A DNA stretch of 64,000 nucleotides, from assembly GCF_002192255.1 (NCBI RefSeq), contig NZ_CP021768.1, positions 3,242,001-3,306,000 of the forward strand. The letters run 5' to 3'. Position numbers and translations under genes: made by a program. The notes beneath the pieces were generated by a model. That model searched no databases and was not told the origin of the DNA. It was given only the letters and a program-made list of their open reading frames with translations. Positions 1 to 64,000 of this stretch are shown piece by piece (position 1 is the first letter of the stretch; the number at the start of each line of letters is the position of its first letter). This stretch comes from Stenotrophomonas sp. WZN-1 (GTDB lineage: Bacteria; Pseudomonadota; Gammaproteobacteria; Xanthomonadales; Xanthomonadaceae).

Positions 1-48
1 GGGCAGCAGCAACAGCGCGGCGCAGCTGGTCATCAGGGTTCGTGTCAT
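1..48 (-). CDS. N-terminus of an exported protein (cut by window edge)
   Basis: Only the first 16 codons are inside the window, reading MTRTLMTSCAALLLLP. A basic N-terminus followed by a Leu/Ala run is what a signal peptide looks like, so the product is probably exported. An AGGAGA ribosome binding site lies six bases before the ATG. The start is 11 bases after the stop of the putative anti-sigma gene, on the same strand, so it is the third gene of the sigma/anti-sigma operon and may be its target or accessory protein. The function cannot be read from what is visible. Confidence 0.7.
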   Translation of the reverse strand, partial: MTRTLMTSCAALLLLP

Positions 49-59
49 CAGGGGTCTCC

Positions 60-593
60 TCAGGTCGTCAGGCCGGATTCGGCGGCATAAGCCGCCTGCC
101 GGGTCAATTCCAGCCGCAGCGCATAGGTGCGCTTGAGCTGGCCGAGCAGATGCGGCGCACGTGGATCCTGCGCCAGCGCGGCCTGGATCTGTGCCGCGCT
201 TTCATCGAGTTCGTGCAGCGCCGGCTGCCATTCCGGCGCCCGGCCCGCGGGCAACGAGGCCACTGCCTGCTGATACTGCTCGGTCATCGCCGCGGCCTGC
301 AGCTGCAGGGTAGACGGCACCGGCGCGTCCGGCTGCGCATGGCGCCACGGCACCACCGCGTAGAGCGCCAGGCTTGCGGCCAGTGCGGCCCCCACCGGCA
401 ACCACCAGCGCCGGCGCGATCGCACCGGCAGCGCCACCACGTCGCCGGTCGGCGCAGGCGCCGCTTGTGGTTCACGCGGCGGCAGCTGCGCCGACAACCG
501 CGCCCAGCCATCGGCGGGCAGGCTGCGTTCGGATGGCAGCGCGCGCAGTCGGGCCGCCAGATCGTGGTCGGAATCGTGTTCGTGCGTACTCAT
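60..593 (-). CDS. Putative membrane-bound anti-sigma factor
   Basis: A 177-residue protein with a charged cytoplasmic N-terminus (residues 1-62, His/Asp-rich start), one transmembrane segment at about 63-83 (WWLPVGAALAASLALYAVV) and a C-terminal region of about 95 residues predicted outside the inner membrane. This is the usual plan of a single-pass anti-sigma factor. Its ATG overlaps the TGA of the upstream ECF sigma gene (ATGA), so the two are translationally coupled, as is normal for cognate pairs. I do not see the HxxxCxxC zinc signature of ZAS anti-sigma factors. The role is inferred from position and topology rather than from a recognised domain. Confidence 0.7.
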   Translation of the reverse strand: MSTHEHDSDHDLAARLRALPSERSLPADGWARLSAQLPPREPQAAPAPTGDVVALPVRSRRRWWLPVGAALAASLALYAVVPWRHAQPDAPVPSTLQLQAAAMTEQYQQAVASLPAGRAPEWQPALHELDESAAQIQAALAQDPRAPHLLGQLKRTYALRLELTRQAAYAAESGLTT

Positions 594-1168
594 GTCATGT
601 CTCCCAGCCGTGCGCGCAACAGACCGCGCGCACGATGCAACTGTGCCTTGGAACTGCCGACGGCCATCTGCAGCTGCTCGGCGATTTCCTGGTGTTTCCA
701 GCCTTCGATGTCATGCAGCACAAGTACCGCGCGCGCCCTCGGCGGCAGCGTCGACAGCGCCCGTTCGAGGTCGCGTTCGGTCCCGGCACAGCGGTCATGT
801 ACGGCCAGTTCCTGCAGTCCTCCGTCCACATCATCAAGACTGTCGTGATCCTGCCCGGCTCCGCGCCCACGCAGTTCCATCAACGCAGCGTTGACGCCCA
901 GGCGATGCAGCCAGGTCGACAGGCTGCTCTCGAAGCGGAACCCCGGCAGCGCCTTCCATGCCTGCAGGAAGGCTTCCTGCAAGGCATCTTCGGCACGCGC
1001 CTGCTGGCCCCCGCACAAGCGCCACAACACGGCGAACACGCGCGGCGCATGGCGCCGGTACAGCAGCTCATAGGCCGCGGTATCGCCGGCGGCCGCTGCC
1101 CGCACCAGGGCGGGTTCGTCGACAGGGTCGTGGGCGGCAGGCGGCGCGGGCATGGTGGTGTCGAGCAT
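590..1168 (-). CDS. ECF-type RNA polymerase sigma factor
   Basis: A 192-residue sigma-70 family protein of the extracytoplasmic function class. Region 2 is clear (ELLYRRHAPRVFAVLWRL, then AEDALQEAFLQAWKALPGF and STWLHRLGVNAAL) and so is region 4 (LSTLPPRARAVLVLHDIEG, then HQEIAEQLQMAVGSSKAQLH). It would direct RNA polymerase to a small regulon when released by the membrane protein encoded next. The ATG at 1168 was chosen because the domain begins just after it. ATG 1153 is an alternative, and neither has a strong ribosome binding site. This is a second, separate ECF system from rpoE at 38985-39605. The signal it senses is unknown. Confidence 0.9.
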   Translation of the reverse strand: MLDTTMPAPPAAHDPVDEPALVRAAAAGDTAAYELLYRRHAPRVFAVLWRLCGGQQARAEDALQEAFLQAWKALPGFRFESSLSTWLHRLGVNAALMELRGRGAGQDHDSLDDVDGGLQELAVHDRCAGTERDLERALSTLPPRARAVLVLHDIEGWKHQEIAEQLQMAVGSSKAQLHRARGLLRARLGDMT

Positions 1169-1226
1169 ATCGCTTGGATGCGGCGGCCCGGGAAAAGGTT
1201 TAGAGCCCATCCATGATTGATGCCAT

Positions 1227-1246
1227 GCAACCTTTTTGATGGTTGC
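1227..1246. promoter_or_regulatory. Inverted repeat upstream of the ECF sigma gene
   Basis: GCAACC and GGTTGC face each other across eight bases, in the divergent region between the ECF sigma gene (start 1168) and a small plus-strand gene (start 1295). On the minus strand GCAACC also resembles ECF -35 elements, so this could be an autoregulatory promoter part or an operator. No matching -10 was established. Confidence 0.25.
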
Positions 1247-1294
1247 TGCATCCATGGAAGGTCCTTCGCGAAACTGCCGTCCAGGAGTCCTGCC

Positions 1295-1474
1295 ATGTCC
1301 AGCCCATCCTGCGCCGCCCTGCTGGTGATCACTGCCTGCGTCCTGTTGCAGGCGCTGGGCCTGTCGTTGCACCTGCGCCCCGACAACGGCCGCGCCTGCC
1401 TGCAGCAGCATCGTCAGGAGCTGGTCTGCCTGGCCTGGGCCCCGGCGGTCGAATCCCCCGCACGCGCCGGGTAA
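1295..1474 (+). CDS. Small membrane protein, unknown function
   Basis: A 59-residue reading frame with an AGGAG ribosome binding site seven bases before the ATG. Residues 7-25 (AALLVITACVLLQALGLSL) form one hydrophobic segment, followed by a polar tail with two cysteines and a Pro-rich end. It could be a one-pass membrane peptide or a secreted peptide with an uncleaved signal. It ends 35 bases before the MscS-like gene on the same strand and may be cotranscribed with it. I do not recognise a family. Support is the ribosome binding site and the membrane segment only. Confidence 0.45.
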   Translation: MSSPSCAALLVITACVLLQALGLSLHLRPDNGRACLQQHRQELVCLAWAPAVESPARAG

Positions 1475-1509
1475 CATCGAGGGCCGTTTCCCCCCTCCGT
1501 AGTCGCCCC

Positions 1510-2103
1510 ATGATGTTGTCGCTGAAGGATCACCTGCCCGCCTGGACCCACCCGTGGTTGAACTACGCGGGCGTCGCCCTGCAGATCGTAGTGGTGCTTC
1601 TGGTCGCGTGGCTCCTGCGCGTGCTCGCCCGCCGCCTGATCCGCCGCTTCGCCGAGCACTACACGCTGCCGCCGGAGATGGTGATGGGCGCGCGCCGGAT
1701 CACCAGTTTCGTGGTCTATTTCAGCGCCCTGCTGTACATCCTCAGTCTGCTCGGCGCGAAGCCCTCCGTGCTGTGGACCGCGTTCACCGGCTTCGCGGCC
1801 GTGGGTGCGGTGGCGTTCTTCGCCGCCTGGAGCGTGCTGTCCAACATCTTCTGCACGCTGCTGATCTTCACCACCCGCCCGTTCCGCCTGCACGACTACA
1901 TCGAGGTGCTGGAGAACGGCGAGAAGCCTGGCCTGAAGGGCCGGGTGATCGACGTGAACCTGATCTACACCACCCTGCAGGAGACCGGCGACGGCCATGA
2001 AGGCACGGTGCTGCAGCTGCCGAACAACCTGTTCTTCCAGCGCACGGTGCGCCGCTGGCGCGACCCGGCGCAGGCCCCCGGCGGCATCCAGGGCGACGGC
2101 TGA
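1510..2103 (+). CDS. MscS-family mechanosensitive ion channel, short form
   Basis: A 197-residue protein, short for the MscS family (E. coli MscS has 286 residues). It has a hydrophobic helix at about 20-38, a second at 63-80 and the pore-lining helix at about 87-118, where GFAAVGAVAFFAAWSVLSN shows the Gly/Ala packing of MscS TM3. A beta domain follows (RPFRLHDYIEV, then a GRVIDVNLIYTTL segment and LQLPNNLFFQR), and the large C-terminal cytoplasmic cage is mostly missing. Such channels release solutes on osmotic downshock. ATG 1510 and ATG 1513 are adjacent, and either could be used. Confidence 0.85.
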   Translation: MMLSLKDHLPAWTHPWLNYAGVALQIVVVLLVAWLLRVLARRLIRRFAEHYTLPPEMVMGARRITSFVVYFSALLYILSLLGAKPSVLWTAFTGFAAVGAVAFFAAWSVLSNIFCTLLIFTTRPFRLHDYIEVLENGEKPGLKGRVIDVNLIYTTLQETGDGHEGTVLQLPNNLFFQRTVRRWRDPAQAPGGIQGDG

Positions 2104-2116
2104 GAGTGGTTTTCGG

Positions 2117-2131
2117 CAGGGCTGCGCCCTG
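2117..2131. repeat. Short palindrome CAGGG-CCCTG (composite element end)
   Basis: CAGGGCTGCGCCCTG, 14 bases after the MscS-like stop. Near-identical palindromes stand at the outer ends of other repeat regions in this window (2611-2625, 30313-30327, 30914-30930, 56848-56864), always on the side of the long hairpin away from the SMAG palindromes. It may also help end transcription. Confidence 0.7.
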
Positions 2132-2184
2132 CACCTGCCGAAGCAACGTCAACTTCAACGTCAAAAACGGGCATTCCGTGGGAT

Positions 2185-2286
2185 GGCGGGGTGGGTCCGG
2201 TTGAGGGGGGCGCCGTAAATACGTCCATGTAGGCTCGGTCGCCGCATCCATGCGGCTCACGCCCCCTCAACCGGACCCACCCCGCC
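2185..2286. repeat. Long hairpin H1
   Basis: A 102-bp inverted repeat with a perfect 25-bp stem (left arm 2185-2209, right arm 2262-2286, G-rich left and C-rich right). The loop carries CGCCGTAAATACGTCC and a nested GCCGCATCCATGCGGC hairpin at 2241-2256. It is flanked by GTTCCGTGGGAT-like sequence (ATTCCGTGGGAT) on the left and TTCGACAGAT on the right. It is the same family as the hairpins at 2449, 14516, 30404, 30767, 42127, 48313, 56936 and 57188. Confidence 0.9.
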
Positions 2287-2333
2287 TTCGACAGATGGCC
2301 GCGATCTGCCGGAAGGATGCATTGCCCTGGTGG

Positions 2334-2424
2334 GTGTCGACCTGGGTCGACACGGTAGATCCACGCCATGCGTGGATGACTCATTCGATATCTGACAGAT
2401 GTGTCGACCAAGGTCGACACCTAC
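2334..2424. repeat. Cluster of three SMAG-type palindromes
   Basis: GTGTCGACCTGGGTCGACAC at 2334-2353. GTAG plus the ATCCACGCCATGCGTGGAT hairpin at 2355-2377. GTGTCGACCAAGGTCGACAC followed by CTAC (GTAG on the other strand) at 2401-2424. A GTAG head followed by a palindrome is the hallmark of the SMAG repeats described for S. maltophilia. The cluster sits exactly between the two opposed long hairpins H1 and H2. Confidence 0.85.
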
Positions 2425-2448
2425 CAACAGCCGCGGAAATCTGTCAGA

Positions 2449-2550
2449 GGCGGGGCGGTGTCGGATTGCGGGGTGTCAGCCGCATGGATGCGGCTGCCAA
2501 GCCTACAAGGACGTACTTGCGGCGTCCCCGCACTCCGACACCGCCCCGCC
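2449..2550. repeat. Long hairpin H2
   Basis: A 102-bp inverted repeat with 24 of 25 stem pairs (arms 2449-2473 and 2526-2550) and a nested GCCGCATGGATGCGGC hairpin at 2479-2494. Its loop is the reverse complement type of H1, so H1 and H2 point in opposite directions. The flanks are CTGTCAGA on the left and ACCCCACGGAA on the right, mirroring H1. A GTTG-rich tract and the CAGGG palindrome at 2611-2625 follow. The 2104-2636 stretch has no gene. Confidence 0.9.
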
Positions 2551-2636
2551 ACCCCACGGAACGCCAGCTTTTGCTGTTGATGTTGCCTTGGCTTGAAGCA
2601 TCTGCAGGTGCAGGGCGCAGCCCTGCCGAACAACCT

Positions 2637-2903
2637 TTACCTCAACTGGCTGTCCTTGCTGCCACGCCGGTTGTAGCCGGCATGCGCCTGCTCTTCGTCG
2701 TCATGCGCCTGCTGGCACGCCACGCACAGCCGAACCCCAGGCACGGCCTGGCGCCGCGCCAACGGGATCGGCGCGTCGCATTCCTCACAGTGTTCCAGAC
2801 CCGGGCCCTCGCGCAGTTGGCGCCGCGCGCGGGCGATCGCATCGTCGACGGTGGCGTCGATCTGGTCCTGGACCGCGCCGTCTCCCGCCCAACCGGTGGC
2901 CAT
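2637..2903 (-). CDS. ybiI: DksA/TraR-type C4 zinc-finger protein YbiI
   Basis: An 88-residue protein that matches E. coli YbiI in length and in its ends (starts MATGWAGDGAVQDQIDATVD, ends GYNRRGSKDSQLR). The zinc site is CEEC at 39-42 and CVAC at 60-63, with APIP and RR between, as in the DksA/TraR C-terminal finger. The long coiled coil that lets DksA reach into RNA polymerase is absent, so a DksA-like role is doubtful and the function is unknown. The start is set by GGAGG six bases before ATG 2903. The in-frame ATG at 2909 directly abuts that GGAGG and is unlikely to be used. Confidence 0.93.
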   Translation of the reverse strand: MATGWAGDGAVQDQIDATVDDAIARARRQLREGPGLEHCEECDAPIPLARRQAVPGVRLCVACQQAHDDEEQAHAGYNRRGSKDSQLR

Positions 2904-3044
2904 GGCCATCCTCCGCAGGTGTGTCGCCTGATATGGGGACGATACACCCGCGCACAAAGGAGCAGACCCGTGACGGGCCGAGCCATGCCCGGCGGGCCTT
3001 CAGCAAGCCGAGCAGTAAAATGGACGGATCCGATCAGGCCGATT

Positions 3045-3072
3045 ACGGCTTAATCCCCTCCGTCCCCTTTTT
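3045..3072. repeat. Single arm of the GGGGACGGAGGGGATTAAG repeat
   Basis: The bases CTTAATCCCCTCCGTCCCC followed by TTTTT, just before the DUF2058 stop on the opposite strand. The same sequence forms both arms of the inverted repeat at 27508-27585. Here only one arm is present, so this looks like a degraded copy. Confidence 0.6.
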
Positions 3073-3074
3073 GC

Positions 3075-3632
3075 TTACCAGACCAGGTCGTCCGGCACCT
3101 GGAACTGCGCGTAATAGGCGTCGTCCTCGGCGTTGCCGGTGGAGATCTCGGCGGTCGAGCCCGGCTGGCCGTGATCGACGATGATCGCCTCCGGAGCGCG
3201 CTCACGCACCTTTTCGGCGGCAGCACGCGGCAGCAGAGCGTAGCCCTCGCCATGGGCAACGATGACCAGGACGCCCACCGACAGCGCCTTGCGCAGCTTG
3301 GGGTCGATCAGCAGGGTCCGGATCGCCGCGCCGTCGCTGAAGCGGTACTCGTCGTCGCCCTTGTGGGGTACGGCATGGGCCGTGATGATCTGCCTGGCCT
3401 GGGCCTTCTGTTCAGCCTGCCTGGCCTGGGCGTTGCGTTCGGCGGCCAGCGCACGGTCGCGCTCGACCTTCTCGGCGCGGGCGCGTTCAGCCTCGCGCTG
3501 GACCTCGGCCGAGGTCGATTCGGCCTTGCCCTGGCGGGCCTTGGCCTGCTCGCGCGCGGCGGCGCTGGCCTGCGACTTCTTGGCCAGGCCGGCCTTGAGC
3601 AATTGTTCCTGCAGCGCGTTGGGCTTTGCCAT
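3075..3632 (-). CDS. DUF2058 family protein (YaiL-like)
   Basis: A 185-residue protein with the plan of E. coli YaiL. Residues 1-85 are a highly charged Lys/Arg/Glu/Ala helix, probably coiled coil (AREQAKARQGKAESTSAEVQ and following). A compact domain follows with YRFSDGAAIRTLLIDPKLR and GEGYALLPRAAAEKVRERAP. The family is described as nucleoprotein or polynucleotide-associated, but its biochemical role is not settled. It is divergent from the YgjP-like gene and not in an obvious operon. Confidence 0.9.
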   Translation of the reverse strand: MAKPNALQEQLLKAGLAKKSQASAAAREQAKARQGKAESTSAEVQREAERARAEKVERDRALAAERNAQARQAEQKAQARQIITAHAVPHKGDDEYRFSDGAAIRTLLIDPKLRKALSVGVLVIVAHGEGYALLPRAAAEKVRERAPEAIIVDHGQPGSTAEISTGNAEDDAYYAQFQVPDDLVW

Positions 3633-3695
3633 GGTCGGTGCGTACCGCGTGTAATCTTGGATGTCCCCATTCTACCGACGCCCCGCCGCCCCTGC

Positions 3696-4196
3696 ATGGC
3701 AGTCCTGAAGTACCTCACCGGCTACCCCGAACCCCTGGTCGCCCAGGTCAGCGAACTGCTGGCGCAGGGCAAGCTTGGCCCCTGGCTGCAACAGCGCTAC
3801 CCGGACCTGCACGAGGTGCGCAGCGACCGCCAGCTGTACGACTACACGCAGGACCTGAAGGACCGCTACCTGCGCAAGTCGGTGCCGCTCAACAAGGTCT
3901 GCTACGACAACACGCTGGAAGTGATCAAGCACGCGCTGGGCACCCATACCGCCATTTCCCGCGTGCACGGCGGCCGCCTCAAGGCCAGCCGCGAGATCCG
4001 CATCGCCACCGTGTTCCGCCAGGCGCCAGCGGCGTTCCTGCGCATGATCGTGGTGCATGAGCTGGCCCACCTGAAGGAGGCCGACCACAACAAGGCCTTC
4101 TACCAGCTGTGCCAGCACATGGAGCCGGACTACCTGCAGCTGGAGTTCGATACCCGCCTGTACCTGACCGAGCTGGCCAACCGCGGCCAGCGCTGA
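3696..4196 (+). CDS. YgjP-like M48-type metallopeptidase
   Basis: A 166-residue protein with the zinc-binding HELAHLKEADHNKAFY motif near residues 117-132 (HExxH plus a downstream His), as in the YgjP/DUF45 metallopeptidases. There is no signal peptide, so it should act in the cytoplasm. The substrate is unknown. The ATG at 3696 fits the family length and leaves 63 bases to the divergent DUF2058 start. Upstream frame extension would run through the antisense of that gene and is not credible. Confidence 0.9.
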   Translation: MAVLKYLTGYPEPLVAQVSELLAQGKLGPWLQQRYPDLHEVRSDRQLYDYTQDLKDRYLRKSVPLNKVCYDNTLEVIKHALGTHTAISRVHGGRLKASREIRIATVFRQAPAAFLRMIVVHELAHLKEADHNKAFYQLCQHMEPDYLQLEFDTRLYLTELANRGQR

Positions 4197-4243
4197 CCGG
4201 CCGCAGCAGCTACACTGCGCGCCCCCTGCCCGACCTGCCTGCC

Positions 4244-4942
4244 ATGGAACCGATCCGTCTCGACAAACGCCTGTCCGCCCTGCTCGGCATCCCGCGCGGC
4301 GAAGCGCGACGCTACATCGAAGGCGGCTGGGTCACGGTCAACGGCGACGTGGTGGAACAGCCGCAGCGCCCGGTCGATGACAGCGCGGTGATCGTGGTGG
4401 CCGAACAGGCCAGCGATGAAAAGGCCGAGCGGGTCAGCATGCTGCTGCACAAGCCGGCCGGTGCCGCCGCTGAAACCCTGTGTGCCCTCGTCAGCAGTGA
4501 CAGCCGCAGCGAACTTGATGCCAGCGACATCCGCCCGCTGCAGCGTCACTTCCACGGCCTGCAGCTGGCCGCCTCGCTTCCGGCCAGCGACAGCGGTCTG
4601 GTGGTGGTCAGCCAGGATCCAGCCACGCTGGCCCACCTGCAGCGCAACCTGGGCCGGACCGAGCAGGAATACCTGATCGAAGTGGCCGAAGGCGGTCCCG
4701 AGCGTGGCCCCTGGCTGATGGCGCGGCTGCAGCAGGAATCGGGCGGCGCCAAGGTCAGCTGGCAGAGCGAGCAGCGCCTGCGCTTCGCCGGCAAGGGCCT
4801 GACGGCCAAGGGCCTGCGTGTGGCGGTCAGCGCCGCCGGCCTGCAGGTAACGGCCGTGCGCCGCCTGCGTATCGGGCGCGTGGCGCTGGGGCCGCTGCCG
4901 CCGGCGCAGTGGCGTTATCTGGGCAGCGACGAGCGGTTCTGA
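4244..4942 (+). CDS. S4-domain pseudouridine-synthase-like protein, catalytic Asp apparently lost
   Basis: A 232-residue protein with the RsuA/RluF layout: an N-terminal S4 RNA-binding domain (RLDKRLSALLGIPRGEARRY, then GGWVTVNGDVV), the LLHKPAG strand, then a synthase fold. In active members the next motif is GRLDxxSEGLLLLTND, whose Asp attacks the uridine. Here the aligned segment reads ASLPASDSGLVVVSQD, with Pro where the catalytic Asp should be and Ser for Arg. It may therefore bind rRNA without modifying it. The gene follows the YgjP-like gene by 47 bases on the same strand. Confidence 0.85.
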   Translation: MEPIRLDKRLSALLGIPRGEARRYIEGGWVTVNGDVVEQPQRPVDDSAVIVVAEQASDEKAERVSMLLHKPAGAAAETLCALVSSDSRSELDASDIRPLQRHFHGLQLAASLPASDSGLVVVSQDPATLAHLQRNLGRTEQEYLIEVAEGGPERGPWLMARLQQESGGAKVSWQSEQRLRFAGKGLTAKGLRVAVSAAGLQVTAVRRLRIGRVALGPLPPAQWRYLGSDERF

Positions 4943-4980
4943 CCCCGTCCGCGCATGGCGTGATGCTGCCTGAAGAGACC

Positions 4981-5048
4981 ATCCACGCATGGCGTGGATC
5001 CACAGCGATGGGTCTGTCGGCTTTCATCCACGCATGGCGTGGATCTAC
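4981..5048. repeat. Pair of SMAG-type palindromes
   Basis: Two copies of ATCCACGCATGGCGTGGAT at 4981-4999 and 5026-5044, the second followed by CTAC (GTAG on the other strand). The second copy ends nine bases before the start of the phospholipase D gene and would sit in its leader mRNA, where it could fold near the ribosome binding site. Confidence 0.85.
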
Positions 5049-5057
5049 CATCGGGGC

Positions 5058-6626
5058 ATGAGCCTGCCCAAACCCTTGTGGCGACGCCTGCTGCGCGTCG
5101 TTGCGATCGCCATCGCCGCGCTGTTGCTGCTGGTCCTGTCCGGCCTGCTGCTGGCCGACCACCTCACGCCGCAGGCGCACGGCACCCCCTCGCACGTGCT
5201 GCCGCTGCAGACGGCGCAGACCCGCATCGACCAGCAGATCGTGCCGTTGCAGGCGGCCCATCCCGGCCAGTCGGGCGTGGCGTTCCTCAGCGATGGCCTG
5301 GATGCCTTCGCCGCGCGCGCGCTGATCACCAGCCAGGCCGGCCGCAGCCTGGACCTGCAGTACTACATCTGGCACGACGACCTGATCGGCCACCTGATGG
5401 CCAAGGCGCTACATGACGCCGCCGAGCGCGGGGTGCGCGTGCGGATCCTGCTCGACGACATGAATGCCAAGGACAAGGACGCGCTGATGATGGCCCTGGA
5501 CCGGCACCCGAACATTGAAATCCGCCTTTACAACCCGTTCCGCAACCGGACCGGCATCCTGCGCATGGTGGAGATGGTGCAGCGCTTCTTCAGCGTGAAC
5601 CATCGCATGCACAACAAGAGCTGGATTGCCGACGGTCGCGTCGCGATCGTCGGTGGCCGCAACATCGGCGAGGAATACTTCAGCGCACGCACCGATGTGA
5701 ACTTCCAGGATCTGGACCTGCTGGTGGCCGGCCCTGCCGTGGAACAGGCCAATCGGATCTTCGACGACTACTGGAACAGTGAAGCGGCCATTCCGGTATC
5801 GGCGCTTGCCTTCCATACCGATGCACAGCTGCGCCTGCTGGTCCGCGAATCGGATCATGAAGCACAGCGGGACGTGGCGCGGCCCTACCTTGCGCGCGTG
5901 GCCGAGTCGCGCCAACGGCAGCGTCCAAGCCCCGAGCCATTGCACTGGAGTGGTGCGGTGCGCATTGTCTCGGACCCGCCGATGAAGCACCGCGACGATG
6001 ATCGCGGGGCCTGGCTGGTGTCGACGCTGATCAGCGAGCTGCAGGCCGCCCAGCACAAGTCCCTGCTGATCTCGCCCTACTTCGTACCCGGCAACGAGGG
6101 CCTGGATGGCTTTTCGGCCATGGCCGGGCGGGGCGTGCAGGTCGGCGTGATCACCAACTCACTGGCCGCCAACGACGTCGCCGCCGTGCACGGTGGCTAC
6201 ATGGGCTACCGCGTGCCGTTACTCGAAGCGGGCGTCCACCTGTACGAACTGAAGGCGCAGGGGCAGTCCGGCGACGCCGGGGTCTTCGGCAGCAGCGGCG
6301 CGAGCCTGCATACCAAGGCGTTCCTGGTCGACGACCGCCGCGGTTTCGTCGGTTCATTCAACCTGGACCCGCGCTCAGCCTATCTGAACACTGAAATGGG
6401 CGTGCTGTTCGACGATCCGGTGCTGGGCGCACAGCTGCGGGACGAGTACCTGCGCCTGGCAGACCCCAGGCACAGCTGGTGGCTGGCGCTGGACGACCGC
6501 CGCCGGTTGCGTTGGCTGGAGCGAGAACCGCCACCGCACTGGATGGAGGCCGAGCCGGGCGCCACGGCGCGCAAGCGCTGGTTGTCGCGGGCGATCAGCT
6601 GGCTGCCGGTGGAATCGCAGCTGTAG
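5058..6626 (+). CDS. Phospholipase D superfamily protein, cardiolipin synthase C-like
   Basis: A 522-residue protein with one N-terminal membrane helix (about 13-33) and two HKD catalytic motifs: HRMHNKSWIADGRVAIVGGR in the first half and LHTKAFLVDDRRGFVGSFN in the second. Both have the H-K-D residues intact, so it should be active. Length and motif spacing fit the ClsC (YmdC) class, which makes cardiolipin from phosphatidylglycerol and phosphatidylethanolamine at the inner membrane. ClsC usually works with a partner, YmdB, that I do not see here. The start at 5058 was chosen because the membrane helix follows directly. The in-frame start at 4989 lies in the SMAG repeat. Confidence 0.9.
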   Translation: MSLPKPLWRRLLRVVAIAIAALLLLVLSGLLLADHLTPQAHGTPSHVLPLQTAQTRIDQQIVPLQAAHPGQSGVAFLSDGLDAFAARALITSQAGRSLDLQYYIWHDDLIGHLMAKALHDAAERGVRVRILLDDMNAKDKDALMMALDRHPNIEIRLYNPFRNRTGILRMVEMVQRFFSVNHRMHNKSWIADGRVAIVGGRNIGEEYFSARTDVNFQDLDLLVAGPAVEQANRIFDDYWNSEAAIPVSALAFHTDAQLRLLVRESDHEAQRDVARPYLARVAESRQRQRPSPEPLHWSGAVRIVSDPPMKHRDDDRGAWLVSTLISELQAAQHKSLLISPYFVPGNEGLDGFSAMAGRGVQVGVITNSLAANDVAAVHGGYMGYRVPLLEAGVHLYELKAQGQSGDAGVFGSSGASLHTKAFLVDDRRGFVGSFNLDPRSAYLNTEMGVLFDDPVLGAQLRDEYLRLADPRHSWWLALDDRRRLRWLEREPPPHWMEAEPGATARKRWLSRAISWLPVESQL

Positions 6627-6629
6627 CGT

Positions 6630-7706
6630 TCAGGCGGCCGGCCCGACGTCGTCGCGCGCGGCCTCATCCAGTGTTTCCACGCTGCGCCCATGCAGGCGCC
6701 GCCAGATCCAGCGCAACGCATGCGGCGGTGCCGAAGGCAGCTGTTCCAGCAGGGCCAGCATGCGGCTCTGGCTGGCATGCCCATGGCGGCACAACAGGCT
6801 GGCCGCTGCGGCGGCGCTGGCCAGGCGCAGGCTGTCGGCCAACGGTCCTTCCGCATCCACCGCCAAGGCCTGGTGAACCGGCTCAGGCAGCTCCCATGCG
6901 GCGGCCACCCGCTGCGCCAGCGGCAACGACCACTGCTGCAGCAGCTGCAGGGCCAACGCCGGCTCCACGGCCTCGCCACGGGCCTGCGCCTCCTGCAGCA
7001 GCTGGCGCATCACCAGTGCTGCACCCAGCCCCTGCACCAGGCCCAGCCACTGCGCGGCGAAAGCATCGCCGAAAGTGACCGTGCGCGCGTGATCGGCCGC
7101 TGCACGCGATGCCAGCAGCGCATGCTCCCAGATGATTGCGCTGAACTGCGGGAACACCTCGCATTGCACCTGCATCACCGGCTGCACCAGTACCGCACTG
7201 ATGATCTGCCGCACGCCCTCGGTACCGACAAGTGTCACCGCCCGCTGCAGGCTTTCGACCGGGCGCTCATGGACCTTGTAGGTCGGGCTGTTGGCGATGC
7301 GCAGCAGGTTGCCGGTCAGTACCGGATCCTGGCCGATGATCGCGGCCATCACGCGTGCCGAGGCGGCATCGTCGTTGACGGTCTGGATCAGCTGCGGCAG
7401 CAGCTGTGGCCGGCGGGGCAGCTGCCTGGCCGCCCAGTCGCGGTCCTGCAGCGCGCGTGCCACCGCCTCGCCCAGGCCGGGGTCCTGCACTGGCGTCGGC
7501 TCGCCCGCCAGCCTCGGATACAGGGCGAGCGCATGCAGCCCGCGCTGCAGGTGAGCGGCGATTTCCGCCGATGGCAGCGCCTCGCCCTGCAGGCTCGCGG
7601 CTGCAGCGGCCACCGCCTGGCGGGACGCAGCGACCAGCCGCGACGGTGCCGTCCCGGTCGAACGCGCCAGCCAGCCGCGCAGCAACCGCCACCAGGTCGG
7701 TGTCAT
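6630..7706 (-). CDS. HDOD domain protein
   Basis: A 358-residue protein. The HDOD domain starts near residue 95 (RRPQLLPQLIQTVNDD, then IGQDPVLTGNLLRIANSPTY, then VGTEGVRQIISAVLVQPVM) and runs to about 300. HDOD proteins resemble HD phosphohydrolases but lack the metal residues, and usually serve as signalling or output modules in c-di-GMP, motility or stress circuits. The N-terminal 90 residues are Ala-rich with no recognised domain. The gene converges on the phospholipase D gene, with only three bases between the stops. Targets are unknown. Confidence 0.9.
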   Translation of the reverse strand: MTPTWWRLLRGWLARSTGTAPSRLVAASRQAVAAAAASLQGEALPSAEIAAHLQRGLHALALYPRLAGEPTPVQDPGLGEAVARALQDRDWAARQLPRRPQLLPQLIQTVNDDAASARVMAAIIGQDPVLTGNLLRIANSPTYKVHERPVESLQRAVTLVGTEGVRQIISAVLVQPVMQVQCEVFPQFSAIIWEHALLASRAAADHARTVTFGDAFAAQWLGLVQGLGAALVMRQLLQEAQARGEAVEPALALQLLQQWSLPLAQRVAAAWELPEPVHQALAVDAEGPLADSLRLASAAAAASLLCRHGHASQSRMLALLEQLPSAPPHALRWIWRRLHGRSVETLDEAARDDVGPAA

Positions 7707-7864
7707 CGCTGCCCGCCCTGTCGTTGTAATGCCCTTGCTGTCACTGACCGACCTGCCTCTTCACGCCCATCCGGCCACCCGCCGTCGTCGCAGCATCGGC
7801 CGCACTTTCATCTTCTTTAACCGGATGGCGGCCAACGTCGACGGCACCGGCCGGGGGAATGGAC

Positions 7865-7870
7865 TAGAAT
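7865..7870 (+). promoter_or_regulatory. Candidate -10 element (TAGAAT) for leucine dehydrogenase
   Basis: TAGAAT stands 115 bases before the leucine dehydrogenase start, in the divergent region shared with the HDOD gene. No convincing -35 lies 16-18 bases upstream. If it is used, the leader would be over 100 bases long and would contain a short reading frame beginning at ATG 7898. Confidence 0.3.
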
Positions 7871-7984
7871 GGCGCCGCGCGACCCGTCCCCCAGCCATGA
7901 CGACGTCGCTTTTTTTGTTTTGGGACCCTACCGTTCACTGGCCGTTCGCTGCAGTTCGCCGCTGTTCGCGCCATCGGAGACGCC

Positions 7985-9082
7985 ATGCTATTCGAAACCC
8001 TCGCCACCACCGGCCACGAACAAGTGGTGTTCTGCCACAACCATGATGCCGGCCTGAAGGCGATCATCGCCATCCACAACACCACCCTGGGCCCGGCCCT
8101 GGGCGGCGTGCGCATGCGCCCCTACGCCAGCACCGACGAGGCACTGGCCGACGTGCTGCGGCTGAGCCGGACGATGACCTACAAGAATGCGCTGGCCGGC
8201 CTCAACGTCGGTGGCGGCAAGGCAGTGATCATCGGCGACCCGAAGGTGGACAAGACCGAGGTGCTGTTCCGCGCCTTCGGCCGTTACGTCGACTCGCTGG
8301 GCGGGCGCTACATCACCGCCGAAGACGTCGGCACCGACGTCAACGACATGGAAAACATCTACCTGGAGAGCCAGTTCGTGACCGGCGTGCACCAGGTCCA
8401 TGGCGGCTCCGGCGATCCGGCCCCGTTCACCGCCTATGGTGCGCTGCAGGCGCTGATGGCGGCGATGCGCTTCAAGTTCGGCCATGAGGAAGTGGGCAAG
8501 ACCAGCATCGCAGTACAGGGCCTGGGCCACATCGGCATGGAACTGGTGAAACTGCTGCGCGACCGCGGTGCCAAGCTGTATGTCACCGACCTGGACAGCG
8601 CGCTGGTCGATCGCGCGGTCAGCGATTTCGGCGCCGAAGCGGTCAAGCCGGATGAGATCCACGAAGTGAACGCCGACGTGTTCGCACCGTGCGCGCTGGA
8701 AGGCGCCATCAATGCCGACACCCTGCCGCGGATCAAGGCGAAGATCATCTGCGGTACCGCCAACAACCAGTTGTCGAGCCTGGAAATCGGCGATGAACTG
8801 CACGCGCGCGGCATCCTGTATGCACCGGACTATGCGGTCAACGCCGGCGGCGTGATGAACGTGTCGCTGGAGATCGATGGCTACAACCGCGAACGCGCGA
8901 TGCGCCTGATCCGCAGCATCTATCACAACCTCACCCGCATCTTCGAACTGTCGCAGCGCGAGAACATCGCGCCGCAGCGTGCGGCCGACCGCATCGCCGA
9001 AAGCCGCATCCTGTCGATCGGCAAGCTGAAGATGCCGCTGGGCCGCAGCACCCCGCGCCTGGGCAACCTGCGCGGCGGCTGA
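7985..9082 (+). CDS. Leucine dehydrogenase (Glu/Leu/Phe/Val dehydrogenase family)
   Basis: A 365-residue NAD-dependent amino acid dehydrogenase that deaminates branched-chain amino acids to 2-oxo acids in the cytoplasm. The substrate pocket motif GPALGGVRMRPY (36-47) is followed by Lys67 (MTYKNAL) and the catalytic Lys79 (NVGGGKAVI), at the same spacing as in Bacillus leucine dehydrogenase. The Rossmann motif GLGHIGME is near residue 180. Length is typical. The start has a GGAG site six bases upstream. Glutamate dehydrogenases are longer, and 365 residues favours leucine or valine as substrate. Confidence 0.93.
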   Translation: MLFETLATTGHEQVVFCHNHDAGLKAIIAIHNTTLGPALGGVRMRPYASTDEALADVLRLSRTMTYKNALAGLNVGGGKAVIIGDPKVDKTEVLFRAFGRYVDSLGGRYITAEDVGTDVNDMENIYLESQFVTGVHQVHGGSGDPAPFTAYGALQALMAAMRFKFGHEEVGKTSIAVQGLGHIGMELVKLLRDRGAKLYVTDLDSALVDRAVSDFGAEAVKPDEIHEVNADVFAPCALEGAINADTLPRIKAKIICGTANNQLSSLEIGDELHARGILYAPDYAVNAGGVMNVSLEIDGYNRERAMRLIRSIYHNLTRIFELSQRENIAPQRAADRIAESRILSIGKLKMPLGRSTPRLGNLRGG

Positions 9083-9092
9083 GCCTGCCGAT

Positions 9093-9122
9093 GTCGCGCC
9101 GGGGCTGACGTCCCGGCGCGAC
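9093..9122. terminator. Hairpin between convergent genes
   Basis: GTCGCGCCGGG and CCCGGCGCGAC form an 11-bp perfect stem in the 47-base gap between leucine dehydrogenase and the autotransporter gene. There is no T-run on either side. A bidirectional stop is likely from its position, but the palindrome may simply be another SMAG-type repeat. Confidence 0.55.
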
Positions 9123-9129
9123 CGCCCAC

Positions 9130-11973
9130 TCAGAACCCGGTGCTGTAGCGCAGCGCCGCCTGGCGCGCGCCCTCGCCACCGACGCGCTGGTCGAAGCCCA
9201 GGCTCAGGCGGCCATTGCGGCCCCACCACGACTCCAGCGCCACACCGAACAGCGCACTGCCGCGCGGCGCGTTCCAGCCCGCCAATGGCGCCCAGGCATC
9301 GACACCAACGAAGCTGGCCTGCCAGCCCGCATCGGCACCGTCGAGCCGCTGCTGCCACTCAGCATGCCCACGCAGCGTCCAGCGCCCCCAACCGCGCTCG
9401 CCGCGGATACCGGCCAGCATCTGGCTGCGCTGCACACGGTTGGCATCGCCACGCAGGCCGAAGCCGAAACCACCCAGCTCGTTGAAGGCGTCGGTATCCA
9501 CGCGCGTGGTGCTGGCGCCCAGATACGGTGTCAACGACGCGCCCGCGCGGCCGAAACGATAGCCGCCTTCGACGCTGGCACTGCTGAAGCGTCCGCCGTA
9601 ACGTGCGGAAACACCGTAGGCACCGGCGCCCAGCAGCACCTGCCGATCCAGCGCACGGGTGAACTGGCCGCTGCCGACCTGCGCCAGCGCATAACCCCGG
9701 CCCAGGTTCCAGCCGGCGTACAGCTGCGCCTGCGCCTGCCGATCACGCCCACGATCGCCGCCGAAGCTGCTGCCACCATTGCTGCGGGTCTCGCCAAAGG
9801 CCACGCCCATCAGCCCATTGCTGCCCAGCGGCAGGTCCTGACCAGCCATCCAACCGCGGCTGTCGGCGGCATTGCCGGCAAAACTGCCCTGCCCGGCCTC
9901 ACCGAGCGCACTCTGCCAGGCCCCGCGCAGGCGCGGCGCCGCCTGCACGCGATCGAAGCGCTCGGCGATGGCACGGCGTGACATGTCGATGCTGTCGAAG
10001 GTGGCCGACTCGGCCCGCGCATGGGCCTGCCCGGACAGGCTCTGCAGGCTGGCTGCCAGGCCCTCGCTGCCACCGCCGGTCCACTGCAGCGCACCGGCCG
10101 CCGTACCGAAGGCCGAGCCCTGCAGGGCGGGACTGCCATCGAGCGCGCTGAACGCACCTTCCAGTCGTTGCGCGGCGGACTGCGCCGAGGCCGTGAGCCC
10201 GGTCGCCGCCGCCGTGACGCTCACCTGGGTCAGGTTCAACCAGGCATTGTTGCTGTCATAGCCATAGCTGCTCTGCAGCAGCGACAGGCCCTGCAGGCCG
10301 CTGGAGGTGGCCGGGCTGCTGAAGGTGCCGCTCAGGCCGCCGGCCGCATGGACCAGGTCCTGGCGGCTGCCGTTCTGCGGCACATAGCCGGAGACGAAGC
10401 CATGCACGCGCACGCCGCCATTGATCGAGGCGGTGCCGGTCACCTGCAGCGCATTGGCACCGAGCGCGATCATCAACTGGCCACCTGCCTGCTGCGTGTA
10501 GTTGCCCTCGATGGTGCCGGTGGTGCTGCCGGTGGTCAGGAACACGCTGCTGCCGTTGACCACGTTGCCGATCACGCGCGGCGTGCCACCATTGAACTGC
10601 AGGCCGGTCGAATCCGGATCGGGCTGGCCGAGGATGGTCACGTTGGAACGGATGACAGCGCCGTTCTGCAGCGACAGGATGCCGCGCTCGATGCGGGTGG
10701 CGCCGCTGTAGCTGTTGTTGCCTGCGAGCACCAGGGTGCCCCCGCCCTGCTTGACCAGTCCGCCGCTGCCGACGATGTCGTTGCTCCACAGCGAGCCACT
10801 CGATGGCGCATCGACATTGGCCACCACATCGCCCCAGTCGAAGCGGCCCGGGCCCTTGATCGCCCGCGAGATGTCGAGCAGGCCGTAGCCGAACACCGCA
10901 TCCACGCCGGGCGCGCCGATGTCCTTGGCGGTGCCCAGCAGGGTCTGCCGCACCAGGTTGTTGTCGAAGTACGGGTAGCGCTGCCAGACCAGTGCGGCGG
11001 CGCCGGAGATCAACGGGGCGGCGAAGGATGTGCCGTAGTTCCAGTAGTAGGTGCTGCCATTGGCGTCGGGATAGACCGCGCTGCCCGGCGCCGCCAGGCA
11101 GTAGCGCGCGGCCTGGCCACAGGCATTGGCGTAGCTGGCCAGCGTGCCCGGTGCATACGGGTCCACGGCGGTCGCCACCAGCCAGCCGCGCTCCAGGTCG
11201 GCCGCCGGCAGCGAGCCGGCAACGCCCTGCTGGCTGGGCAGGGCGGCCAGGCTGCTCGGTTCGGTGCGCGCGTCGTTGCCGGCTGCGAACACCACCAGGC
11301 CGCCATGGTTGATGACGAATGGACGGTACTCGGCCGCCACCTGCGCGGTGGTCGGCAGGTCGGTCCAGTACAGGCCGCCCCACGAGTTGTTCATCACCTT
11401 CACGTTGTAGCTGATCAGGTCCTGGTGGACCTGCGCCACGCCCAGCGGGCCACTGAAGGAATTGCCCTTGCCGCTGCCGTCATCGACGGGCGGCTTGTCG
11501 GCGATGATCCGCGCCGAGACGATCTGCGCACCGGGGGCGATGCCACCCGGCCAGGATCCCACCGACGCGCCGGCAGCCAGGCTGGCGACCGCCGTGCCGT
11601 GGCCCACCACGTCGTCCACCAGCAGGTTGTTGCGCGCCGGATCGATGTAGTTGAGGTTGGCGATCACGCGCCCGTTCAGCGCCGCGGCGTTGCGCTGCAC
11701 ACCCGAGTCGACGATGCCGATGCGCACGGCCTGCCCGGTCAGGCCGGCGGCCTGTGCGGCACGCGCATTGGTCACTGACAGGTGCGCGTCGAAGGCCGGT
11801 TCCTGCGGCTTGGCCGGCGGCGGCGTCGTCGGAGGGGGCGTGGTTGGAGGTGTCGGGGTGGTCGGGGGGGGATCGATGCGGACATTGCCGCCGCCTCCGC
11901 CGCCACCACATGCCGTCATTGCCATCGCCAGCGCCGTTGCCAGCGCGGACCTCACCATCATCGTGCGTTCCAT
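9130..11973 (-). CDS. Lipidated S8 serine protease autotransporter (NalP/SphB1-like)
   Basis: A 947-residue surface protein. The signal peptide ends in a lipobox (AMAMTA-C22), followed by seven glycines and a Thr/Pro linker (residues 35-55) that would hold the protease away from the membrane. The subtilisin domain has Asp89 (GIVDSGVQ), His125 (VGHGTAVAS) and Ser316 (GTSFAAPLISG). A passenger-associated repeat follows (GGGTLVLAGNNSYSG, with GATRIERGILSL after it). The last 270 or so residues are an outer-membrane beta-barrel ending in Phe. The ATG at 11973 has an AAGGA site, and the longer frame upstream would add 34 residues without a signal peptide. It converges on leucine dehydrogenase. Likely jobs are processing of surface proteins or nutrient release. 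Confidence 0.94.
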   Translation of the reverse strand: MERTMMVRSALATALAMAMTACGGGGGGGNVRIDPPPTTPTPPTTPPPTTPPPAKPQEPAFDAHLSVTNARAAQAAGLTGQAVRIGIVDSGVQRNAAALNGRVIANLNYIDPARNNLLVDDVVGHGTAVASLAAGASVGSWPGGIAPGAQIVSARIIADKPPVDDGSGKGNSFSGPLGVAQVHQDLISYNVKVMNNSWGGLYWTDLPTTAQVAAEYRPFVINHGGLVVFAAGNDARTEPSSLAALPSQQGVAGSLPAADLERGWLVATAVDPYAPGTLASYANACGQAARYCLAAPGSAVYPDANGSTYYWNYGTSFAAPLISGAAALVWQRYPYFDNNLVRQTLLGTAKDIGAPGVDAVFGYGLLDISRAIKGPGRFDWGDVVANVDAPSSGSLWSNDIVGSGGLVKQGGGTLVLAGNNSYSGATRIERGILSLQNGAVIRSNVTILGQPDPDSTGLQFNGGTPRVIGNVVNGSSVFLTTGSTTGTIEGNYTQQAGGQLMIALGANALQVTGTASINGGVRVHGFVSGYVPQNGSRQDLVHAAGGLSGTFSSPATSSGLQGLSLLQSSYGYDSNNAWLNLTQVSVTAAATGLTASAQSAAQRLEGAFSALDGSPALQGSAFGTAAGALQWTGGGSEGLAASLQSLSGQAHARAESATFDSIDMSRRAIAERFDRVQAAPRLRGAWQSALGEAGQGSFAGNAADSRGWMAGQDLPLGSNGLMGVAFGETRSNGGSSFGGDRGRDRQAQAQLYAGWNLGRGYALAQVGSGQFTRALDRQVLLGAGAYGVSARYGGRFSSASVEGGYRFGRAGASLTPYLGASTTRVDTDAFNELGGFGFGLRGDANRVQRSQMLAGIRGERGWGRWTLRGHAEWQQRLDGADAGWQASFVGVDAWAPLAGWNAPRGSALFGVALESWWGRNGRLSLGFDQRVGGEGARQAALRYSTGF

Positions 11974-12155
11974 CGATTCCTTCCCATGAACGTTGGCCTG
12001 CCTACATCCCGGCAGGCGTGCGGTGCCGCCCAGCGGCGGCCCTCCCCGACCCTCTATACTTGGGCCGACCCCCACGCAGTCTGCCGGGAAACCGCGGCGC
12101 TTCCAACGTCCGCGGTCTCCTTTCCGAACATTGCTTACGCATCAACGAGATTGCC

Positions 12156-13331
12156 ATGTCCAACATCGTCATCGCCGCCGCCAAGCGCACCGCCATCGGC
12201 TCCTTCCTCGGCCAGTTCAACGGCGTGCCGACCCCCACCCTCGGCGCGGCCGCCATCGCGGCCGCCCTGGAACAGTCGGGCGTACCGGCCAGCGACGTCT
12301 CCGAGGTCCTCATGGGCTGCGTGCTGCCGGCCAACCTCGGCCAGGCGCCCGCCCGCCAGGCAGCGATCGCCGCCGGCATTCCGCTGTCGACCGGTGCCAC
12401 CACCCTCAACAAGGTGTGCGGTTCGGGCATGAAGACCATCATGCTCGGCCATGACCTGATCAAGGCTGGTTCGGCCAGCATCGTGGTCGCCGGTGGCATG
12501 GAATCGATGTCCAACGCCCCGCACCTGCTGCCGAACTCGCGTACCGGCAACCGCTTCGGCAACTTCCAGGCGGTCGACCACATGGCCCACGACGGCCTGG
12601 TCAACGCCTACGACGGCAAGGCCATGGGCGAATTCGCCGAATGCGCCGTGGACAAGTACCAGTTCAGCCGCGAGGAGCAGGACGCCTACGCGATCGAATC
12701 GGTCAAGCGCGCGCAGGCCGCACAGGCCAACGGTGCGTTCGCCGACGAGATCGTCGCGGTGAAGGTGGCCACCCGCAAGGGTGACGTCGAGGTCGCCACC
12801 GACGAACAGCCGGGACGCTCGGACATCGCCAAGATCCCGACCCTTCGCCCGGCCTTCAAGAAGGACGGCAGCGTCACCGCCGCCAGTTCCTCCAGCATCT
12901 CCGACGGCGCCGCCGCGGTGGTGCTGCTGACCGAGGAAGACGCGGCCGCACGTGGCATCACCCCGCTGGCCCGCATCGTCGGCCACGCCACCCATTCGCA
13001 GGAACCGGAGTGGTTCACCACCGCCCCGATCGGCGCGATCCACACGCTGCTGGCCAAGACTGGCTGGTCGCTGGACCAGATCGACCTGTTCGAAATCAAC
13101 GAAGCCTTTGCCGTGGTGGCAATGGCGCCGATGCGTGAGCTGGGCATCCCGCACGACAAGCTCAACGTGAATGGCGGTGCCTGCGCGCTGGGTCATCCCA
13201 TCGGTGCCTCCGGTGCACGTCTGGTGGTGACCCTGGTCAACGCCCTGCGCACGCGCGGTGGCAAGCGCGGCATTGCCACCCTGTGCATCGGTGGCGGCGA
13301 AGCAACGGCAATCGCCATCGAATTGATTTAA
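12156..13331 (+). CDS. Acetyl-CoA C-acyltransferase (thiolase)
   Basis: A 391-residue biosynthetic-type thiolase. Cys88 (LNKVCGSGMKT) is the acyl-enzyme nucleophile. His347 (GHPIGASGA) and Cys377 (LCIGGGEA) complete the active site, with NEAF upstream. Such enzymes condense two acetyl-CoA or cleave acetoacetyl-CoA in ketone-body, leucine or polyhydroxyalkanoate pathways. The sequence cannot separate the degradative and synthetic roles. No partner (CoA transferase, reductase) adjoins it, so it seems to be a single-gene unit. Divergent from the autotransporter gene. Confidence 0.93.
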   Translation: MSNIVIAAAKRTAIGSFLGQFNGVPTPTLGAAAIAAALEQSGVPASDVSEVLMGCVLPANLGQAPARQAAIAAGIPLSTGATTLNKVCGSGMKTIMLGHDLIKAGSASIVVAGGMESMSNAPHLLPNSRTGNRFGNFQAVDHMAHDGLVNAYDGKAMGEFAECAVDKYQFSREEQDAYAIESVKRAQAAQANGAFADEIVAVKVATRKGDVEVATDEQPGRSDIAKIPTLRPAFKKDGSVTAASSSSISDGAAAVVLLTEEDAAARGITPLARIVGHATHSQEPEWFTTAPIGAIHTLLAKTGWSLDQIDLFEINEAFAVVAMAPMRELGIPHDKLNVNGGACALGHPIGASGARLVVTLVNALRTRGGKRGIATLCIGGGEATAIAIELI

Positions 13332-13373
13332 AAAGATTTAACGATGATTTCGCAAAAATGAATGCGGGATCGC

Positions 13374-13401
13374 TTGACACCCAATCTTGGCTTGTCATCA
13401 T
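13374..13401 (+). promoter_or_regulatory. Sigma-70-type promoter for the first Ala-rich lipoprotein
   Basis: A consensus TTGACA at 13374-13379 is followed, after 16 bases, by CATCAT at 13396-13401. The start codon is 55 bases downstream. It lies in an AT-rich gap after the thiolase stop, so the lipoprotein gene probably has its own strong promoter. Confidence 0.5.
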
Positions 13402-13455
13402 GTTGTCGGCGCGCAGCATGCGCGTTGCCTAATTCTAACGACGAGGATTTACACA

Positions 13456-13797
13456 ATGAGCATCAACAAGCTGCTGGTCGCGATGTCCCTGGCTCTGGCC
13501 CTGGCCGCCTGCTCGAAGCAGGAAGCTGCCCAGGACGCCGCTGCTTCGGCCAACGAAGCCGCCACCGAAGCCCAGGCTGCTGCCGACCAGGCCGCCGCTG
13601 CCGGCGCCCAGACCGCCGACGCTGCCCAGCAGGCCGCCAACACCGCCGCCACCGCTGCTGACGCTTCGGTCGACGCCGCTGCCCAGGCTGGCGCTGCTGC
13701 CACCGACGCTGCTGCCGGCGCTGCTGCCGACGCTGCCAAGGCTGCCGAAGGCACCGCCGAGAAGGCCAAGGACGCTGCTGAAGAAGCCAAGAAGTAA
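13456..13797 (+). CDS. Small Ala-rich lipoprotein, LEA-like repeats
   Basis: A 113-residue protein with a lipobox (LALAAC at residues 14-19), so it should be lipid-anchored. The mature part is about half alanine with Asp, Lys, Gln, Glu and Thr at helix-favouring spacing (DAAAGAAADAAKAAEGTAEK, then AKDAAEEAKK). It lacks aromatic and bulky residues apart from the signal peptide, which suggests a long amphipathic or disordered helix like group 3 LEA proteins. A similar gene follows at 13954. A strong terminator at 13824 separates the two. The role could be periplasmic desiccation or envelope protection, which is inference only. Confidence 0.85.
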   Translation: MSINKLLVAMSLALALAACSKQEAAQDAAASANEAATEAQAAADQAAAAGAQTADAAQQAANTAATAADASVDAAAQAGAAATDAAAGAAADAAKAAEGTAEKAKDAAEEAKK

Positions 13798-13823
13798 TAA
13801 CTTCTTTCTTCACGCTGTTCTGG

Positions 13824-13856
13824 AAAAGCCGCTGGTTCGCCAGCGGCTTTTTCTTT
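13824..13856 (+). terminator. Rho-independent terminator
   Basis: AAAAGCCGCTGG and CCAGCGGCTTTTT form a stable stem with a TTCG loop, followed by a T-rich stretch, 26 bases after the first Ala-rich lipoprotein stop. Confidence 0.9.
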
Positions 13857-13953
13857 GCGCCGATGCCACCGCCTACCACTGGCATCGCGACCCCGCCTTC
13901 ACAACGGCATGAATAGGCTGGCGTCCCCATCCATTGCAGTACCGGAGACCGCC

Positions 13954-14364
13954 ATGAAGATTCGCCCGATCACCACCACCCTGCTGGCCGCCTCCCTGCT
14001 GCTGGCCCTGGCCGCCTGCAAGGGCCCGGAAGCCGAACAGGCCAAGCAGGACGCGCAGCAGGCCGCTGACAGCGCCGGCGCGGCTGCCCGCGACGCCGTC
14101 GACAAGGCAGCAGAGGCCACCCGTGACGCCGCCGACAAGACTGCGGCAGCCTCCGAGCAGGCCGCCGCCGATACCCAGCAGGCGCTGGACAAGGCTGCAG
14201 ACGCCACCGCCAACGCCGCTGACAAGGCCAAGGACGCCGCGACCGACGCCGCTGCACACGCCAGCGACGCCACCGCCAACGCCGCGCAGAAGGTGGCCGA
14301 CAAGGCCCGCGACGTCGCCAATGACGCGAAGGCGAACGCGGCCAAGGAAGAAGCCAAGCACTAA
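13954..14364 (+). CDS. Second Ala-rich lipoprotein with 11-residue-like repeats
   Basis: A 136-residue paralogue-like neighbour of the gene at 13456. The lipobox is LALAAC (17-22). The mature chain repeats an AADKAKDAAxDA pattern (for example DKAADATANAADKAKDAATD), very close to the LEA group 3 type with an 11-residue period. An AccGGAGA site lies before the ATG. It ends in a Lys/Glu/His tail. It has its own terminator, so the pair are tandem but separately expressed. Function unknown. A helix that binds membranes or stabilises proteins under drying or osmotic stress is plausible. Confidence 0.85.
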   Translation: MKIRPITTTLLAASLLLALAACKGPEAEQAKQDAQQAADSAGAAARDAVDKAAEATRDAADKTAAASEQAAADTQQALDKAADATANAADKAKDAATDAAAHASDATANAAQKVADKARDVANDAKANAAKEEAKH

Positions 14365-14373
14365 CGGTTCGTT

Positions 14374-14421
14374 CGCCGGGCATGGCCCGGCGCTACCGAC
14401 CAGCCGAGCATCGGCTCGGCT
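14374..14421. repeat. SMAG-type palindromes after the lipoprotein gene
   Basis: CGCCGGGCATGGCCCGGCG followed by CTAC (GTAG on the other strand) at 14374-14396, then AGCCGAGCATCGGCT as a second palindrome at 14402-14416. The same GCCGGGC variant recurs at 44820-44842. Confidence 0.75.
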
Positions 14422-14428
14422 CCACAGG

Positions 14429-14455
14429 AAAAGCCGCGGCATTGCCGCGGCTTTT
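14429..14455 (+). terminator. Rho-independent terminator
   Basis: AAAAGCCGCGGC and GCCGCGGCTTTT make a perfect stem with an ATT loop, with T-rich sequence after it. It ends the second Ala-rich lipoprotein transcript. Confidence 0.85.
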
Positions 14456-14515
14456 CTGCTTTTCGCTCTCCGCTCTTTCTGTTGATCCGTGGTGGACGGC
14501 ACGGAAACCGTCCAA

Positions 14516-14619
14516 GGCCGCGCGGGTGGGTTGCGCAGGGGCGTGAGCCGCATGGATGCGGCGACCGAGCTTACATGGACGTACTTGCAGCGCCCCCTGC
14601 GCAACCCACCCGCGCGGCC
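14516..14619. repeat. Long hairpin H3
   Basis: A 104-bp inverted repeat with a perfect 26-bp stem (arms 14516-14541 and 14594-14619). The arm sequence (GGCCGCGCGGGTGGGTTGCG and on) differs from H1 and H2, but the loop keeps GCCGCATGGATGCGGC and ACATGGACGTACTTGCAGC. It stands alone between the convergent lipoprotein and acyl-CoA dehydrogenase genes. No SMAG cluster or partner hairpin is beside it. The rest of 14456-14677 shows no gene. Confidence 0.9.
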
Positions 14620-14677
14620 CGCTCACGACGCAGACTCCGCGCCGCTCAGCACGAGGGGCTCCGCCGTTGGCCGCCTC

Positions 14678-16315
14678 CTACGGCAGCGCGCGCGCCAGCA
14701 TCGCCGACAGGTCCACGCCCGCCGGCAGCGTCCCGAACACCAGCCCATGCTCCCCGTGCAGCCGGCTGCGCACGAACGCCTCCGCCATCGGACTGCGCGC
14801 ACGCAACAGCAGCGCGGCCTGCAGCAGCAGCGCAGTGCGCTCGCAGAACAGCCGCGCCTGCGACTCATCCGGTGGCGGCGCCGCTGCCCAACGCTGCAAA
14901 GCCGCTGCGTAGCGCGCATCACGATCGGCCACCGCCGCCAGCTCAGCGCGCAGCGCCGCCAGCGCCTCCGGTTCGCGCGCCAGTGCGCGCAGCACGTCCA
15001 GGCACTGGATGTTGCCGCTGCCTTCCCAGATCGAATTCAACGGTGCCTGCCGGTACAACCGCGGCAGCATCGATTCCTCCACATAGCCCGCACCGCCCAG
15101 GCATTCCTGCGCTTCATTGACGAAGGCCGGCGCGCGCTTGCACAACCAGTACTTGCCCAGCGCCGTCCCCACACGCGCCAACGCGGCTTCGTTGGCATCC
15201 ACGCCGGCCCGGTCCACCGCACGCGCGATGCGCATCGACAGCACCGTGGCCGCTTCCGACTCCAGTGCCAGGTCGGCCAGCACATTGGTCATCAACGGGT
15301 GCTCGACCAGCAGCTTGCCGAACGTGCGGCGATGACGTGCGTGATGCAGGGCCTGCGCCAGCGCCATGCGCATTTCCGCCGCCGCACCCAGCATGCAGTC
15401 CAGGCGGGTCATCATCACCATGCCGATGATGGTGGCCACGCCGCGTCCCTCCTCGCCCACCCGCCACGCCTGCGCCCCGCAGAACTCGACTTCGCTGGAG
15501 GCGTTGGCCCAATCGCCGAGCTTGTCCTTCAAGCGCATCAACCGGAATGCGTTGCGGTCTCCGTCGGCCAACCGGCGCGGCATCAACAGGCAGGTGAGTC
15601 CTCCCGGCGCCTGCGCCAGCACCAGGAAGCCATCGCACATCGGTGCCGAAAAGAACCACTTGTGACCGACCAGGCGATAGCGTTCGCCATCGATTGGTTC
15701 GGCGCGCGTGCCGTTGGCGCGCACATCCGAGCCTCCCTGCTTTTCGGTCATGCCCATGCCCAGGGTAATGCCGTCCTTGTCCGCCACCGGCACATCGCGC
15801 GGGTCATAGACCGGCGCGGCGGCCTTGCGCGCCCACTCGGCCAGATGCGGCTGCGATCGCAGCACCGCCACTGCCGCATGGGTCATGGTCAATGGGCAGC
15901 TGGTGCCCGCCTCAGCCTGGTGATGCAGATAGCTCAGCACCGCCCGCGCCACATGCGCACCCGGCTGCGGCTCGTGCCAGGACAGGCCCGCCACGCCATG
16001 TTGCTTCGCTGCGCCCATCAACTGGTGATAGGCCGGATGGAACTCCACCGTATCGATGCGATGGCCCTGCGCATCATGCGTGCGCAGGCGCGGCCGATCG
16101 CGGTTGGCATCGAAGCCGAGCCGGTAGAGCTCGTCACCCGCCAACGCGCCATAGACAGCCAGTCGCGGCACGAAGCTGCCAGCGCCTTCGCGCTGCACGG
16201 CATCCATCAATGCCACGTCGTCGGTCCACAACTGGCGCCCCGCGAACGGCGGCGGCTGGTTGAGCACCACATGGGTTTCGTACGGCGCGTTGCTGCTGAA
16301 GCTGGGTCCACTCAT
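14678..16315 (-). CDS. aidB: AidB-like acyl-CoA dehydrogenase
   Basis: A 545-residue flavoprotein, the length of E. coli AidB (541) rather than of ordinary acyl-CoA dehydrogenases (about 390). The FAD/substrate motifs are GMGMTEKQGGSDVRANGT and YRLVGHKWFFSAPMCDGFLV. The C-terminal part contains LGGAGYVEESMLPRLYRQ and NSIWEGSGNIQCLDVLRA, typical for the AidB branch. AidB has weak isovaleryl-CoA dehydrogenase activity, binds DNA and is part of the alkylation response in E. coli. No ada gene is nearby. The start at 16315 removes 30 unlikely residues of frame extension and has an AGGA site. Confidence 0.9.
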   Translation of the reverse strand: MSGPSFSSNAPYETHVVLNQPPPFAGRQLWTDDVALMDAVQREGAGSFVPRLAVYGALAGDELYRLGFDANRDRPRLRTHDAQGHRIDTVEFHPAYHQLMGAAKQHGVAGLSWHEPQPGAHVARAVLSYLHHQAEAGTSCPLTMTHAAVAVLRSQPHLAEWARKAAAPVYDPRDVPVADKDGITLGMGMTEKQGGSDVRANGTRAEPIDGERYRLVGHKWFFSAPMCDGFLVLAQAPGGLTCLLMPRRLADGDRNAFRLMRLKDKLGDWANASSEVEFCGAQAWRVGEEGRGVATIIGMVMMTRLDCMLGAAAEMRMALAQALHHARHRRTFGKLLVEHPLMTNVLADLALESEAATVLSMRIARAVDRAGVDANEAALARVGTALGKYWLCKRAPAFVNEAQECLGGAGYVEESMLPRLYRQAPLNSIWEGSGNIQCLDVLRALAREPEALAALRAELAAVADRDARYAAALQRWAAAPPPDESQARLFCERTALLLQAALLLRARSPMAEAFVRSRLHGEHGLVFGTLPAGVDLSAMLARALP

Positions 16316-16428
16316 CCGGTCCGTCCTGGCGGCAAGAGGTGTGCGGTTCGATTGTGCCGCATCGCCTGCCAAGCCCGTGTTCAGGCCGATTCTCACCCTG
16401 TGCACGAGCGGCCGGCCAAAGTGATCGC

Positions 16429-17427
16429 ATGGCAGCCAACGACGATCTGGTGGTCCTGCGCCCCGAAGGGCTGTACTGCGCCGCCGGTGATTTCCACATC
16501 GATCCCTGGCGACCGGTAGCGCGCGCGGTCATCACCCATGGCCACGGCGATCACGCACGCCCGGGCATGGGCGAGTACCACTGCAGCGACGGCAGCCTGC
16601 CGATCCTGCGCTGGCGCCTGGGCGATGTACCGGTGCAGGCACATGCCGAGGGCGTACCGTTCCGACTGGGCCAGGTGCAGGTATCGCTGCATCCAGCCGG
16701 CCATGTACTGGGGTCTTCGCAGGTGCGCATCGACGACGGGCAACAGGTGTGGGTGGCGTCCGGCGACTACAAGCGCCAGCCTGATCCAACCTGTGCGCCA
16801 TTCGAAGTGGTGCCCTGCGATACCTTCATCACCGAGGCCACCTTCGCCCTGCCGATCTACCGTTGGCCGGACACCCCCGCCGTCGCTGCGGAGATCGTGG
16901 CGTGGCGGCGCGAATGCGAACAGCGCGGCGAAGCTGCGATCCTGCTGTGCTATGCACTGGGCAAGGCGCAACGGGTGCTGGCCGAACTGCTGCCGCTGGA
17001 CGATCGCCCGGCCTGGCTGCACGGAGCCATCGCCAATGGTGTGGCGGTGTACCGGCAGGCCAACGTGCCAATGCTGGAGACGCTTGCGGTGGCCGAGCAG
17101 GGTCGCCAGCCGGATGCCGCCGGCCAGTTGATCCTCGCCCCACCCTCGGCCGCCGGCACACCGTGGATGCGCCGCTTCGGCCGCCACCAGTTGGGCTTCG
17201 CCTCGGGCTGGATGCAGTTGCGCGGCAACCGGCGTCGCCGCAACGTCGATCGTGGCTTCGTCATTTCCGATCACGCCGATTGGCCCGCGCTGCTGCAGAC
17301 CATCGAACAGACGGGCGCGCAGCGGGTGATCGCCACCCATGGCAATACCGATGCGTTGATTCCCTTCCTGCGCGAGCGTGGCGTAGCGGCTGAAGCCTTC
17401 CGTACCGACTTCGGGAGCGAGGAATGA
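16429..17427 (+). CDS. Ligase-associated DNA exonuclease (metallo-beta-lactamase fold)
   Basis: A 332-residue nuclease of the SNM1/CPSF family. The zinc motif THGHGDHA is at residues 36-43, further metal ligands appear in HPAGHVLGSS and the VASGDYK strand, and SDHADW and ATHGN come later. It is the first of four genes with overlapping ends: this gene overlaps the ligase by four bases (ATGA). The set exonuclease-ligase-Lhr-type helicase-PdeM is a known bacterial DNA-damage cassette. This member is expected to trim DNA ends. Confidence 0.93.
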   Translation: MAANDDLVVLRPEGLYCAAGDFHIDPWRPVARAVITHGHGDHARPGMGEYHCSDGSLPILRWRLGDVPVQAHAEGVPFRLGQVQVSLHPAGHVLGSSQVRIDDGQQVWVASGDYKRQPDPTCAPFEVVPCDTFITEATFALPIYRWPDTPAVAAEIVAWRRECEQRGEAAILLCYALGKAQRVLAELLPLDDRPAWLHGAIANGVAVYRQANVPMLETLAVAEQGRQPDAAGQLILAPPSAAGTPWMRRFGRHQLGFASGWMQLRGNRRRRNVDRGFVISDHADWPALLQTIEQTGAQRVIATHGNTDALIPFLRERGVAAEAFRTDFGSEE

Positions 17428-19031
17428 AGGCCTTCGCGGCGCTCTACCAGCGCCTGGACCGCAGCACCGCCACGCTGGACAAGCGTGCAGCGTTGATCGA
17501 CTACTTCAGCCAGGCAGGCGCGCATGATGCGGCGTGGGCGCTGTACCTGCTCAGCGGTGGCAAGGTGGGCGGTGCACGCCGCAAGATCGCCGCCAGTGGC
17601 GAACTGCGCACCTGGATCGCCGAGGAATCGGGGCTGCCACCGTGGCTGGTGGAAGACAGCTATGCGCAGGTCGGTGACCTCGCCGAGACACTGACCCTGC
17701 TGCTGGATGATCCACCACAGCCTTCGCCCGACCGCCCCTTGGCCGAATGGATCGAACAGCACCTGCTGGCGGTGGCCAACCAGCCCGAAGCGGTGCGCCG
17801 TACGGCGGTCGTCGCCGGCTGGCGGCAGCTTTGCAGCGGCGAACGCCTGGTGTTCAACAAGCTGCTGACCGGCGCCTTGCGCGTCGGCGTCTCGCAGCGC
17901 CTGGTGCAGCAGGCACTGGCGGAGTGGTCCGGCCTGGACATCGCACGCATCGCCCAGCGCATGCTGGGCGAATGGGTGCCCTCGCCCGGGCTGCTGGGCC
18001 AGCTGCTGTCGCCGGATGAGCTGCCACTGGACCGGCAGCAACCCTACCCGTTCTTCCTCGCCTCGCCATTGGAAAGCGATCCTGCCGAGCGCCTCGGCCC
18101 TATCGAAGATTGGCTGCTGGAATGGAAGTGGGATGGCATCCGCCTGCAGCTGCTGCGCCGGCGTGGCGAGGTCGCATTGTGGTCACGCGGCGAAGAGCGG
18201 CTGGATGGCCGCTTCCCCGAAATCGAGCAGGCCGCGATGGCGCTTCCCGATGGCTGCGTACTGGACGGCGAGCTGCTGGCCTGGGACGACGCCACCGACC
18301 TGCCGCGTGCATTCACCGCACTGCAGACCCGCATCCAGCGCCGCAAACCCGGTGCGGCCACCCTGCGCAACACGCCGGTGCGCGTGCTCGCCTATGACCT
18401 GCTGGAACTCGATGGCGCGGACCTGCGTGAGCATCCGTTGCAGGAACGGCGTGCACGGCTTGCCGAGATCGTCGGTGCCCTGGGTGATGCACGGATCCGG
18501 CTGTCACCCGACGTTGCCGCCGAAGACTGGCCGCAGGCTGCCGCGATGCGGGAAACAGCGCGCGAACGCGGCGTGGAAGGGCTGATGCTGAAACGACGTG
18601 GCTCGCCCTACCAGGCCGGGCGACGCCGCGGCGACTGGTGGAAATGGAAGGTCGATCCGCTCACCATCGATGCGGTGCTCTTGTATGCGCAGGCCGGCCA
18701 TGGGCGGCGCAGCACGCTGTATACCGACTACACGTTCGGCGTCTGGGACGGCGACGCGCTGGTACCGGTGGCCAAGGCCTATTCGGGCCTGGATGACAAG
18801 GAAATCCTCGCGCTCGACCGCTGGATCCGCGCCAACACCCGCGAGCGCTTCGGACCGGTGCGCGGCGTGCGCGCCGAACAGGTGTTCGAGCTGGGCTTCG
18901 AGGCAGTCAACCGCAGCAGCCGGCACAAGTCCGGTATCGCCGTGCGCTTTCCGCGCATCCTGCGTTGGCGCCACGACAAGCCGGCCAGCGAGGCCGATCA
19001 GCTGGCCGCCCTGCAGGCGCTGGCGCGATGA
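17424..19031 (+). CDS. ATP-dependent DNA ligase (repair cassette)
   Basis: A 535-residue ligase. The adenylated lysine is Lys235 in the motif EWKWDGIRLQ. Other nucleotidyltransferase motifs follow (CVLDGELLAWD, then EGLMLKRRGSPYQAGRR and DWWKWKVDP). The N-terminal 200 residues form the DNA-binding domain with LLSGGKVGGARR. It is separate from the essential NAD-dependent LigA and from Ku-LigD. It overlaps the helicase gene by four bases (ATGA). Expected role is sealing breaks together with the exonuclease, helicase and PdeM of this operon. Confidence 0.95.
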   Translation: MKAFAALYQRLDRSTATLDKRAALIDYFSQAGAHDAAWALYLLSGGKVGGARRKIAASGELRTWIAEESGLPPWLVEDSYAQVGDLAETLTLLLDDPPQPSPDRPLAEWIEQHLLAVANQPEAVRRTAVVAGWRQLCSGERLVFNKLLTGALRVGVSQRLVQQALAEWSGLDIARIAQRMLGEWVPSPGLLGQLLSPDELPLDRQQPYPFFLASPLESDPAERLGPIEDWLLEWKWDGIRLQLLRRRGEVALWSRGEERLDGRFPEIEQAAMALPDGCVLDGELLAWDDATDLPRAFTALQTRIQRRKPGAATLRNTPVRVLAYDLLELDGADLREHPLQERRARLAEIVGALGDARIRLSPDVAAEDWPQAAAMRETARERGVEGLMLKRRGSPYQAGRRRGDWWKWKVDPLTIDAVLLYAQAGHGRRSTLYTDYTFGVWDGDALVPVAKAYSGLDDKEILALDRWIRANTRERFGPVRGVRAEQVFELGFEAVNRSSRHKSGIAVRFPRILRWRHDKPASEADQLAALQALAR

Positions 19032-21487
19032 ACCGCAGCCAGGCACTACGCCGGCTGGAAGACTGGTTCGCGTCGAAAGGCTGGCGCTCGCTGCCGTTCC
19101 AGCGCGCGATGTGGCGGCACTATCTCGCCGGCGGATCCGGGTTGCTGCACACCCCCACGGGCAGCGGCAAGACCATGGCGATGTTCGGCGGTCCGCTGCT
19201 GCAGGCCATGATCGATCCACCGCCCCCGCCCCGCCGCGCCAGCGCGGTGCGCCCGCTGCAGGTGCTGTGGGTGACGCCCTTGCGCGCATTGGCCAGCGAC
19301 ACCGCGCGCGCACTGCAGGCCGTGGTTGATGGGGTGGGGCTTGGATGGCGCGTCGGCCTGCGCAGTGGTGACGCCAGCAACCGCGAACGACGACAGGCGC
19401 GCGAGGGCCGCATCGACGTACTGGTCACCACGCCGGAATCGTTGGCGCTGCTGCTGAGCTATCCGGATACGCTGCCGCGCATGCGCCAGCTGCGCTGCGT
19501 GGTGGTGGACGAATGGCACGAGCTGCTGGGCAGCAAGCGTGGAGTGCTGCTGCAGTTGAACCTGGCGGTGTTGCGCGAGGCCGCGCCTGCATTGCAGCTG
19601 TGGGGACTATCGGCCACGCTGGGAAACCTGCAGGAAGCGCGCGACGTGCTGCTGCCCGGGCAGCCCGACGCGCCGATCGTGCAGGGCGTGCGCCCGCGCG
19701 CAATCAGCGTGCGCAGTCTGCTGCCGGACCCCGGCGAACGTTTCCCCTGGGCCGGGCATCTCGGCCTGGCGCAGCTGCCGCGCGTGCTGGATGCATTGAT
19801 GCAGGCGCGCAGCAGCCTGCTGTTCACCAACACCCGTGCGCAGGCAGAACTGTGGCATCAGGCGCTGGCCGCGGTCTGGCCGGAAGACCCGGCCACGTTG
19901 GCGCTGCACCACGGCTCGCTGGATCCGGTGCTGCGCCAGCAGGTGGAAGACGGGCTGCGCGCGGGCGCGCTGCGCTGCGTCGTTGCCACCTCCAGCCTCG
20001 ACCTCGGCGTGGACTTCCCCGAGGTTGAGCAGGTACTGCAGCTGGGCAGCCCGAAGGGCGTGGCGCGCCTGCGCCAACGCGCCGGACGCGCACGCCATCG
20101 TCCGGGTGCCAGCGGCTCAATTCTGTGCGTCCCCAGCCATGCGCTGGAGCTGGCCGAGTACGCTGCGGTACGCCGTGCATTGGCCGAAGGCGTGGTCGAA
20201 GCACGCAGGCCACCAACGCTGTCGCTGGATGTGCTGGCCCAGCATGCGGTCAGCCGCGCCCTGGCGGGCGGCTTCGACAGCGCCGCGCTGCTGGCACAGG
20301 TAAGGCGTACCCATGCCTTCGCGTCTCTCGGCGACGATCAATGGCAGGCCGTGCTCACGTTCATCGTGCAAGGCGGCCAGGCGCTGGCCCAGTACCCCGA
20401 TTTCCACAAGGTCGTGCGTGATGCCGATGGGCGGTACCGCATGCACGACCGTCGCCAGGCGCTGCGTCATCGGCTGTCGATCGGCACCATCAGCAGCGAT
20501 GGCAGTGTGCGCGTGCAGTTCCTGCGCGGCGGTAGCCTGGGCGCCGTGGAGGAGCAGTTCGCCAGCCGCCTGCGCCGTGGCGATCGCTTCCAGTTCGCCG
20601 GACGCCTGCTGGAGCTGGTGCAGCTGCGCGACATGACCGCCTTCGTGCGGTTGGCACGAGGGCGCGGTGACGGTGTCGTCCCCCGCTGGCAGGGCGGCCA
20701 GTTGCCGCTGTCGATGCCGCTCGGCCGCGAGCTGGAGTGGGTCCTGTCCGGCGCCGACGACAGCGCCGAATCACGCTGGCTGTCCCCCTTGCTGGCACTG
20801 CAGCAGCAGTTGTCGGCGCTTCCCGGCCCTGGCCACCTTCTGGTGGAAGAGGTGCGACGCCGCGAAGGCCAGTTCCTGTTCGTCTACCTCTTTGCCGGCC
20901 GCCACGTGCACGAGGCGCTGGCCGCCTTGCTGGCGCTGCGCTGTACCCGCCGGCAGCGCAACAGCATCGGCTATGCGGTGAACGATCACGGCCTGGTACT
21001 GGCACCGGCGCAGGCGATCGATCTGGATGCGGCGGAATGGAAGGCGCTGTTCACCACCGATCGGCTGCTTGACGATCTGCGTGCCGCGGTGAACCTGGGC
21101 GAGCTGGCGCGCCGCCAGTTCCGTGGCATCGCGCGCGTAGCGGGCCTGCTGGTACCCAGCCTGCCCGGCGGCATGCCGCGATCACTGCGCCAGCTGCAGG
21201 CCTCGGCAGGCCTGCTCTTCGACGTGCTGCGCGAGCACGATCCTGACCATCTGCTGCTGGCGCTGGCCGAACGCGAGGTGCTGCACGACAGCCTCGATCT
21301 GGCTGGGTTACAGCAGGTACTGGCAAGGATCGGCACGCAGATTCTCTCGATGCAGCGTCCATCGTCACTTACGCCACTGGGCTTCCCGTTGTGGGCCGAA
21401 CGCCTGCGTGGGCAGTTCAGCAACGAGGACTGGCGTACCCGCGTGCAACGCGCGGCCCAGCAGCTGGAGCGTCGCCATGGCCGATGA
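19028..21487 (+). CDS. Ligase-associated DEXH-box helicase (Lhr-Core type)
   Basis: An 819-residue superfamily 2 helicase. Motif I is TPTGSGKT (near residue 40), motif II is VVDEWHELLGS, with SATLGNL and the ATSSLDLGVDFPEVEQ and RAGRARHRP motifs in the second RecA domain. The C-terminal half has a winged helix and the DUF4049-like core of Lhr (LRGGSLGAVEEQFASRLRRG). Lhr-Core is a 3'-5' DNA translocase. The start ATG is inside the ligase stop (ATGA), and the end overlaps pdeM by 11 bases, so translation is coupled along the operon. Confidence 0.95.
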   Translation: MNRSQALRRLEDWFASKGWRSLPFQRAMWRHYLAGGSGLLHTPTGSGKTMAMFGGPLLQAMIDPPPPPRRASAVRPLQVLWVTPLRALASDTARALQAVVDGVGLGWRVGLRSGDASNRERRQAREGRIDVLVTTPESLALLLSYPDTLPRMRQLRCVVVDEWHELLGSKRGVLLQLNLAVLREAAPALQLWGLSATLGNLQEARDVLLPGQPDAPIVQGVRPRAISVRSLLPDPGERFPWAGHLGLAQLPRVLDALMQARSSLLFTNTRAQAELWHQALAAVWPEDPATLALHHGSLDPVLRQQVEDGLRAGALRCVVATSSLDLGVDFPEVEQVLQLGSPKGVARLRQRAGRARHRPGASGSILCVPSHALELAEYAAVRRALAEGVVEARRPPTLSLDVLAQHAVSRALAGGFDSAALLAQVRRTHAFASLGDDQWQAVLTFIVQGGQALAQYPDFHKVVRDADGRYRMHDRRQALRHRLSIGTISSDGSVRVQFLRGGSLGAVEEQFASRLRRGDRFQFAGRLLELVQLRDMTAFVRLARGRGDGVVPRWQGGQLPLSMPLGRELEWVLSGADDSAESRWLSPLLALQQQLSALPGPGHLLVEEVRRREGQFLFVYLFAGRHVHEALAALLALRCTRRQRNSIGYAVNDHGLVLAPAQAIDLDAAEWKALFTTDRLLDDLRAAVNLGELARRQFRGIARVAGLLVPSLPGGMPRSLRQLQASAGLLFDVLREHDPDHLLLALAEREVLHDSLDLAGLQQVLARIGTQILSMQRPSSLTPLGFPLWAERLRGQFSNEDWRTRVQRAAQQLERRHGR

Positions 21488-22118
21488 ACTGCCACTGCTG
21501 CGCGCAGGCGAATCGCTGATTCTGCTTGGCGCGCGTGCGCTTTACTGGCCCGCGCGGCAGGCGCTGTTGATTGCCGACCTGCACCTGGGCAAGGCCGATG
21601 TGTTCCGCCGCGCCGGCATCGCCCTGCCCAGCGGCGGCACCGGCGAAGACCTGCAACGCCTGCAGGGTCTGCAGGACAGGCATGGCTGCCGCGAGCTGTG
21701 GATCCTGGGCGACATCCTGCATGGGCCGGCGCATCGCGCCGCCTGGTACCAGCAATGGCTGGGATGGCGCGAACGCAACGCTGCACTGGATGTGCATGTC
21801 CTGCGCGGGAATCACGACCGGCAGCTGCCGCATGCCCAGCTGCAGGTACAGGTCCACGACGAAGTACGGCTGCCGCCGTTCCTGCTTCGCCATGAGCCGA
21901 CACCCGATGCAGAGCTGCATGTGATTGCCGGGCACCTGCATCCGCAGGTCGCCTTGAGGCCATTGCGAAGGCGTTTCCCCGCATTCTGGCTGCGTGACAG
22001 GATGACGGTGCTGCCGGCCTTTTCTGCGTTCACCGCCGGAATCGTGCCTGTTCCCGCCGACGGCGATCAGATGGTCGCCTGCGTGGAAAACGGCCTGGTG
22101 GAACTGCCAGTGGTTTGA
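21477..22118 (+). CDS. pdeM: Ligase-associated endonuclease/phosphoesterase PdeM
   Basis: A 213-residue calcineurin-like phosphoesterase with the expected metal motifs in order: IADLHLGK, LGDILHG, LRGNHDRQ and GHLHPQV. Together they form the two-metal site. Members of this family in ligase/Lhr operons cleave DNA phosphodiesters with manganese. It is the last gene of the four-gene repair operon, starts 11 bases before the helicase stop, and converges on the small gene at 22120 with one base between stops. Confidence 0.93.
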   Translation: MADELPLLRAGESLILLGARALYWPARQALLIADLHLGKADVFRRAGIALPSGGTGEDLQRLQGLQDRHGCRELWILGDILHGPAHRAAWYQQWLGWRERNAALDVHVLRGNHDRQLPHAQLQVQVHDEVRLPPFLLRHEPTPDAELHVIAGHLHPQVALRPLRRRFPAFWLRDRMTVLPAFSAFTAGIVPVPADGDQMVACVENGLVELPVV

Positions 22119-22119
22119 A

Positions 22120-22389
22120 TCAGGCCGGACGGATGCCCAGCTGCGGCATCAACTGGAACTCGGGCGTGTCATCTTCACGTCGCCGCGGCAAGGCCTGGAT
22201 CGCCGCCAGCATTTCCTGCGCGCAGGCGCGGATGCGTGCATGGTGCTCCGGCGATGCATGACTGATCAGGCTGCCCACATGGAATTCGAACACGTCCTCC
22301 AGTACGTCGGGCTGGTCCTCGTGCAGCATCTGCAACAGTCCGCGCAGCTTGCAGATTTCCGATTCCAGCTCCTCGACCGCGAACAACAT
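22120..22389 (-). CDS. Small acidic protein, unknown function
   Basis: An 89-residue cytoplasmic protein beginning MLFAVEELESEICKLRGLLQ and containing a helical, Glu/Asp-rich N-terminal half, then SLISHASPEHHARIRACAQE. No domain recognised. The start is fixed by an AGGAGGA site five bases before the ATG. Upstream in-frame codons would add a Gly/Pro-rich stretch with no ribosome binding site. The pattern is helical, so it may bind another protein. It is monocistronic as far as visible. Confidence 0.7.
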   Translation of the reverse strand: MLFAVEELESEICKLRGLLQMLHEDQPDVLEDVFEFHVGSLISHASPEHHARIRACAQEMLAAIQALPRRREDDTPEFQLMPQLGIRPA

Positions 22390-22569
22390 GGCGTCCTCCT
22401 CTTCAACAACAGGCGGCACGTCCGGGCCGCGACAGGCCGCAACGGCAACGCCGCCCGGGCCACGCGCGATGTTGATCACGGAAAGGAAAACGGGCGCCGC
22501 GCAATCGCGTGCAACCTACTTCTCGCATATCCACGGTGAGGCAACCGTTAATTCACGTGACAGCGCGCT

Positions 22570-23838
22570 TCACGCATTGGCCGTGATCGCGTTGATGCGA
22601 GGCATCTCCGCTGCGGTGGCCAGTGCGTCGACGAAAGCCGGATCCAGCGCAAGCGAACCGAACCAGCCATGCTGGGTACCGCTGAGCACGCGCAGCATGT
22701 GGCCACGCCCTCCGGGCAGGCGCCCCATCGGGCCGAGCAATACGTCACGCGCCTTGGCCCAGGCGTCACGGTCGGACTGGAACAGCGGTGTCAGCCAACG
22801 ACTCCAGCGCTGGTACACCGCAACGTGTGCCCTGCGTTGCGCCTGGTAGGCCTGCAGTGCAGCGGCACCGCCGCCATGCGTGCGCACGGCATCGCGCAGT
22901 GCCAACGCATCAAGCAGCGCCATGTTCACGCCCTGCCCCAGCTGCGGGCTCATCGCATGTGCGGCATCACCGGCCAATACCATGCGGCCGCAATGCCAGC
23001 GCGTCATCACAGCGTCACGGTAGACCGCGCGCGCCAGCTGGCCGGCATCACGCAGATGGGCGAAGCGTGCACTGGCCTGTGGCCACAACGCATGCAGCTC
23101 ATCCAGCCAGGGGGCCATGCCGTCGGCCTGCCAGCGCTCGAAGTCGGCGCGTGGCAGGCTCCAGAAGAAGCTCAGGCGCGGCGTGTCGTCACCGGGGCGC
23201 GTACCGACCGGCAGCAGCCCGATCATCTTGCGCGCGGCCACGTAGCGCTGGCGCAGCTCCTGCAGGTGCGGCCAGTCCTCGGCCGGCAGCAGGCACCACA
23301 GCGCCCCCCAGGGATACACCCGGTCCAGCCCGGTACCGCCGGCGATCGTGCCGCGCAGCGTCGACGCGGCGCCATCAGCGGCCACCACCAGGTCGAACGG
23401 GCCATGCGCGCGCCCGGCGCTGTCGCGCAGACGGCCGTGTTCGGCATCCACCCCGGTAATGGTGGTACCCGCATGCAGCTGGCCCTCGCCTGCGCGCGCC
23501 TCGTCCAGCAGCGAGAACAAGGCCCCGCGCTGCATGCCCAGGCCATGCAGGCGCGCGTCCAGGCCGTCGTAGCGCATGTCCATCACCGCGCGCTCGCACG
23601 GCGTGTCGCCATACAGGCGGTGCACCGGCGCGGCATGTGCGCGCACCGCATCAAGCAGGCCCATCTGCCACAGCACCTGCAGGCCGCTGGGCTGCAGCAG
23701 GAAGCCGGCGCCAACCGGCCCGGGGGTGGGCACGCGTTCGAAGATCTCAACCTCGTGGCCATCACGGGAGAGCAGGATGGACAATGCCTGTCCGGCGGTG
23801 CCGTAGCCGATCACGGCGATGCGCAGTCGTTCCTTCAT
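22570..23838 (-). CDS. FAD-dependent monooxygenase
   Basis: A 422-residue group A flavoprotein monooxygenase. The FAD-binding GxGxxG is IAVIGYGTAGQALS at the N-terminus with IFERVPTPGPVGAG after it. DLVVAADGAASTLR is the DG motif and LAGDAAHAMSPQLGQGVNMA is the second FAD (GD) motif. It would hydroxylate an aromatic or related substrate using NAD(P)H and oxygen. The substrate cannot be told. No pathway genes surround it. The start at 23838 is followed directly by the FAD motif. Confidence 0.88.
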   Translation of the reverse strand: MKERLRIAVIGYGTAGQALSILLSRDGHEVEIFERVPTPGPVGAGFLLQPSGLQVLWQMGLLDAVRAHAAPVHRLYGDTPCERAVMDMRYDGLDARLHGLGMQRGALFSLLDEARAGEGQLHAGTTITGVDAEHGRLRDSAGRAHGPFDLVVAADGAASTLRGTIAGGTGLDRVYPWGALWCLLPAEDWPHLQELRQRYVAARKMIGLLPVGTRPGDDTPRLSFFWSLPRADFERWQADGMAPWLDELHALWPQASARFAHLRDAGQLARAVYRDAVMTRWHCGRMVLAGDAAHAMSPQLGQGVNMALLDALALRDAVRTHGGGAAALQAYQAQRRAHVAVYQRWSRWLTPLFQSDRDAWAKARDVLLGPMGRLPGGRGHMLRVLSGTQHGWFGSLALDPAFVDALATAAEMPRINAITANA

Positions 23839-23916
23839 GGACGCATTGTGCCCGAGCGCAAATCCGGATGGCCATCTGCACTCCGGCCCCCGGCAGCACA
23901 ATCCTTGCCGTGACGC

Positions 23917-23947
23917 AAAAAAAAACCCCGCCGAAGCGGGGTTTTCA
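23917..23947 (-). terminator. Rho-independent terminator of the cold shock gene
   Basis: On the minus strand AACCCCGCTTC and GGCGGGGTTTTTTTT form the stem and U-tract, 18 bases past the cold shock stop. The other strand also ends in TTTTC, so it may work in both directions. Confidence 0.85.
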
Positions 23948-23964
23948 ACGCACTGTCGAGTGGA

Positions 23965-24171
23965 TCACTCGGCCGGCGTGATGTTCGAAGCCTGGGCGCC
24001 CTTCGGGCCCTGGGTCACGTCATAGGTGACACGCTGGCCTTCCTGCAGGCTGCGGAAGCCCTTGGAGTTGATGGCGGAGAAGTGCGCGAACACGTCGGCG
24101 CTGCCATCCTCCGGCGAGATGAAGCCAAATCCCTTGGCGTCGTTGAACCACTTGACGGTACCGTTCGGCAT
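23965..24171 (-). CDS. Cold shock protein (CspA family)
   Basis: A 68-residue single cold shock domain. RNP1 is KGFGFI and RNP2 is DVFAHFS, with the aromatic nucleic-acid face [20 protein letters not shown]. It binds single-stranded RNA or DNA as an RNA chaperone. The start ATG is followed at once by PNGTVKWF, the normal N-terminus. The leader and the purine phosphorylase stop lie within 88 bases upstream on the same strand, so it could be cotranscribed or have its own promoter. It cannot be told from sequence whether it is cold induced. Confidence 0.95.
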
Positions 24172-24259
24172 GGTGATGCGAGACCTTATGCAATGAATGG
24201 GTGGTGTACGCTGAACCCGCGCACAAGCTGAGTATGCAAAGCTTGCTCGGGGAAGACAA

Positions 24260-25006
24260 TCACCCCCGCGCCAATTCGCCCACCAGTTCCGGAAGTCCGT
24301 TGCTGGCCGCCTGCACATTGGCCAGCACTTCGGCCATCGTAATCTCCTCGCCATCACCGCAGCCGGCGGCCCAGTTGGCGATGATCGCCAGGCAGGCATA
24401 ATCCAGGCCCAGCTCCCGTGCCAGTGCGGCCTCCGGCATGCCGGTCATGCCCACCAGGTCGCAGCCATCACGGCGCATGCGGGCGATTTCGGCGATGGTT
24501 TCCAGGCGCGGACCCTGCGTTGCTCCATAGCAGCCGCCGTCATGGACAGTGACACCGGTCACTTTGGCTGCCGCCAGGATCTTGCTGCGCAACATCGGCG
24601 TGTAGGGATGGCCGAAATCGACGTGAACCACGTCGGTGCCCTCTTCTTCACAGATCGTGCTGATGCGGCCCCAGGTGTAGTCGATGATCTGGTCGGGGCA
24701 GGCCAGCACGCGCGGACCAAAGTGTTCGGTGATGCCCCCCACCGTGTTCAACGCCAGCACCCGCTGCGCGCCCAGCTGCTGCAGCGCGGCCAGGTTGGCG
24801 CGGTAGTTGATCTTGTGCGGCGGCAGCGAATGCCCCTCGCCATGCCGCGCCAGGAACGCGACGCGATGGCCGAGCAGCGTCCCCACCCGCACCGGACCGG
24901 ACGGGCGGCCGAAGCGGGTGTCGACCTCATGGGTCTGCACGTCGTCAAGCTTGGCCAGGTTGTAGACACCGGTACCGCCGATCACGGCCAGGGCGATCTG
25001 TTGCAT
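24260..25006 (-). CDS. S-methyl-5'-thioinosine phosphorylase
   Basis: A 248-residue member of the MTA phosphorylase/PNP family, close in length to the Pseudomonas S-methylthioinosine enzyme (about 245). Motifs: [10 protein letters not shown] (phosphate loop), [53 protein letters not shown] and [16 protein letters not shown]. It cleaves methylthioinosine from polyamine and quorum-signal metabolism to give hypoxanthine, the substrate of the next gene's phosphoribosyltransferase. ATG 25006 has a GGAG eight bases upstream. A GTG at 25015 is less likely. Confidence 0.88.
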
Positions 25007-25088
25007 TCGAAGCACTCCATGAAAAGACGAACGCCGGCACCCGAGGATGCCGGCGGTGGAAGAAGACGCGCTGTGGGCGGCTGCGCGG

Positions 25089-25643
25089 TTATTCCTTCAT
25101 TGCGTAAATGGCCGGCACGCAGCGCAGGGTCTCGTTGACGTCCATGCCGAAGCCGAACACGTAGCGGTCCGGCAGTTCGATGCCGGCGTAGTCGGCAGTC
25201 ACGTCCGGCAGTGCACGGTCGTGCTTCTTCACGGTCATCGCGGCGATGCGCACGTCGGTCGCGCCCTGCTCCAGGCACCAGGTGCGCACGCCCTGCAGGG
25301 TGTAGCCCTCGTCGAGGATGTCGTCGACCAGCAGCACGCGGCGGCCGAACAGCGAGGTGGCCGGCTTGTGCTTCCAGACCAGGTCACCGCCGGTGGTTTC
25401 GCCACGGTAGCGGGTGGCGTGCAGGTAATCGAACTGCACGTCCTGGCCGCGCGCGCCCAGTTCCAGCGCCAACTGGCCGGCGAACGGCAGCGCACCATGC
25501 ATGATCGACAGGAACAGCGGCACCTCGCCCTTGTAATCGCGCGCGATGGCGTCGGCGATACCAGCGATGGCCTTGTCGATGGTGGGACGGTCGACCAGCA
25601 GGTCAGCCTGGGCCAGGGCCTGGGAAATGGTGAGGTTGGGCAT
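25089..25643 (-). CDS. hpt: Hypoxanthine-guanine phosphoribosyltransferase
   Basis: A 184-residue purine salvage enzyme with the PRPP loop VLLVDDILDEGYTLQGV and the early LSIMHGALPFAGQLALEL segment. It converts hypoxanthine and PRPP to IMP in the cytoplasm. Its ATG overlaps the nagZ stop (TGATG), and the thioinosine phosphorylase that produces hypoxanthine lies 82 bases downstream on the same strand, so the genes form a sensible salvage unit. Confidence 0.92.
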   Translation of the reverse strand: MPNLTISQALAQADLLVDRPTIDKAIAGIADAIARDYKGEVPLFLSIMHGALPFAGQLALELGARGQDVQFDYLHATRYRGETTGGDLVWKHKPATSLFGRRVLLVDDILDEGYTLQGVRTWCLEQGATDVRIAAMTVKKHDRALPDVTADYAGIELPDRYVFGFGMDVNETLRCVPAIYAMKE

Positions 25644-26650
25644 CAGACGGTTCTTCCAAGAGTTTCAAGCAGACGGGATTGGGTGTCGCCATGGCGGGCA
25701 TCGGCCAGCAGGCCGTCCCAGCCGAGCGCGCCGCGGCCAAGCAGGCCGAGCAGCGCAGCAGTATTGAGGGAGCGTCCCTGCACGGCGTGCAGGGCTTCAT
25801 CGACCAGTTCCGCGTGGCAGACCAGCACCACATCGCAGCCGGCATCCAGGTGCGCGTGCACGCGTGCCGGCACGCCACCGGCGCTGTGCGAGGCGGCCAT
25901 GCCGATGTCATCGGAGAACACCACGCCGCGGAAGCCGAGCTCGCCGCGCAGGATCTCCTGGATCCAGCGCGGCGAATAGCCGGCCGGCTCCGCTGCCACC
26001 TGCGGATAGATCACGTGCGCCATCATCACCGCATCGGCACCGGCGGCGATGCCGGCCTGGAACGGCACCAGGTCCTGCGCACGCAGTTCGTCCAGCGCGC
26101 GCGGGTCGATCGCGGTATCGACGTGGGTGTCTTCCAGCACGGTACCGTGGCCGGGGAAATGCTTGAGCGTTGCGGCCATGCCGACCGCATGCATACCACG
26201 CACATAAGCGGCGGTGAACGCCGCCACCACCTGCGGGTCTTCACTGAAGGCGCGGTTGCCGATGGCGCGGTTGCCACGGCCGAGGTCGACCACCGGCGCG
26301 AAGCTGAGATCCAGGCCGCTGGCGCGGACTTCGCTGGCCATCAGCCAGGCATGCTGCTCGGCCAGCGCGAGCGCCTGCTGCGGGTCGGTGGCGTACAGCG
26401 CACCGATGTCCTGCAGCGGCGGCAGCTCGCTGTAGCCCTCGCGGAAACGCTGCACGCGACCGCCTTCCTGGTCCACGCAGATCAATTGCGGGCGCGGGGC
26501 GGCGGCGCGGATCGCCGCGCTCAGATCGGTCACCTGCTGGCGCGAGGCGAAGTTGCGCTTGAACAGCACCACCCCGGCCACGGCATCGTGCTGCAGCCAG
26601 TCACGTTCCTGGGCGGTCAGTTCGGTGCCGGCAACGCCGATCAGCAGCAT
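25643..26650 (-). CDS. nagZ: Beta-N-acetylhexosaminidase NagZ
   Basis: A 335-residue family 3 glycosidase of the cytoplasm that removes N-acetylglucosamine from muropeptides during cell wall recycling. Motifs: ICVDQEGGRVQRF, the catalytic loop KHFPGHGTVLEDTHVDTA with its His, and the nucleophile Asp in VVFSDDIGM. In Stenotrophomonas NagZ products activate AmpR and so L1/L2 beta-lactamase expression, which makes this gene relevant to resistance. It is the first gene of the nagZ-hpt unit. ATG 26650 gives the normal N-terminus. Confidence 0.94.
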   Translation of the reverse strand: MLLIGVAGTELTAQERDWLQHDAVAGVVLFKRNFASRQQVTDLSAAIRAAAPRPQLICVDQEGGRVQRFREGYSELPPLQDIGALYATDPQQALALAEQHAWLMASEVRASGLDLSFAPVVDLGRGNRAIGNRAFSEDPQVVAAFTAAYVRGMHAVGMAATLKHFPGHGTVLEDTHVDTAIDPRALDELRAQDLVPFQAGIAAGADAVMMAHVIYPQVAAEPAGYSPRWIQEILRGELGFRGVVFSDDIGMAASHSAGGVPARVHAHLDAGCDVVLVCHAELVDEALHAVQGRSLNTAALLGLLGRGALGWDGLLADARHGDTQSRLLETLGRTV

Positions 26651-26743
26651 GGTCGATCTCCACAACGCGCGCCCGGATGGCGCAGTGCCGCATTGTCGCA
26701 GAACCGGCCGACAGGCGCAGTGGTCAAGGCGAAAGGGAGGTGT

Positions 26744-26775
26744 GGGGTCAGAGCCCCCTGCGGGGATCTGACCCC
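26744..26775. repeat. GGGGTCAGA...TCTGACCCC palindrome
   Basis: GGGGTCAGAGCCCC and GGGGATCTGACCCC face each other in the 132-base gap between nagZ and the DsbA-like gene, both on the minus strand. It belongs to the same pattern as 48433-48471 and 57073-57113. There is no long T-run. Confidence 0.7.
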
Positions 26776-26782
26776 GATCTGC

Positions 26783-27478
26783 TCAGACCTTGCAGCCGTC
26801 CGGGCCGCAGGCCTCGTCGCCGCCAGCCGGGGTGGCCGGGGCGCCCTGTTCGGCCGCGATCTGCTGCAGGGCCTGGGCGAACGCTTCCGGCGGCTGGGCC
26901 CCGGAAATGGCCCACTTCCCATCGATGACGAAGGTCGGCACCGAGGAAATGCCCAATGCATGGGCCTGTGCAAGCTTGGCTTCGACCTCGGCCAGGCCGC
27001 GGTCGGAGGCCAGCATCTGCGCGATTTCACCACCGTCCAGGCCGCCCGCCACGCCGGCCTTCACCAGCACGGCGGTATCGGCCAGATTCTGGCCATGCTC
27101 GAAGTGGGCACGGAACAGTGCTTCGCCGACTGTATCCTGCACGCCGTGCTCGCCGGCCAGCCACAACACCCGATGGGCCGGCAGCGTGGTCACCCGCACC
27201 TGGCCCTGGCTGAAATCCATCGGCAGGCCCTCGGCCCGCGCGGTGGTCTGGGTCTGGCCGAGGATCTGCTCGGTGCGCTCGACGCCACCGAACTTGCGCA
27301 CATAGGCCTCGCGCAGCGGCACCGGGGTATCGTCCGCGTCCGGGTCCAGCTGGAACGGCTGCCAGTGGATATCGAGTTCAGGCGCATTGGCGCCCAGCAA
27401 CTGCACACCCTGCTGGAACCGGTGCTTGCCGATCCAGCACCAGGGGCAGACCACGTCGGAGTAGATGTCGATTCTCAT
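26783..27478 (-). CDS. DsbA-family (FrnE-like) thioredoxin-fold oxidoreductase
   Basis: A 231-residue protein with the N-terminal active site VVCPWCWIGK (CPWC near residue 11) and the cis-proline loop ISSVPTFVIDG. Without a signal peptide it belongs to the cytoplasmic FrnE/2-hydroxychromene isomerase group rather than the periplasmic DsbA group. The tail has a Cys pair (EACGPDGCKV), which some FrnE-like proteins use for redox or metal binding. Substrate unknown. ATG 27478 is the only start close to the fold. Confidence 0.88.
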   Translation of the reverse strand: MRIDIYSDVVCPWCWIGKHRFQQGVQLLGANAPELDIHWQPFQLDPDADDTPVPLREAYVRKFGGVERTEQILGQTQTTARAEGLPMDFSQGQVRVTTLPAHRVLWLAGEHGVQDTVGEALFRAHFEHGQNLADTAVLVKAGVAGGLDGGEIAQMLASDRGLAEVEAKLAQAHALGISSVPTFVIDGKWAISGAQPPEAFAQALQQIAAEQGAPATPAGGDEACGPDGCKV

Positions 27479-27507
27479 CCCCACCACATGGGGCCCGCCT
27501 CCCTCGA

Positions 27508-27585
27508 AAAAAGGGGACGGAGGGGATTAAGTCGTTTCCAGCACAGCTGGGGTAAAGACGACTTGATCCCCTCCGTCCCCTTTTT
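27508..27585. repeat. Inverted repeat of the GGGGACGGAGGGGATTAAG type
   Basis: Left arm 27508-27534 (AAAAAGGGGACGGAGGGGAT then TAAGTCG) and right arm 27559-27585 differ at one base (TTAAG versus TTGATC pairing), with 24 bases between. The ends are A-run and T-run, so it may stop transcription from either side. It lies between the DsbA-like and CYTH genes (both minus). A single arm occurs at 3045-3072. Confidence 0.85.
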
Positions 27586-27591
27586 GGGGCT

Positions 27592-28077
27592 TCACCACTG
27601 TGAATAGGGATGACTGGCCAGTGCGACGTTGTAGTAGCGCGCGTCGTCGGTGACTTCGGCACCCACCCAGTCCGGCAGGTCGATCGCCTGGTCGGCACTG
27701 TCCAGCTCGACTTCGGCCACCACCAGGCCGGCGTTGTCACCAAGGAACTCGTCCACTTCCCAGGTCAGGCCGGCGTGTTCGACCAGATGGCGGCGCTTGT
27801 CGATCAGGCCCCCCACGCACAACGCCAGCAGCGCGCGCGCGTCCTCCACCGGGATCGGGTAGTCGAACTCCTGGCGGGTATGGCCGATGGTGCGCGACTT
27901 CAGGTTCAACGCTGCGTGGTCGCCTTCGATGCGCACGCGCACCGAGGCGTTCTGGGTGCCGCGGTCGAGCGCGCCCATGTCGTTGATGTAGCCCTGCGCC
28001 ATCGGGATCACCCGGTGCGCGGCGGTGCGCCAGCCATCACTGCTGACGAGGAATTTGCGTTCGATTTCAATGCCCAT
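27592..28077 (-). CDS. CYTH domain protein (triphosphatase-type)
   Basis: A 161-residue CYTH protein. It begins with the family signature MGIEIERKFLV (EIERKF binds metal/triphosphate), then basic and acidic strand residues alternate through VRVRIEGDHAALNLKSRT, EVDEFLGDNAGLVVAEVEL and so on, making the tunnel. Small bacterial members hydrolyse tripolyphosphate or bind nucleotide phosphates. The biological substrate is not known. The start at 28077 is set by the signature. Confidence 0.9.
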   Translation of the reverse strand: MGIEIERKFLVSSDGWRTAAHRVIPMAQGYINDMGALDRGTQNASVRVRIEGDHAALNLKSRTIGHTRQEFDYPIPVEDARALLALCVGGLIDKRRHLVEHAGLTWEVDEFLGDNAGLVVAEVELDSADQAIDLPDWVGAEVTDDARYYNVALASHPYSQW

Positions 28078-28110
28078 CGCGCCATTATGCGCGATGGGCA
28101 TGACAGCCGA

Positions 28111-29445
28111 TCAGCGCTTCTCGAACACCGCGATGCTTTCCACGTGCGCGGTGTGCGGGAACATGTCCATCGCACCGGCGCTGACCAGGGTGAAGCCCTG
28201 TTCGTTGACCAGGTAGCCGGCATCGCGCGCCAGCGAGCCGGGGTGGCAGCTGACGTAGACGATGCGCTTGAACTGCTTCAGCGGCAGCTGCTGCAGCACT
28301 TCGATCGCGCCCGAGCGCGGCGGGTCCAGCAGCAGCTTGTCGAAGCCCTGGCGCATCCACGGAGTGCTGCGCTGGTCCTGGGTCAGGTCGGCGCTGAAGA
28401 ACTGCGCGTTGGCCAGGCCATTGCGCTCGGCGTTCTCACGCGCACGCGCGACCAGGCCGGCATCGCCTTCCACACCGACCACTTCGCGCACGCGGCGGGC
28501 CAGCGGCAGGGTGAAGTTGCCCAGGCCGCAGAACAGGTCCAGCACGCGCTCGTCCTCGCCCGGTTCCAGCAGGTCCAGGGCGTGGGCGATCATCTTCTCG
28601 TTGAGCTTGGCATTGACCTGGATGAAGTCCAGCGGGCGGAACGCCAGTTCGACATCCCACGGCGCCAGACGGAACGACAGCGGCACGCCCTGCCCGTCCA
28701 GCGGCTGCACGGTGTCCACGCCACCGGACTGCAGGTAGATCACGAAGCCATGCTGCTGGCCGAAGGCCGCCCAGGCCACGCGGTCGGCATCGCTTAGCGG
28801 CTGCAGATGGCGCACGGTCAGGACCACGGCCTGGTCACCAGCGATGAATTCGATCTGCGGGATGTCACGCTTGCCATCGAGTGACTCGATGAAGGTGGAC
28901 AGCGCCTCGACCTTGGTGCCGATCTCGGGGATCACGGTCAGGCACTGGCTGAGGTCGGCGACGAAGCGCGGATCCTGTTCACGGAAGCCGACCAGGGTCT
29001 TGTCCTTCTTCTCGACCCGGCGCACCGAGAAGCGGCCCTTGCGGCGGTAGCCCCAGCTCTCACCGACCAGCGGCGCCAGCACGGTACCCGGCTTCACATG
29101 GCCGATCCGCTCCAGGTTGTCCATCAGCACGCGCTGCTTGGCGACGATCTGCTGGTCCTCGTCCAGGTGCTGCAGCACGCAACCGGCGCAGGTACCGAAA
29201 TGGGGGCACTTGGGGGTCACCCGCTGCGGCGAGGCCTGCAGCACCTCCACGGTGCGCGCCTCGTCGAAATGGCGGCTGCGGGCGGTCTGTTCAGCCATCA
29301 CCACCTCGCCGGGCAGCGCGCCACTGACGAAGGTGACCTTGCCGCCCTCGCCTTCACGGCGGGCGACACCGCGACCATCATGGCTGAGGTCGAGGATCTC
29401 GGTCTGGAATGGGGTACGGTCGGTGCGGGAACGGGATCGGGCCAC
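28111..29445 (-). CDS. rlmD: 23S rRNA (uracil1939-C5)-methyltransferase RlmD
   Basis: A 444-residue enzyme that uses SAM to make m5U1939. The N-terminal TRAM domain (residues 5-65) is followed by the Fe-S cluster cysteines in CPHFGTCAGCVLQHL, then the SAM domain (VLDLFCGLGNFTLPLA), LLLDPPRSG and the catalytic Cys in YVSCHPGSLARD. GTG 29445 was chosen: it gives the normal start (ARSRSRTDRTPF) and the length of E. coli RlmD (433). No strong ribosome binding site is visible. A longer frame upstream is the antisense of the divergent regulator. The divergent gap is 127 bases. Confidence 0.92.
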   Translation of the reverse strand: MARSRSRTDRTPFQTEILDLSHDGRGVARREGEGGKVTFVSGALPGEVVMAEQTARSRHFDEARTVEVLQASPQRVTPKCPHFGTCAGCVLQHLDEDQQIVAKQRVLMDNLERIGHVKPGTVLAPLVGESWGYRRKGRFSVRRVEKKDKTLVGFREQDPRFVADLSQCLTVIPEIGTKVEALSTFIESLDGKRDIPQIEFIAGDQAVVLTVRHLQPLSDADRVAWAAFGQQHGFVIYLQSGGVDTVQPLDGQGVPLSFRLAPWDVELAFRPLDFIQVNAKLNEKMIAHALDLLEPGEDERVLDLFCGLGNFTLPLARRVREVVGVEGDAGLVARARENAERNGLANAQFFSADLTQDQRSTPWMRQGFDKLLLDPPRSGAIEVLQQLPLKQFKRIVYVSCHPGSLARDAGYLVNEQGFTLVSAGAMDMFPHTAHVESIAVFEKR

Positions 29446-29572
29446 GTGGCAACAGGCTGCGGGCAAAAATGGGGGCGTATTGTCGCAGATCCTGACCGGC
29501 GGGGCCCGGACCCGCTTGCGCCCGTGGCCGCCGTGCTTGATGATTGGGCCAGCTGACATGGAGGCAGCCCTG

Positions 29573-30301
29573 ATGCAGATGACCCCGCGGGCCGCACGGC
29601 CCCGCTTCCTGCTTGTCGAGGACGACATCATCAGCCGCGGTTTTTTCAAGGCGGCGTTGGAAACGTTACCGGCGGATGTGGATACCGCAGATTCGCTGGC
29701 CAGTGCCCTGGCCAGTGCCGAGCCCGGCGCGCATGATCTGTGGCTGATCGACGTCAACCTGCCGGACGGCAATGGCGCGCAGCTGCTGCATGAGCTGCGC
29801 CGTTCACACCCCGACACGCCCGCGCTGGCACATACCGCCGACGGCGATACCTCCATCCACGCCCGCCTGCGCGAAGCCGGTTTCAGCGACACCCTGGTCA
29901 AGCCGCTGGGCCGCGACCAGCTGCTGAAGGCGGTGCGCCGTGCGCTGGTCAACAGTCCGGCGGGAATCTTCCTGGCACAGGCCCCGGCCGCAGTCGAGCT
30001 GGCCGTGCAGGACTGGGACGAGACCGCAGCCCTGGCCGCGCTCAATGGCCAGCGCAACCACCTGATCGCCCTGCGCGAGCTGTTCCTGGCCGAGTTGCCG
30101 GGCGTGCGCGACGCGGTAGAGCAGGCGGTGGACCAGCACGACGAGCGCCAGCTGCGCAGCCAGCTGCACCGGTTGCAGGCCAGCTGTGGCTTCGTGGGGG
30201 CGGCACGGTTGGGCCGGGCGGTGCGCCAACTGCATCATGCGCCCGAGTCCGGGCAGGCCCAGGCAGGGTTCCGCGACGCGGTAGCTGCCCTGCTGCATTG
30301 A
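29573..30301 (+). CDS. Response regulator with C-terminal Hpt domain
   Basis: A 242-residue protein. Residues 11-125 form a receiver domain (FLLVEDD, phospho-acceptor Asp60 in WLIDVNLPDGNG, Lys110 in LVKPLG). Residues 150-242 look like a histidine phosphotransfer helical bundle with His199 in SQLHRLQASCGFVGA. REC-Hpt proteins pass phosphate within a multistep phosphorelay and have no DNA-binding output. No histidine kinase adjoins it, so it is an orphan. ATG 29573 has GGAGG eight bases upstream, and ATG 29558 is an alternative with none. Divergent from rlmD. Confidence 0.88.
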   Translation: MQMTPRAARPRFLLVEDDIISRGFFKAALETLPADVDTADSLASALASAEPGAHDLWLIDVNLPDGNGAQLLHELRRSHPDTPALAHTADGDTSIHARLREAGFSDTLVKPLGRDQLLKAVRRALVNSPAGIFLAQAPAAVELAVQDWDETAALAALNGQRNHLIALRELFLAELPGVRDAVEQAVDQHDERQLRSQLHRLQASCGFVGAARLGRAVRQLHHAPESGQAQAGFRDAVAALLH

Positions 30302-30312
30302 GGGGTGTTCAG

Positions 30313-30327
30313 CAGGGCTGCGCCCTG
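30313..30327. repeat. Short palindrome CAGGG-CCCTG
   Basis: CAGGGCTGCGCCCTG, 12 bases after the REC-Hpt stop. It is identical to the palindrome at 2117-2131 and forms the left outer edge of the repeat block 30302-30941. Confidence 0.75.
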
Positions 30328-30365
30328 CACCTGCAGAGGCGTTCAAGCCAGAGCAACACCAAAGG

Positions 30366-30396
30366 CCAGAGCCAGATCGGCTCTGGCTTTCTGCTT
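30366..30396 (+). terminator. Probable terminator after the REC-Hpt gene
   Basis: The stem AGAGCC/GGCTCT, extended by CCAGAGCC...GGCTCTGG, is followed by CTTTCTGCTTGTT. The same structure (AGAGCCGG/CCGGCTCT with CTTTTCTGTTTGTT) follows the FadB-like gene at 41949-41993, so these are related copies. Confidence 0.6.
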
Positions 30397-30403
30397 GTTG
30401 GGC

Positions 30404-30580
30404 GGGGCGGTGTGGATTGGCAGGACACGCCGTAAACCCGTCCATGGGGGCTCGATGGCGCCTTGCTCGTGTGCGCTGTCCTGCGCACACGGCAAGACCG
30501 GGGTTGGGCGTCCTGCCCAACCCGCCCGAGGCGTGCCTCGGGCCCATGGCGCCAACGGTCCTGCCAACCCACACCGCCCC
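30404..30580. repeat. Long hairpin H4, expanded loop
   Basis: Arms 30404-30426 and 30558-30580 pair at 22 of 23 positions. The loop is 131 bases instead of about 52 and holds three further hairpins: GTGTGCGC/GCGCACAC at about 30470-30489, GGTTGGGC/GCCCAACC at 30502-30523, and CCGAGGC/GCCTCGG at about 30526-30541. The shared CGCCGTAAACCCGTCCATGG segment is kept beside the left arm. It seems to be a family copy with extra hairpins inserted in the loop. Confidence 0.85.
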
Positions 30581-30608
30581 ACCCCCGACAGATTCCGTGT
30601 GACGGAGG

Positions 30609-30719
30609 GTAGATCCACGCCATGCGTGGATGAATCTCAATCGGAATCAAATATTTCGAATTGAAATCGAAACGCATCCACGCATGGCGTGGCTCTACTG
30701 TGTCGACCAAGGTCGACAC
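30609..30719. repeat. SMAG-type palindromes in opposed orientation
   Basis: GTAG plus ATCCACGCCATGCGTGGAT at 30609-30631, then ATCCACGCATGGCGTGGCT followed by CTAC at 30676-30698 (GTAG on the other strand), then GTGTCGACCAAGGTCGACAC at 30700-30719. Between the first two lies an AT-rich stretch of 44 bases with AATATTTCGAATTGAAAT, unusual for this genome. The cluster sits between hairpins H4 and H5. Confidence 0.85.
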
Positions 30720-30766
30720 CCACCAGAGCAGAGTGCCGTTCCGACAGCTCGCGAGAAACTGTCGAA

Positions 30767-30866
30767 GGCGGGGTGGGTCCGGTTGCGGGGGCGTGAGCCG
30801 CATGGATGCGGCGACCGAGCTTACATGGACGTACTTGCAGCGGCCCCCGCAACCGGCCCCCCCGCC
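30767..30866. repeat. Long hairpin H5
   Basis: Left arm 30767-30792, right arm 30843-30866. The right arm has lost two bases relative to the left (CCCCCCC versus GGTGGGTCC pairing), and the rest pair well. The loop keeps GTGAGCCGCATGGATGCGGC and ACATGGACGTACTTGCAGC, almost identical to H3. The orientation is opposite to H4. The flanks are ACTGTCGAAGG on the left and ACCCACGGAT on the right, then a short GTTG tract. Confidence 0.85.
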
Positions 30867-30913
30867 TACCCACGGATAGCCAGCTTTTGCAGTTGACGTT
30901 GATTCGGCGGGTG

Positions 30914-30930
30914 CAGGGCTGCAAGCCCTG
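30914..30930. repeat. Short palindrome CAGGG-CCCTG (right end of block)
   Basis: CAGGGCTGCAAGCCCTG, 12 bases before the recO stop. It mirrors the copy at 30313, so the whole 30302-30941 block is symmetric: short palindrome, long hairpin, SMAG cluster, long hairpin, short palindrome. No gene is seen in this block. Confidence 0.75.
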
Positions 30931-30941
30931 CCGAACACCCC

Positions 30942-31661
30942 TCAACGCCTGGGCGCGAGCTGCTCGAGCATTTCCCAGGACTTCAGGCCGCGCGGCCCCA
31001 GGTGATGGGCCAGCACCCGCCGCATCGGCAAGCGCAGGCTGGCCAGGCCGGCGGCATCGGGCTCTTCATCTGCCGCCAACGCCAGCAGCGCCGAGCCGGT
31101 GGCCGCTGCCCGGCGTTCCCCACCGCGCTCGCTCAGCAGGCGCTGCGCGCCCTCCTGCGGATCCAGTTCGTAGCGCGCCGCCGGATCGATCGGCTGGCCA
31201 TCGCTGGCACTGTCCAGCTCGAAGCCCAGCCCCAGCGCGGACAACAGTTCGCGTTCGAAACGGCGCAGGGTCCAGGCCAGGCCGGCACCGACCGCCAGCC
31301 GCGCGCGTGCCTCGCCATAGGCGAGGTACAGCTCCGGCAGCGGGTCCTGGCGCGGGGCCAGGCGCAGGGTCAGTTCACTCAGGTAGAAGCCGGCCAGCAT
31401 CGCCTGGCCGACCAGGCGTGGCGCGGCATCCAATGCCTCGGCACCACGCAGCTGGGCCAGTTCACCCCGCTGCCGGGCACTGAAGCGTATCCACTGCAAC
31501 GGCTGCAGGGCGGCACGCAGCACCTGGCCCTTGGCGGTGGACACGCCACGCGCCAGCAGGCCAATGCGGCCATGCTGCGCGCTCAACACTTCGACCAGCA
31601 GGCTGGTCTCGCGGTAGGCCCGTGCGTGCAGCACGAAGCCGGTGTCGTCCTCGATCATCAT
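30942..31661 (-). CDS. recO: DNA repair protein RecO
   Basis: A 239-residue RecO. The N-terminal OB-fold is [20 protein letters not shown] with [14 protein letters not shown]. The helical C-terminal part includes [20 protein letters not shown]. RecO helps RecR load RecA on SSB-coated DNA in the RecF pathway. The zinc-binding cysteines of some RecO proteins are absent. It is the last gene of the lepA-lepB-DUF4845-rnc-era-recO unit, 18 bases after era. The two leading ATG codons (31661 and 31658) are equivalent. Confidence 0.93.
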
Positions 31662-31679
31662 CGAAGCGACTGCAACGCC

Positions 31680-32576
31680 TTACTCGTAACCGAAGGCCTT
31701 CAGCGCGGCCTCGTCGTCGGACCAGCCTTCACGCACGCGCACCCAGGTTTCCAGGAACACCTTGGCCCCGAACAGACGCTCCATCTGCAGGCGGGACTTG
31801 GCGCCGATCTCCTTCAGGCGGGCGCCGCCCTTGCCGATCACAATGGCCTTCTGGCCCTCGCGCTCGACCCAGATCACCGCACCGATACGCAGCAGGTTGC
31901 CGTCCTCGGTGAAGCGCTCGATCTCGACGGTGGTGGCGTACGGCAGTTCCTCGCCGAGTTGGCGCATCAGCTGCTCGCGCACCAGTTCACCAGCCAGGAA
32001 ACGCTGGCTGCGGTCGGTGATCTCATCCTCGCCGAACATCGGCGGAGCTTCCGGCAGCAGCTTCAGCACATCGCGTACCAGCGCTTCCAGGCCGTTGCGC
32101 TTCTGCGCGGAGATCGGATGCACGGCGGCGAAATCACGCCCCTCGGTCACCTGCTGCAGGAACGGCAGCAGCGCGCCCTTTTCCTTCAGGCGATCGATCT
32201 TGTTGACCACCAGAACGACCGGAATGCCGGCGTCGCGCAGCACGTTGAACGCCAGGCTGTCCTCTTCATCCCAGCGCCCGGCTTCGATCACCAGCAGGCC
32301 GGCATCGACGCCTTCCAGCGAGCCGCGCGCGGCGCGGTTCATCACCCGGTTCATCGCCCGCTTCTGCACCTTGTGCAGGCCGGGGGTGTCGACCAGCACC
32401 AGCTGGCCTTCCGGATAGGTGGCGATGCCCAGCAGGCGATGGCGCGTGGTCTGCGGACGGTTGGAGACGATGCTGACCTTGGCGCCGACCAGGGCATTGG
32501 TCAGGGTCGACTTGCCCACGTTCGGGCGGCCGATGACGGCCACGCTGCCGCAATGATGGGGAGTTTGTTCGCTCAC
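31680..32576 (-). CDS. era: GTPase Era
   Basis: A 298-residue essential GTPase that binds the 3' end of 16S rRNA during 30S maturation. G1 is [11 protein letters not shown]3 DTPGLH, G4 NKIDRL, and the C-terminal KH domain holds [17 protein letters not shown]. It starts with GTG at 32576 and overlaps the rnc stop (GTGA), so translation is coupled. RNase III, which processes rRNA, and Era are adjacent in most proteobacteria. Confidence 0.97.
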
Positions 32577-33253
32577 TTGGAATCCAGTTGTTCTAGGACG
32601 GCCGCAGCCGCCTGTTGTTCGGCAAGCCGCCGCGAGGCGCCTTCGCCCTCGGTGCTGGCGGCCGGGTCGGCTACGTTGCAGCGTACCCGGAAGTGTTTGG
32701 CGTGGTCGTCACCGGATTCTGACACCAGTTCGTACTGCGGCAACGCCTTCTGTCGGGCCTGCAGCCATTCCTGCAGGCGGGTCTTGGGGTCCTTTTCGGG
32801 CCGGCCGGAGGCCGGCAGTGCCTCGATCGAAGCGCTGAACCAGGGCAGTACCACCGCCCGGCAGGCCTCGAAGCCGGCATCCAGGTAGATCGCAGCCACC
32901 ACGGCTTCCACCGCGTCGGCCAGGATCGAATCACGACGATGGCCGCCGGACTTCATTTCGCCCGGGCCCAGGATCAGCCGCTCGCCCAGTTCCAGGGTAC
33001 GTCCGATCACCGCCAGCGCGCCCTCACGCACCAGCTCGGCGCGGGCACGGGTCATCGCGCCTTCGTCAGCCTTGGGCCAGCGTTGGTACAACGCCTCGGC
33101 CGCCATCATGTTGACGATGCTGTCGCCGAGGAATTCCAGGCGCTCGTTGTGTGGCGCACCCGCACTGCGATGCGTCAGCGCCTGCTTCAGCAGCGCCGGG
33201 TCGCGGAAGGGATGACCGATCAGGTCACCACGTTGGAAAGGTTTATTCGGCAC
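32573..33253 (-). CDS. rnc: Ribonuclease III
   Basis: A 226-residue double-stranded RNA endonuclease. The catalytic signature is [12 protein letters not shown] with [17 protein letters not shown] as the second acidic motif. A dsRNA-binding domain fills the last 70 residues ([20 protein letters not shown]). It processes rRNA precursors and regulatory duplexes. It starts with GTG at 33253, inside the end of the DUF4845 gene (11-base overlap). Confidence 0.97.
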
Positions 33254-33626
33254 CGCTTCGGGTCAGGTCCTGGGTTGAATCGAATTTGCCAACCACGTCC
33301 AGGTTGCCGACCAGCGGACGGCGCACTTCGTAGTTGACCTTGAGGGTCCAGCCATTGTCGCGACGGTCGAACTTCACGTTGGCCGGCTTCACGTTTTCCG
33401 AGTAGTTGATGTACAGCCGCTTGAAGAACAGATCCTGGATCCGGGCCGGCTCCATGCTGCCCACCCCCGGCTCCTTGGCCAGGCTCTTCATCGCCGAGCG
33501 CACCGCGTAATACTCCTGGTACATCGGGAACAGCTTCATGCCGATGTAAAGGAAGAAACCGACCACGATCAGGACCGCCAGGAACGAGGTCAGGGTCATG
33601 CCACGCTGCGTGTTCATCGTCTTCAT
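33243..33626 (-). CDS. DUF4845 membrane protein
   Basis: A 127-residue protein with one N-terminal membrane helix (about 12-31, [19 protein letters not shown]) preceded by a short polar head with a pilin-like QRGMTL pattern, and a periplasmic domain of about 95 residues. DUF4845 genes are found between lepB and rnc in many gammaproteobacteria, and the function is unknown. The start is set by a GGAGA site. It overlaps rnc by 11 bases and follows lepB by 52 bases. Confidence 0.88.
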
Positions 33627-33678
33627 TGCGTTCTCCCCAGATACGCGTTGGATGTGAAAATACTCGGTTGATGCCTGA

Positions 33679-34473
33679 TCAGTTGATGCTCGAGCCGATC
33701 CGCGACGGCTCGAAGCCATCCTTGCAGAACCAGCCCTGGCAGTTCAGCCAGATCAGGAAGGCCTTGCCGCGCAGGTTTTCTTCCGGCAGCAGGCCCCAGA
33801 AACGGCCGTCGTCGCTGTTGTCACGGTTGTCGCCCATCACCAGGTACTTGCCGGCCGGCACGGTCCACTGGCCCTGGCCACGCGGATAGTCGGTCTCCAG
33901 CACGGTATGGGTGCGGCCCGGCAGGTGCTCGACCAGCAGGTTGGCGCCCTCGCCCTGGCCCTTGTGGCCGGCATAGATGCCCTTGTTGTCGTACTTCAGC
34001 GGTTCGCCGTTGAGGATCACGCCGTCGCCTTCAAAGACCACGGTGTCACCCGGCACGCCGATCACGCGCTTGATGAAGTTCTCGCCCTTGGCCGGGTCGT
34101 TGTCGCTGTGGCCGGGGAAGTGGAACACCACCACGTCTCCGCGCGACGGCTCGCCGAACGGCACGATCTTGGTGTTGCTGATCGGCAGGCGCAGGCCGTA
34201 GGAGAACTTGTTGACCAGGATGAAATCGCCGATCAGCAGGTTCGGCATCATCGAGCTGGACGGGATCTTGTACGGCTCGGCGATGAAACTGCGCACGATC
34301 AGCACGATCGCCAGCACCGGGAAGAACGCACGCGAGTAGTCCACCAGCACCGGCTCGGAATCGAGCAGGCCCGCGCGCTGGGCGCGACGCTTGGCGAGAT
34401 ACAGCTTGTCCGCGAGCAGGATCAGGCCCGAGGCCAGGGTCAGCACGACCAGGAGGATCTCAAACAGTTTCAT
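33679..34473 (-). CDS. lepB: Signal peptidase I
   Basis: A 264-residue inner-membrane serine protease with two N-terminal membrane segments (about 3-21 and 50-68). The catalytic Ser lies in PSSSMMPNLL, the Lys in NFIKRVIGVPGD, and the box E motif is VMGDNRDNSDDGRFWG. It removes signal peptides of exported proteins. It follows lepA by 54 bases in the usual lepA-lepB order. The C-terminal Cys pair (NCQGWFCKDG) may form a disulphide in the periplasm. Confidence 0.96.
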   Translation of the reverse strand: MKLFEILLVVLTLASGLILLADKLYLAKRRAQRAGLLDSEPVLVDYSRAFFPVLAIVLIVRSFIAEPYKIPSSSMMPNLLIGDFILVNKFSYGLRLPISNTKIVPFGEPSRGDVVVFHFPGHSDNDPAKGENFIKRVIGVPGDTVVFEGDGVILNGEPLKYDNKGIYAGHKGQGEGANLLVEHLPGRTHTVLETDYPRGQGQWTVPAGKYLVMGDNRDNSDDGRFWGLLPEENLRGKAFLIWLNCQGWFCKDGFEPSRIGSSIN

Positions 34474-34497
34474 TCAGGGTCCTTTGCAACGTCACCA

Positions 34498-34520
34498 GAC
34501 GACCGGCCCCGCAGGGCCGG
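34498..34520 (-). repeat. Hairpin between lepA and lepB
   Basis: CCGGCCC/GGGCCGG with a CGCA loop lies in the 54-base gap. There is no T-run, so it is more likely an mRNA processing or pausing structure than a full terminator. Confidence 0.4.
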
Positions 34521-34527
34521 TGCGGGC

Positions 34528-36336
34528 TTACTTGTTGTCCATCTGCAGGACGGCCAGGAACGCTTCCTGCGGAATCTCCACGCGTCCGACCTGCTTCATG
34601 CGCTTCTTGCCTTCCTTCTGCTTTTCCAGAAGCTTCTTCTTGCGCGAAACGTCGCCACCATAGCACTTGGCCAGCACGTTCTTGCGCATGGCCTTGACCG
34701 TGGTGCGGGCGATGATCTGCGAGCCGACCGCGGCCTGGATGGCCACGTCGAACATCTGGCGCGGGATCAGGTCCTTCATCTTCTCGCACAGCTCGCGGCC
34801 GCGGCGATCGGCATGGCTGCGGTGCACGATCAGCGACAGCGCATCGACCTTGTCACCATTGATCAGCACGTCCACGCGCACGAACGGGCCCGCGTCGAAG
34901 CGCACGAAGTGGTAGTCCAGCGAGGCATAGCCACGGCTGACCGACTTCAGCTTGTCGAAGAAGTCCAGCACCACTTCGGCCATCGGCAGCTCGTAGCTGA
35001 TCTGCACCTGGCTGCCCAGGTAGTTGATGCCGATCTGGCTGCCGCGCTTTTCTTCGCACAGCTTGATGATGTTGCCGATGTACTCCTCGGGGGTGAGCAC
35101 GTTGGCACGGATGATCGGCTCGCGGATCTCCTCGACCTGGTTCACCGCCGGCAGCTTGGCCGGGTTGTCCATGTTGATGATCGAGCCATCGGTCTTCAGG
35201 ACTTCATACACCACCGTCGGCGCGGTGCTGATCAGGTCCAGGTTGTATTCGCGCTCCAGGCGCTCCTGCACGATTTCCATGTGCAGCATGCCAAGGAAGC
35301 CGCAACGGAAGCCGAAGCCCATCGCCTCGGAGCTTTCCGGCTCGAAACGCAGCGCGGCATCGTTCAGGCGCAGCTTGTCCAGCGCTTCGCGCAGGTCCGG
35401 GTAGTCTTCGGCATCAACCGGGAACAGGCCGGCGAACACGCGCGGCTGCATTTCCTGGAAGCCCGGCAGCGGCTTCGGCGCCGGATCGCCGGCCAGGGTC
35501 AGGGTGTCGCCGACCGGCGCACCGTGCACGTCCTTGATGCTGGCGGTGACCCAGCCCACTTCACCGGCACGCAGCGCCGGCAGCACCTTGCGCTTCGGGG
35601 TGAACACGCCGACGTTGTCGACCTGGTGGTTGCGGCCGGTCGACATCACCTGCAGCTTGTCACCGGCCTTGATCTCACCCTGCATCACGCGCACCAGCGA
35701 GACCACGCCCAGGTAGTTGTCGAACCACGAGTCGATGATCAGCGCCTGCAGCTTGTCGGTGTCGCGCGGTGCCGGCGGCGGGATGCGATGGACGATCGCC
35801 TCCAGCACGTCCTGCACGTTGAGGCCGGTCTTGGCGCTGACCGGCACAGCGTCGGAGGCGTCGATGCCGATCACGGCCTCGATCTCGGCCTTGGCGCGCT
35901 CGATGTCGGCGGTGGGCAGGTCGATCTTGTTGATCACCGGCACCACTTCCAGGCCCTGTTCCACCGCGGTGTAGCAGTTGGCCACCGACTGCGCTTCCAC
36001 GCCCTGCGCCGCATCGACCACCAGCAGCGCGCCTTCGCAGGCGGCCAGCGAGCGGCTGACTTCATAGGAGAAGTCGACGTGGCCGGGGGTGTCGATGAAG
36101 TTCAGGTGGTAGGTCTGCCCGTCCTTGGCCAGGTACGGCAGTGACACCGACTGCGCCTTGATCGTGATGCCACGCTCGCGCTCGATGGGATTGGAGTCGA
36201 GCACCTGCGCTTCCATCTCGCGGGCCTGCAGGCCACCGCAGAGCTGGATGATGCGGTCGGCCAGCGTGGACTTGCCGTGGTCGACATGGGCGATGATGGA
36301 GAAGTTGCGGATGTTCCGCATCGAATCAGAAGACAT
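34528..36336 (-). CDS. lepA: Elongation factor 4 (LepA)
   Basis: A 602-residue translational GTPase. G motifs are [17 protein letters not shown] and NKIDLP. Domains II-IV are EF-G-like ([19 protein letters not shown]) and the LepA-specific C-terminal domain ends [20 protein letters not shown]. It acts on stalled or freshly initiated ribosomes. ATG 36336 gives five extra residues over ATG 36321, and either is possible. It begins the lepA-lepB-DUF4845-rnc-era-recO run and lies after the mucD terminator. Confidence 0.96.
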
Positions 36337-36437
36337 AGGTGGCGGCGGCGCGCGGCGTCGTCAGGGTAACGGTCGATTATCGCACGCCCGGCGCCCTGCC
36401 GCGAAAACTGCCTCATCGGGCCGGACGCTGAACGACC

Positions 36438-36461
36438 GAAGCCCCGCCGGGGCGGGGCTTC
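36438..36461 (-). terminator. Hairpin after mucD
   Basis: GAAGCCCCGCC and GGCGGGGCTTC form an 11-bp stem with a GG core, 42 bases past the mucD stop and 102 bases before lepA. The following sequence is GC-rich with no T-run, so termination may be partial and lepA may receive readthrough from the rpoE operon. Confidence 0.6.
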
Positions 36462-36502
36462 GGGGGAGACGCCGGGGCCGCCGCAGCGCCCCCGGCAGGG
36501 CC

Positions 36503-38038
36503 TTACTGGCCGGCCTTGACCGCCACGAAGGCGCTGTTGCCATTGGCCGTGCGGACCAGCAGCATCACCACGTCGTCCTTCTTGAAGCTGGACAGCGCCC
36601 GGTTCAGGGCATCCACGCTGCCGACCGCGACGCGACCGACCTGCAGGATCACCATCCCCGGCGACAGGCCGGCATCACGCGCCGCCTGGCCCTTGACCCC
36701 GGTGATGCGCACGCCTTCGTTGCCGTTGAGCCCGAACTGCTTGCGCTGGGCCGCGTTCAGGTCGCTGACATCCAGCCCCAGCAGGGCATTGGCGCCGGTC
36801 TGCGGAGCCGCCTCGGCACCGCCGGCCGACGGCCCGCGCGCATTGGTCTGCCCGTCTTCACTCAGCGCCGTCAGCGTGGCGCTGAGCTCATGCGGCTTGC
36901 CGTCGCGGTACACCACCAGGTTCACCTTGCTGCCCGGCGCCATCGCACCGATCAGCGGCGGCAGGTCGGACCAGCTGTTGACCGCGCTGCCGTTGACAGA
37001 GCGGATGACATCGCCCACCTGCACGCCGGCCTTGGCGGCCGCACTGCCGGCCACGATCTGGTTGACCAGCGCGCCGCGGCTGTCCGGCAGGCCCAGGCCC
37101 TGCGCCTTCAGCGAATCGATCGGTTCGACCACCGCGCCGAGCTGGCCGCGGGTGACCTTGCCGCTCTTCTTGATCTGCTCGACCGCGCTCATCGCCAGGT
37201 CGATCGGAATCGCGAAGCTGATGCCCATGTAGCCGCCGGAGGCGGAGAAGATCTGCGAGTTGATGCCGACCACTTCGCCGCGGGTGTTGAGCAGCGGGCC
37301 ACCGGAATTGCCCTGGTTGATCGCCACGTCGGTCTGGATGAACGGCACGTAGCGCTGATCGGCACCGCCGGTGCTCCGGCCCAGCGCGCTGACGATACCG
37401 GCCGTGACCGAGTGGTCAAGGCCGAACGGCGAACCGATCGCGACAACCCACTGGCCCGGCTTCAGGGTGTTGGAGTCACCCACGCGCACGGTCGGCAGGT
37501 TCTTGCCGTCGATCTTCAGCAGGGCCACGTCGTACTGCTGGTCGCTGCCCACCACCTTGGCGGTGAACTCGCGGCTGTCGCCCAGCTTGACCTTCACCTC
37601 ACTGGCGTCGGCCACCACGTGGTAGTTGGTCAGCACATAGCCATCGGGCGAGATGATGAAGCCCGAGCCCATGCCGCGGCCCTTGATGCTGGGACCGCCA
37701 TCCTGCCCACCCGGCCCCTGCCCCGGCATCGGGAAGTCAGGGCCAAAGAAACGGCGGAAGAACTCCGGCATGTCATCGTCGCCGCCCATCGGGCCCCGCG
37801 AGGCCTGGCGATTGTTGCGGACGATGGTGGTGTCGACGTTGACCACGCCCGGACCGACCTGTTCGACCAGGTTGGTGAAGTCGGGCAGGCCGCTGACCAG
37901 CGGCTGCGCGGGCGCCCGCGGCGCCGCGGCCGGCGCAGGCAGGGTCTGGGCGGCAGGCGCCGGCGCCTGTGCACAGGCCATCAGGGGAAGGGTCAGGGCC
38001 AGCAGGCCAATGGCCTGCGTGCGGAGTCGGGGAGTCAT
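36503..38038 (-). CDS. mucD: Periplasmic serine protease MucD (DegP/HtrA family)
   Basis: A 511-residue HtrA protease. The N-terminus has a signal peptide with a possible lipobox (LPLMAC). The catalytic triad is visible in TNYHVVADAS (His), YDVALLKID (Asp) and INQGNSGGPLL (Ser). Two PDZ domains follow (GALVNQIVAGSAAAKAGVQV and GMVILQVGRVAVGS). It degrades misfolded envelope proteins. It follows rseA by 74 bases on the same strand, so it is the protease arm of the rpoE-rseA-mucD module known in Xanthomonas. A GGAGG site lies ten bases before the ATG. Confidence 0.95.
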   Translation of the reverse strand: MTPRLRTQAIGLLALTLPLMACAQAPAPAAQTLPAPAAAPRAPAQPLVSGLPDFTNLVEQVGPGVVNVDTTIVRNNRQASRGPMGGDDDMPEFFRRFFGPDFPMPGQGPGGQDGGPSIKGRGMGSGFIISPDGYVLTNYHVVADASEVKVKLGDSREFTAKVVGSDQQYDVALLKIDGKNLPTVRVGDSNTLKPGQWVVAIGSPFGLDHSVTAGIVSALGRSTGGADQRYVPFIQTDVAINQGNSGGPLLNTRGEVVGINSQIFSASGGYMGISFAIPIDLAMSAVEQIKKSGKVTRGQLGAVVEPIDSLKAQGLGLPDSRGALVNQIVAGSAAAKAGVQVGDVIRSVNGSAVNSWSDLPPLIGAMAPGSKVNLVVYRDGKPHELSATLTALSEDGQTNARGPSAGGAEAAPQTGANALLGLDVSDLNAAQRKQFGLNGNEGVRITGVKGQAARDAGLSPGMVILQVGRVAVGSVDALNRALSSFKKDDVVMLLVRTANGNSAFVAVKAGQ

Positions 38039-38112
38039 CGGACGGCAACCTCCGGGTCGGATGGAAAGAGGAATACGGGCCCCGCCGACGGCGGGGCGTG
38101 AAGGCACCCAGC

Positions 38113-38988
38113 TCAGTCGCGCGGGCGCGGCGGCACCGGCAGGTCGTCCTGCAGGCGCGGCTCGAACGGGTAGAACGCGGCACCGCCGGCGTGGGCCGGG
38201 AAGCTGGCGTTGAGCGCACCACCGGCGGGCGCCAGGCTGGAGCGCGGCCATGGCCGGGCCTGCAACCCACCGACCTCACCAAACGGCAGGTTGCGGTTGG
38301 CATTGGCCGGCATGGTCGGGGTCAACGGTGCCTGTGTGGAAGCCACGGCACGCTGCGGAAGATCGTCACGCTGGGCGGCACGCGCGGCCTGCTGGCTGCG
38401 CGTGGCACTGGCGCGGCGGGCATCCTGGCGGCGGCTGGCGGCCATCGCCACGGCCGGCGCAGCCACCACGGCCATTGCCGCGGTATCCACCGATGCCTCG
38501 GTGACCGGCGCCGGCTGGGTCGGTGCCGGCGCCAGCCGGGCCTGGCTGGCGATCACCTGCGGTGCCAGTGGCTCTCCCGGCGTGGCTTCCTGCAGCTTCT
38601 CGCCGCCCATGAACAGCGCCACGGCCGCCACCGAGGCGGCCAGTGCGGCACCGCCGCCCCAGGCCCGCCAACCGCTGCGGCGCACCTGGCGACGGGACTC
38701 GGGCTGCGGCACGGGCTCGGCGGCAACAGCTGCGGCCACGGCGGCGCTGAAACCAGCCGGTGCCAATGCCGAGGCCTGCCCGCGCATCACGTCGCCCAGC
38801 AGCTGCCAGCGCTCCTGGCAGCCGGCCAGTTCGGGGTCGTGCTCCATCCGGCGCAGCAGGAAGCGCGCTTCATCGGCGCCCAGCTCGCCATCGACCAGGG
38901 CCGACAGCTGCTCACGATGGCGCTGGTCCAGGCGCTGCCCGGCGGGCGATTGATGGTTCTGCGATTCGTTGAACGGATTACTGGTCAT
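38113..38988 (-). CDS. rseA: Anti-sigma-E factor RseA-like
   Basis: A 291-residue inner-membrane protein. The N-terminal RseA domain (residues 24-90, EQLSALVDGELGADEARFLL and GCQERWQLLGDVMRGQASAL) would clamp sigma-E. One membrane helix follows near 108-128. The long periplasmic part is Ala/Pro/Gln-rich and ends in a Pro/Arg tail. On envelope stress, regulated proteolysis of such a factor frees the sigma factor. The ATG overlaps the rpoE stop (ATGA). Confidence 0.93.
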   Translation of the reverse strand: MTSNPFNESQNHQSPAGQRLDQRHREQLSALVDGELGADEARFLLRRMEHDPELAGCQERWQLLGDVMRGQASALAPAGFSAAVAAAVAAEPVPQPESRRQVRRSGWRAWGGGAALAASVAAVALFMGGEKLQEATPGEPLAPQVIASQARLAPAPTQPAPVTEASVDTAAMAVVAAPAVAMAASRRQDARRASATRSQQAARAAQRDDLPQRAVASTQAPLTPTMPANANRNLPFGEVGGLQARPWPRSSLAPAGGALNASFPAHAGGAAFYPFEPRLQDDLPVPPRPRD

Positions 38989-39605
38989 ACGCGGCTCTTC
39001 TCACGGGTGGCGCTGCCGATGTCCAACAGCGGCCGGAGTTCGGTGTCGATCGCCTCGCGCGCCCGGAAGATCCGTGAACGCACGGTGCCGATCGGGCACC
39101 CCATCTTCTGCGCGATATCCTCGTAGCTCAGGCCTTCCACCTCGCGCAGGGTGATCGCCGACCGGAGCTCTTCCGGCAGCGCGTTGACGGCCTTCATGAC
39201 CGTCTGTTCCAGCTCCTGGCGCATCAACTCGCGCTCGGGCGTGTCGGTGTCCCGCAGGCGGGTACCACTGTCGAACTGCTCGGCGTCACCGATGTCGATG
39301 TCATCGGTCGGCGGACGTCGATTGTGTGAAGCCAGGTAGTTTTTGGCGGTATTCACGGCGATTCGATGCAACCAGGTTGAGAACTGGGCATCGCCACGGA
39401 AACTTCCGATCGCGCGGTAGGCACGGATGAAAGTGTCCTGGGCGACGTCCTGACATTCGCTCCAGTCGGCGATGTAGCGACCGACCAGGGCCACGACCCG
39501 ATGCTGGTACTTGCGCACCAGGACATCGAACGCGGCACTCTCGCCGTGCTGCACGCGCCGGACCAGCTCCAGATCCAGCTCCTGAGGTGTATCAACATCG
39601 GCCAT
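38985..39605 (-). CDS. rpoE: RNA polymerase sigma factor RpoE (envelope stress)
   Basis: A 206-residue ECF sigma factor close to E. coli and Pseudomonas RpoE/AlgU. Region 2 includes DVLVRKYQHRVVALVGRYIA and AQDTFIRAYRAIGSFRGDAQ. Region 4 includes LPEELRSAITLREVEGLSYE and AQKMGCPIGTVRSRIFRARE. It directs transcription of envelope stress genes. An apparent sigma-E promoter stands before its own start, so it should autoregulate. Its end overlaps rseA by four bases. ATG 39605 gives the family length. Confidence 0.96.
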   Translation of the reverse strand: MADVDTPQELDLELVRRVQHGESAAFDVLVRKYQHRVVALVGRYIADWSECQDVAQDTFIRAYRAIGSFRGDAQFSTWLHRIAVNTAKNYLASHNRRPPTDDIDIGDAEQFDSGTRLRDTDTPERELMRQELEQTVMKAVNALPEELRSAITLREVEGLSYEDIAQKMGCPIGTVRSRIFRAREAIDTELRPLLDIGSATREKSRV

Positions 39606-39644
39606 GAGGGGCCGCACTCCTGTCAGCCCAACCGACGTCGGGCA

Positions 39645-39673
39645 ATGAGACTGCCAATCCCGGGAAAAGTTCA
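39645..39673 (-). promoter_or_regulatory. Sigma-E-type promoter of rpoE
   Basis: On the minus strand TGAACTT (39667-39673) is followed after 16 bases by TCTCAT (39645-39650). This fits the sigma-E pattern GAACTT-N16-TCTNA. The predicted start point leaves a leader of about 33 bases before the rpoE ATG, so it is well placed for positive autoregulation. Confidence 0.65.
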
Positions 39674-39775
39674 GTCGCCGATCACCTGGCGCCGCACCAG
39701 CTTTTAACCACCGTTCCGTTAGCGTCCCGGTCCACGGCCATGGATCCGGGGTCGCCACTCCCCTGCTATTGGGAT

Positions 39776-39805
39776 TTGACGCGGGGGAAACAACCTCTGG
39801 ATCAT
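39776..39805 (+). promoter_or_regulatory. Weak sigma-70-like promoter before the FadB-like gene
   Basis: TTGACG at 39776-39781 and GATCAT at 39800-39805, spaced 18 bases, 36 bases before the start codon. It fits only 5 of 6 and 4 of 6 consensus bases. No other good candidate is seen in the 235-base divergent gap with rpoE. Confidence 0.3.
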
Positions 39806-39840
39806 AGCCGCTTCTCCATACACAACCGGATGGAACGTCC

Positions 39841-41904
39841 ATGCTCTCAGGCTTCGATGGTCTCCGCTTCAGCCACTGGCACCCCGAGATCCGCGACGAC
39901 GGCGTGGTGGTTCTCTCCCTGGATCGTCAGGACAGCAGCGTCAACGCGATGTCGCAGGATGTGCTGCTGGAACTGGGCGACCTGCTTGAGCGCATCGCCC
40001 TGGACCCACCCAAGGGCGTGGTGATCCAGTCGCTGAAGAAAGCCGGCTTCATTGCCGGTGCCGATCTGAAGGAGTTCCAGGAATTCGACCGTCGCGGCAC
40101 CGTCAACGACGCGATCCGTCGTGGCCAGGCCACCTACCAGAAGCTGGCCGAGCTGCCCTGCCCGACCGTGGCGGCCATCCACGGCCACTGCCTCGGCGGC
40201 GGCACCGAGCTTGCCCTGGCCTGCCGCTACCGCGTGGCCTCCAATGACAGCAGCACCCGCATCGGCCTGCCGGAAACCCAGCTGGGCATCTTCCCGGGCT
40301 GGGGCGGCAGCGCGCGCCTGCCGCAGCTGGTCGGCGCCCCGGCGGCGATGGACATGATGCTGACCGGCCGCACCCTGTCGGCCTCGGCCGCGCGTGGCAT
40401 CGGCCTGGTCGACAAGGTGGTGGCACCGGCGGTGGTGCTCGACACCGCCGTCGCACTGGCGCTGTCCGGCACCACCCGCCCGTTCAAGCAGCGCGCGACG
40501 GCCTGGGCCACCAACACCTGGCTGGCACGCACGCTGCTGGCACCGCAGATGGTCAAGCAGGTCGCACGCAAGGCCAAGAAGGACCAGTACCCTGCGCCGT
40601 ACGCGCTGATCAGCACCTGGCAGCGCAGCGGTGGCAAGCCGATCCAGGCACGCCTCGACGCCGAACGCCGGGCCGTGGTGAAGCTGGCCAGTACACCGAC
40701 CGCGCGCAACCTGATCCGCATCTTCTTCCTGACCGAGCGCCTGAAGGGCCTCGGCGGTGGGGATTCCGGCATCCGCCACGTGCACGTGGTCGGCGCCGGC
40801 GTGATGGGCGGCGACATCGCCGCGTGGGCCGCCTACAAGGGCTTCGAAGTGACCCTGCAGGACCGTGAGCAGCGCTTCATCGACCCGGCCATGGAACGCG
40901 CGCAGGCGCTGTTCGCCAAGAAGGTGCGCGACGAGAGCAAGCGCCCTGCCGTGGCCGCGCGCCTGCGTGCCGACCTGGAAGGCAACGGCGTGGCCGAGGC
41001 CGACCTGGTGATCGAGGCGATCATCGAGAACCCGGAGGCCAAGCGTGCGCTGTACCAGACGCTGGAACCGAAGATGAAACTGGACGCGCTGCTGACCACC
41101 AATACCTCGTCGATTCCGTTGGTGGAACTGCGCGACCATATCCAGCGTCCGGCACAGTTCGCCGGCCTGCACTACTTCAATCCGGTCGCGCAGATGCCGT
41201 TGGTGGAGATCATCCATCACGACGGCATGGCGCCGGAGACCGAGCGCCGCCTGGCCGCGTTCTGCAAGGCGTTGGGCAAGTTCCCGGTACCGGTGGCCGG
41301 CAGCCCGGGATTCCTGGTCAACCGCGTGCTGTTCCCGTACATGCTGGAAGCCGCCACCGCCTATGCCGAAGGCATCCCGGGCCCGGTGATCGACAAGGCC
41401 GCCGTGAAGTTCGGCATGCCGATGGGGCCGATCGAACTGATCGATACCGTCGGCCTGGACGTGGCCGCCGGCGTCGGCCGCGAACTGGCGCCGTTCCTGG
41501 GCCTGCAGATTCCGGCCGCGCTGCAGACGGTGGAACCGGACAAGCGTGGCAAGAAGGATGGCCAGGGCATCTACACCTGGGAGAACGGCAAGCCGAAGAA
41601 ACCGGACGTGGCCAGCGACTACCAGGCCCCGGCCGATCTGGAGGACCGCCTGATCCTGCCGCTGTTGAACGAGGCGGTGGCCTGCCTGCACGAAGGCGTG
41701 GTGGCGGATGCGGACCTGCTGGATGCCGGCGTGATCTTCGGCACTGGTTTTGCACCGTTCCGCGGCGGTCCCATCCAGCACATCCGTGCGGTGGGTGCCG
41801 ATGCGATCGTCGAGCGGTTGAAGGCACTGCAGCAGCGCCACGGCGACCGTTTCGCCCCGCGCCCAGGCTGGGACAACCCCGCCCTGCGCGAACCGGTGGT
41901 GTGA
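39841..41904 (+). CDS. FadB/FadJ-type enoyl-CoA hydratase / 3-hydroxyacyl-CoA dehydrogenase
   Basis: A 687-residue two-domain beta-oxidation enzyme. Residues 1-200 are enoyl-CoA hydratase with both catalytic glutamates (CLGGGTELALACRY and LPETQLGIFPGWGG). Residues 315-690 are the dehydrogenase, with the NAD loop VVGAGVMGGDIAAW, the GLHYFNPVAQMPLVEI motif carrying the catalytic His and a second SPGFLVNRVLFPYM. It converts enoyl-CoA to 3-ketoacyl-CoA. Its thiolase partner is not adjacent, and the thiolase at 12156 is biosynthetic type. It has its own terminator downstream. Confidence 0.95.
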   Translation: MLSGFDGLRFSHWHPEIRDDGVVVLSLDRQDSSVNAMSQDVLLELGDLLERIALDPPKGVVIQSLKKAGFIAGADLKEFQEFDRRGTVNDAIRRGQATYQKLAELPCPTVAAIHGHCLGGGTELALACRYRVASNDSSTRIGLPETQLGIFPGWGGSARLPQLVGAPAAMDMMLTGRTLSASAARGIGLVDKVVAPAVVLDTAVALALSGTTRPFKQRATAWATNTWLARTLLAPQMVKQVARKAKKDQYPAPYALISTWQRSGGKPIQARLDAERRAVVKLASTPTARNLIRIFFLTERLKGLGGGDSGIRHVHVVGAGVMGGDIAAWAAYKGFEVTLQDREQRFIDPAMERAQALFAKKVRDESKRPAVAARLRADLEGNGVAEADLVIEAIIENPEAKRALYQTLEPKMKLDALLTTNTSSIPLVELRDHIQRPAQFAGLHYFNPVAQMPLVEIIHHDGMAPETERRLAAFCKALGKFPVPVAGSPGFLVNRVLFPYMLEAATAYAEGIPGPVIDKAAVKFGMPMGPIELIDTVGLDVAAGVGRELAPFLGLQIPAALQTVEPDKRGKKDGQGIYTWENGKPKKPDVASDYQAPADLEDRLILPLLNEAVACLHEGVVADADLLDAGVIFGTGFAPFRGGPIQHIRAVGADAIVERLKALQQRHGDRFAPRPGWDNPALREPVV

Positions 41905-41907
41905 TCG

Positions 41908-41926
41908 GCCGGGCCTGCGGCCCGGC
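41908..41926. repeat. Short palindrome GCCGGGCC-GGCCCGGC
   Basis: GCCGGGCCTGCGGCCCGGC, five bases after the FadB-like stop. It fills the place the CAGGG palindrome has in the other repeat blocks, with a different stem sequence. Confidence 0.65.
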
Positions 41927-41948
41927 ACCCGCGTTTCAAACCAAAGCC

Positions 41949-41993
41949 AAAGCCAGAGCCGGAGCAACAGCCGGCTCTGGCTTTTCTGTTTGT
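41949..41993 (+). terminator. Rho-independent terminator after the FadB-like gene
   Basis: AAAGCCAGAGCCGG and CCGGCTCTGGCTTTT make a 12-bp stem with an eight-base loop and a T-rich tail (CTGTTTGTT). A close relative follows the REC-Hpt gene at 30366-30396. Confidence 0.85.
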
Positions 41994-42126
41994 TGGTGGG
42001 GCGGTGTGGATCACTCCGAACTGGTGGGTGGCTACCTTGGTCGCCACCAGGAGCGAAGCGACCGGCGTTTGATTTTGATTTTCTTTTTTCTTCTCCGTGG
42101 CTGGACAGCACACGGAAACTGTCAGA

Positions 42127-42207
42127 GGCCGGGCGGGTGGGTTGCGCAGGACCGTTGGCGCCATGGACGGGTTTACGGCGTGTCCTGCGCAATCCACCCG
42201 CCCGGCC
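42127..42207. repeat. Long hairpin H6, short-loop copy
   Basis: Arms 42127-42152 and 42182-42207 pair at 25 of 26 positions. The loop is only 29 bases: CGTTGGCGCCATGGACGGGT followed by TTACGGCGT. It keeps the GACGGGTTTACGGCG core on the right but has lost the nested GCCGCATGGATGCGGC hairpin. It lies between two genes on the same strand (FadB-like and pirin). Downstream is a T/GC-rich tract with TTTTGC repeats. The rest of the 41905-42366 gap shows no gene. Confidence 0.85.
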
Positions 42208-42366
42208 AAGCGCTGCTTTTGCTTTTGCTTTTGCCTTCAGCGACCAACCCACAGCCACGAGGGGCTGCGCCGTTGGCTGGAACAACCTGTTACCCATACG
42301 GGGCATGTCCCCGTCACAGCCGCATGCGATGCTGATCACCTGATCCCTGCCAGCGAGAACGCCCGC

Positions 42367-43230
42367 ATGACCACCATCATCGCCCCGCGCGTGCACGACA
42401 TCGGCGGCCTCGAAGTCCGTCGCGCCGTCCCTACCCTGCAGGCGCGCAGCATCGGCTCGTTCGTGTTCGTCGACCAGATGGGCCCGGCACTCATGCACCC
42501 CGGCACGGCCATCGACGTGCGCCCGCATCCGCATATCGGCCTGGCCACCGTCACCTACCTGTGGTCGGGCGCCATCGGCCACCGCGACACGCTGGGCTCG
42601 GACCAGGTGATCCGCCCCGGCGACGTCAACTGGATGACCGCTGGCCGCGGCATCGCCCATTCCGAGCGCACGCCGCAACCGGACCGCGACCACGACAACC
42701 CGATCCATGGCATGCAGACCTGGGTCGCACTGCCGAAGTCGCATGAGGAAATCGAGCCGGCGTTCTACCACCATGCCGCCGCCACCCTGCCCGAGCAGCG
42801 CCGCAATGGGGCCTGGCTGCGCGTGATCGCCGGCCGTGCCTATGGCGAGGAATCGCCGGTGAAGGTGTTCGCCGACACGCTCAACGTGGCGATCGATCTC
42901 GACCCGGATGCAGAGATCGATATCGACGACGGCCACCGCGAGCGCGCGTTGTACATCCTTGAAGGCGAGGCGCAGCTCGATGGCGTGGACATTCCCGCGC
43001 AGCACCTGGTGATCCCCGAAGCCGGTGCACGAGGGCGCCTGCGCGCGAAGACGCCGGTCAAGGCGATGCTGTTCGGTGGCGAGCCGTTGGATGGCCCGCG
43101 CCATCTGTGGTGGAACTTCGTGTCCAGCTCGAAGGAGCGTATCGAGCAGGCCAAGCACGACTGGGAGGCCGGCCGCTTCGGCACCATTCCGGGCGACGAC
43201 AAGGAGTTCATTCCCCTGCCCCAGTACTGA
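42367..43230 (+). CDS. Pirin family protein
   Basis: A 287-residue two-cupin protein. The N-terminal pirin signature is visible in VRPHPHIGLATVTYLWSGAI, followed by AGRGIAHSERTPQ and GMQTWVALP. The metal-binding His residues HPHIG and HSE are present. Bacterial pirins have been reported as quercetin dioxygenases or regulators of pyruvate metabolism, and the substrate here is unknown. A second pirin gene lies at 44846-45697. Confidence 0.9.
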   Translation: MTTIIAPRVHDIGGLEVRRAVPTLQARSIGSFVFVDQMGPALMHPGTAIDVRPHPHIGLATVTYLWSGAIGHRDTLGSDQVIRPGDVNWMTAGRGIAHSERTPQPDRDHDNPIHGMQTWVALPKSHEEIEPAFYHHAAATLPEQRRNGAWLRVIAGRAYGEESPVKVFADTLNVAIDLDPDAEIDIDDGHRERALYILEGEAQLDGVDIPAQHLVIPEAGARGRLRAKTPVKAMLFGGEPLDGPRHLWWNFVSSSKERIEQAKHDWEAGRFGTIPGDDKEFIPLPQY

Positions 43231-43308
43231 ACATCGCGTGTTGCACACATCCGAAGGTGTATCCCTGCACCCGGCGTTGACGCTACAGTCACCCGCTGAT
43301 CACTGAAA

Positions 43309-43324
43309 TGTGACATAAATCACA
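43309..43324 (+). promoter_or_regulatory. CRP/Clp-type operator upstream of aqpZ
   Basis: TGTGACATAAATCACA is a perfect TGTGA-N6-TCACA palindrome, the consensus for E. coli CRP and for Clp, its cyclic-di-GMP-responsive relative in Xanthomonadaceae. It lies 27 bases before the aqpZ start, close enough to overlap the promoter. That suggests repression if bound, although activation from a short leader is not ruled out. Confidence 0.7.
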
Positions 43325-43351
43325 CTTTAGACCGTCAAAGGAGTGCAACAC

Positions 43352-44071
43352 ATGAGCATGGGTAAACGCTTGTCCGCCGAGTTCCTCGGCACGTTCTGGC
43401 TGGTTCTGGGTGGCTGTGGCAGTGCGGTGCTGGCCGCCAAGTTCGGTGGTGACGGCAATCCGCTGGGTATCGGATTCCTCGGCGTGGCCCTGGCCTTCGG
43501 CCTGACCGTGGTGACCGGCGCCTATGCGTTCGGTCATATCTCCGGCGCGCACTTCAATCCGGCGGTCAGCGTCGGCCTGTGGGCCGGTGGTCGTTTCCCG
43601 GCCAAGGACCTGGTGCCGTACATCATCGCCCAGGTCGCCGGCGGCCTGTTGGCCGGTTTCATCCTGCTGCAGATTGCCTCCGGCGCCAGTGGCTTCGCCA
43701 TCGATGGCAGCCAGGCCGGTGCGTTCGCCAGCAACGGCTACGGCGCACTGTCGCCCGGTGGTTACAGCGTGGCAGCGGCCTTCCTGTGCGAAGTGGTGCT
43801 GACGGCGGTGTTCCTGATCGTGATCATGGGGGCCACCCACGGCAAGGCACCGGCCGGTTTCGCCCCGCTGGCGATCGGCCTGTCACTGACCCTGATCCAC
43901 CTGATCAGCATTCCGGTCACCAACACCTCGGTGAACCCGGCCCGCTCTACCGCCGTCGCGTTCTTCGCCGGCAGTGGCGCGGTCAGCCAGCTGTGGCTGT
44001 TCTGGGTCGCCCCGCTGCTGGGCGGCGCGATCGGCGGCATCATCTACAAGTGGATCGGCAGCGACCGCTGA
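43352..44071 (+). CDS. aqpZ: Aquaporin Z
   Basis: A 239-residue six-helix water channel of the MIP family. The two NPA half-helices are [19 protein letters not shown] and [15 protein letters not shown]. The selectivity filter is of the aquaporin type (Phe, His and Arg), with no Asp after the second NPA, so glycerol transport is unlikely. AAGGAG stands eight bases before ATG 43352. A CRP-type operator lies directly upstream. Confidence 0.96.
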
Positions 44072-44079
44072 TCCACGCG

Positions 44080-44109
44080 GCACCATTGCGGCCGACGCTC
44101 GGCCGCAAT
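44080..44109 (+). terminator. Terminator-like palindrome after aqpZ
   Basis: CCATTGCGGCCGA and TCGGCCGCAATGG form a 13-bp stem with a CGC loop, followed by TTACTTCTG. The T-run is short. Confidence 0.65.
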
Positions 44110-44267
44110 GGTTACTTCTGTAACCGCGAATTGTGCGATTGCTCACGTTCCGTTAAGGTTGAGTTGACCACCCGTGCACATGCCGGATGGGGCGGCATCC
44201 GGGGATGGGATGCCATGGCCGCCGGCCCTGCTGGCGGAGCCAAACAACTCATCACCTTGGGGGATGC

Positions 44268-44726
44268 ATGAAGTTCGTGCCTGTCATGTTGTCGAGCCTG
44301 CTGTTCGCCGCGGCCCAGGCCGCCGCGCAGGCGCCGTCCGAATGTCCTTCGCTGCCCGCCAGCAGTGGCCTGCAGTGGCAGCAGCAGGTGCAGGCCGATT
44401 TCCTGGTCTGCCGCGCCAGCACCACGGATGGCCGCGAAGTGCTGAGCCTGATGCTCAGCGCGCGTGATCCCGCCATTCCGCTGAGCCGCTCGCTGCGCCA
44501 GGAAAAAGGCAGTTTCGGCGGTGAATCGCTGTACTGGTACCAGCCCGACCTGGGCGGCCAGCAACCGCCGGGGTATGCCGAACGGCGCATCAGCGTGGTC
44601 AAGATCGACAAAGGGCGTTACGCGCAGATTTCGCTGTATCCGGACAGCCCGCAGGAACTGGGCTCACTGCAACAACTGGCGCAGGGCATGAGCCTGACCC
44701 CGTCAGCCGTGGCCGCCGGGCGCTGA
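44268..44726 (+). CDS. Exported protein, unknown function
   Basis: A 152-residue protein with a signal peptide (VMLSSLLFAAAQAAAQA, cleavage after AQA near residue 21). The mature part has two cysteines (residues 25 and 48) that could form a disulphide, and a YWYQPDL segment near 87-94. No family recognised. The ATG at 44268 has GGGGGAT upstream. It probably is a periplasmic protein. It is transcribed in the same direction as aqpZ but after a terminator-like stem. Confidence 0.75.
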   Translation: MKFVPVMLSSLLFAAAQAAAQAPSECPSLPASSGLQWQQQVQADFLVCRASTTDGREVLSLMLSARDPAIPLSRSLRQEKGSFGGESLYWYQPDLGGQQPPGYAERRISVVKIDKGRYAQISLYPDSPQELGSLQQLAQGMSLTPSAVAAGR

Positions 44727-44782
44727 CGGTGATGGGGATGACTGCCTGGCAGCATCCCCGCAGGAACCGACGCGCGGGACGT

Positions 44783-44842
44783 CCGCCGGGCATCGCCCGG
44801 CGGTGTTACCGGTACCTTTCGCCGGGCATGGCCCGGCGCTAC
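44783..44842. repeat. Two SMAG-type palindromes
   Basis: CCGCCGGGCATCGCCCGGCGG at 44783-44803 (21 bases, inner CGATG core variant) and CGCCGGGCATGGCCCGGCG followed by CTAC at 44820-44842. The pair lies between the convergent exported protein gene and the second pirin gene. Confidence 0.75.
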
Positions 44843-44845
44843 CCG

Positions 44846-45697
44846 TCAGAACCTGCCTTCCTGGAAATCGACGAAGGCCTGCATCAGTTCCTGCCGCGTG
44901 TTCATCACGAACGGGCCGTGGCGCATCACCGGCTCACGCAGCGGACGGCCTGCTACAAGGATCAGCCGCGCGCCTTCGCTGCCGGCCGAAACATGCAGCT
45001 GTTCGCCGCCGCCCAGCACCGCCAGTTCCTGGCGCGCGACATCGCGGGCAGCGTCCTGCTCACCTACCGTCAACGCTCCTTCGAAGACATAGGCGAAAGC
45101 GTTGTGGCCTTCCGGCAACGTATAGGTCCAGGCCCGGTCGGGCGCCAGCGTGATGTCCAGATAGAGCGGCTCGGTGGCGGGCTGCACGATCGGGCCGCGG
45201 GTGCCGCCGACCGTGCCGGCGATCACTTTCACTTCCACGCCGGCGTCCGGTTTCACCACGGGAATGCGCTCGGGCGCGAACTCCTGGTACTTCGGCTCGG
45301 TCATCTTCTCCTTCGCCGGCAGGTTCACCCACAGCTGGAAACCGCGCATCTGCCCGCTTTCCTGCTCGGGCATCTCCGAGTGCACCAGGCCACGGCCAGC
45401 GGTCATCCACTGCACGCTGCCCGGGGTCAGCAGGCCTTCGTTGCCGTGGTTGTCGCGATGCCGCATGCGCCCGTCGAGCATGTAGGTGACGGTCTCGAAA
45501 CCGCGATGCGGATGCTCCGGGAAGCCTGCGATGTAGTCCTCGGCGCGGTCGGTACCGAATTCATCGAGCAGCAGGAACGGATCCAGGTCGGGCAGCGCGG
45601 GGCCGCCGATGACGCGGGTCAGGCGCACGCCGGCACCGTCGGAGGTGGGCATGCCACGGATGGTCCGCAGCACGCGGACCGGCTCGGGGAAGCTCAT
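44846..45697 (-). CDS. Second pirin family protein
   Basis: A 283-residue pirin-like two-cupin protein. Signature motifs are FPEHPHRGFETVTYMLDGRM, TAGRGLVHSEMPEQ and RGFQLWVNLPA. The metal ligands (HPHRG and HSE) are intact. It resembles the first pirin only at the motif level, so the two are old paralogues. AGGAG lies six bases before ATG 45697. Divergent from cstA. Confidence 0.9.
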   Translation of the reverse strand: MSFPEPVRVLRTIRGMPTSDGAGVRLTRVIGGPALPDLDPFLLLDEFGTDRAEDYIAGFPEHPHRGFETVTYMLDGRMRHRDNHGNEGLLTPGSVQWMTAGRGLVHSEMPEQESGQMRGFQLWVNLPAKEKMTEPKYQEFAPERIPVVKPDAGVEVKVIAGTVGGTRGPIVQPATEPLYLDITLAPDRAWTYTLPEGHNAFAYVFEGALTVGEQDAARDVARQELAVLGGGEQLHVSAGSEGARLILVAGRPLREPVMRHGPFVMNTRQELMQAFVDFQEGRF

Positions 45698-45815
45698 GGC
45701 GACTCCTGTTGGATGGATGCCACTGAAGATGGACGCCACATGGCCGTACGCCAATGGATGGCTCCGCAACCGATTGTTCCATCCCTGATGTTGGCTGCAC
45801 GTCAGCGCAACCGCC

Positions 45816-45832
45816 GTACGACCAAAGTACTA
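45816..45832. promoter_or_regulatory. Inverted repeat GTAC-GTAC in the cstA upstream region
   Basis: GTACGACCAAAGTACTA, two GTAC halves around a seven-base centre, lies 81 bases before cstA and 119 bases from the second pirin. It could be an operator for a LuxR/FixJ-type regulator of acetate or pyruvate use. This is inferred from shape and position only. Confidence 0.3.
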
Positions 45833-45912
45833 CCGCAGATTCGTCCTGTGCCAATTGACCCTGTCGTGGGCAAGCAGGACTCTTTGACTGTCTTTCCGGG
45901 AGAGAGCACCTC

Positions 45913-47994
45913 ATGAAAGGGTTTTCCAAACTGGGCTGGGCGGTACTCGCTCTGCTCGGCGCGTTCTGTCTGGGCACCGTGGCGCTGCGCCGCGGCGAAC
46001 ACATCAATGCCCTGTGGATCGTCGTCGCGGCGGTTTCGCTGTATCTGGTCGCCTACCGCTTCTACAGCCTGTTCATCGCCAACAAGGTGATGCAGCTGGA
46101 TCCGACCCGGGCCACCCCGGCGGTGATCAACAACGATGGCCTGGACTACGTGCCGACCAACAAGCACGTGCTGTTCGGCCACCACTTCGCCGCCATTGCC
46201 GGTGCCGGTCCGCTGGTCGGCCCGGTGCTGGCCGCACAGATGGGTTACCTGCCTGGCCTGTTGTGGCTGGTGGTGGGCGTGGTCCTGGCCGGCGCGGTGC
46301 AGGACTTCATGGTCCTGTTCCTGTCCAGCCGCCGCAACGGCCGCTCGCTGGGTGACCTGGTCCGCGAGGAGATGGGCCAGGTGCCCGGCACCATCGCGTT
46401 GTTCGGTGCATTCCTGATCATGATCATCATCCTGGCAGTGCTGGCGATGGTGGTGGTCAAGGCGCTGGCCGAAAGCCCGTGGGGCATGTTCACGGTGATC
46501 GCGACGATGCCCATCGCGATCCTGATGGGCGTGTACATGCGCTACATCCGCCCCGGCAAGATCGGCGAGATTTCAGTGGTTGGCCTGATCCTGCTGCTGG
46601 CCGCGATCTGGTACGGCGGCAAGGTCGCCGCCGACCCGGTGTGGGGCCCGGCGTTCACCTTCACCGGCACCCAGATCACCTGGATGCTGATCGGCTACGG
46701 CTTCGTCGCCTCGGTGCTGCCGGTGTGGCTGCTGCTGGCTCCGCGCGATTACCTGTCGACCTTCCTCAAGATCGGCACCATCATCGCGCTGGCCATCGGC
46801 ATCCTGGTGGTGATGCCGGAACTGAAGATGCCGGCGCTGACCCAGTTCGCCGCCAGCGGTGATGGCCCGGTGTGGAAGGGCGGCATGTTCCCGTTCCTGT
46901 TCATCACCATCGCCTGCGGTGCGGTCTCCGGTTTCCATGCACTGATCTCCTCCGGCACCACGCCGAAGCTGCTGGCCAATGAAGCGCATATGCGTTACAT
47001 CGGCTACGGCGGCATGCTGATGGAATCGTTCGTGGCGGTGATGGCACTGGTGGCGGCCTCGATCATCGATCCGGGCATCTACTTCGCGATGAACAGCCCG
47101 GCGGCGGTGATCGGTGCCGATGCAGCCTCGGCAGCGCACTACATCACCAACACCTGGGGCTTCACCATCACCCCCGAGCAGCTGACCGCGACCGCGGGCG
47201 CCATCGGTGAACCCACCATCCTGCACCGCGCCGGTGGTGCGCCGACACTGGCAGTGGGCATCGCGCAGATCCTGCACCAGGCGATACCGAGCAGCAGCGA
47301 CGCGATGATGGCGTTCTGGTACCACTTCGCGATCCTGTTCGAAGCCTTGTTCATCCTGACCGCGGTGGACGCCGGTACCCGCGCCGGGCGCTTCATGCTG
47401 CAGGACCTGCTGGGCAACTTCGTGCCGGCCCTGAAGAAGACCGAATCGTGGACCGCCAACATCATCGGTACCGCCGGCTGCGTAGCGCTGTGGGGCTACC
47501 TGCTGTACACCGGCGTGGTCGATCCGTTCGGCGGCATCCAGACGCTGTGGCCGCTGTTCGGCATCTCCAACCAGATGCTGGCCGGCATCGCGCTGATGCT
47601 GGGCACGGTGGTGCTGTTCAAGATGAAGCGTGACCGCTATGCCTGGGTCACCGCGGTACCAGCGGTGTGGCTGCTGATCTGCACCACCTACGCTGGCTTC
47701 ATCAAGATCTTCGACAGCAACCCGGCACAGGGCTTCCTGGCGCAGGCGCACAAGTTCCAGGCTGCGCTCGCCAGCGATACGATCACTGCACCGGCCAAGT
47801 CGGTGGCGCAGATGAAGCAGATCGTGGTCAACGCCTACGTCAACACCGGCCTGACCGCGCTGTTCCTGCTGGTGGTGGGCGCGGTGCTCGTGTATTCGAT
47901 CAAGACCATCCTGGCGGCACGCCGCAATCCGCAGCGTACCGACCGCGAGACCCCGTACGTGGCGCTGAAGCCGCATGAAATGGTGGATCTGTGA
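45913..47994 (+). CDS. cstA: Carbon starvation protein CstA (pyruvate/peptide transporter)
   Basis: A 693-residue inner-membrane protein with about 16-18 membrane segments. The family signature is visible in [20 protein letters not shown] near residue 80 and [19 protein letters not shown] in the middle. CstA and its paralogue BtsT import pyruvate and peptides in carbon-poor conditions. The stop overlaps the start of the small YbdD-type gene (TGATG), matching the usual cstA-ybdD pair. The upstream region has a GTAC inverted repeat. Confidence 0.95.
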
Positions 47995-48218
47995 TGAGCA
48001 CGCAACTGGTTCCCGCCGGCCAGTACCAGGCGCACCGCCGTATCTGGCGGCGCCTGGTGCAGACCGCACGACTGTGCTGTGGCATTCCTGATTACGACAA
48101 CTACGTCCGGCACATGCTGGAAAAGCACCCGGACCAGGAGCCGATGGACTACAAGACGTTCTTCCGCGAGCGCCAGGAAGCGCGTTACGGCGGGCGCAAC
48201 GGCGGCCGCTGCTGTTGA
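47994..48218 (+). CDS. YbdD/YjiX family small protein
   Basis: A 74-residue protein with the family core [20 protein letters not shown] and [16 protein letters not shown], ending in Cys-Cys. In E. coli such proteins are needed for CstA or BtsT transport activity. It overlaps the cstA stop by one base and should be coupled to it. The ATG at 47994 was chosen over the GTG three bases before. Confidence 0.9.
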
Positions 48219-48230
48219 GCAGTGAGGTGG

Positions 48231-48253
48231 GTGCCGGGCTTGCAGCCCGGCAC
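48231..48253. repeat. Short palindrome GTGCCGGGC-GCCCGGCAC
   Basis: GTGCCGGGCTTGCAGCCCGGCAC (9-bp stem), 12 bases after the YbdD stop. It occupies the outer position of a composite repeat block, as the CAGGG palindromes do elsewhere. Confidence 0.7.
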
Positions 48254-48312
48254 CCGCAGAGGCAACTGCAACTGCAACGGCGAAAGCGGCGGCTCTGGTT
48301 TTCCGTGAATTT

Positions 48313-48378
48313 GGCGGGGACGCCGTAAACCCGTCCTTGGGGGCTTGGCCGCGGCATCCATGCCGCGGACACCCCGCC
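48313..48378. repeat. Long hairpin H7, truncated copy
   Basis: The loop is intact (CGCCGTAAACCCGTCC and the nested CCGCGGCATCCATGCCGCGG), but only the inner seven base pairs of stem remain (GGCGGGG/CCCCGCC). The right side continues ATCCGACACCACCCCACC as a normal arm would, while the left side reads GTGAATTT, so the outer left arm has been lost. It lies between the convergent YbdD-type and DUF819 genes. Confidence 0.75.
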
Positions 48379-48432
48379 ATCCGACACCACCCCACCTTCG
48401 ACAGATTTCCGGTGACGGCAAGAAGCATCAGG

Positions 48433-48471
48433 GGGCAGATCCGTTTCCGCGGGGAAACGGATCTGCCCTTT
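48433..48471. repeat. GGGCAGATCC palindrome
   Basis: GGGCAGATCCGTTTCC and GGAAACGGATCTGCCC form a perfect 16-bp stem with a GCGG loop, then TTTCTTTG. It may stop transcription rightward. Related palindromes are at 26744 and 57073. Confidence 0.8.
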
Positions 48472-48498
48472 CTTTGTTCATGGATACCCATGAAGTGC

Positions 48499-48520
48499 AT
48501 CCACGCATGACGTGGATCTA
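48499..48520. repeat. SMAG-type palindrome
   Basis: ATCCACGCATGACGTGGATCTA, a copy with one changed base in the stem core and ATAG in place of GTAG on the other strand. The rest of 48219-48626 has no gene. Confidence 0.65.
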
Positions 48521-48626
48521 TCTGGTGGCAGGCAAAAAGAAAGCCGAGCGTGGGCTCGGCTCTGCACGGGGAGAGCGTGTCCACGGCAATTGCCGTGAAC
48601 ACGCAACATGATCGTCAGCTCAGGAC

Positions 48627-49877
48627 TCAGGCCCCGGCCATCCACTTCAGCATCAGGCCGGTGACATACGCCAGCCCGGTGCCGGTGGCATAACCGACCG
48701 TGCCCAGCAGCACACCCACCGGGGCCAGCGTCGGGTGGAAGGCTGCGGCCACCACCGGCGCCGACGCCGCAGCGCCGATGTTGCCCTGCGAACCGATCGC
48801 GAAGAAGAACAGCGGCGCGCGCAGCAGCTTGGCCACCACCCACAGCACCAGCACGTGCGTGGCCATCCAGATCGCGCCGAGCAGGAACAGCCACGGCCGA
48901 TCCAGCAGCGACAGCAGGTTCATCTGCATGCCGATGCAGGCGATCAGGAAATACAGGAACACCGTGCCCAGCCGCGAAGCGCCGGCCGCTTCCAGCCGGC
49001 GCGCACGGGTGAAGCTCAGGCCCAGGCCCATCGCCGTGGACAGCAGGATCACCCAGACGAACTGGCTGTCCAGGTTGAACTGGCTGGCCCAGCTGACATT
49101 GGCCTTGAACCAGCCCGCCAGCGGCGCGGCGATGGCATGGGCCAGGCCGACGCCGCCCAGTGCCACGCCAACGATCACCATCAGGTCGGTCATGCTGGGA
49201 ATGCGCGCGTTCTGTGCCTCGTAGGCACTGATGCGTGCCTTCATCTCGTCGATGGCACGGGTATCGGCACCGTTGCGGGTGTCGATCTGCTGCGCGCGGT
49301 TGGCCAGGAACAGCAGGATCGCCATCCACAGGCTGGCGCAGGCCACGTCGACCACCGCGAACTGGCCGAAGGTGGTGGCATCGGTGCCGAACACTTCGCG
49401 CATGGCGACCATGTTGGCGCCGCCGCCGATCCAGCTGCCGGCCAGCGCGGCCATCCCTGCCCAGGTGTCACCGGCCACGGTTTCCGGATGGATCAGCTTC
49501 ATCAGCTGGAACGACACGATGGCGCCGAGCATGATGCCGGCGGTACCGGCGCAGAACACCAGCAGCAGCTTCGGGCCGAGCTTGATGACGCCCTTCAGGT
49601 CGATCGAAAGTGTCAGCAGGACCAGCGCGGCCGGCAGCAGCACGTCGCGCGCGACCGGGTTGTACAGCGAGGTGTTGTGTCCATCGATGACACCGGCGGT
49701 GTTGTAGATGGCGGGGATGAAATAGCACAGCAGCAGTGCCGGCACCCAGGCGAAGATCTTCTTCAACAACGGGGTCGGACCACTGGCAGCCCAGAAGATC
49801 AGGGCCAGGGTGGCGGCAATCAGGCCCAGTCCAACGATGTCGTTGCTGATCAGGGCAGTAGCGGGTTCGGTCGGCAT
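48627..49877 (-). CDS. DUF819 family integral membrane protein
   Basis: A 416-residue protein with about ten membrane segments and a charged linker near the middle ([20 protein letters not shown]). The [14 protein letters not shown] and [20 protein letters not shown] stretches are Gly-rich and look like paired re-entrant or transport loops. DUF819 (YjcL-like) proteins are thought to be transporters, with the substrate unknown. ATG 49877 was preferred over an in-frame extension that runs through the leader hairpin. The leader contains a terminator-like structure. Confidence 0.9.
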
Positions 49878-49906
49878 GGGATCCTCTGTCGATCGAAAGA
49901 GCGGAG

Positions 49907-49933
49907 AAAAAAAAGCGCCGCTTAAAGCGGCGC
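49907..49933 (-). terminator. Intrinsic-terminator structure in the DUF819 leader
   Basis: On the minus strand GCGCCGCT-TTA-AGCGGCGC is followed by eight T's, only 29 bases before the DUF819 start. It is a textbook terminator, but at the beginning of a gene. It may attenuate DUF819 transcription, or it may end readthrough from the kinase gene further upstream on the same strand. Confidence 0.75.
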
Positions 49934-50013
49934 GGATCGAGATTAACATTGTCTTCACGCCGGGTCATGCTGCAGTGCCGACTACGGCCACATTCCCCTC
50001 AGGGAGCCCACCC

Positions 50014-50403
50014 ATGCAGCTTGGCGCCTTTTCGGTCAGCCTCTCGGTGAAGGATCTCGCGGTCTCCCGCGCGTTCTACGAAGCGCTGGGCTTCTCGGTC
50101 ACCGGTGGCGATCCCACGCAGAACTGGCTGGTGATGCGTAGCAACGGCACGGTGATCGGGCTGTTCCAGGGCATGTTCGAGGGCAACCTGCTGACCTTCA
50201 ACCCCGGCTGGGACCAGCACAAGCAGGAACTTCCCCATTTCCAGGACGTGCGTGAGCTGCAGGCCGAGCTGGATGCCAAGGGCATCGAACTGGCAGTGCG
50301 GACCGATCCCGATGGCCAGGGTACCGGCTACCTGCAGCTGGCCGATCCCGACGGCAACGTGATCCTGATCGACCAGCACGTGGCGCGACCGAACGGGCGG
50401 TAA
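50014..50403 (+). CDS. VOC family (glyoxalase/bleomycin-resistance fold) protein
   Basis: A 129-residue protein with the paired beta-alpha-beta-beta-beta modules of the VOC superfamily: [20 protein letters not shown] at the start and [18 protein letters not shown] at the end. The N-terminal metal His of glyoxalase I is Ser here (VSLSV), so metal binding may be altered. Substrate unknown. It starts 137 bases upstream of, and divergent from, the DUF819 gene. Confidence 0.88.
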
Positions 50404-50423
50404 TGCGAACAGCCATTGCGTGG

Positions 50424-50476
50424 GTAGGCGTCGACCTTGGTCGACGGGCAGCATGCCAACCAAAGTTGGCATCTAC
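50424..50476. repeat. SMAG-type palindrome pair
   Basis: GTAG plus GCGTCGACCTTGGTCGACG at 50424-50446, and ATGCCAACCAAAGTTGGCAT followed by CTAC at 50453-50476 (GTAG on the other strand). The two point towards each other. They fill the gap between the convergent VOC and kinase genes. Confidence 0.85.
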
Positions 50477-50489
50477 CAGGACGGCCGGC

Positions 50490-51776
50490 TCAGGCCGGGC
50501 GCGAGGCACTGAAATCGAGCGTGACACGCGTTCCGCGCGGCTCGCAGGGCTGCAGCTGCAGGGTCCAGCCCAGGTGCTCGCACAACCGCGCGATCAGGTC
50601 CAGGCCGATGCCGCCGCCACGATCGGCGCGCTCGCCGCGGGCCATGCGCGCGTGGATGGCCGCGATCTCCTCCGGGCTCATGCCATGCCCCGGGTCCTGC
50701 AGCGTCAGTACCGCCAACGAATCCAGCTGCAGCTCGATATGGCCGCGGCCGCTGTTCTCGATGGCATTGCGCAGCAGGTTGCCGATCGCCGCCTGCACCA
50801 CCGCCAGCGGCGCAACGATATCCACCGGCGCCGCCTGGATGCCGATGCTCAGGTCCTTGTCACCGAGCAGGTGGCGATGGTCGTCGACGATCTCCGGCAG
50901 CAGCTGGTCCAGGGCGATGCGCTCGGCACGCGCGGCCAGGCGCGCCGGATCACGCGCCAGTACCAGCAGCAGCTCGATCAGCTGCTCCACGCTCTGCGCC
51001 GTGCGCAGCACCCGCTGCATCTGCTGGCGGGCACGTTCTGTCAGGCCTGGTTGTTCCAGTGCCAACTCGGCGGCACCGGTCATCACCGCGATTGGCGTGC
51101 GCAGTTCGTGGCTGGCGGTGCTGATGAAGACCCGTTCGCGCTCGACGAACTGCTCATTGCGGTCGAGGTAGTCGTTCAGCGCATCGGCAATGGTGTGCAG
51201 CTCGGAACTGCCACGCGGGTCGACGTCGATGCGCTGGCCCTGTACGCCCGGCCGCAGGGCGCCGATGTGCTGTGCCAGCAGGCTCAAGGGGCGCACCATG
51301 CGCTCCATGCCGAAAGACGCCATCAACACGGTGACGAAGATCATGATCACCCCGGCCAGCATCACCCAGCGCGTGGCGAACTGTTCCAGGTCATGGAAAT
51401 CGGAGATGTCCAGCGCCAGTGCTACCCGTCCCATCGACTGGGTTTCACGCACCATCACCGCCGTCTCGCGGCCCTTGACCATCACTCCGTCATGCAACCC
51501 CGGATGCAGGGAACGCAGGCTCTCCGGCAGATTGACCGCGTCAAAGCGGTACAGGCTCAGCGTGTCCGAGTCCTGCCAGCGATAGTGAGGTTCGTGCTCG
51601 ACATGCTCGACGATGCTGTCCAGTTCGGAATTGAGCAGCGCGCGCCACGCAGCGTGCTCGGCGTGTTCGTGCACGTAGTTGCCGACACTGAACACGGCAA
51701 TCGACAGCAGGGCCAGGTAGCCCAGCAACCACCACACCACCCGCCGGTACAGCGGTCCCGGCTTACGCGCCCTCAT
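50490..51776 (-). CDS. Sensor histidine kinase of an OmpR-type two-component system
   Basis: A 428-residue kinase with two membrane segments (about 12-32 and 140-162) around a periplasmic sensor of about 105 residues, then a HAMP linker (MVRPLSLLAQHIGALRPG). The H box is STASHELRTPIAVMTGAAEL, N box NLLRNAIENSG, G1 DPGHGMSPEE and G2 GGGIGLDLIARL. It overlaps the regulator gene by 14 bases. The pair faces an ArnT-like/EptA operon across a 131-base gap, so it may sense cationic peptides or low magnesium, as PmrB or PhoQ do. ATG 51776 has an AGGA site, and 51782 is possible. Confidence 0.92.
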   Translation of the reverse strand: MRARKPGPLYRRVVWWLLGYLALLSIAVFSVGNYVHEHAEHAAWRALLNSELDSIVEHVEHEPHYRWQDSDTLSLYRFDAVNLPESLRSLHPGLHDGVMVKGRETAVMVRETQSMGRVALALDISDFHDLEQFATRWVMLAGVIMIFVTVLMASFGMERMVRPLSLLAQHIGALRPGVQGQRIDVDPRGSSELHTIADALNDYLDRNEQFVERERVFISTASHELRTPIAVMTGAAELALEQPGLTERARQQMQRVLRTAQSVEQLIELLLVLARDPARLAARAERIALDQLLPEIVDDHRHLLGDKDLSIGIQAAPVDIVAPLAVVQAAIGNLLRNAIENSGRGHIELQLDSLAVLTLQDPGHGMSPEEIAAIHARMARGERADRGGGIGLDLIARLCEHLGWTLQLQPCEPRGTRVTLDFSASRPA

Positions 51777-52476
51777 CAGCATTCCTGCCGGCGTCGGCAC
51801 CGTCCATCACCGCCAACCGATAGCCCACCCGCGGCAGCGTATGGATCAGCTTCTCGGCGAACGGTCCATCCACACTGCGGCGCAGCTCGTAGACATGCGA
51901 ACGCAGCAGGTCGCCATCGGGTGGCTCGTCGCCCCACAGGGCGAATTCCAGCTGCTGGCGCGTGACCGCGCCCGGGCTGGCCCGCATCAGCACTTCAAGC
52001 AGCTTGCGGCAGGCCGGGTACAGATGCAGCACCTGGTTGCCGCGCTGCGCCTCCAGGGTCGCCAGGTCCAGCACGAGGTCGCCAACCTGCAGGCGCTTGC
52101 GCGGATTTCGGCCCTGCGCACGCAGCAGCAGCGCCTCCAGCCGCACCTCCAGCTCGGGAAGGGCGAACGGCTTGGTCAGGTAGTCGTCGGCGCCGGCGCG
52201 GAAGCCGGCGATCTTGTCCGGCAGCTCGTCGCGCGCGGTCAGCATGATCACCGGCACCTCCGAGGCGTGCTCGGCGCGCAGGCGGCGCAGCACCTCCGGC
52301 CCCTCCATGCGCGGCAGCATCCAGTCCAGGATCACCGCATCGTAGGGGTGGCTGCCGGCCAGGTGCAGGCCGGTGATGCCATCCGGGGCCACGTCGAGCA
52401 CGTGCCCGCGCGACTCGAAATAGTCGAACAGGTTGGCCACCAGCTGGCGGTTGTCCTCGATCACCAACAGACGCAT
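51763..52476 (-). CDS. OmpR/PhoB-family response regulator
   Basis: A 237-residue regulator. The receiver has Asp51 as phospho-acceptor (AVILDWMLPRMEG) and Lys in DDYLTKPFALPELE. The winged-helix DNA-binding domain spans about residues 128-230 (AVTRQQLEFALWGDEPPDGD, LRSHVYELRRSVDGPF and HTLPRVGYRL). It should control genes with its kinase, probably including the divergent lipid A operon at 52608. No operator could be assigned in the gap. Confidence 0.93.
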   Translation of the reverse strand: MRLLVIEDNRQLVANLFDYFESRGHVLDVAPDGITGLHLAGSHPYDAVILDWMLPRMEGPEVLRRLRAEHASEVPVIMLTARDELPDKIAGFRAGADDYLTKPFALPELEVRLEALLLRAQGRNPRKRLQVGDLVLDLATLEAQRGNQVLHLYPACRKLLEVLMRASPGAVTRQQLEFALWGDEPPDGDLLRSHVYELRRSVDGPFAEKLIHTLPRVGYRLAVMDGADAGRNADEGA

Positions 52477-52607
52477 GCACGAAAGATCCACGGAAGTTCG
52501 TACCATGGTAGCGCCGACCATGTCGGAATGCGGTCGCCGCGCACCCGCTCCGACGCCTTTCCTACCCCTGCCACGTCAGAGTGGCCGTTTTGCTCCCGGA
52601 GCCTGCC

Positions 52608-54311
52608 GTGCCCGTAGCCCTGCCCCGCCGTTGGCGCCTGCCCCTGTTGTGGTTGCTGATCATCGCTGCACTGGCAGCGGGTATCGGCCTTCGGCAGCCA
52701 CAGCCGCCGGACGAGCCGCGCTTCGTGCTGGCGGCCCGCACCATGGTCGAAAGCGGGCAATGGCTGCTGCCACACCGTGGCGGCGAGCTGTACGCCGAGA
52801 AGCCGCCGGTATTCATGTGGCTGCAGGCGGCCGCCTACGAGATCGTCGGCAGCTGGCAATGGTCGTTCCTGCTGCCGTCGTTGCTCGGCGCCCTGCTCAG
52901 CCTGTGGCTGGTGTCGGATCTGGCACGGCGGCTGTGGTCGCCGCGGCATTCCCTGTACGCCCTGGCGGCGCTGTTCTGCACCCTGCAGTTCGGGCTGATG
53001 GCCAAGCGTGCGCAGATCGACATGGTGCTGGTGGGGATGACCACCGTGGCCCTGTGGGGATTGATGCGCCACCTGTGCGAGCGCCGCAACCTGCCCGCGC
53101 TGTGGCTGGCCGGTTTCGCCGCTGGCCTCGGCACGGTGACCAAGGGTGTGGGTTTCCTGCCGCTGCTGATGGTGCTGCCCTGGTTCGGCTGGTGGCTGTA
53201 CCAGCGTCGCCGCGGGCGCAGCGTGGACGGTCCGCACCCGGCAACGCTGCTGTGGCTGATCCCGGCCTTCCTGCTGGGCGTGGCGGTGTGGCTTGCGCCG
53301 CTGGGCTGGGCATTGCTGCATGAGCCCAGCGCGTCCCTGCAGTCCTATGCCCACGAACTGCTGTTCAAGCAGACCGGCACCCGCTATGCCAACGCCTGGC
53401 ACCACCGCCAGCCGGTCTGGTACTACCTGCAGGTGATCCTGACCTTGTGGCTGCCGGGCAGCCTGTTGTTGCCGATGCTGTTCAAACCCTGGTGGCGCCG
53501 CATCCGCCGTGGCGACCGCCGGCAGTGGCTGTTGCTGGGCTGGGCGCTGCTGGTGCTGGTGTTCTTCAGTGCCAGCCCCGGCAAGCGCGAGGTCTATGTG
53601 CTGCCGATGCTGCCGGCGATGGCGCTGGCGGTGGCCCCGCTGTTGCCGGGCCTGCTGCGCCGGCTCTGCGTGCGGCGCTACCTGTTCGGCTACAGCCTGG
53701 TGCTGATGCTGGCCACCGGGGTGCTGGGCGTGATGCTGATGACCGAGCATCCGTGGGCCGTGGCGCAGCTGGAACGGCGGGCGATGCCCGGTTCGCTGCT
53801 GCCGGTGCTGGGGGATGGCCTGCTGACGTTTGCCATTGCCTTGGCCACGTTGATCGTGTGGCTGCGGGTGCGCGGAGCCGCAACGCTGGTGCTGCTGACC
53901 CACGGCATGCTGTGGATGCTCTACGGCCTGGTGCTGATCCCGGCGCTGGATCCATACGCATCGGCGTCGGCGGTGATGCGCCGGGTGGGTGCGCGGATCG
54001 GCCCGGATGCGGAGCTGGCACTGGTCGCCTGGCGCGAACAGAACCTGCTGCAGGCAGATCGACCGGTGCGCGAGTTCGGCTTCAAGCGCCCGTGGGCCGA
54101 GCAGTGGCATGATGCCGGCCCGTGGCTGGCCGAGGCACCGGGCAAGCGCTGGCTGCTGGTGCTGGACGATGCGATGAGCCCCTGCGTGGACCCGGCCAAG
54201 GTGATCGACATCGGCATCGCCAACAGGAATCGTTGGCAACTGCTTCCCGGTACGGCCTGGGACCCGCAATGCCACGCCGAACGGGCCGGCTCGACCGCTG
54301 AAGAAGATTGA
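52608..54311 (+). CDS. ArnT-like lipid A glycosyltransferase (family 39)
   Basis: A 567-residue multi-spanning protein with a cytoplasmic N-terminus and the catalytic first loop (PPDEPRFVLAARTMVESGQW, compare ArnT DETRY). About 12 membrane segments follow, then a periplasmic tail of about 100 residues. ArnT adds aminoarabinose from undecaprenyl phosphate to lipid A. The other arn genes are absent here, so the sugar donor is not clear and it might add another amino sugar. GTG 52608 has a GGAG site six bases upstream. GTG 52581 has none. Confidence 0.87.
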   Translation: MPVALPRRWRLPLLWLLIIAALAAGIGLRQPQPPDEPRFVLAARTMVESGQWLLPHRGGELYAEKPPVFMWLQAAAYEIVGSWQWSFLLPSLLGALLSLWLVSDLARRLWSPRHSLYALAALFCTLQFGLMAKRAQIDMVLVGMTTVALWGLMRHLCERRNLPALWLAGFAAGLGTVTKGVGFLPLLMVLPWFGWWLYQRRRGRSVDGPHPATLLWLIPAFLLGVAVWLAPLGWALLHEPSASLQSYAHELLFKQTGTRYANAWHHRQPVWYYLQVILTLWLPGSLLLPMLFKPWWRRIRRGDRRQWLLLGWALLVLVFFSASPGKREVYVLPMLPAMALAVAPLLPGLLRRLCVRRYLFGYSLVLMLATGVLGVMLMTEHPWAVAQLERRAMPGSLLPVLGDGLLTFAIALATLIVWLRVRGAATLVLLTHGMLWMLYGLVLIPALDPYASASAVMRRVGARIGPDAELALVAWREQNLLQADRPVREFGFKRPWAEQWHDAGPWLAEAPGKRWLLVLDDAMSPCVDPAKVIDIGIANRNRWQLLPGTAWDPQCHAERAGSTAEED

Positions 54312-54422
54312 ACGTAGGCACGCGCCGGGGACTCATTAACCCGGCGCGAACGAGCGTCCGACCCTTCTCCGACATCCAGGTGACGAGCATGGCCGCGGAT
54401 TCCCGAACCGCCCCTTCCCAGC

Positions 54423-55190
54423 ATGCCCGTTCGTCCCCTTGATGCGGTATCGCCGCTTGCGACATCGCCACTGGCGTCAAAATTTGCCGTAACTCACCTT
54501 TGGTTGCCTGTCGCAATCGGACTACCCGTGTTTACGCTGCTGATGGGTTTCGGCGGCGACCAGTGGGTGGCCGATCACCTGTTCCGCCTTGAGGGCGGCC
54601 ATTGGGCGCTGCAGGACGCCTGGGCCACCCGCACGGTGGTGCACAAGGCAGGCAAATGGCTGAGCACGGCAGCGGCGCTGGTGGCGATCCTGCTGTGCTT
54701 CCACCACTGGCGCAAGGGGTGCGATCGCACCCTGCGTTGGGCGTTGCTTTATGTCGTAATTGCCATTGCGCTGGGCACCGGCGTGATCTCCCTGCTGAAG
54801 TCGCTGGTGCCGATGGAATGCCCCTGGGACCTGCTGCGCTACGGCGGCCACCAGCCGTTCATCGGGCTGTTCACGGCGCGCCCCGCAGGCATGGCCGCGC
54901 AGGCCTGCTTCCCGGCGGGCCACGCCAGCGCGGGCTATGCGTGGTTGTCCCTGTACTTTTTTGCCCTGCTGTGGCGCCCTTCATGGCGCTGGACCGGGTT
55001 GTGGATCGGTCTTGGCACCGGCCTGGTGTTCGGCATCAGCCAGCAGCTCCGGGGCGCGCACTTCCTTTCGCATGACGTCGCCACTGCACTGATATGTTGG
55101 CTGCTTTCGCTGGGCCTGTACCTGATCGTCAAACGCGTCCTGATCCGCCGTCAGCTGGACCGTCCCCACCGCCAGGAGGCAAACGCATGA
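54423..55190 (+). CDS. PAP2-family membrane phosphatase
   Basis: A 255-residue protein with about five membrane segments and the three phosphatase signatures in altered form: KSLVPMECPW, CFPAGHASAGYAW (PSGH-like) and LRGAHFLSHDVATA. The histidines are intact. Lipid A phosphatases such as LpxE and LpxT belong to this family, and undecaprenyl pyrophosphatases too. Between an ArnT-like and an EptA gene, a lipid A or carrier phosphatase is most likely. Its TGA overlaps the EptA start (ATGA). Confidence 0.87.
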   Translation: MPVRPLDAVSPLATSPLASKFAVTHLWLPVAIGLPVFTLLMGFGGDQWVADHLFRLEGGHWALQDAWATRTVVHKAGKWLSTAAALVAILLCFHHWRKGCDRTLRWALLYVVIAIALGTGVISLLKSLVPMECPWDLLRYGGHQPFIGLFTARPAGMAAQACFPAGHASAGYAWLSLYFFALLWRPSWRWTGLWIGLGTGLVFGISQQLRGAHFLSHDVATALICWLLSLGLYLIVKRVLIRRQLDRPHRQEANA

Positions 55191-56836
55191 GTGCATCGGT
55201 CCAACGCCCCGCCCGCCTTCCCGCGTTGGCGAACCTTCGCCGCTGGCGGCCGCAGCTGTCCACCGAAGCACTGATCGCACTGACCAGCCTGTTCTTCGCG
55301 GTGGCCGGCAACGGCCTGTTCTGGCACAGCGCCATGGCCAGCCATCCGGGCAGCCTGCGCTACGCGCTCTCGCTGCTGCTGTTGCTGCTGGGTGCGCACG
55401 GCGTGCTGCTGGGCCTTCTGGTCTGGCGCTGGAACGCCAGGGTGGTGATCAGCCTGTTGCTGCTGGTGACCGCATTCGCTGCGCATTACATGAGCCGTTA
55501 CCACATCTACCTGGATGCGGACATGCTGCGCAACGTGCTGGCGACCGACCCCAAGGAAAGCCGCGAGCTGATGACCGTGTCACTGCTGTGGCCAGTCCTT
55601 CTGCTGGCGGTGCTGCCGATGATCGTGCTGTGGCGTGTGCAGCTGCGTCGCCGCAGCTGGGGCCGCAGCCTGCTGTGGCGGCTGGGCTTCCTGGTGGTGG
55701 CGGCGGTGACTGCTGTCGGCGGCGCGTTGATCTCGTTCCAGGATGTCTCGGCACTGATGCGCAACCAGCGCGAAGTGCGCTACCTCGCGACACCGGCCAA
55801 TGTGCTGCTGGGCATGCCGCGTGCACTGCGCGGTGACAACCCGGTGCAGCGTGCGCCGAAGCTGCCGATCGGTACCGATGCCAAGGCCACCCCGCGCGCG
55901 CCGGCCAGCAAGCCACGCCTGCTGGTGATCGTCATGGGCGAGACCGTGCGCGCGCAGAACTGGGGGCTCAACGGTGGCCGCAACACCACCCCGGAGCTGG
56001 CGCAGGCCAGCGTGATCAATTTCCCGGACATGCACTCGTGCGGCACCAGCACCGAGGTTTCGCTACCGTGCCTGTTCTCGCCCTGGGGGCGCCACGACTA
56101 CGACGAAAAGAAGATCCGCGCACACCAGTCGCTGCTGCACGTGCTGAACCGCGCCGGCATCGCGCCGTTGTGGCGCGACAACCAGTCCGGCTGCAAGGGC
56201 GTGTGCGAGGGCCTGGACTTCCAGTCGCTGTCCGACGCCACCACGCCGGGCCTGTGCGCCGATGGCCGCTGCATGGACGAGATCCTGCTGCAGGACCTCG
56301 CCACCCAGGTGCGGGCCAGGCCCGGCGACCGGGTGGTGGTGCTGCACCAGCTGGGCAACCACGGCCCGGCCTATTTCGAGCGCTATCCGCCCGCGTTCCG
56401 CCGTTTCACCCCGACCTGCGATACCCGTGACATCGGCCGTTGCTCGCGCGAAGAGATCACCAACAGCTACGACAATGCCGTGCTGTACACCGATCACTTC
56501 CTGACCAAGACGATCGGCACGCTGCAGGGCATGCAGGACTACGACACGGCGATGATCTACCTGTCCGACCACGGCGAGTCGCTGGGCGAGAAGGGCCTGT
56601 TCCTGCATGGCGTGCCCTACGCCATCGCCCCGGCCGAGCAGACCCGGGTACCGATGACGATGTGGTTCTCGCCGGGCTTTGCCAGCAGCCGCGGGCTGGA
56701 CCTGCAGTGCGTGCGCAAGCGTTCGGCAGCCTACACCGACCATGACAACCTGTTCCCGTCGGTGCTGGGCCTGATGCAGGTGAAGACCTCGCTGTACGAG
56801 CGCGACCGCGACGTGTTCGCCAGCTGCGAAGGTTGA
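55187..56836 (+). CDS. eptA: Phosphoethanolamine transferase (EptA/MCR family)
   Basis: A 549-residue enzyme with five N-terminal membrane segments (first near residue 23) and a periplasmic sulfatase-fold domain. The nucleophile Thr lies in MHSCGTSTEVSLPCLFS. Zinc ligands appear in VIVMGETVRAQNWGLN and LSDHGESLGEKGLFLHG, with several cysteine pairs (SGCKGVC, CADGRCMD, CDTRDIGRC) for disulphides. It moves phosphoethanolamine to lipid A and so lowers polymyxin binding. AGGAGG lies six bases before the ATG. It closes the three-gene lipid A modification operon. Confidence 0.93.
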   Translation: MSASVQRPARLPALANLRRWRPQLSTEALIALTSLFFAVAGNGLFWHSAMASHPGSLRYALSLLLLLLGAHGVLLGLLVWRWNARVVISLLLLVTAFAAHYMSRYHIYLDADMLRNVLATDPKESRELMTVSLLWPVLLLAVLPMIVLWRVQLRRRSWGRSLLWRLGFLVVAAVTAVGGALISFQDVSALMRNQREVRYLATPANVLLGMPRALRGDNPVQRAPKLPIGTDAKATPRAPASKPRLLVIVMGETVRAQNWGLNGGRNTTPELAQASVINFPDMHSCGTSTEVSLPCLFSPWGRHDYDEKKIRAHQSLLHVLNRAGIAPLWRDNQSGCKGVCEGLDFQSLSDATTPGLCADGRCMDEILLQDLATQVRARPGDRVVVLHQLGNHGPAYFERYPPAFRRFTPTCDTRDIGRCSREEITNSYDNAVLYTDHFLTKTIGTLQGMQDYDTAMIYLSDHGESLGEKGLFLHGVPYAIAPAEQTRVPMTMWFSPGFASSRGLDLQCVRKRSAAYTDHDNLFPSVLGLMQVKTSLYERDRDVFASCEG

Positions 56837-56847
56837 GGGTTGTTCGG

Positions 56848-56864
56848 CAGGGCTTGCAGCCCTG
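56848..56864. repeat. Short palindrome CAGGG-CCCTG (left end of block)
   Basis: CAGGGCTTGCAGCCCTG, 11 bases after the EptA stop. It is followed by a run rich in CAAC/GCAAC triplets, the same arrangement as at 2117 and 30313. Confidence 0.75.
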
Positions 56865-56935
56865 CACCTGCAGAGGCAACTGCAACTGCAACCGCAAGGG
56901 CCGAAGCAACAGCAACAGCGTGCGTTCCGTGGGAT

Positions 56936-57037
56936 GGCGGGGTGGGTCCGGTGGCGGGAGACGCCGTAAACCCCTCCCTGGGGGCTTGGCCGCGGCATCC
57001 ATGCCGCGGACACTCCCGCCACCGGACCCACCCCGCC
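56936..57037. repeat. Long hairpin H8
   Basis: A 102-bp inverted repeat with a perfect 25-bp stem (arms 56936-56960 and 57013-57037). The loop has CGCCGTAAACCCCTCC and the nested CCGCGGCATCCATGCCGCGG hairpin. The flanks are GTTCCGTGGGAT on the left and TTCGACAGTTTTCCG on the right, as in H1. The outer half of the arm (GGCGGGGTGGGTCCGG) equals H1 and H5, and the inner half differs in both arms. Confidence 0.9.
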
Positions 57038-57072
57038 TTCGACAGTTTTCCGCGATCTGTTGGAATGACCTT

Positions 57073-57113
57073 GGGGTCAGATCCGTTTTCCTCCGGAAAA
57101 CGGATCTGACCCC
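57073..57113. repeat. GGGGTCAGATCC palindrome
   Basis: GGGGTCAGATCCGTTTTC and GAAAACGGATCTGACCCC pair perfectly around CTCCG-like loop bases. ATTTTGATT follows. It lies between H8 and H9, close to the GTGTCGACC palindrome at 57140-57159. Confidence 0.8.
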
Positions 57114-57139
57114 ATTTTGATTATCGATATCTGACAGAT

Positions 57140-57159
57140 GTGTCGACCAAGGTCGACAC
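57140..57159. repeat. SMAG-type palindrome between H8 and H9
   Basis: GTGTCGACCAAGGTCGACAC, followed by CCACC. It is the same sequence as at 2401-2420 and 30700-30719. Confidence 0.8.
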
Positions 57160-57187
57160 CCACCAACAGCCACCGCGATCTGTCAGA

Positions 57188-57289
57188 GGTGGGGCGGTAT
57201 CGGAGTGCGGGGTGTCAGCCGCATGGATGCGGCTGCCAAGCCTACAGGGACGTACTTGCGGCGTCCCCGCAGTCCGACACCGCCCCGCC
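57188..57289. repeat. Long hairpin H9
   Basis: Arms 57188-57212 and 57265-57289 pair with one G-T and two mismatches in 25. The nested hairpin is GCCGCATGGATGCGGC. It is the opposite orientation to H8 and almost the same sequence as H2. The right flank is ACCCCACGGAA. A palindrome GCCGGGCGCCGCCCGGC at 57350-57366 closes the block. The 56837-57439 gap shows no gene. Confidence 0.88.
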
Positions 57290-57439
57290 ACCCCACGGAA
57301 TCCTCGCTTTTGAAGTTGACGTTGCCCTTGCTTGAAAGCCTCTGCGGGTGCCGGGCGCCGCCCGGCCGACTTCCGCCACTTGCGGTAGCAGCGACTGCCC
57401 ACTAGCCTTCGGCCGTCGTTCACCACCCAAGGACCGCCC

Positions 57440-59404
57440 GTGAAACACCGTCATCTCCTGCTGGCCTCGGCAATCGCCGCCGCCACGCTGGCCCTGGCCG
57501 CCTGCAAGAAGGAAGCTGCCCCAGGTACCGATACCGCCAGCAGCAGCGCCCCGGCCGGCGAAACCGCCGATCAGTTCGTGGCCCGCATCAATGCCGAGTT
57601 CAAGGCCGCCTACCCGGAGATGACCTCGGCGCAGTGGCTGTCCTCCACCTACATCAACAGTGACTCGGAACGCATTGCGGCCAAGGCCAACGAGCGTTCG
57701 CTGACCCAGCTCAACAGCTGGATCGAACAGGCCGCCACGTTCGACGGCAAGCCGATGAGCGAGGACAGCAAGCGCGCGATCCACCTGCTGAAGCTGATGT
57801 CGTCGATGCCGGCACCGCGTGACCCGGCCAAGCTGGCCGAGCTGACCCAGATCGCCACCCGCATGGAAGGCAGCTACGGCGCCGGCAAGTACTGCACCGA
57901 TGCCAACGATCCGAACTCCTGCCGCCAGCTGGGCGAGCTGGAGCAGGTGCTGGCACGCAGCCGCGATTACGACAAGCAGCTCGACGCCTGGCAGGGCTGG
58001 CACAGCACCACCAAGAGCATGCGCGGCGACTACCAGAAGTTCGTCGGCCTGGTGAATGAAGGCGCCAAGGGCATGGGCTTCACCGATGCCGGCCAGATGT
58101 GGCGCAGCGGCTATGACATGCCGCCGGAACAGATCGGCCCGGAAACCGATCGCCTGTGGGAACAGGTCAAGCCGATGTACGAGCAGCTGCACTGCTACGC
58201 ACGCGGCAAGCTGGACAAAACCTACGGCAAGGACAAGGCCGAAGTGGGCAACGGCCTGATCGCCGCGCACCTGCTGGGCAACATGTGGCAGCAGGACTGG
58301 TCGAACCTGTGGGACCAGCTGGAACCGTACCCGGGTGCCGGCAGCCTGGACATCACCGCGGCGCTTGAGAAGCAGTACCAGACCAACCTGAGCGCCGCGC
58401 TGGCCAAGGCCGGCAAGGACGCCAACGTGGCCGCGCAGTACAAGGCGCAGCGCGAGGCCGAACTGCGTACCGCCAGGCAGATGACCGAACGCGCGCAGGA
58501 CTTCTATGTGTCGCTGGGCATGCCGTCGCTGCCGCAGTCGTACTGGGAACGCACCCAGTTCATCAAGCCCGACGACCGCGACGTGGTCTGCCACGCCAGC
58601 GCCTGGGACATGAACATGGAAGGCGATGTGCGCACCAAGATGTGCATCAAGCCGAACGAAGAGAACTTCACCACCATCTACCACGAGCTGGGCCACATCT
58701 ATTACGACCTGGCCTACAACCCGCTGCCGCCGCTGTTCCAGGGCGGTGCCAACGATGGCTTCCATGAAGCGATCGGCGACACCATCGTGCTGGCGATGAC
58801 GCCCAAGTACCTCAGCTCGATCGGCCTGGTCGACGCACCGACCGAGAGCCGCGAGGCGGTCATCAACAACCAGATGCGCATGGCGCTGTCGGGCGTATCG
58901 TTCCTGCCGTTCGGGCTGATGATCGACCGCTGGCGCTGGGGCGTGTTCGATGGCTCGATCACCGCCGACAACTACAACAAGGCGTGGTGGGACCTGAAGG
59001 CCAAGTACCAGGGCGTGGCGCCGGCAAGCACCCGTGGCGAAGAATTCTTCGACCCGGGCGCGAAGTACCACGTGCCGGGCAACACTCCGTACACGCGCTA
59101 CTTCCTGGCACGCATCCTGCAGTTCCAGTTCTACAAGGGCCTGTGCGACGCGGCCGGCTACAAGGGCCCGCTGCATGAGTGCACCTTCTACGGCAACAAG
59201 GAAGCCGGCCAGAAGTACTGGGCGATGCTGAGCAAGGGTGCCAGCCAGCCGTGGCAGGCCACGCTGAAGGAGCTGACCGGCACCGACAAGCTCGATGCCG
59301 GCCCGATGATCGAGTACTTCACCCCGGTCAACGAGTGGTTGAAGCAGCAGAACGAAGGCCAGATGTGCGGCTGGCAGGCCAGCGCGGCACCGGCGGCGAA
59401 ATGA
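57440..59404 (+). CDS. Peptidyl-dipeptidase of family M2 (ACE homologue), lipoprotein
   Basis: A 654-residue zinc peptidase. The signal peptide has a lipobox (LALAAC near residues 17-22), so it should be membrane-anchored in the periplasm. The zinc site is H415-E416-x-x-H419 (YHELGHIYYD) plus Glu443 (GFHEAIGD), the same 28-residue spacing as in human ACE. The C-terminal half has the chloride and substrate residues of the family (FLPFGLMIDRWRWGVFDGSI). It cleaves C-terminal dipeptides. Similar ACE-like enzymes are known in Xanthomonas. Its own terminator lies downstream. Confidence 0.95.
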   Translation: MKHRHLLLASAIAAATLALAACKKEAAPGTDTASSSAPAGETADQFVARINAEFKAAYPEMTSAQWLSSTYINSDSERIAAKANERSLTQLNSWIEQAATFDGKPMSEDSKRAIHLLKLMSSMPAPRDPAKLAELTQIATRMEGSYGAGKYCTDANDPNSCRQLGELEQVLARSRDYDKQLDAWQGWHSTTKSMRGDYQKFVGLVNEGAKGMGFTDAGQMWRSGYDMPPEQIGPETDRLWEQVKPMYEQLHCYARGKLDKTYGKDKAEVGNGLIAAHLLGNMWQQDWSNLWDQLEPYPGAGSLDITAALEKQYQTNLSAALAKAGKDANVAAQYKAQREAELRTARQMTERAQDFYVSLGMPSLPQSYWERTQFIKPDDRDVVCHASAWDMNMEGDVRTKMCIKPNEENFTTIYHELGHIYYDLAYNPLPPLFQGGANDGFHEAIGDTIVLAMTPKYLSSIGLVDAPTESREAVINNQMRMALSGVSFLPFGLMIDRWRWGVFDGSITADNYNKAWWDLKAKYQGVAPASTRGEEFFDPGAKYHVPGNTPYTRYFLARILQFQFYKGLCDAAGYKGPLHECTFYGNKEAGQKYWAMLSKGASQPWQATLKELTGTDKLDAGPMIEYFTPVNEWLKQQNEGQMCGWQASAAPAAK

Positions 59405-59440
59405 AAAAGGGGCGGATCCGCGAGGATCCGCCCCTTTCTG
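59405..59440 (+). terminator. Rho-independent terminator after the M2 peptidase
   Basis: AAAGGGGCGGATCC and GGATCCGCCCCTTT pair perfectly around GCGA, directly after the stop codon, with TCTGG following. The T-run is only three bases. Confidence 0.75.
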
Positions 59441-59511
59441 GTAGTGCCGGCCGCTGGCCGGCAACTGCGCGACGAAGACCCAACGGGCAGCCGGCCAGCG
59501 GCCGGCTCTAC
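59441..59511. repeat. SMAG-type palindrome pair
   Basis: GTAG plus TGCCGGCCGCTGGCCGGCA at 59441-59463, and GCAGCCGGCCAGCGGCCGGCT plus CTAC at 59487-59511. The two GTAG heads face outwards. They fill the gap between the convergent M2 peptidase and the small gene at 59523. Confidence 0.85.
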
Positions 59512-59522
59512 CGAAACGCCTG

Positions 59523-59915
59523 TCAGCTGTTCTTCTTCGCGGCCATCGCCGCGGCCAGCTCGGCCTTGAACTCCTCGAAAGTCTGGCCCTTTTCCTTCGC
59601 TTCGGCCTGTGCGGCATCGCGCAGCGCATCGGAGTACATCAGGCGCACCGGCGTGCCGTTGCGCTCGTGCAGTTCACCGGCCTGCATGATCAGCGCCAGC
59701 ACCTGCGCAGCGCTCTCGCTGTGGCCAGCGATGCGGCCGTCCATGCCCAGCACCCATTCGCCGTCGCGGCGCACGACACCGGCCAGCAGGGTGCGCTGCG
59801 CGTCGCGCAGTTCGGCATGCGGCTCCACCGGCGAGGCCTGGGCAGCAGCCTTGTTGGCGGCCTGCTTTTCCTGGCGACGGCGCTGGTCGCGGCGGGTCTT
59901 GGAGCTGGTGGACAT
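59523..59915 (-). CDS. Small basic/helical protein, unknown function
   Basis: A 130-residue cytoplasmic protein. The first 30 residues are Lys/Arg/Gln-rich (TRRDQRRRQEKQAANKAAAQ), possibly coiled coil or nucleic-acid binding. A middle strand segment follows (LLAGVVRRDGEWVLGMDGRI) and then a helical C-terminus. No family recognised. ATG 59915 is the first start after the upstream gap. It is convergent with the M2 peptidase. Confidence 0.75.
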   Translation of the reverse strand: MSTSSKTRRDQRRRQEKQAANKAAAQASPVEPHAELRDAQRTLLAGVVRRDGEWVLGMDGRIAGHSESAAQVLALIMQAGELHERNGTPVRLMYSDALRDAAQAEAKEKGQTFEEFKAELAAAMAAKKNS

Positions 59916-59983
59916 GGTGCGGTACCGCTGCGAGGGGGGCGCAAGGATAGCGCACCCCGCCCGCAGCGCTGCTTCACGTCGCC

Positions 59984-60880
59984 TCAGTCCAGCACTTTGC
60001 CGTGCCGCCAGTAACCCATGAAGGTGATCGCACGGCGGTCCAACCCGCAATCGCGCACCAGGTGGCGGCGGATCGCCATCACCGCCCCCGCCTCGCCCGC
60101 CACCCAGGCATACAGCGGCCCCGCCACGCGGGTATCGGCCTGCTCCCAGAGGATCTGCGCATCGACGTCGATCTCCTCCAGCGCGTCGCCGGCAGCCACA
60201 CCCGAGGCCGCAGCCAACCTTGCCTGGACTGCCTGCAGCAAGGGCTGCCCGTACGCCGCCTGCCCGCGCGGCAACCAGACCAGCTCGGCCGTGGCCGGCG
60301 CCTTGAGCGGAACCGCGTCACCGGCCTGCGCCACTTCCAGCAGGGCCAGCGTGCGCGGCGGATCCACCATGGCCGCCAGTTCCTCGAGAATGCCGGCCAC
60401 TGCCGGCAGCGCGGTCTCGTCAGCCACCAGCAGCACCTGGCCAACGCCGGCCGGCGGCTTCCATTCCCAGCCCTCGCTGCTGTCGGCGCAGTCGGCATCC
60501 GGGGCCAGCAGCACCACGCGGTCGCCCGGCCGGGCATGCATGGCCCAGCGCGAAGCGGGGCCGGTCACGCCGTGGATGACGAAATCGACATCGACCTCGC
60601 CCTGCTCGGCGCGCAGCTGGCGGATCGTGTAGGTGCGCATCGGCGGGCGCTGATCGTCCGGCAGGGCCCGGTAGCGCGGGTACCAGTCCTCGCCGCTGGG
60701 GACCTGCGGCACCTCCTGGCCGGGCAAGGGGAAGAACACCTTGATGCGCTGGTCCGGGCCTTCGGACTTCATCCGTGCCACGTCGGCACCGGTGAACACC
60801 ATGCGGTCCAGGGAGGGGGAAAGGACGCGGCGCTCCTTCAGCGCCACCTCGAACAGGCGGTAGGTCTGCTGCGCAGCCAT
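59984..60880 (-). CDS. Siderophore-interacting protein (FAD ferric reductase)
   Basis: A 298-residue SIP-family protein of the ViuB/YqjH kind. The FAD motif is MRTYTIRQLRAEQGEVDVDF with the following VIHGVTGPASRWAMHARPGD, and LLVADETALPAVAGILEEL is the NAD(P)H-side fold. It reduces ferric siderophore in the cytoplasm to release iron. No Fur box could be convincingly placed in the 141-base upstream gap. No siderophore genes are near. Confidence 0.92.
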   Translation of the reverse strand: MAAQQTYRLFEVALKERRVLSPSLDRMVFTGADVARMKSEGPDQRIKVFFPLPGQEVPQVPSGEDWYPRYRALPDDQRPPMRTYTIRQLRAEQGEVDVDFVIHGVTGPASRWAMHARPGDRVVLLAPDADCADSSEGWEWKPPAGVGQVLLVADETALPAVAGILEELAAMVDPPRTLALLEVAQAGDAVPLKAPATAELVWLPRGQAAYGQPLLQAVQARLAAASGVAAGDALEEIDVDAQILWEQADTRVAGPLYAWVAGEAGAVMAIRRHLVRDCGLDRRAITFMGYWRHGKVLD

Positions 60881-61021
60881 GGGGGTACCTCATGCAACGA
60901 CAGTGGATCGGCTGGCTGTCGTGCACCTGTGCACCGGCTGGCTGGAGTACCCAGCCTAGTCCGGTGGTTTCCCGTCGCAAGTGCTGCGGGCGTCACGGCC
61001 CGCCCTACCCCTGCACGCTGC

Positions 61022-62248
61022 TCAATGGCCCGTGCAGGCCGCCTGCGCCGCGCGTTCGCGCCGGTGTTCCCAGTACCAGAACACGAAGCCGGCGCCGAAG
61101 AACGCCGCCTGGCCCAGCGCCAGGTGCAGCGGGCTGGCGCTGAGCAGCGGTGACACCACGCCGGCCACCACGGTGCTGATCATCAGCTGCACGAAGGCCT
61201 GCAGCGACGAGGCCAGGCCGCGCTGGTGCGGGTACATGTCCAGCACCGCCAGCGCCAGGATCGGGAAGATCAGCGCCATGCCCATGCCGCCCAGGAAGAT
61301 CGGCATCACCGCCCACGGCAGGGCGAACTGTGGCGCCAGGCCGACATAGCCGATGTTCAGCAGCACCGACAGCGCGCACAGGGCGAAACCGATGGAGACC
61401 TGTCGCGTGGGGCTGCTGTGCCCGGCCATGCGCCCGGACAGGAACGAGCCGGTGGTCATGCCGCCGATGGTGGGGATGAACAGCCAGGCGAAGCCGCCCT
61501 CGCCCAGGTGCAGGTGCTGCATCACGAACACCGGCGCCGAGGAGATGTACAGGAACACGCCACCGAAGCCGATGCTGCCGGCCAACGCAAGGCGCAGGAA
61601 ACGCGGATTGAAGCCGATGCCCACGTAGTTGCGCATCAGCACGCGCGGTGACAACGGCACGCGCGCCTCGACCGGATGGGTTTCCGGCAGGTAGCGCGCG
61701 GTGGCCGCCAGCAGCACCAGCGCGAACACCACCAGGAACCAGAAGATCAGCGGCCAGCCGGCGCCGCTGAGCAGGATCCAGCCACCGATGATCGGTGCGA
61801 TCGCCGGGGCGATGCCGAACAGCATCGACACCTGGCTCATCAGCCGCTGTGCATCGTGGCCGTGGTACAGGTCGCGGATCACCGCACGGCCGACAATCAT
61901 GCCGACGCCTGCGGACAGACCCTGCAGCGCGCGGAACGCCAGCAGCGTGGTCAGGTCGGTGGACAGCGCACAGCCGACCGAGGCACCGACGAACACCACC
62001 AGGCCGCCGAGGATCACCCGCTTGCGGCCCCAGGCATCGGACAGCGGGCCGTGTGCCAGGCTCATCAGGCCGTAGAACAGCAGGTACACGCTGATGGTCT
62101 GCTGCACCGCCACCTCGTCCACCGCCAGGCGCTGGGCCAGCTGCGGGAACGCCGGGAAGATGGTGTCGATCGAGAACGGACCGAACATGGCCAGGCCGGC
62201 GAGCAGCAGGGCCATGCGGCGGGTGGAGGGAGCAACAGCGGCGGTCAT
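61022..62248 (-). CDS. Multidrug transporter of the Bcr/CflA family (MFS)
   Basis: A 408-residue 12-segment major facilitator protein. The loop 2-3 signature is GPLSDAWGRKRVILGG, and the DIFPAFP-like start is SIDTIFPAFPQLAQRLAV. The central linker PETHPVEARVPLSPR is in place. Bcr/CflA proteins export drugs such as bicyclomycin and chloramphenicol. ATG 62248 gives a length near E. coli Bcr. ATG 62272 and GTG 62281 are possible and no start has a clear ribosome binding site. Confidence 0.88.
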   Translation of the reverse strand: MTAAVAPSTRRMALLLAGLAMFGPFSIDTIFPAFPQLAQRLAVDEVAVQQTISVYLLFYGLMSLAHGPLSDAWGRKRVILGGLVVFVGASVGCALSTDLTTLLAFRALQGLSAGVGMIVGRAVIRDLYHGHDAQRLMSQVSMLFGIAPAIAPIIGGWILLSGAGWPLIFWFLVVFALVLLAATARYLPETHPVEARVPLSPRVLMRNYVGIGFNPRFLRLALAGSIGFGGVFLYISSAPVFVMQHLHLGEGGFAWLFIPTIGGMTTGSFLSGRMAGHSSPTRQVSIGFALCALSVLLNIGYVGLAPQFALPWAVMPIFLGGMGMALIFPILALAVLDMYPHQRGLASSLQAFVQLMISTVVAGVVSPLLSASPLHLALGQAAFFGAGFVFWYWEHRRERAAQAACTGH

Positions 62249-62461
62249 GGGGAAGGCGTCCGGCAGGGCCATGCGTTGCACGCACGGCGGGCGCCGGTCC
62301 CCCTGCAGCAGGGACGGCGCCAGATGAATTCGGGTATCCCGCCATCATAGGTGGGGATTGCGCCCGATGCCATGCAGCGGTGCACAAAACGCACGACCGG
62401 GCCATCGGCCATTCAGGCGCAGCGGCCGGGCCCGGAGGCGGCTGGCGCGCCCGCAACGGGC

Positions 62462-62467
62462 TATAAT
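62462..62467 (+). promoter_or_regulatory. -10 element of the gcvP promoter
   Basis: A perfect TATAAT stands about 14 bases before the first riboswitch helix, so transcription would start near 62474 and include the whole riboswitch. The -35 region (CGGCTG at 17 bases) is weak. Confidence 0.6.
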
Positions 62468-62480
62468 CGGCGGGCAACAC

Positions 62481-62645
62481 GGTGGGAGAAGCGGAACACC
62501 GCTGCCGAAGGCGCAACGCCCGTAATCGCTCAGGCCCGATACCACCCGTAACACAACTCTGGAGAGACCGGTTCGATCCGGCGCCGAAGGGGCACGAAGC
62601 CGCGGTTTTCCGCGCTTCCAAACTCTCAGGCAAAAGGACAGAGGG
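62481..62645 (+). ncRNA. Tandem glycine riboswitch
   Basis: Two glycine aptamers in series. The first (62481-62546) has GGGAGAAGCGGAACACCGCT, GCCGAAGGCGCAACGCC and AATCGCTCAGGC. The second (62557-62645) has CTCTGGAGAGACC, GCCGAAGGGGCACGAAGCC and AACTCTCAGGCAAAAGGACA. GAGAGA, GCCGAAG and CTCAGGCAAA are the diagnostic motifs. The helix closing each aptamer can be drawn (GGTGG/CCACC and CTCT/AGAG). It lies 68 bases before gcvP. No T-run terminator follows, so control may be on translation. High glycine is expected to turn gcvP on. Confidence 0.95.
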
Positions 62646-62713
62646 GCGCCCCGCAGACCGCCGACCGGCGGCTTGTGCCCGTGCGTGTGCCCTTTCCTGA
62701 CGGATCCTTCGCC

Positions 62714-64000
<1,287 letters not shown>

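Follow-up and report, generated by a model that had tools for sequence, protein, structure and literature searches.

The nine long hairpins found in a 64,000-nucleotide stretch of the Stenotrophomonas sp. WZN-1 genome (the window, bases 3242001–3306000) belong to a family of structured elements, ~80–110 nt long, that lie between genes on the chromosome and occur across a bacterial class. Sequence comparison supports a dispersed hairpin family that appears to be held by its structure, with arms drifting through compensatory change, and the family is apparently undescribed. As to its nature, we tentatively favour a dispersed RNA element with putative CsrA/RsmA binding, a reading to which we give somewhat less than an even chance.

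All nine copies were confirmed at the positions of the original prediction. A covariance model (R1) was trained on 106 elements from other genomes, some of them Stenotrophomonas and none from the window. On the window it gave exactly nine matches, which are the reported copies (33–92 bits, E 4.6e-23 to 8e-7, the E-values being rough), and the next-best match had 15.5 bits (E 0.071). The copies form three facing pairs and three singles, and are listed here with the strand that carries GGA in its loops (GGA strand) and with their evidence; H1 and H2 are the two inner hairpins.

2185–2286, minus: element 1, left member of facing pair 1; inverted-repeat listing, R1 86.5 bits
2449–2550, plus: element 2, right member of facing pair 1; inverted repeat, R1 88 bits, RNA fold
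2449–2473, plus: element 2, 5' arm of the outer stem (3' arm 2526–2550); inverted repeat I9, RNA fold
2484–2489, plus: element 2, H2 loop ATGGAT on stem GCCGC/GCGGC; sequence and consensus structure
2507–2512, plus: element 2, H1 hexaloop AAGGAC (CTACAAGGACGTA); consensus structure
2516–2519, plus: element 2, CTTG, H1 bulge; outer two bases covary (T-A 90, C-G 16, n=106)
14516–14619, plus: element 3, single, in a convergent intergenic region; inverted repeat, R1 82.8 bits, RNA fold
30404–30580, minus: element 4, left member of facing pair 2; inverted repeat, R1 36.5 bits
30767–30866, plus: element 5, right member of facing pair 2; inverted repeat, R1 79.7 bits
42127–42207, plus: element 6, H2 (the second inner hairpin) deleted; inverted repeat, R1 33.3 bits
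48306–48383 (originally 48313–48378), minus: element 7, outer arms degraded; R1 75.2 bits
56936–57037, minus: element 8, left member of facing pair 3, H1 loop AGGGAG; inverted repeat, R1 92 bits, RNA fold
57188–57289, plus: element 9, right member of facing pair 3; R1 83.7 bits

Seven of the nine copies appear in a list of the window's 25 longest inverted repeats (I3–I7, I9 and I16), with arms 90–100% complementary; those at 48313 and 57188 do not. RNA folding of three copies (2449, 14516 and 56936) on both strands gave z-scores of -8.2 to -10.6, and none of 200 shuffles was as good. The single-sequence fold of element 2 pairs H1 in a different register from the consensus structure. Element 4 has an enlarged region in place of H2, with extra hairpins carrying AGGAC in their loops, and in element 7 a short inner stem of only ~8 pairs directly flanks the core. 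The copies had been described as sharing one loop core; the quoted CGCCGTAAAYMCGTCC is present in those at 2185, 30404, 42127 and 48313 and absent from the other five, which carry CGCYGCAAGTACGTCC (2449, 14516, 30767 and 57188) or CGCCGTAAACCCCTCC (56936). According to codon-model gene calls, all copies do lie between genes, often convergent ones, in six intergenic regions of which four are convergent and two tandem (42127; 56936/57188).

For the consensus structure, 106 of 126 reference elements were aligned; 20 were omitted by hand, mostly second copies per locus or near-duplicates. On the strand complementary to the quoted core, RNAalifold gave a three-way junction consisting of an outer stem of ~26 bp, free in sequence provided that pairing is kept, a hairpin H2 with a free stem and GGA in the loop, and a hairpin H1 with the conserved stem AGCC..GGCG, the hexaloop ANGGAY and a bulge of 5 nt in which a YUYR covaries. 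The column pairs that covary most strongly in the alignment are pairs of this fold. Across the 106 sequences 92.7% of cells are paired, versus 61.5% in shuffled alignments and 37–44% with slid partners, and 1035 cells show two-sided change versus 322 shuffled. The covariation score is 0.795 versus 0.216 shuffled, with 0/500 shuffles as high. Two-sided change occurs at least once in 27/30 pairs, which is no more than in shuffles (mean 26.0; 89/500 as high), a consequence of the high variability of the columns. The H1 bulge pair (columns 64-67) is T-A in 90 elements and C-G in 16, and mixtures never occur, though the search pattern permitted them. Selection on structure, as originally suggested, is thus supported by pairing above both controls, and also by compensatory changes at one orthologous locus. 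The palindrome-restoring copying mechanism suggested beside it may be a helper, but would not suffice alone, since it does not predict the strand bias described below.

The loop pattern CGYNRNAARYMCRTCC gave 95 matches in the whole genome (4.51 Mb), versus 7 for the backward control, and the longer pattern CGCYGYRARYMCRTCCNTGKRRGCTY gave 120 versus 0; the surroundings of the 95 matches were inspected. The core measures ~50 nt and the median arm 26 bp, with ~94% Watson-Crick pairing in the arms. In other genomes the median arm is 26–27 bp; the loop region is the conserved part of the element, and arms are mostly unrelated across genomes. Duplication of two or three founder arms, named at the outset as a possible refutation, holds partly inside this genome, where a single arm type is common to 33 of the 95 copies and two further types recur (by eye). 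It fails for the many other arms there that are unrelated, and for other genomes, where 172 elements have 166 distinct 5' arms.

Orthologous loci in close relatives were compared at the pair at 3571922/3572227, where the relatives' flanks are ~94–97% identical to those of the WZN-1 genome. One element has the arms GGTGGGG/CCCCACC, GGTGAGG/CCTCACC, GGTGGAG/CTCCACC and GGTTGGA/TCCAACC, and the other AGAGG/CCTCT, AGTGG/CCACT and AGCGG/CCGCT. Such fresh compensatory changes at orthologous sites argue that arms change independently, beyond founder duplication. The same position in relatives also holds wholly different arms with different cores, and deletions, and at the locus of window pair 1 relatives have pairs of different types, one copy alone or no copy at all. 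Close relatives therefore differ at the same locus in presence and absence as well as in type. One empty state perhaps arose by deletion between short direct repeats, which leaves insertion there unproven.

Arm mismatches were counted on the GGA strand after dropping arms <15 nt, which kept 149/172 elements from other genomes (146 distinct arm pairs) and 104/106 own elements (93 distinct). In the other genomes, G.U mismatches number 207 versus 41 A.C, and purine-purine 159 versus 39 pyrimidine-pyrimidine. Counted per element (n=145), G.U exceeds A.C in 94 and falls below it in 14 (sign test 1e-15, relatedness ignored), and a purine-purine excess is found in 74 versus 11. The inner 14 outer-stem pairs of the alignment give 70:23 and 84:32 for the same two ratios, and the own copies 57:21 and 48:18. 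The H2 stem has no G.U bias (13:11), yet its purine-purine to pyrimidine-pyrimidine ratio is 55:23. Misregister should not produce such a bias, since both kinds of mismatch would be equally likely for complementary arms. Computed RNA stability favours the GGA strand, with the lower value in 111/131 other and 71/95 own copies. DNA parameters favour it in the other copies (102 versus 25), and give no GGA-strand preference in the own genome (43 versus 52).

The mismatch bias therefore points to selection of the fold on the strand complementary to the core originally quoted. It fits RNA or single-stranded DNA, and strand-biased mutation is less likely. Templated (quasi-palindrome) repair that restores palindromes, combined with strand-biased mutation and no functional selection, would let arms change together even among close relatives, as they do; as a full explanation it is highly improbable, because it leaves unexplained both the loop conservation over a bacterial class and the excess of purine-purine over pyrimidine-pyrimidine on one strand.

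With the own genome counted, the long pattern is present in 31/151 genomes of the order, in 35/369 sampled genomes of the class Gammaproteobacteria, with up to 431 copies per genome, and in 16/349 genomes sampled from the phylum, every one of them in Gammaproteobacteria. The loop pattern was not found in any sampled genome outside this class. A scan of genome contigs gave at least 119 stretches with matches; names are available for 80 among the matches listed, and these include Stenotrophomonas, Xanthomonas, Arenimonas, Microbulbifer, Marinobacter, Halopseudomonas, Rheinheimera, Alteromonas, Shewanella, Moritella, Methylotuvimicrobium buryatense 5G and other Gammaproteobacteria, a few being labelled Proteobacteria only. 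The fold on the complementary strand, the GGA in its loops and the spread over a bacterial class had not been foreseen in the original prediction.

In the own genome, all 22 pairs of copies <600 bp apart face each other (in the orientation of the original prediction) at a spacing of 252–399 bp, and none is tandem or back-to-back; 56936/57188 is one more facing pair, whose left copy misses the loop pattern. The two members of a facing pair never have arms in common (maximum identity 62.5%, 22 pairs). Like-with-like A-A pairs number 0/22, and this avoidance is only suggestive, as 4.8% of shuffles also lack them. By our own gene calls, the nearest gene's end points toward the copy in 64/95 cases, and 38 copies lie in convergent regions, 48 in tandem and 8 in divergent ones, with 1 in a region of uncertain type. 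The tandem regions hold 22 copies with GGA sense and 26 antisense (singles alone 11 versus 15). In other genomes the four gene arrangements have 31/25/24/16 among 96 elements, 37/133 having been dropped for overlap with a crude ORF >150 aa. Orientation relative to neighbouring genes is near random.

The 38 convergent against 8 divergent copies, taken as raw counts, would suit bidirectional transcription terminators or barriers in which hairpin strength alone is relevant, and intrinsic terminators likewise are G+C-rich hairpins often found between convergent genes. They differ in that neither strand of the nine copies has a T-run immediately after the hairpin (by eye; runs of 4–5 T begin ~9–18 bases away in several), and the complex, conserved double loop and strand-specific fold are unneeded for a plain terminator; this explanation is very unlikely.

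The main rival is a non-autonomous mobile element of REP/REPIN type: the GGA strand would fold as single-stranded DNA, its two loops would be recognised by a transposase or another single-stranded-DNA enzyme, facing pairs would be the mobile unit and singles its remnants. High copy number, intergenic position, patchiness (0 copies in 1/10 same-genus genomes, own genome counted), orthologous sites both filled and empty, near-random orientation and the facing of close pairs (22/22 own and 13/20 in other loci) speak for it. The remaining close pairs in those other loci, some of which may be Stenotrophomonas, are 3 back-to-back and 4 tandem. Mismatches are tolerated in the order G.T, G.A, G.G, which is also compatible with single-stranded DNA. 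Nevertheless, close pairs from 30 loci in the 431-copy genome are of mixed type, with 1 facing, 1 back-to-back and 2 tandem, and singles show no replichore bias (27 versus 24, origin assumed at base 1). No transposase was seen in three loci with copies 1.6–2.7 kb apart, where genes were read by eye without family search; one (L085) holds a toxin-antitoxin-like cassette between the copies, and the others (L086 and L087) housekeeping-like genes, with a XerD-like recombinase ORF just outside the copies of L086. Dependence on RAYT was not found: PF01797 has no match in two element-bearing genomes, G111 (1 copy) and G146 (2), and a third, G137 (17 copies, draft), is not among its listed matches. 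Window pair 1 found no match in plasmids and phages, and 5 viral contigs have a match. Finally, position is kept beside a tex-like gene, which the element adjoins in 5/5 Xanthomonas genomes and 1/3 further same-family genomes. On balance we consider a mobile element rather unlikely.

The loops resemble binding sites for the RNA regulator CsrA/RsmA. Among cores of 45–58 nt (155/172 other and 99/106 own copies, enlarged variants excluded), GGA is present in the H2 loop, which lies outside the search pattern, in 153/155 other and 98/99 own copies, mostly as C-ANGGAT-G and less often as C-AGGAN-G. The H1 loop is C-ANGGAY-G with all four bases seen at N, its GGA being fixed by the search pattern; 18 of 20 distinct model matches that do not fit the pattern keep ANGGA in H1 (by reading; the model favours ANGGA). 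Two GGA hairpin loops form in single-sequence RNA folds of only 87/131 other and 72/95 own copies. PMC4005645 describes the site of high affinity for CsrA/RsmE as a hexaloop, ANGGAX, that sits immediately on a stem, the N-less form being weaker; judged by its letters, the commonest element loop, ANGGAX on a stem, is this site. PMC7652899 gives the SELEX sequence RUACARGGAUGU and the CsrB motif CAGGA(U/A/C)G; in its TAC form, H1 has the sequence CUACANGGAYGUA.

A csrA match is found in 32/35 element-bearing genomes and in 313/369 sampled genomes overall. The three element-bearing genomes not among the csrA matches (G249, G344 and G490; 67, 98 and 85% complete) had 9/10 copies fetched, all nine matching the model (50–92 bits) and keeping their GGA loops. 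These genomes, together with the retention of RsmA binding in vitro by RsmU with changed GGA motifs (PMC7694677), count against CsrA, as does the conservation of H1, which far exceeds what a CsrA loop requires; a main weak point is the near-random gene orientation of the copies. An RNA element for a protein other than CsrA, or a protective 3'-end structure, with GGA loops read by something else, would agree with the conservation of AGCC, the YUYRC bulge and GGCG beyond a CsrA site and with persistence in the three genomes. There is no candidate protein and the loops are very close to the CsrA consensus, which makes it clearly unlikely.

If CsrA/RsmA is the partner, as we tentatively favour, transcripts reading through the intergenic region would present two GGA loops to the CsrA/RsmA dimer, and the long outer stem would stabilise the RNA. 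A facing pair would ensure that a read-through transcript from either side always carries one GGA element. The copies might jointly act as a distributed sink for CsrA/RsmA, or as binding sites in UTRs, with arms drifting via compensatory change and recombination swapping copies between loci. We infer this transcription, protein binding, role of recombination and regulatory effect from the features described above. Such genomes may then hold tens to hundreds of dispersed CsrA/RsmA sites, and the accounting of regulator capacity would change, particularly in Xanthomonas. We know of no CsrB and CsrC homologues in Xanthomonas. That dispersed, transcribed elements binding CsrA/RsmA, in tens to hundreds over the chromosome, together set the free regulator level in many Gammaproteobacteria, and replace the missing CsrB/CsrC in Xanthomonas, is a further step that we regard as doubtful.

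Known families were compared with the element. Scanning the window and 37 further loci against Rfam, with gathering scores as threshold, returned unrelated families only (glycine riboswitch, sX9, tRNA, t44) and no Csr/Rsm family match for the element. At low threshold, positions 2050–2700 gave mostly microRNA-precursor matches far below gathering scores, taken as chance hairpins. That no named family fits, as originally stated, agrees with the absence of a match in Rfam, in the REP/SMAG comparison and in the literature; no description of the element or its core strings was found in the literature searched, mostly open-access, and subscription papers may hold one.

According to the papers on SMAG (PMC2613905), the Stenotrophomonas REP classes SM1–SM13 (PMC3686654) and GTAG/CGTC repeats (PMC3733652), these palindromes are, like the element, dispersed, intergenic, present in tens to hundreds of copies, arranged as head-to-head dimers and patchy. 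None of the SM1–SM13 sequences shown in PMC3686654 is the element. As far as these sources go, REPs are 20–40 bp with a GTAG or CGTC end, whereas the element is 80–110 nt with conserved loops, free stems and neither end, and is indeed longer than SMAG and REP repeats, as first noted. No GTAG or CGTC end is shared in 95 own copies (by eye), and CGTC lies inside the H1 loop region. Against the REP definition of PMC12306157, the element likewise differs in length, conserved part and tagged end. REPINs and BIMEs have inverted palindrome pairs as their unit, similar to the facing pairs here, but facing-pair members here carry different arms.

Csr/Rsm sponge RNAs (CsrB/CsrC, RsmX/Y/Z, RsmU) are hairpins with ANGGA/AGGA loops, likewise found here; they are one to few sRNA genes or a processed 3'UTR, in contrast to dispersed repeats in a three-way junction. 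RsmU, an RsmA-binding RNA of Xanthomonas campestris, derives from a 3'UTR (PMC7694677). Its 3'UTR counterpart in two Xanthomonas genomes holds GGACAGGATGTCC and ACAAGGACGT, of the same loop type. RsmU was rejected as a family member, as 8 genomes have no model match directly after comEA (the RsmU source); one match lies ~1.3 kb before comEA in L333. With up to 431 copies per genome, the family offers a rich natural series for the study of compensatory evolution. It has a REP-like layout and loops like those of Csr antagonists, differs from the REP classes in length, conserved part and tagged end, and can be assigned to neither group. The REP rule is inverted, with loops fixed and stems free.

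Beside the hairpin elements, the following structured features were recorded in the window, with REP classes SM1, SM4 and SM8 (SMAG) as listed in PMC3686654:

2328-2426, inverted pair resembling REP class SM1
30609-30698, inverted pair resembling REP class SM4
59440-59512, inverted pair resembling REP class SM8
57072-57114, perfect 20-bp hairpin TGGGGTCAGATCCGTTTTCC, within facing pair 3 (element copies 56936-57037 and 57188-57289), from the inverted-repeat listing
27508-27585, inverted repeat with 39-nt arms (85%) and no spacer, from the same listing
62549-62651, + strand, glycine riboswitch aptamer (RF00504, Rfam scan, 66.9 bits)

All three REP-like pairs are in the inverted-repeat listing; the SM1-like one is located centrally in facing pair 1 (2185-2286 and 2449-2550), and thus a REP pair is nested within the larger palindrome. 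The 20-bp hairpin recurs next to element copies in L109, a locus from another genome, and at 679343 of the WZN-1 genome. The repeat at 27508-27585 is the longest listed for the window and is unrelated to the element family. The riboswitch aptamer lies directly upstream of a large + strand gene, whose start was called at 62714 by the codon-model gene calls.

Along the WZN-1 genome, 5 of the 95 loop-pattern copies fell within 2.25-3.0 Mb (0.75 Mb), against ~16 expected with an even spread; this copy-poor stretch is perhaps the terminus region. An element adjoining a tex-like gene was retained in six same-family genomes, five of them named as Xanthomonas (loci L338-L343), and was absent beside that gene in two others (L336, L337), a comparison suitable for dating arm turnover.

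Elsewhere, a cassette that by eye was named CcdAB-like and AbrB-like lies between two facing copies (L085, ~1980-3665), in a genome with just two pattern matches. In Halopseudomonas pelagia, covariance model matches overlap on both strands (L186:899-1004), and this copy can be read as an element both ways. The tandem run of five copies in genome G744 (C1:94445-95380, steps of ~227 bp) is unlike the facing pairs of the window. Relatives (loci L115, L271, L274) carry an additional hairpin, around CTTTGCTTGCGAAGC, inserted within the loop of the element's hairpin H1, which parallels the enlargement of hairpin H2 in the element at 30404-30580.
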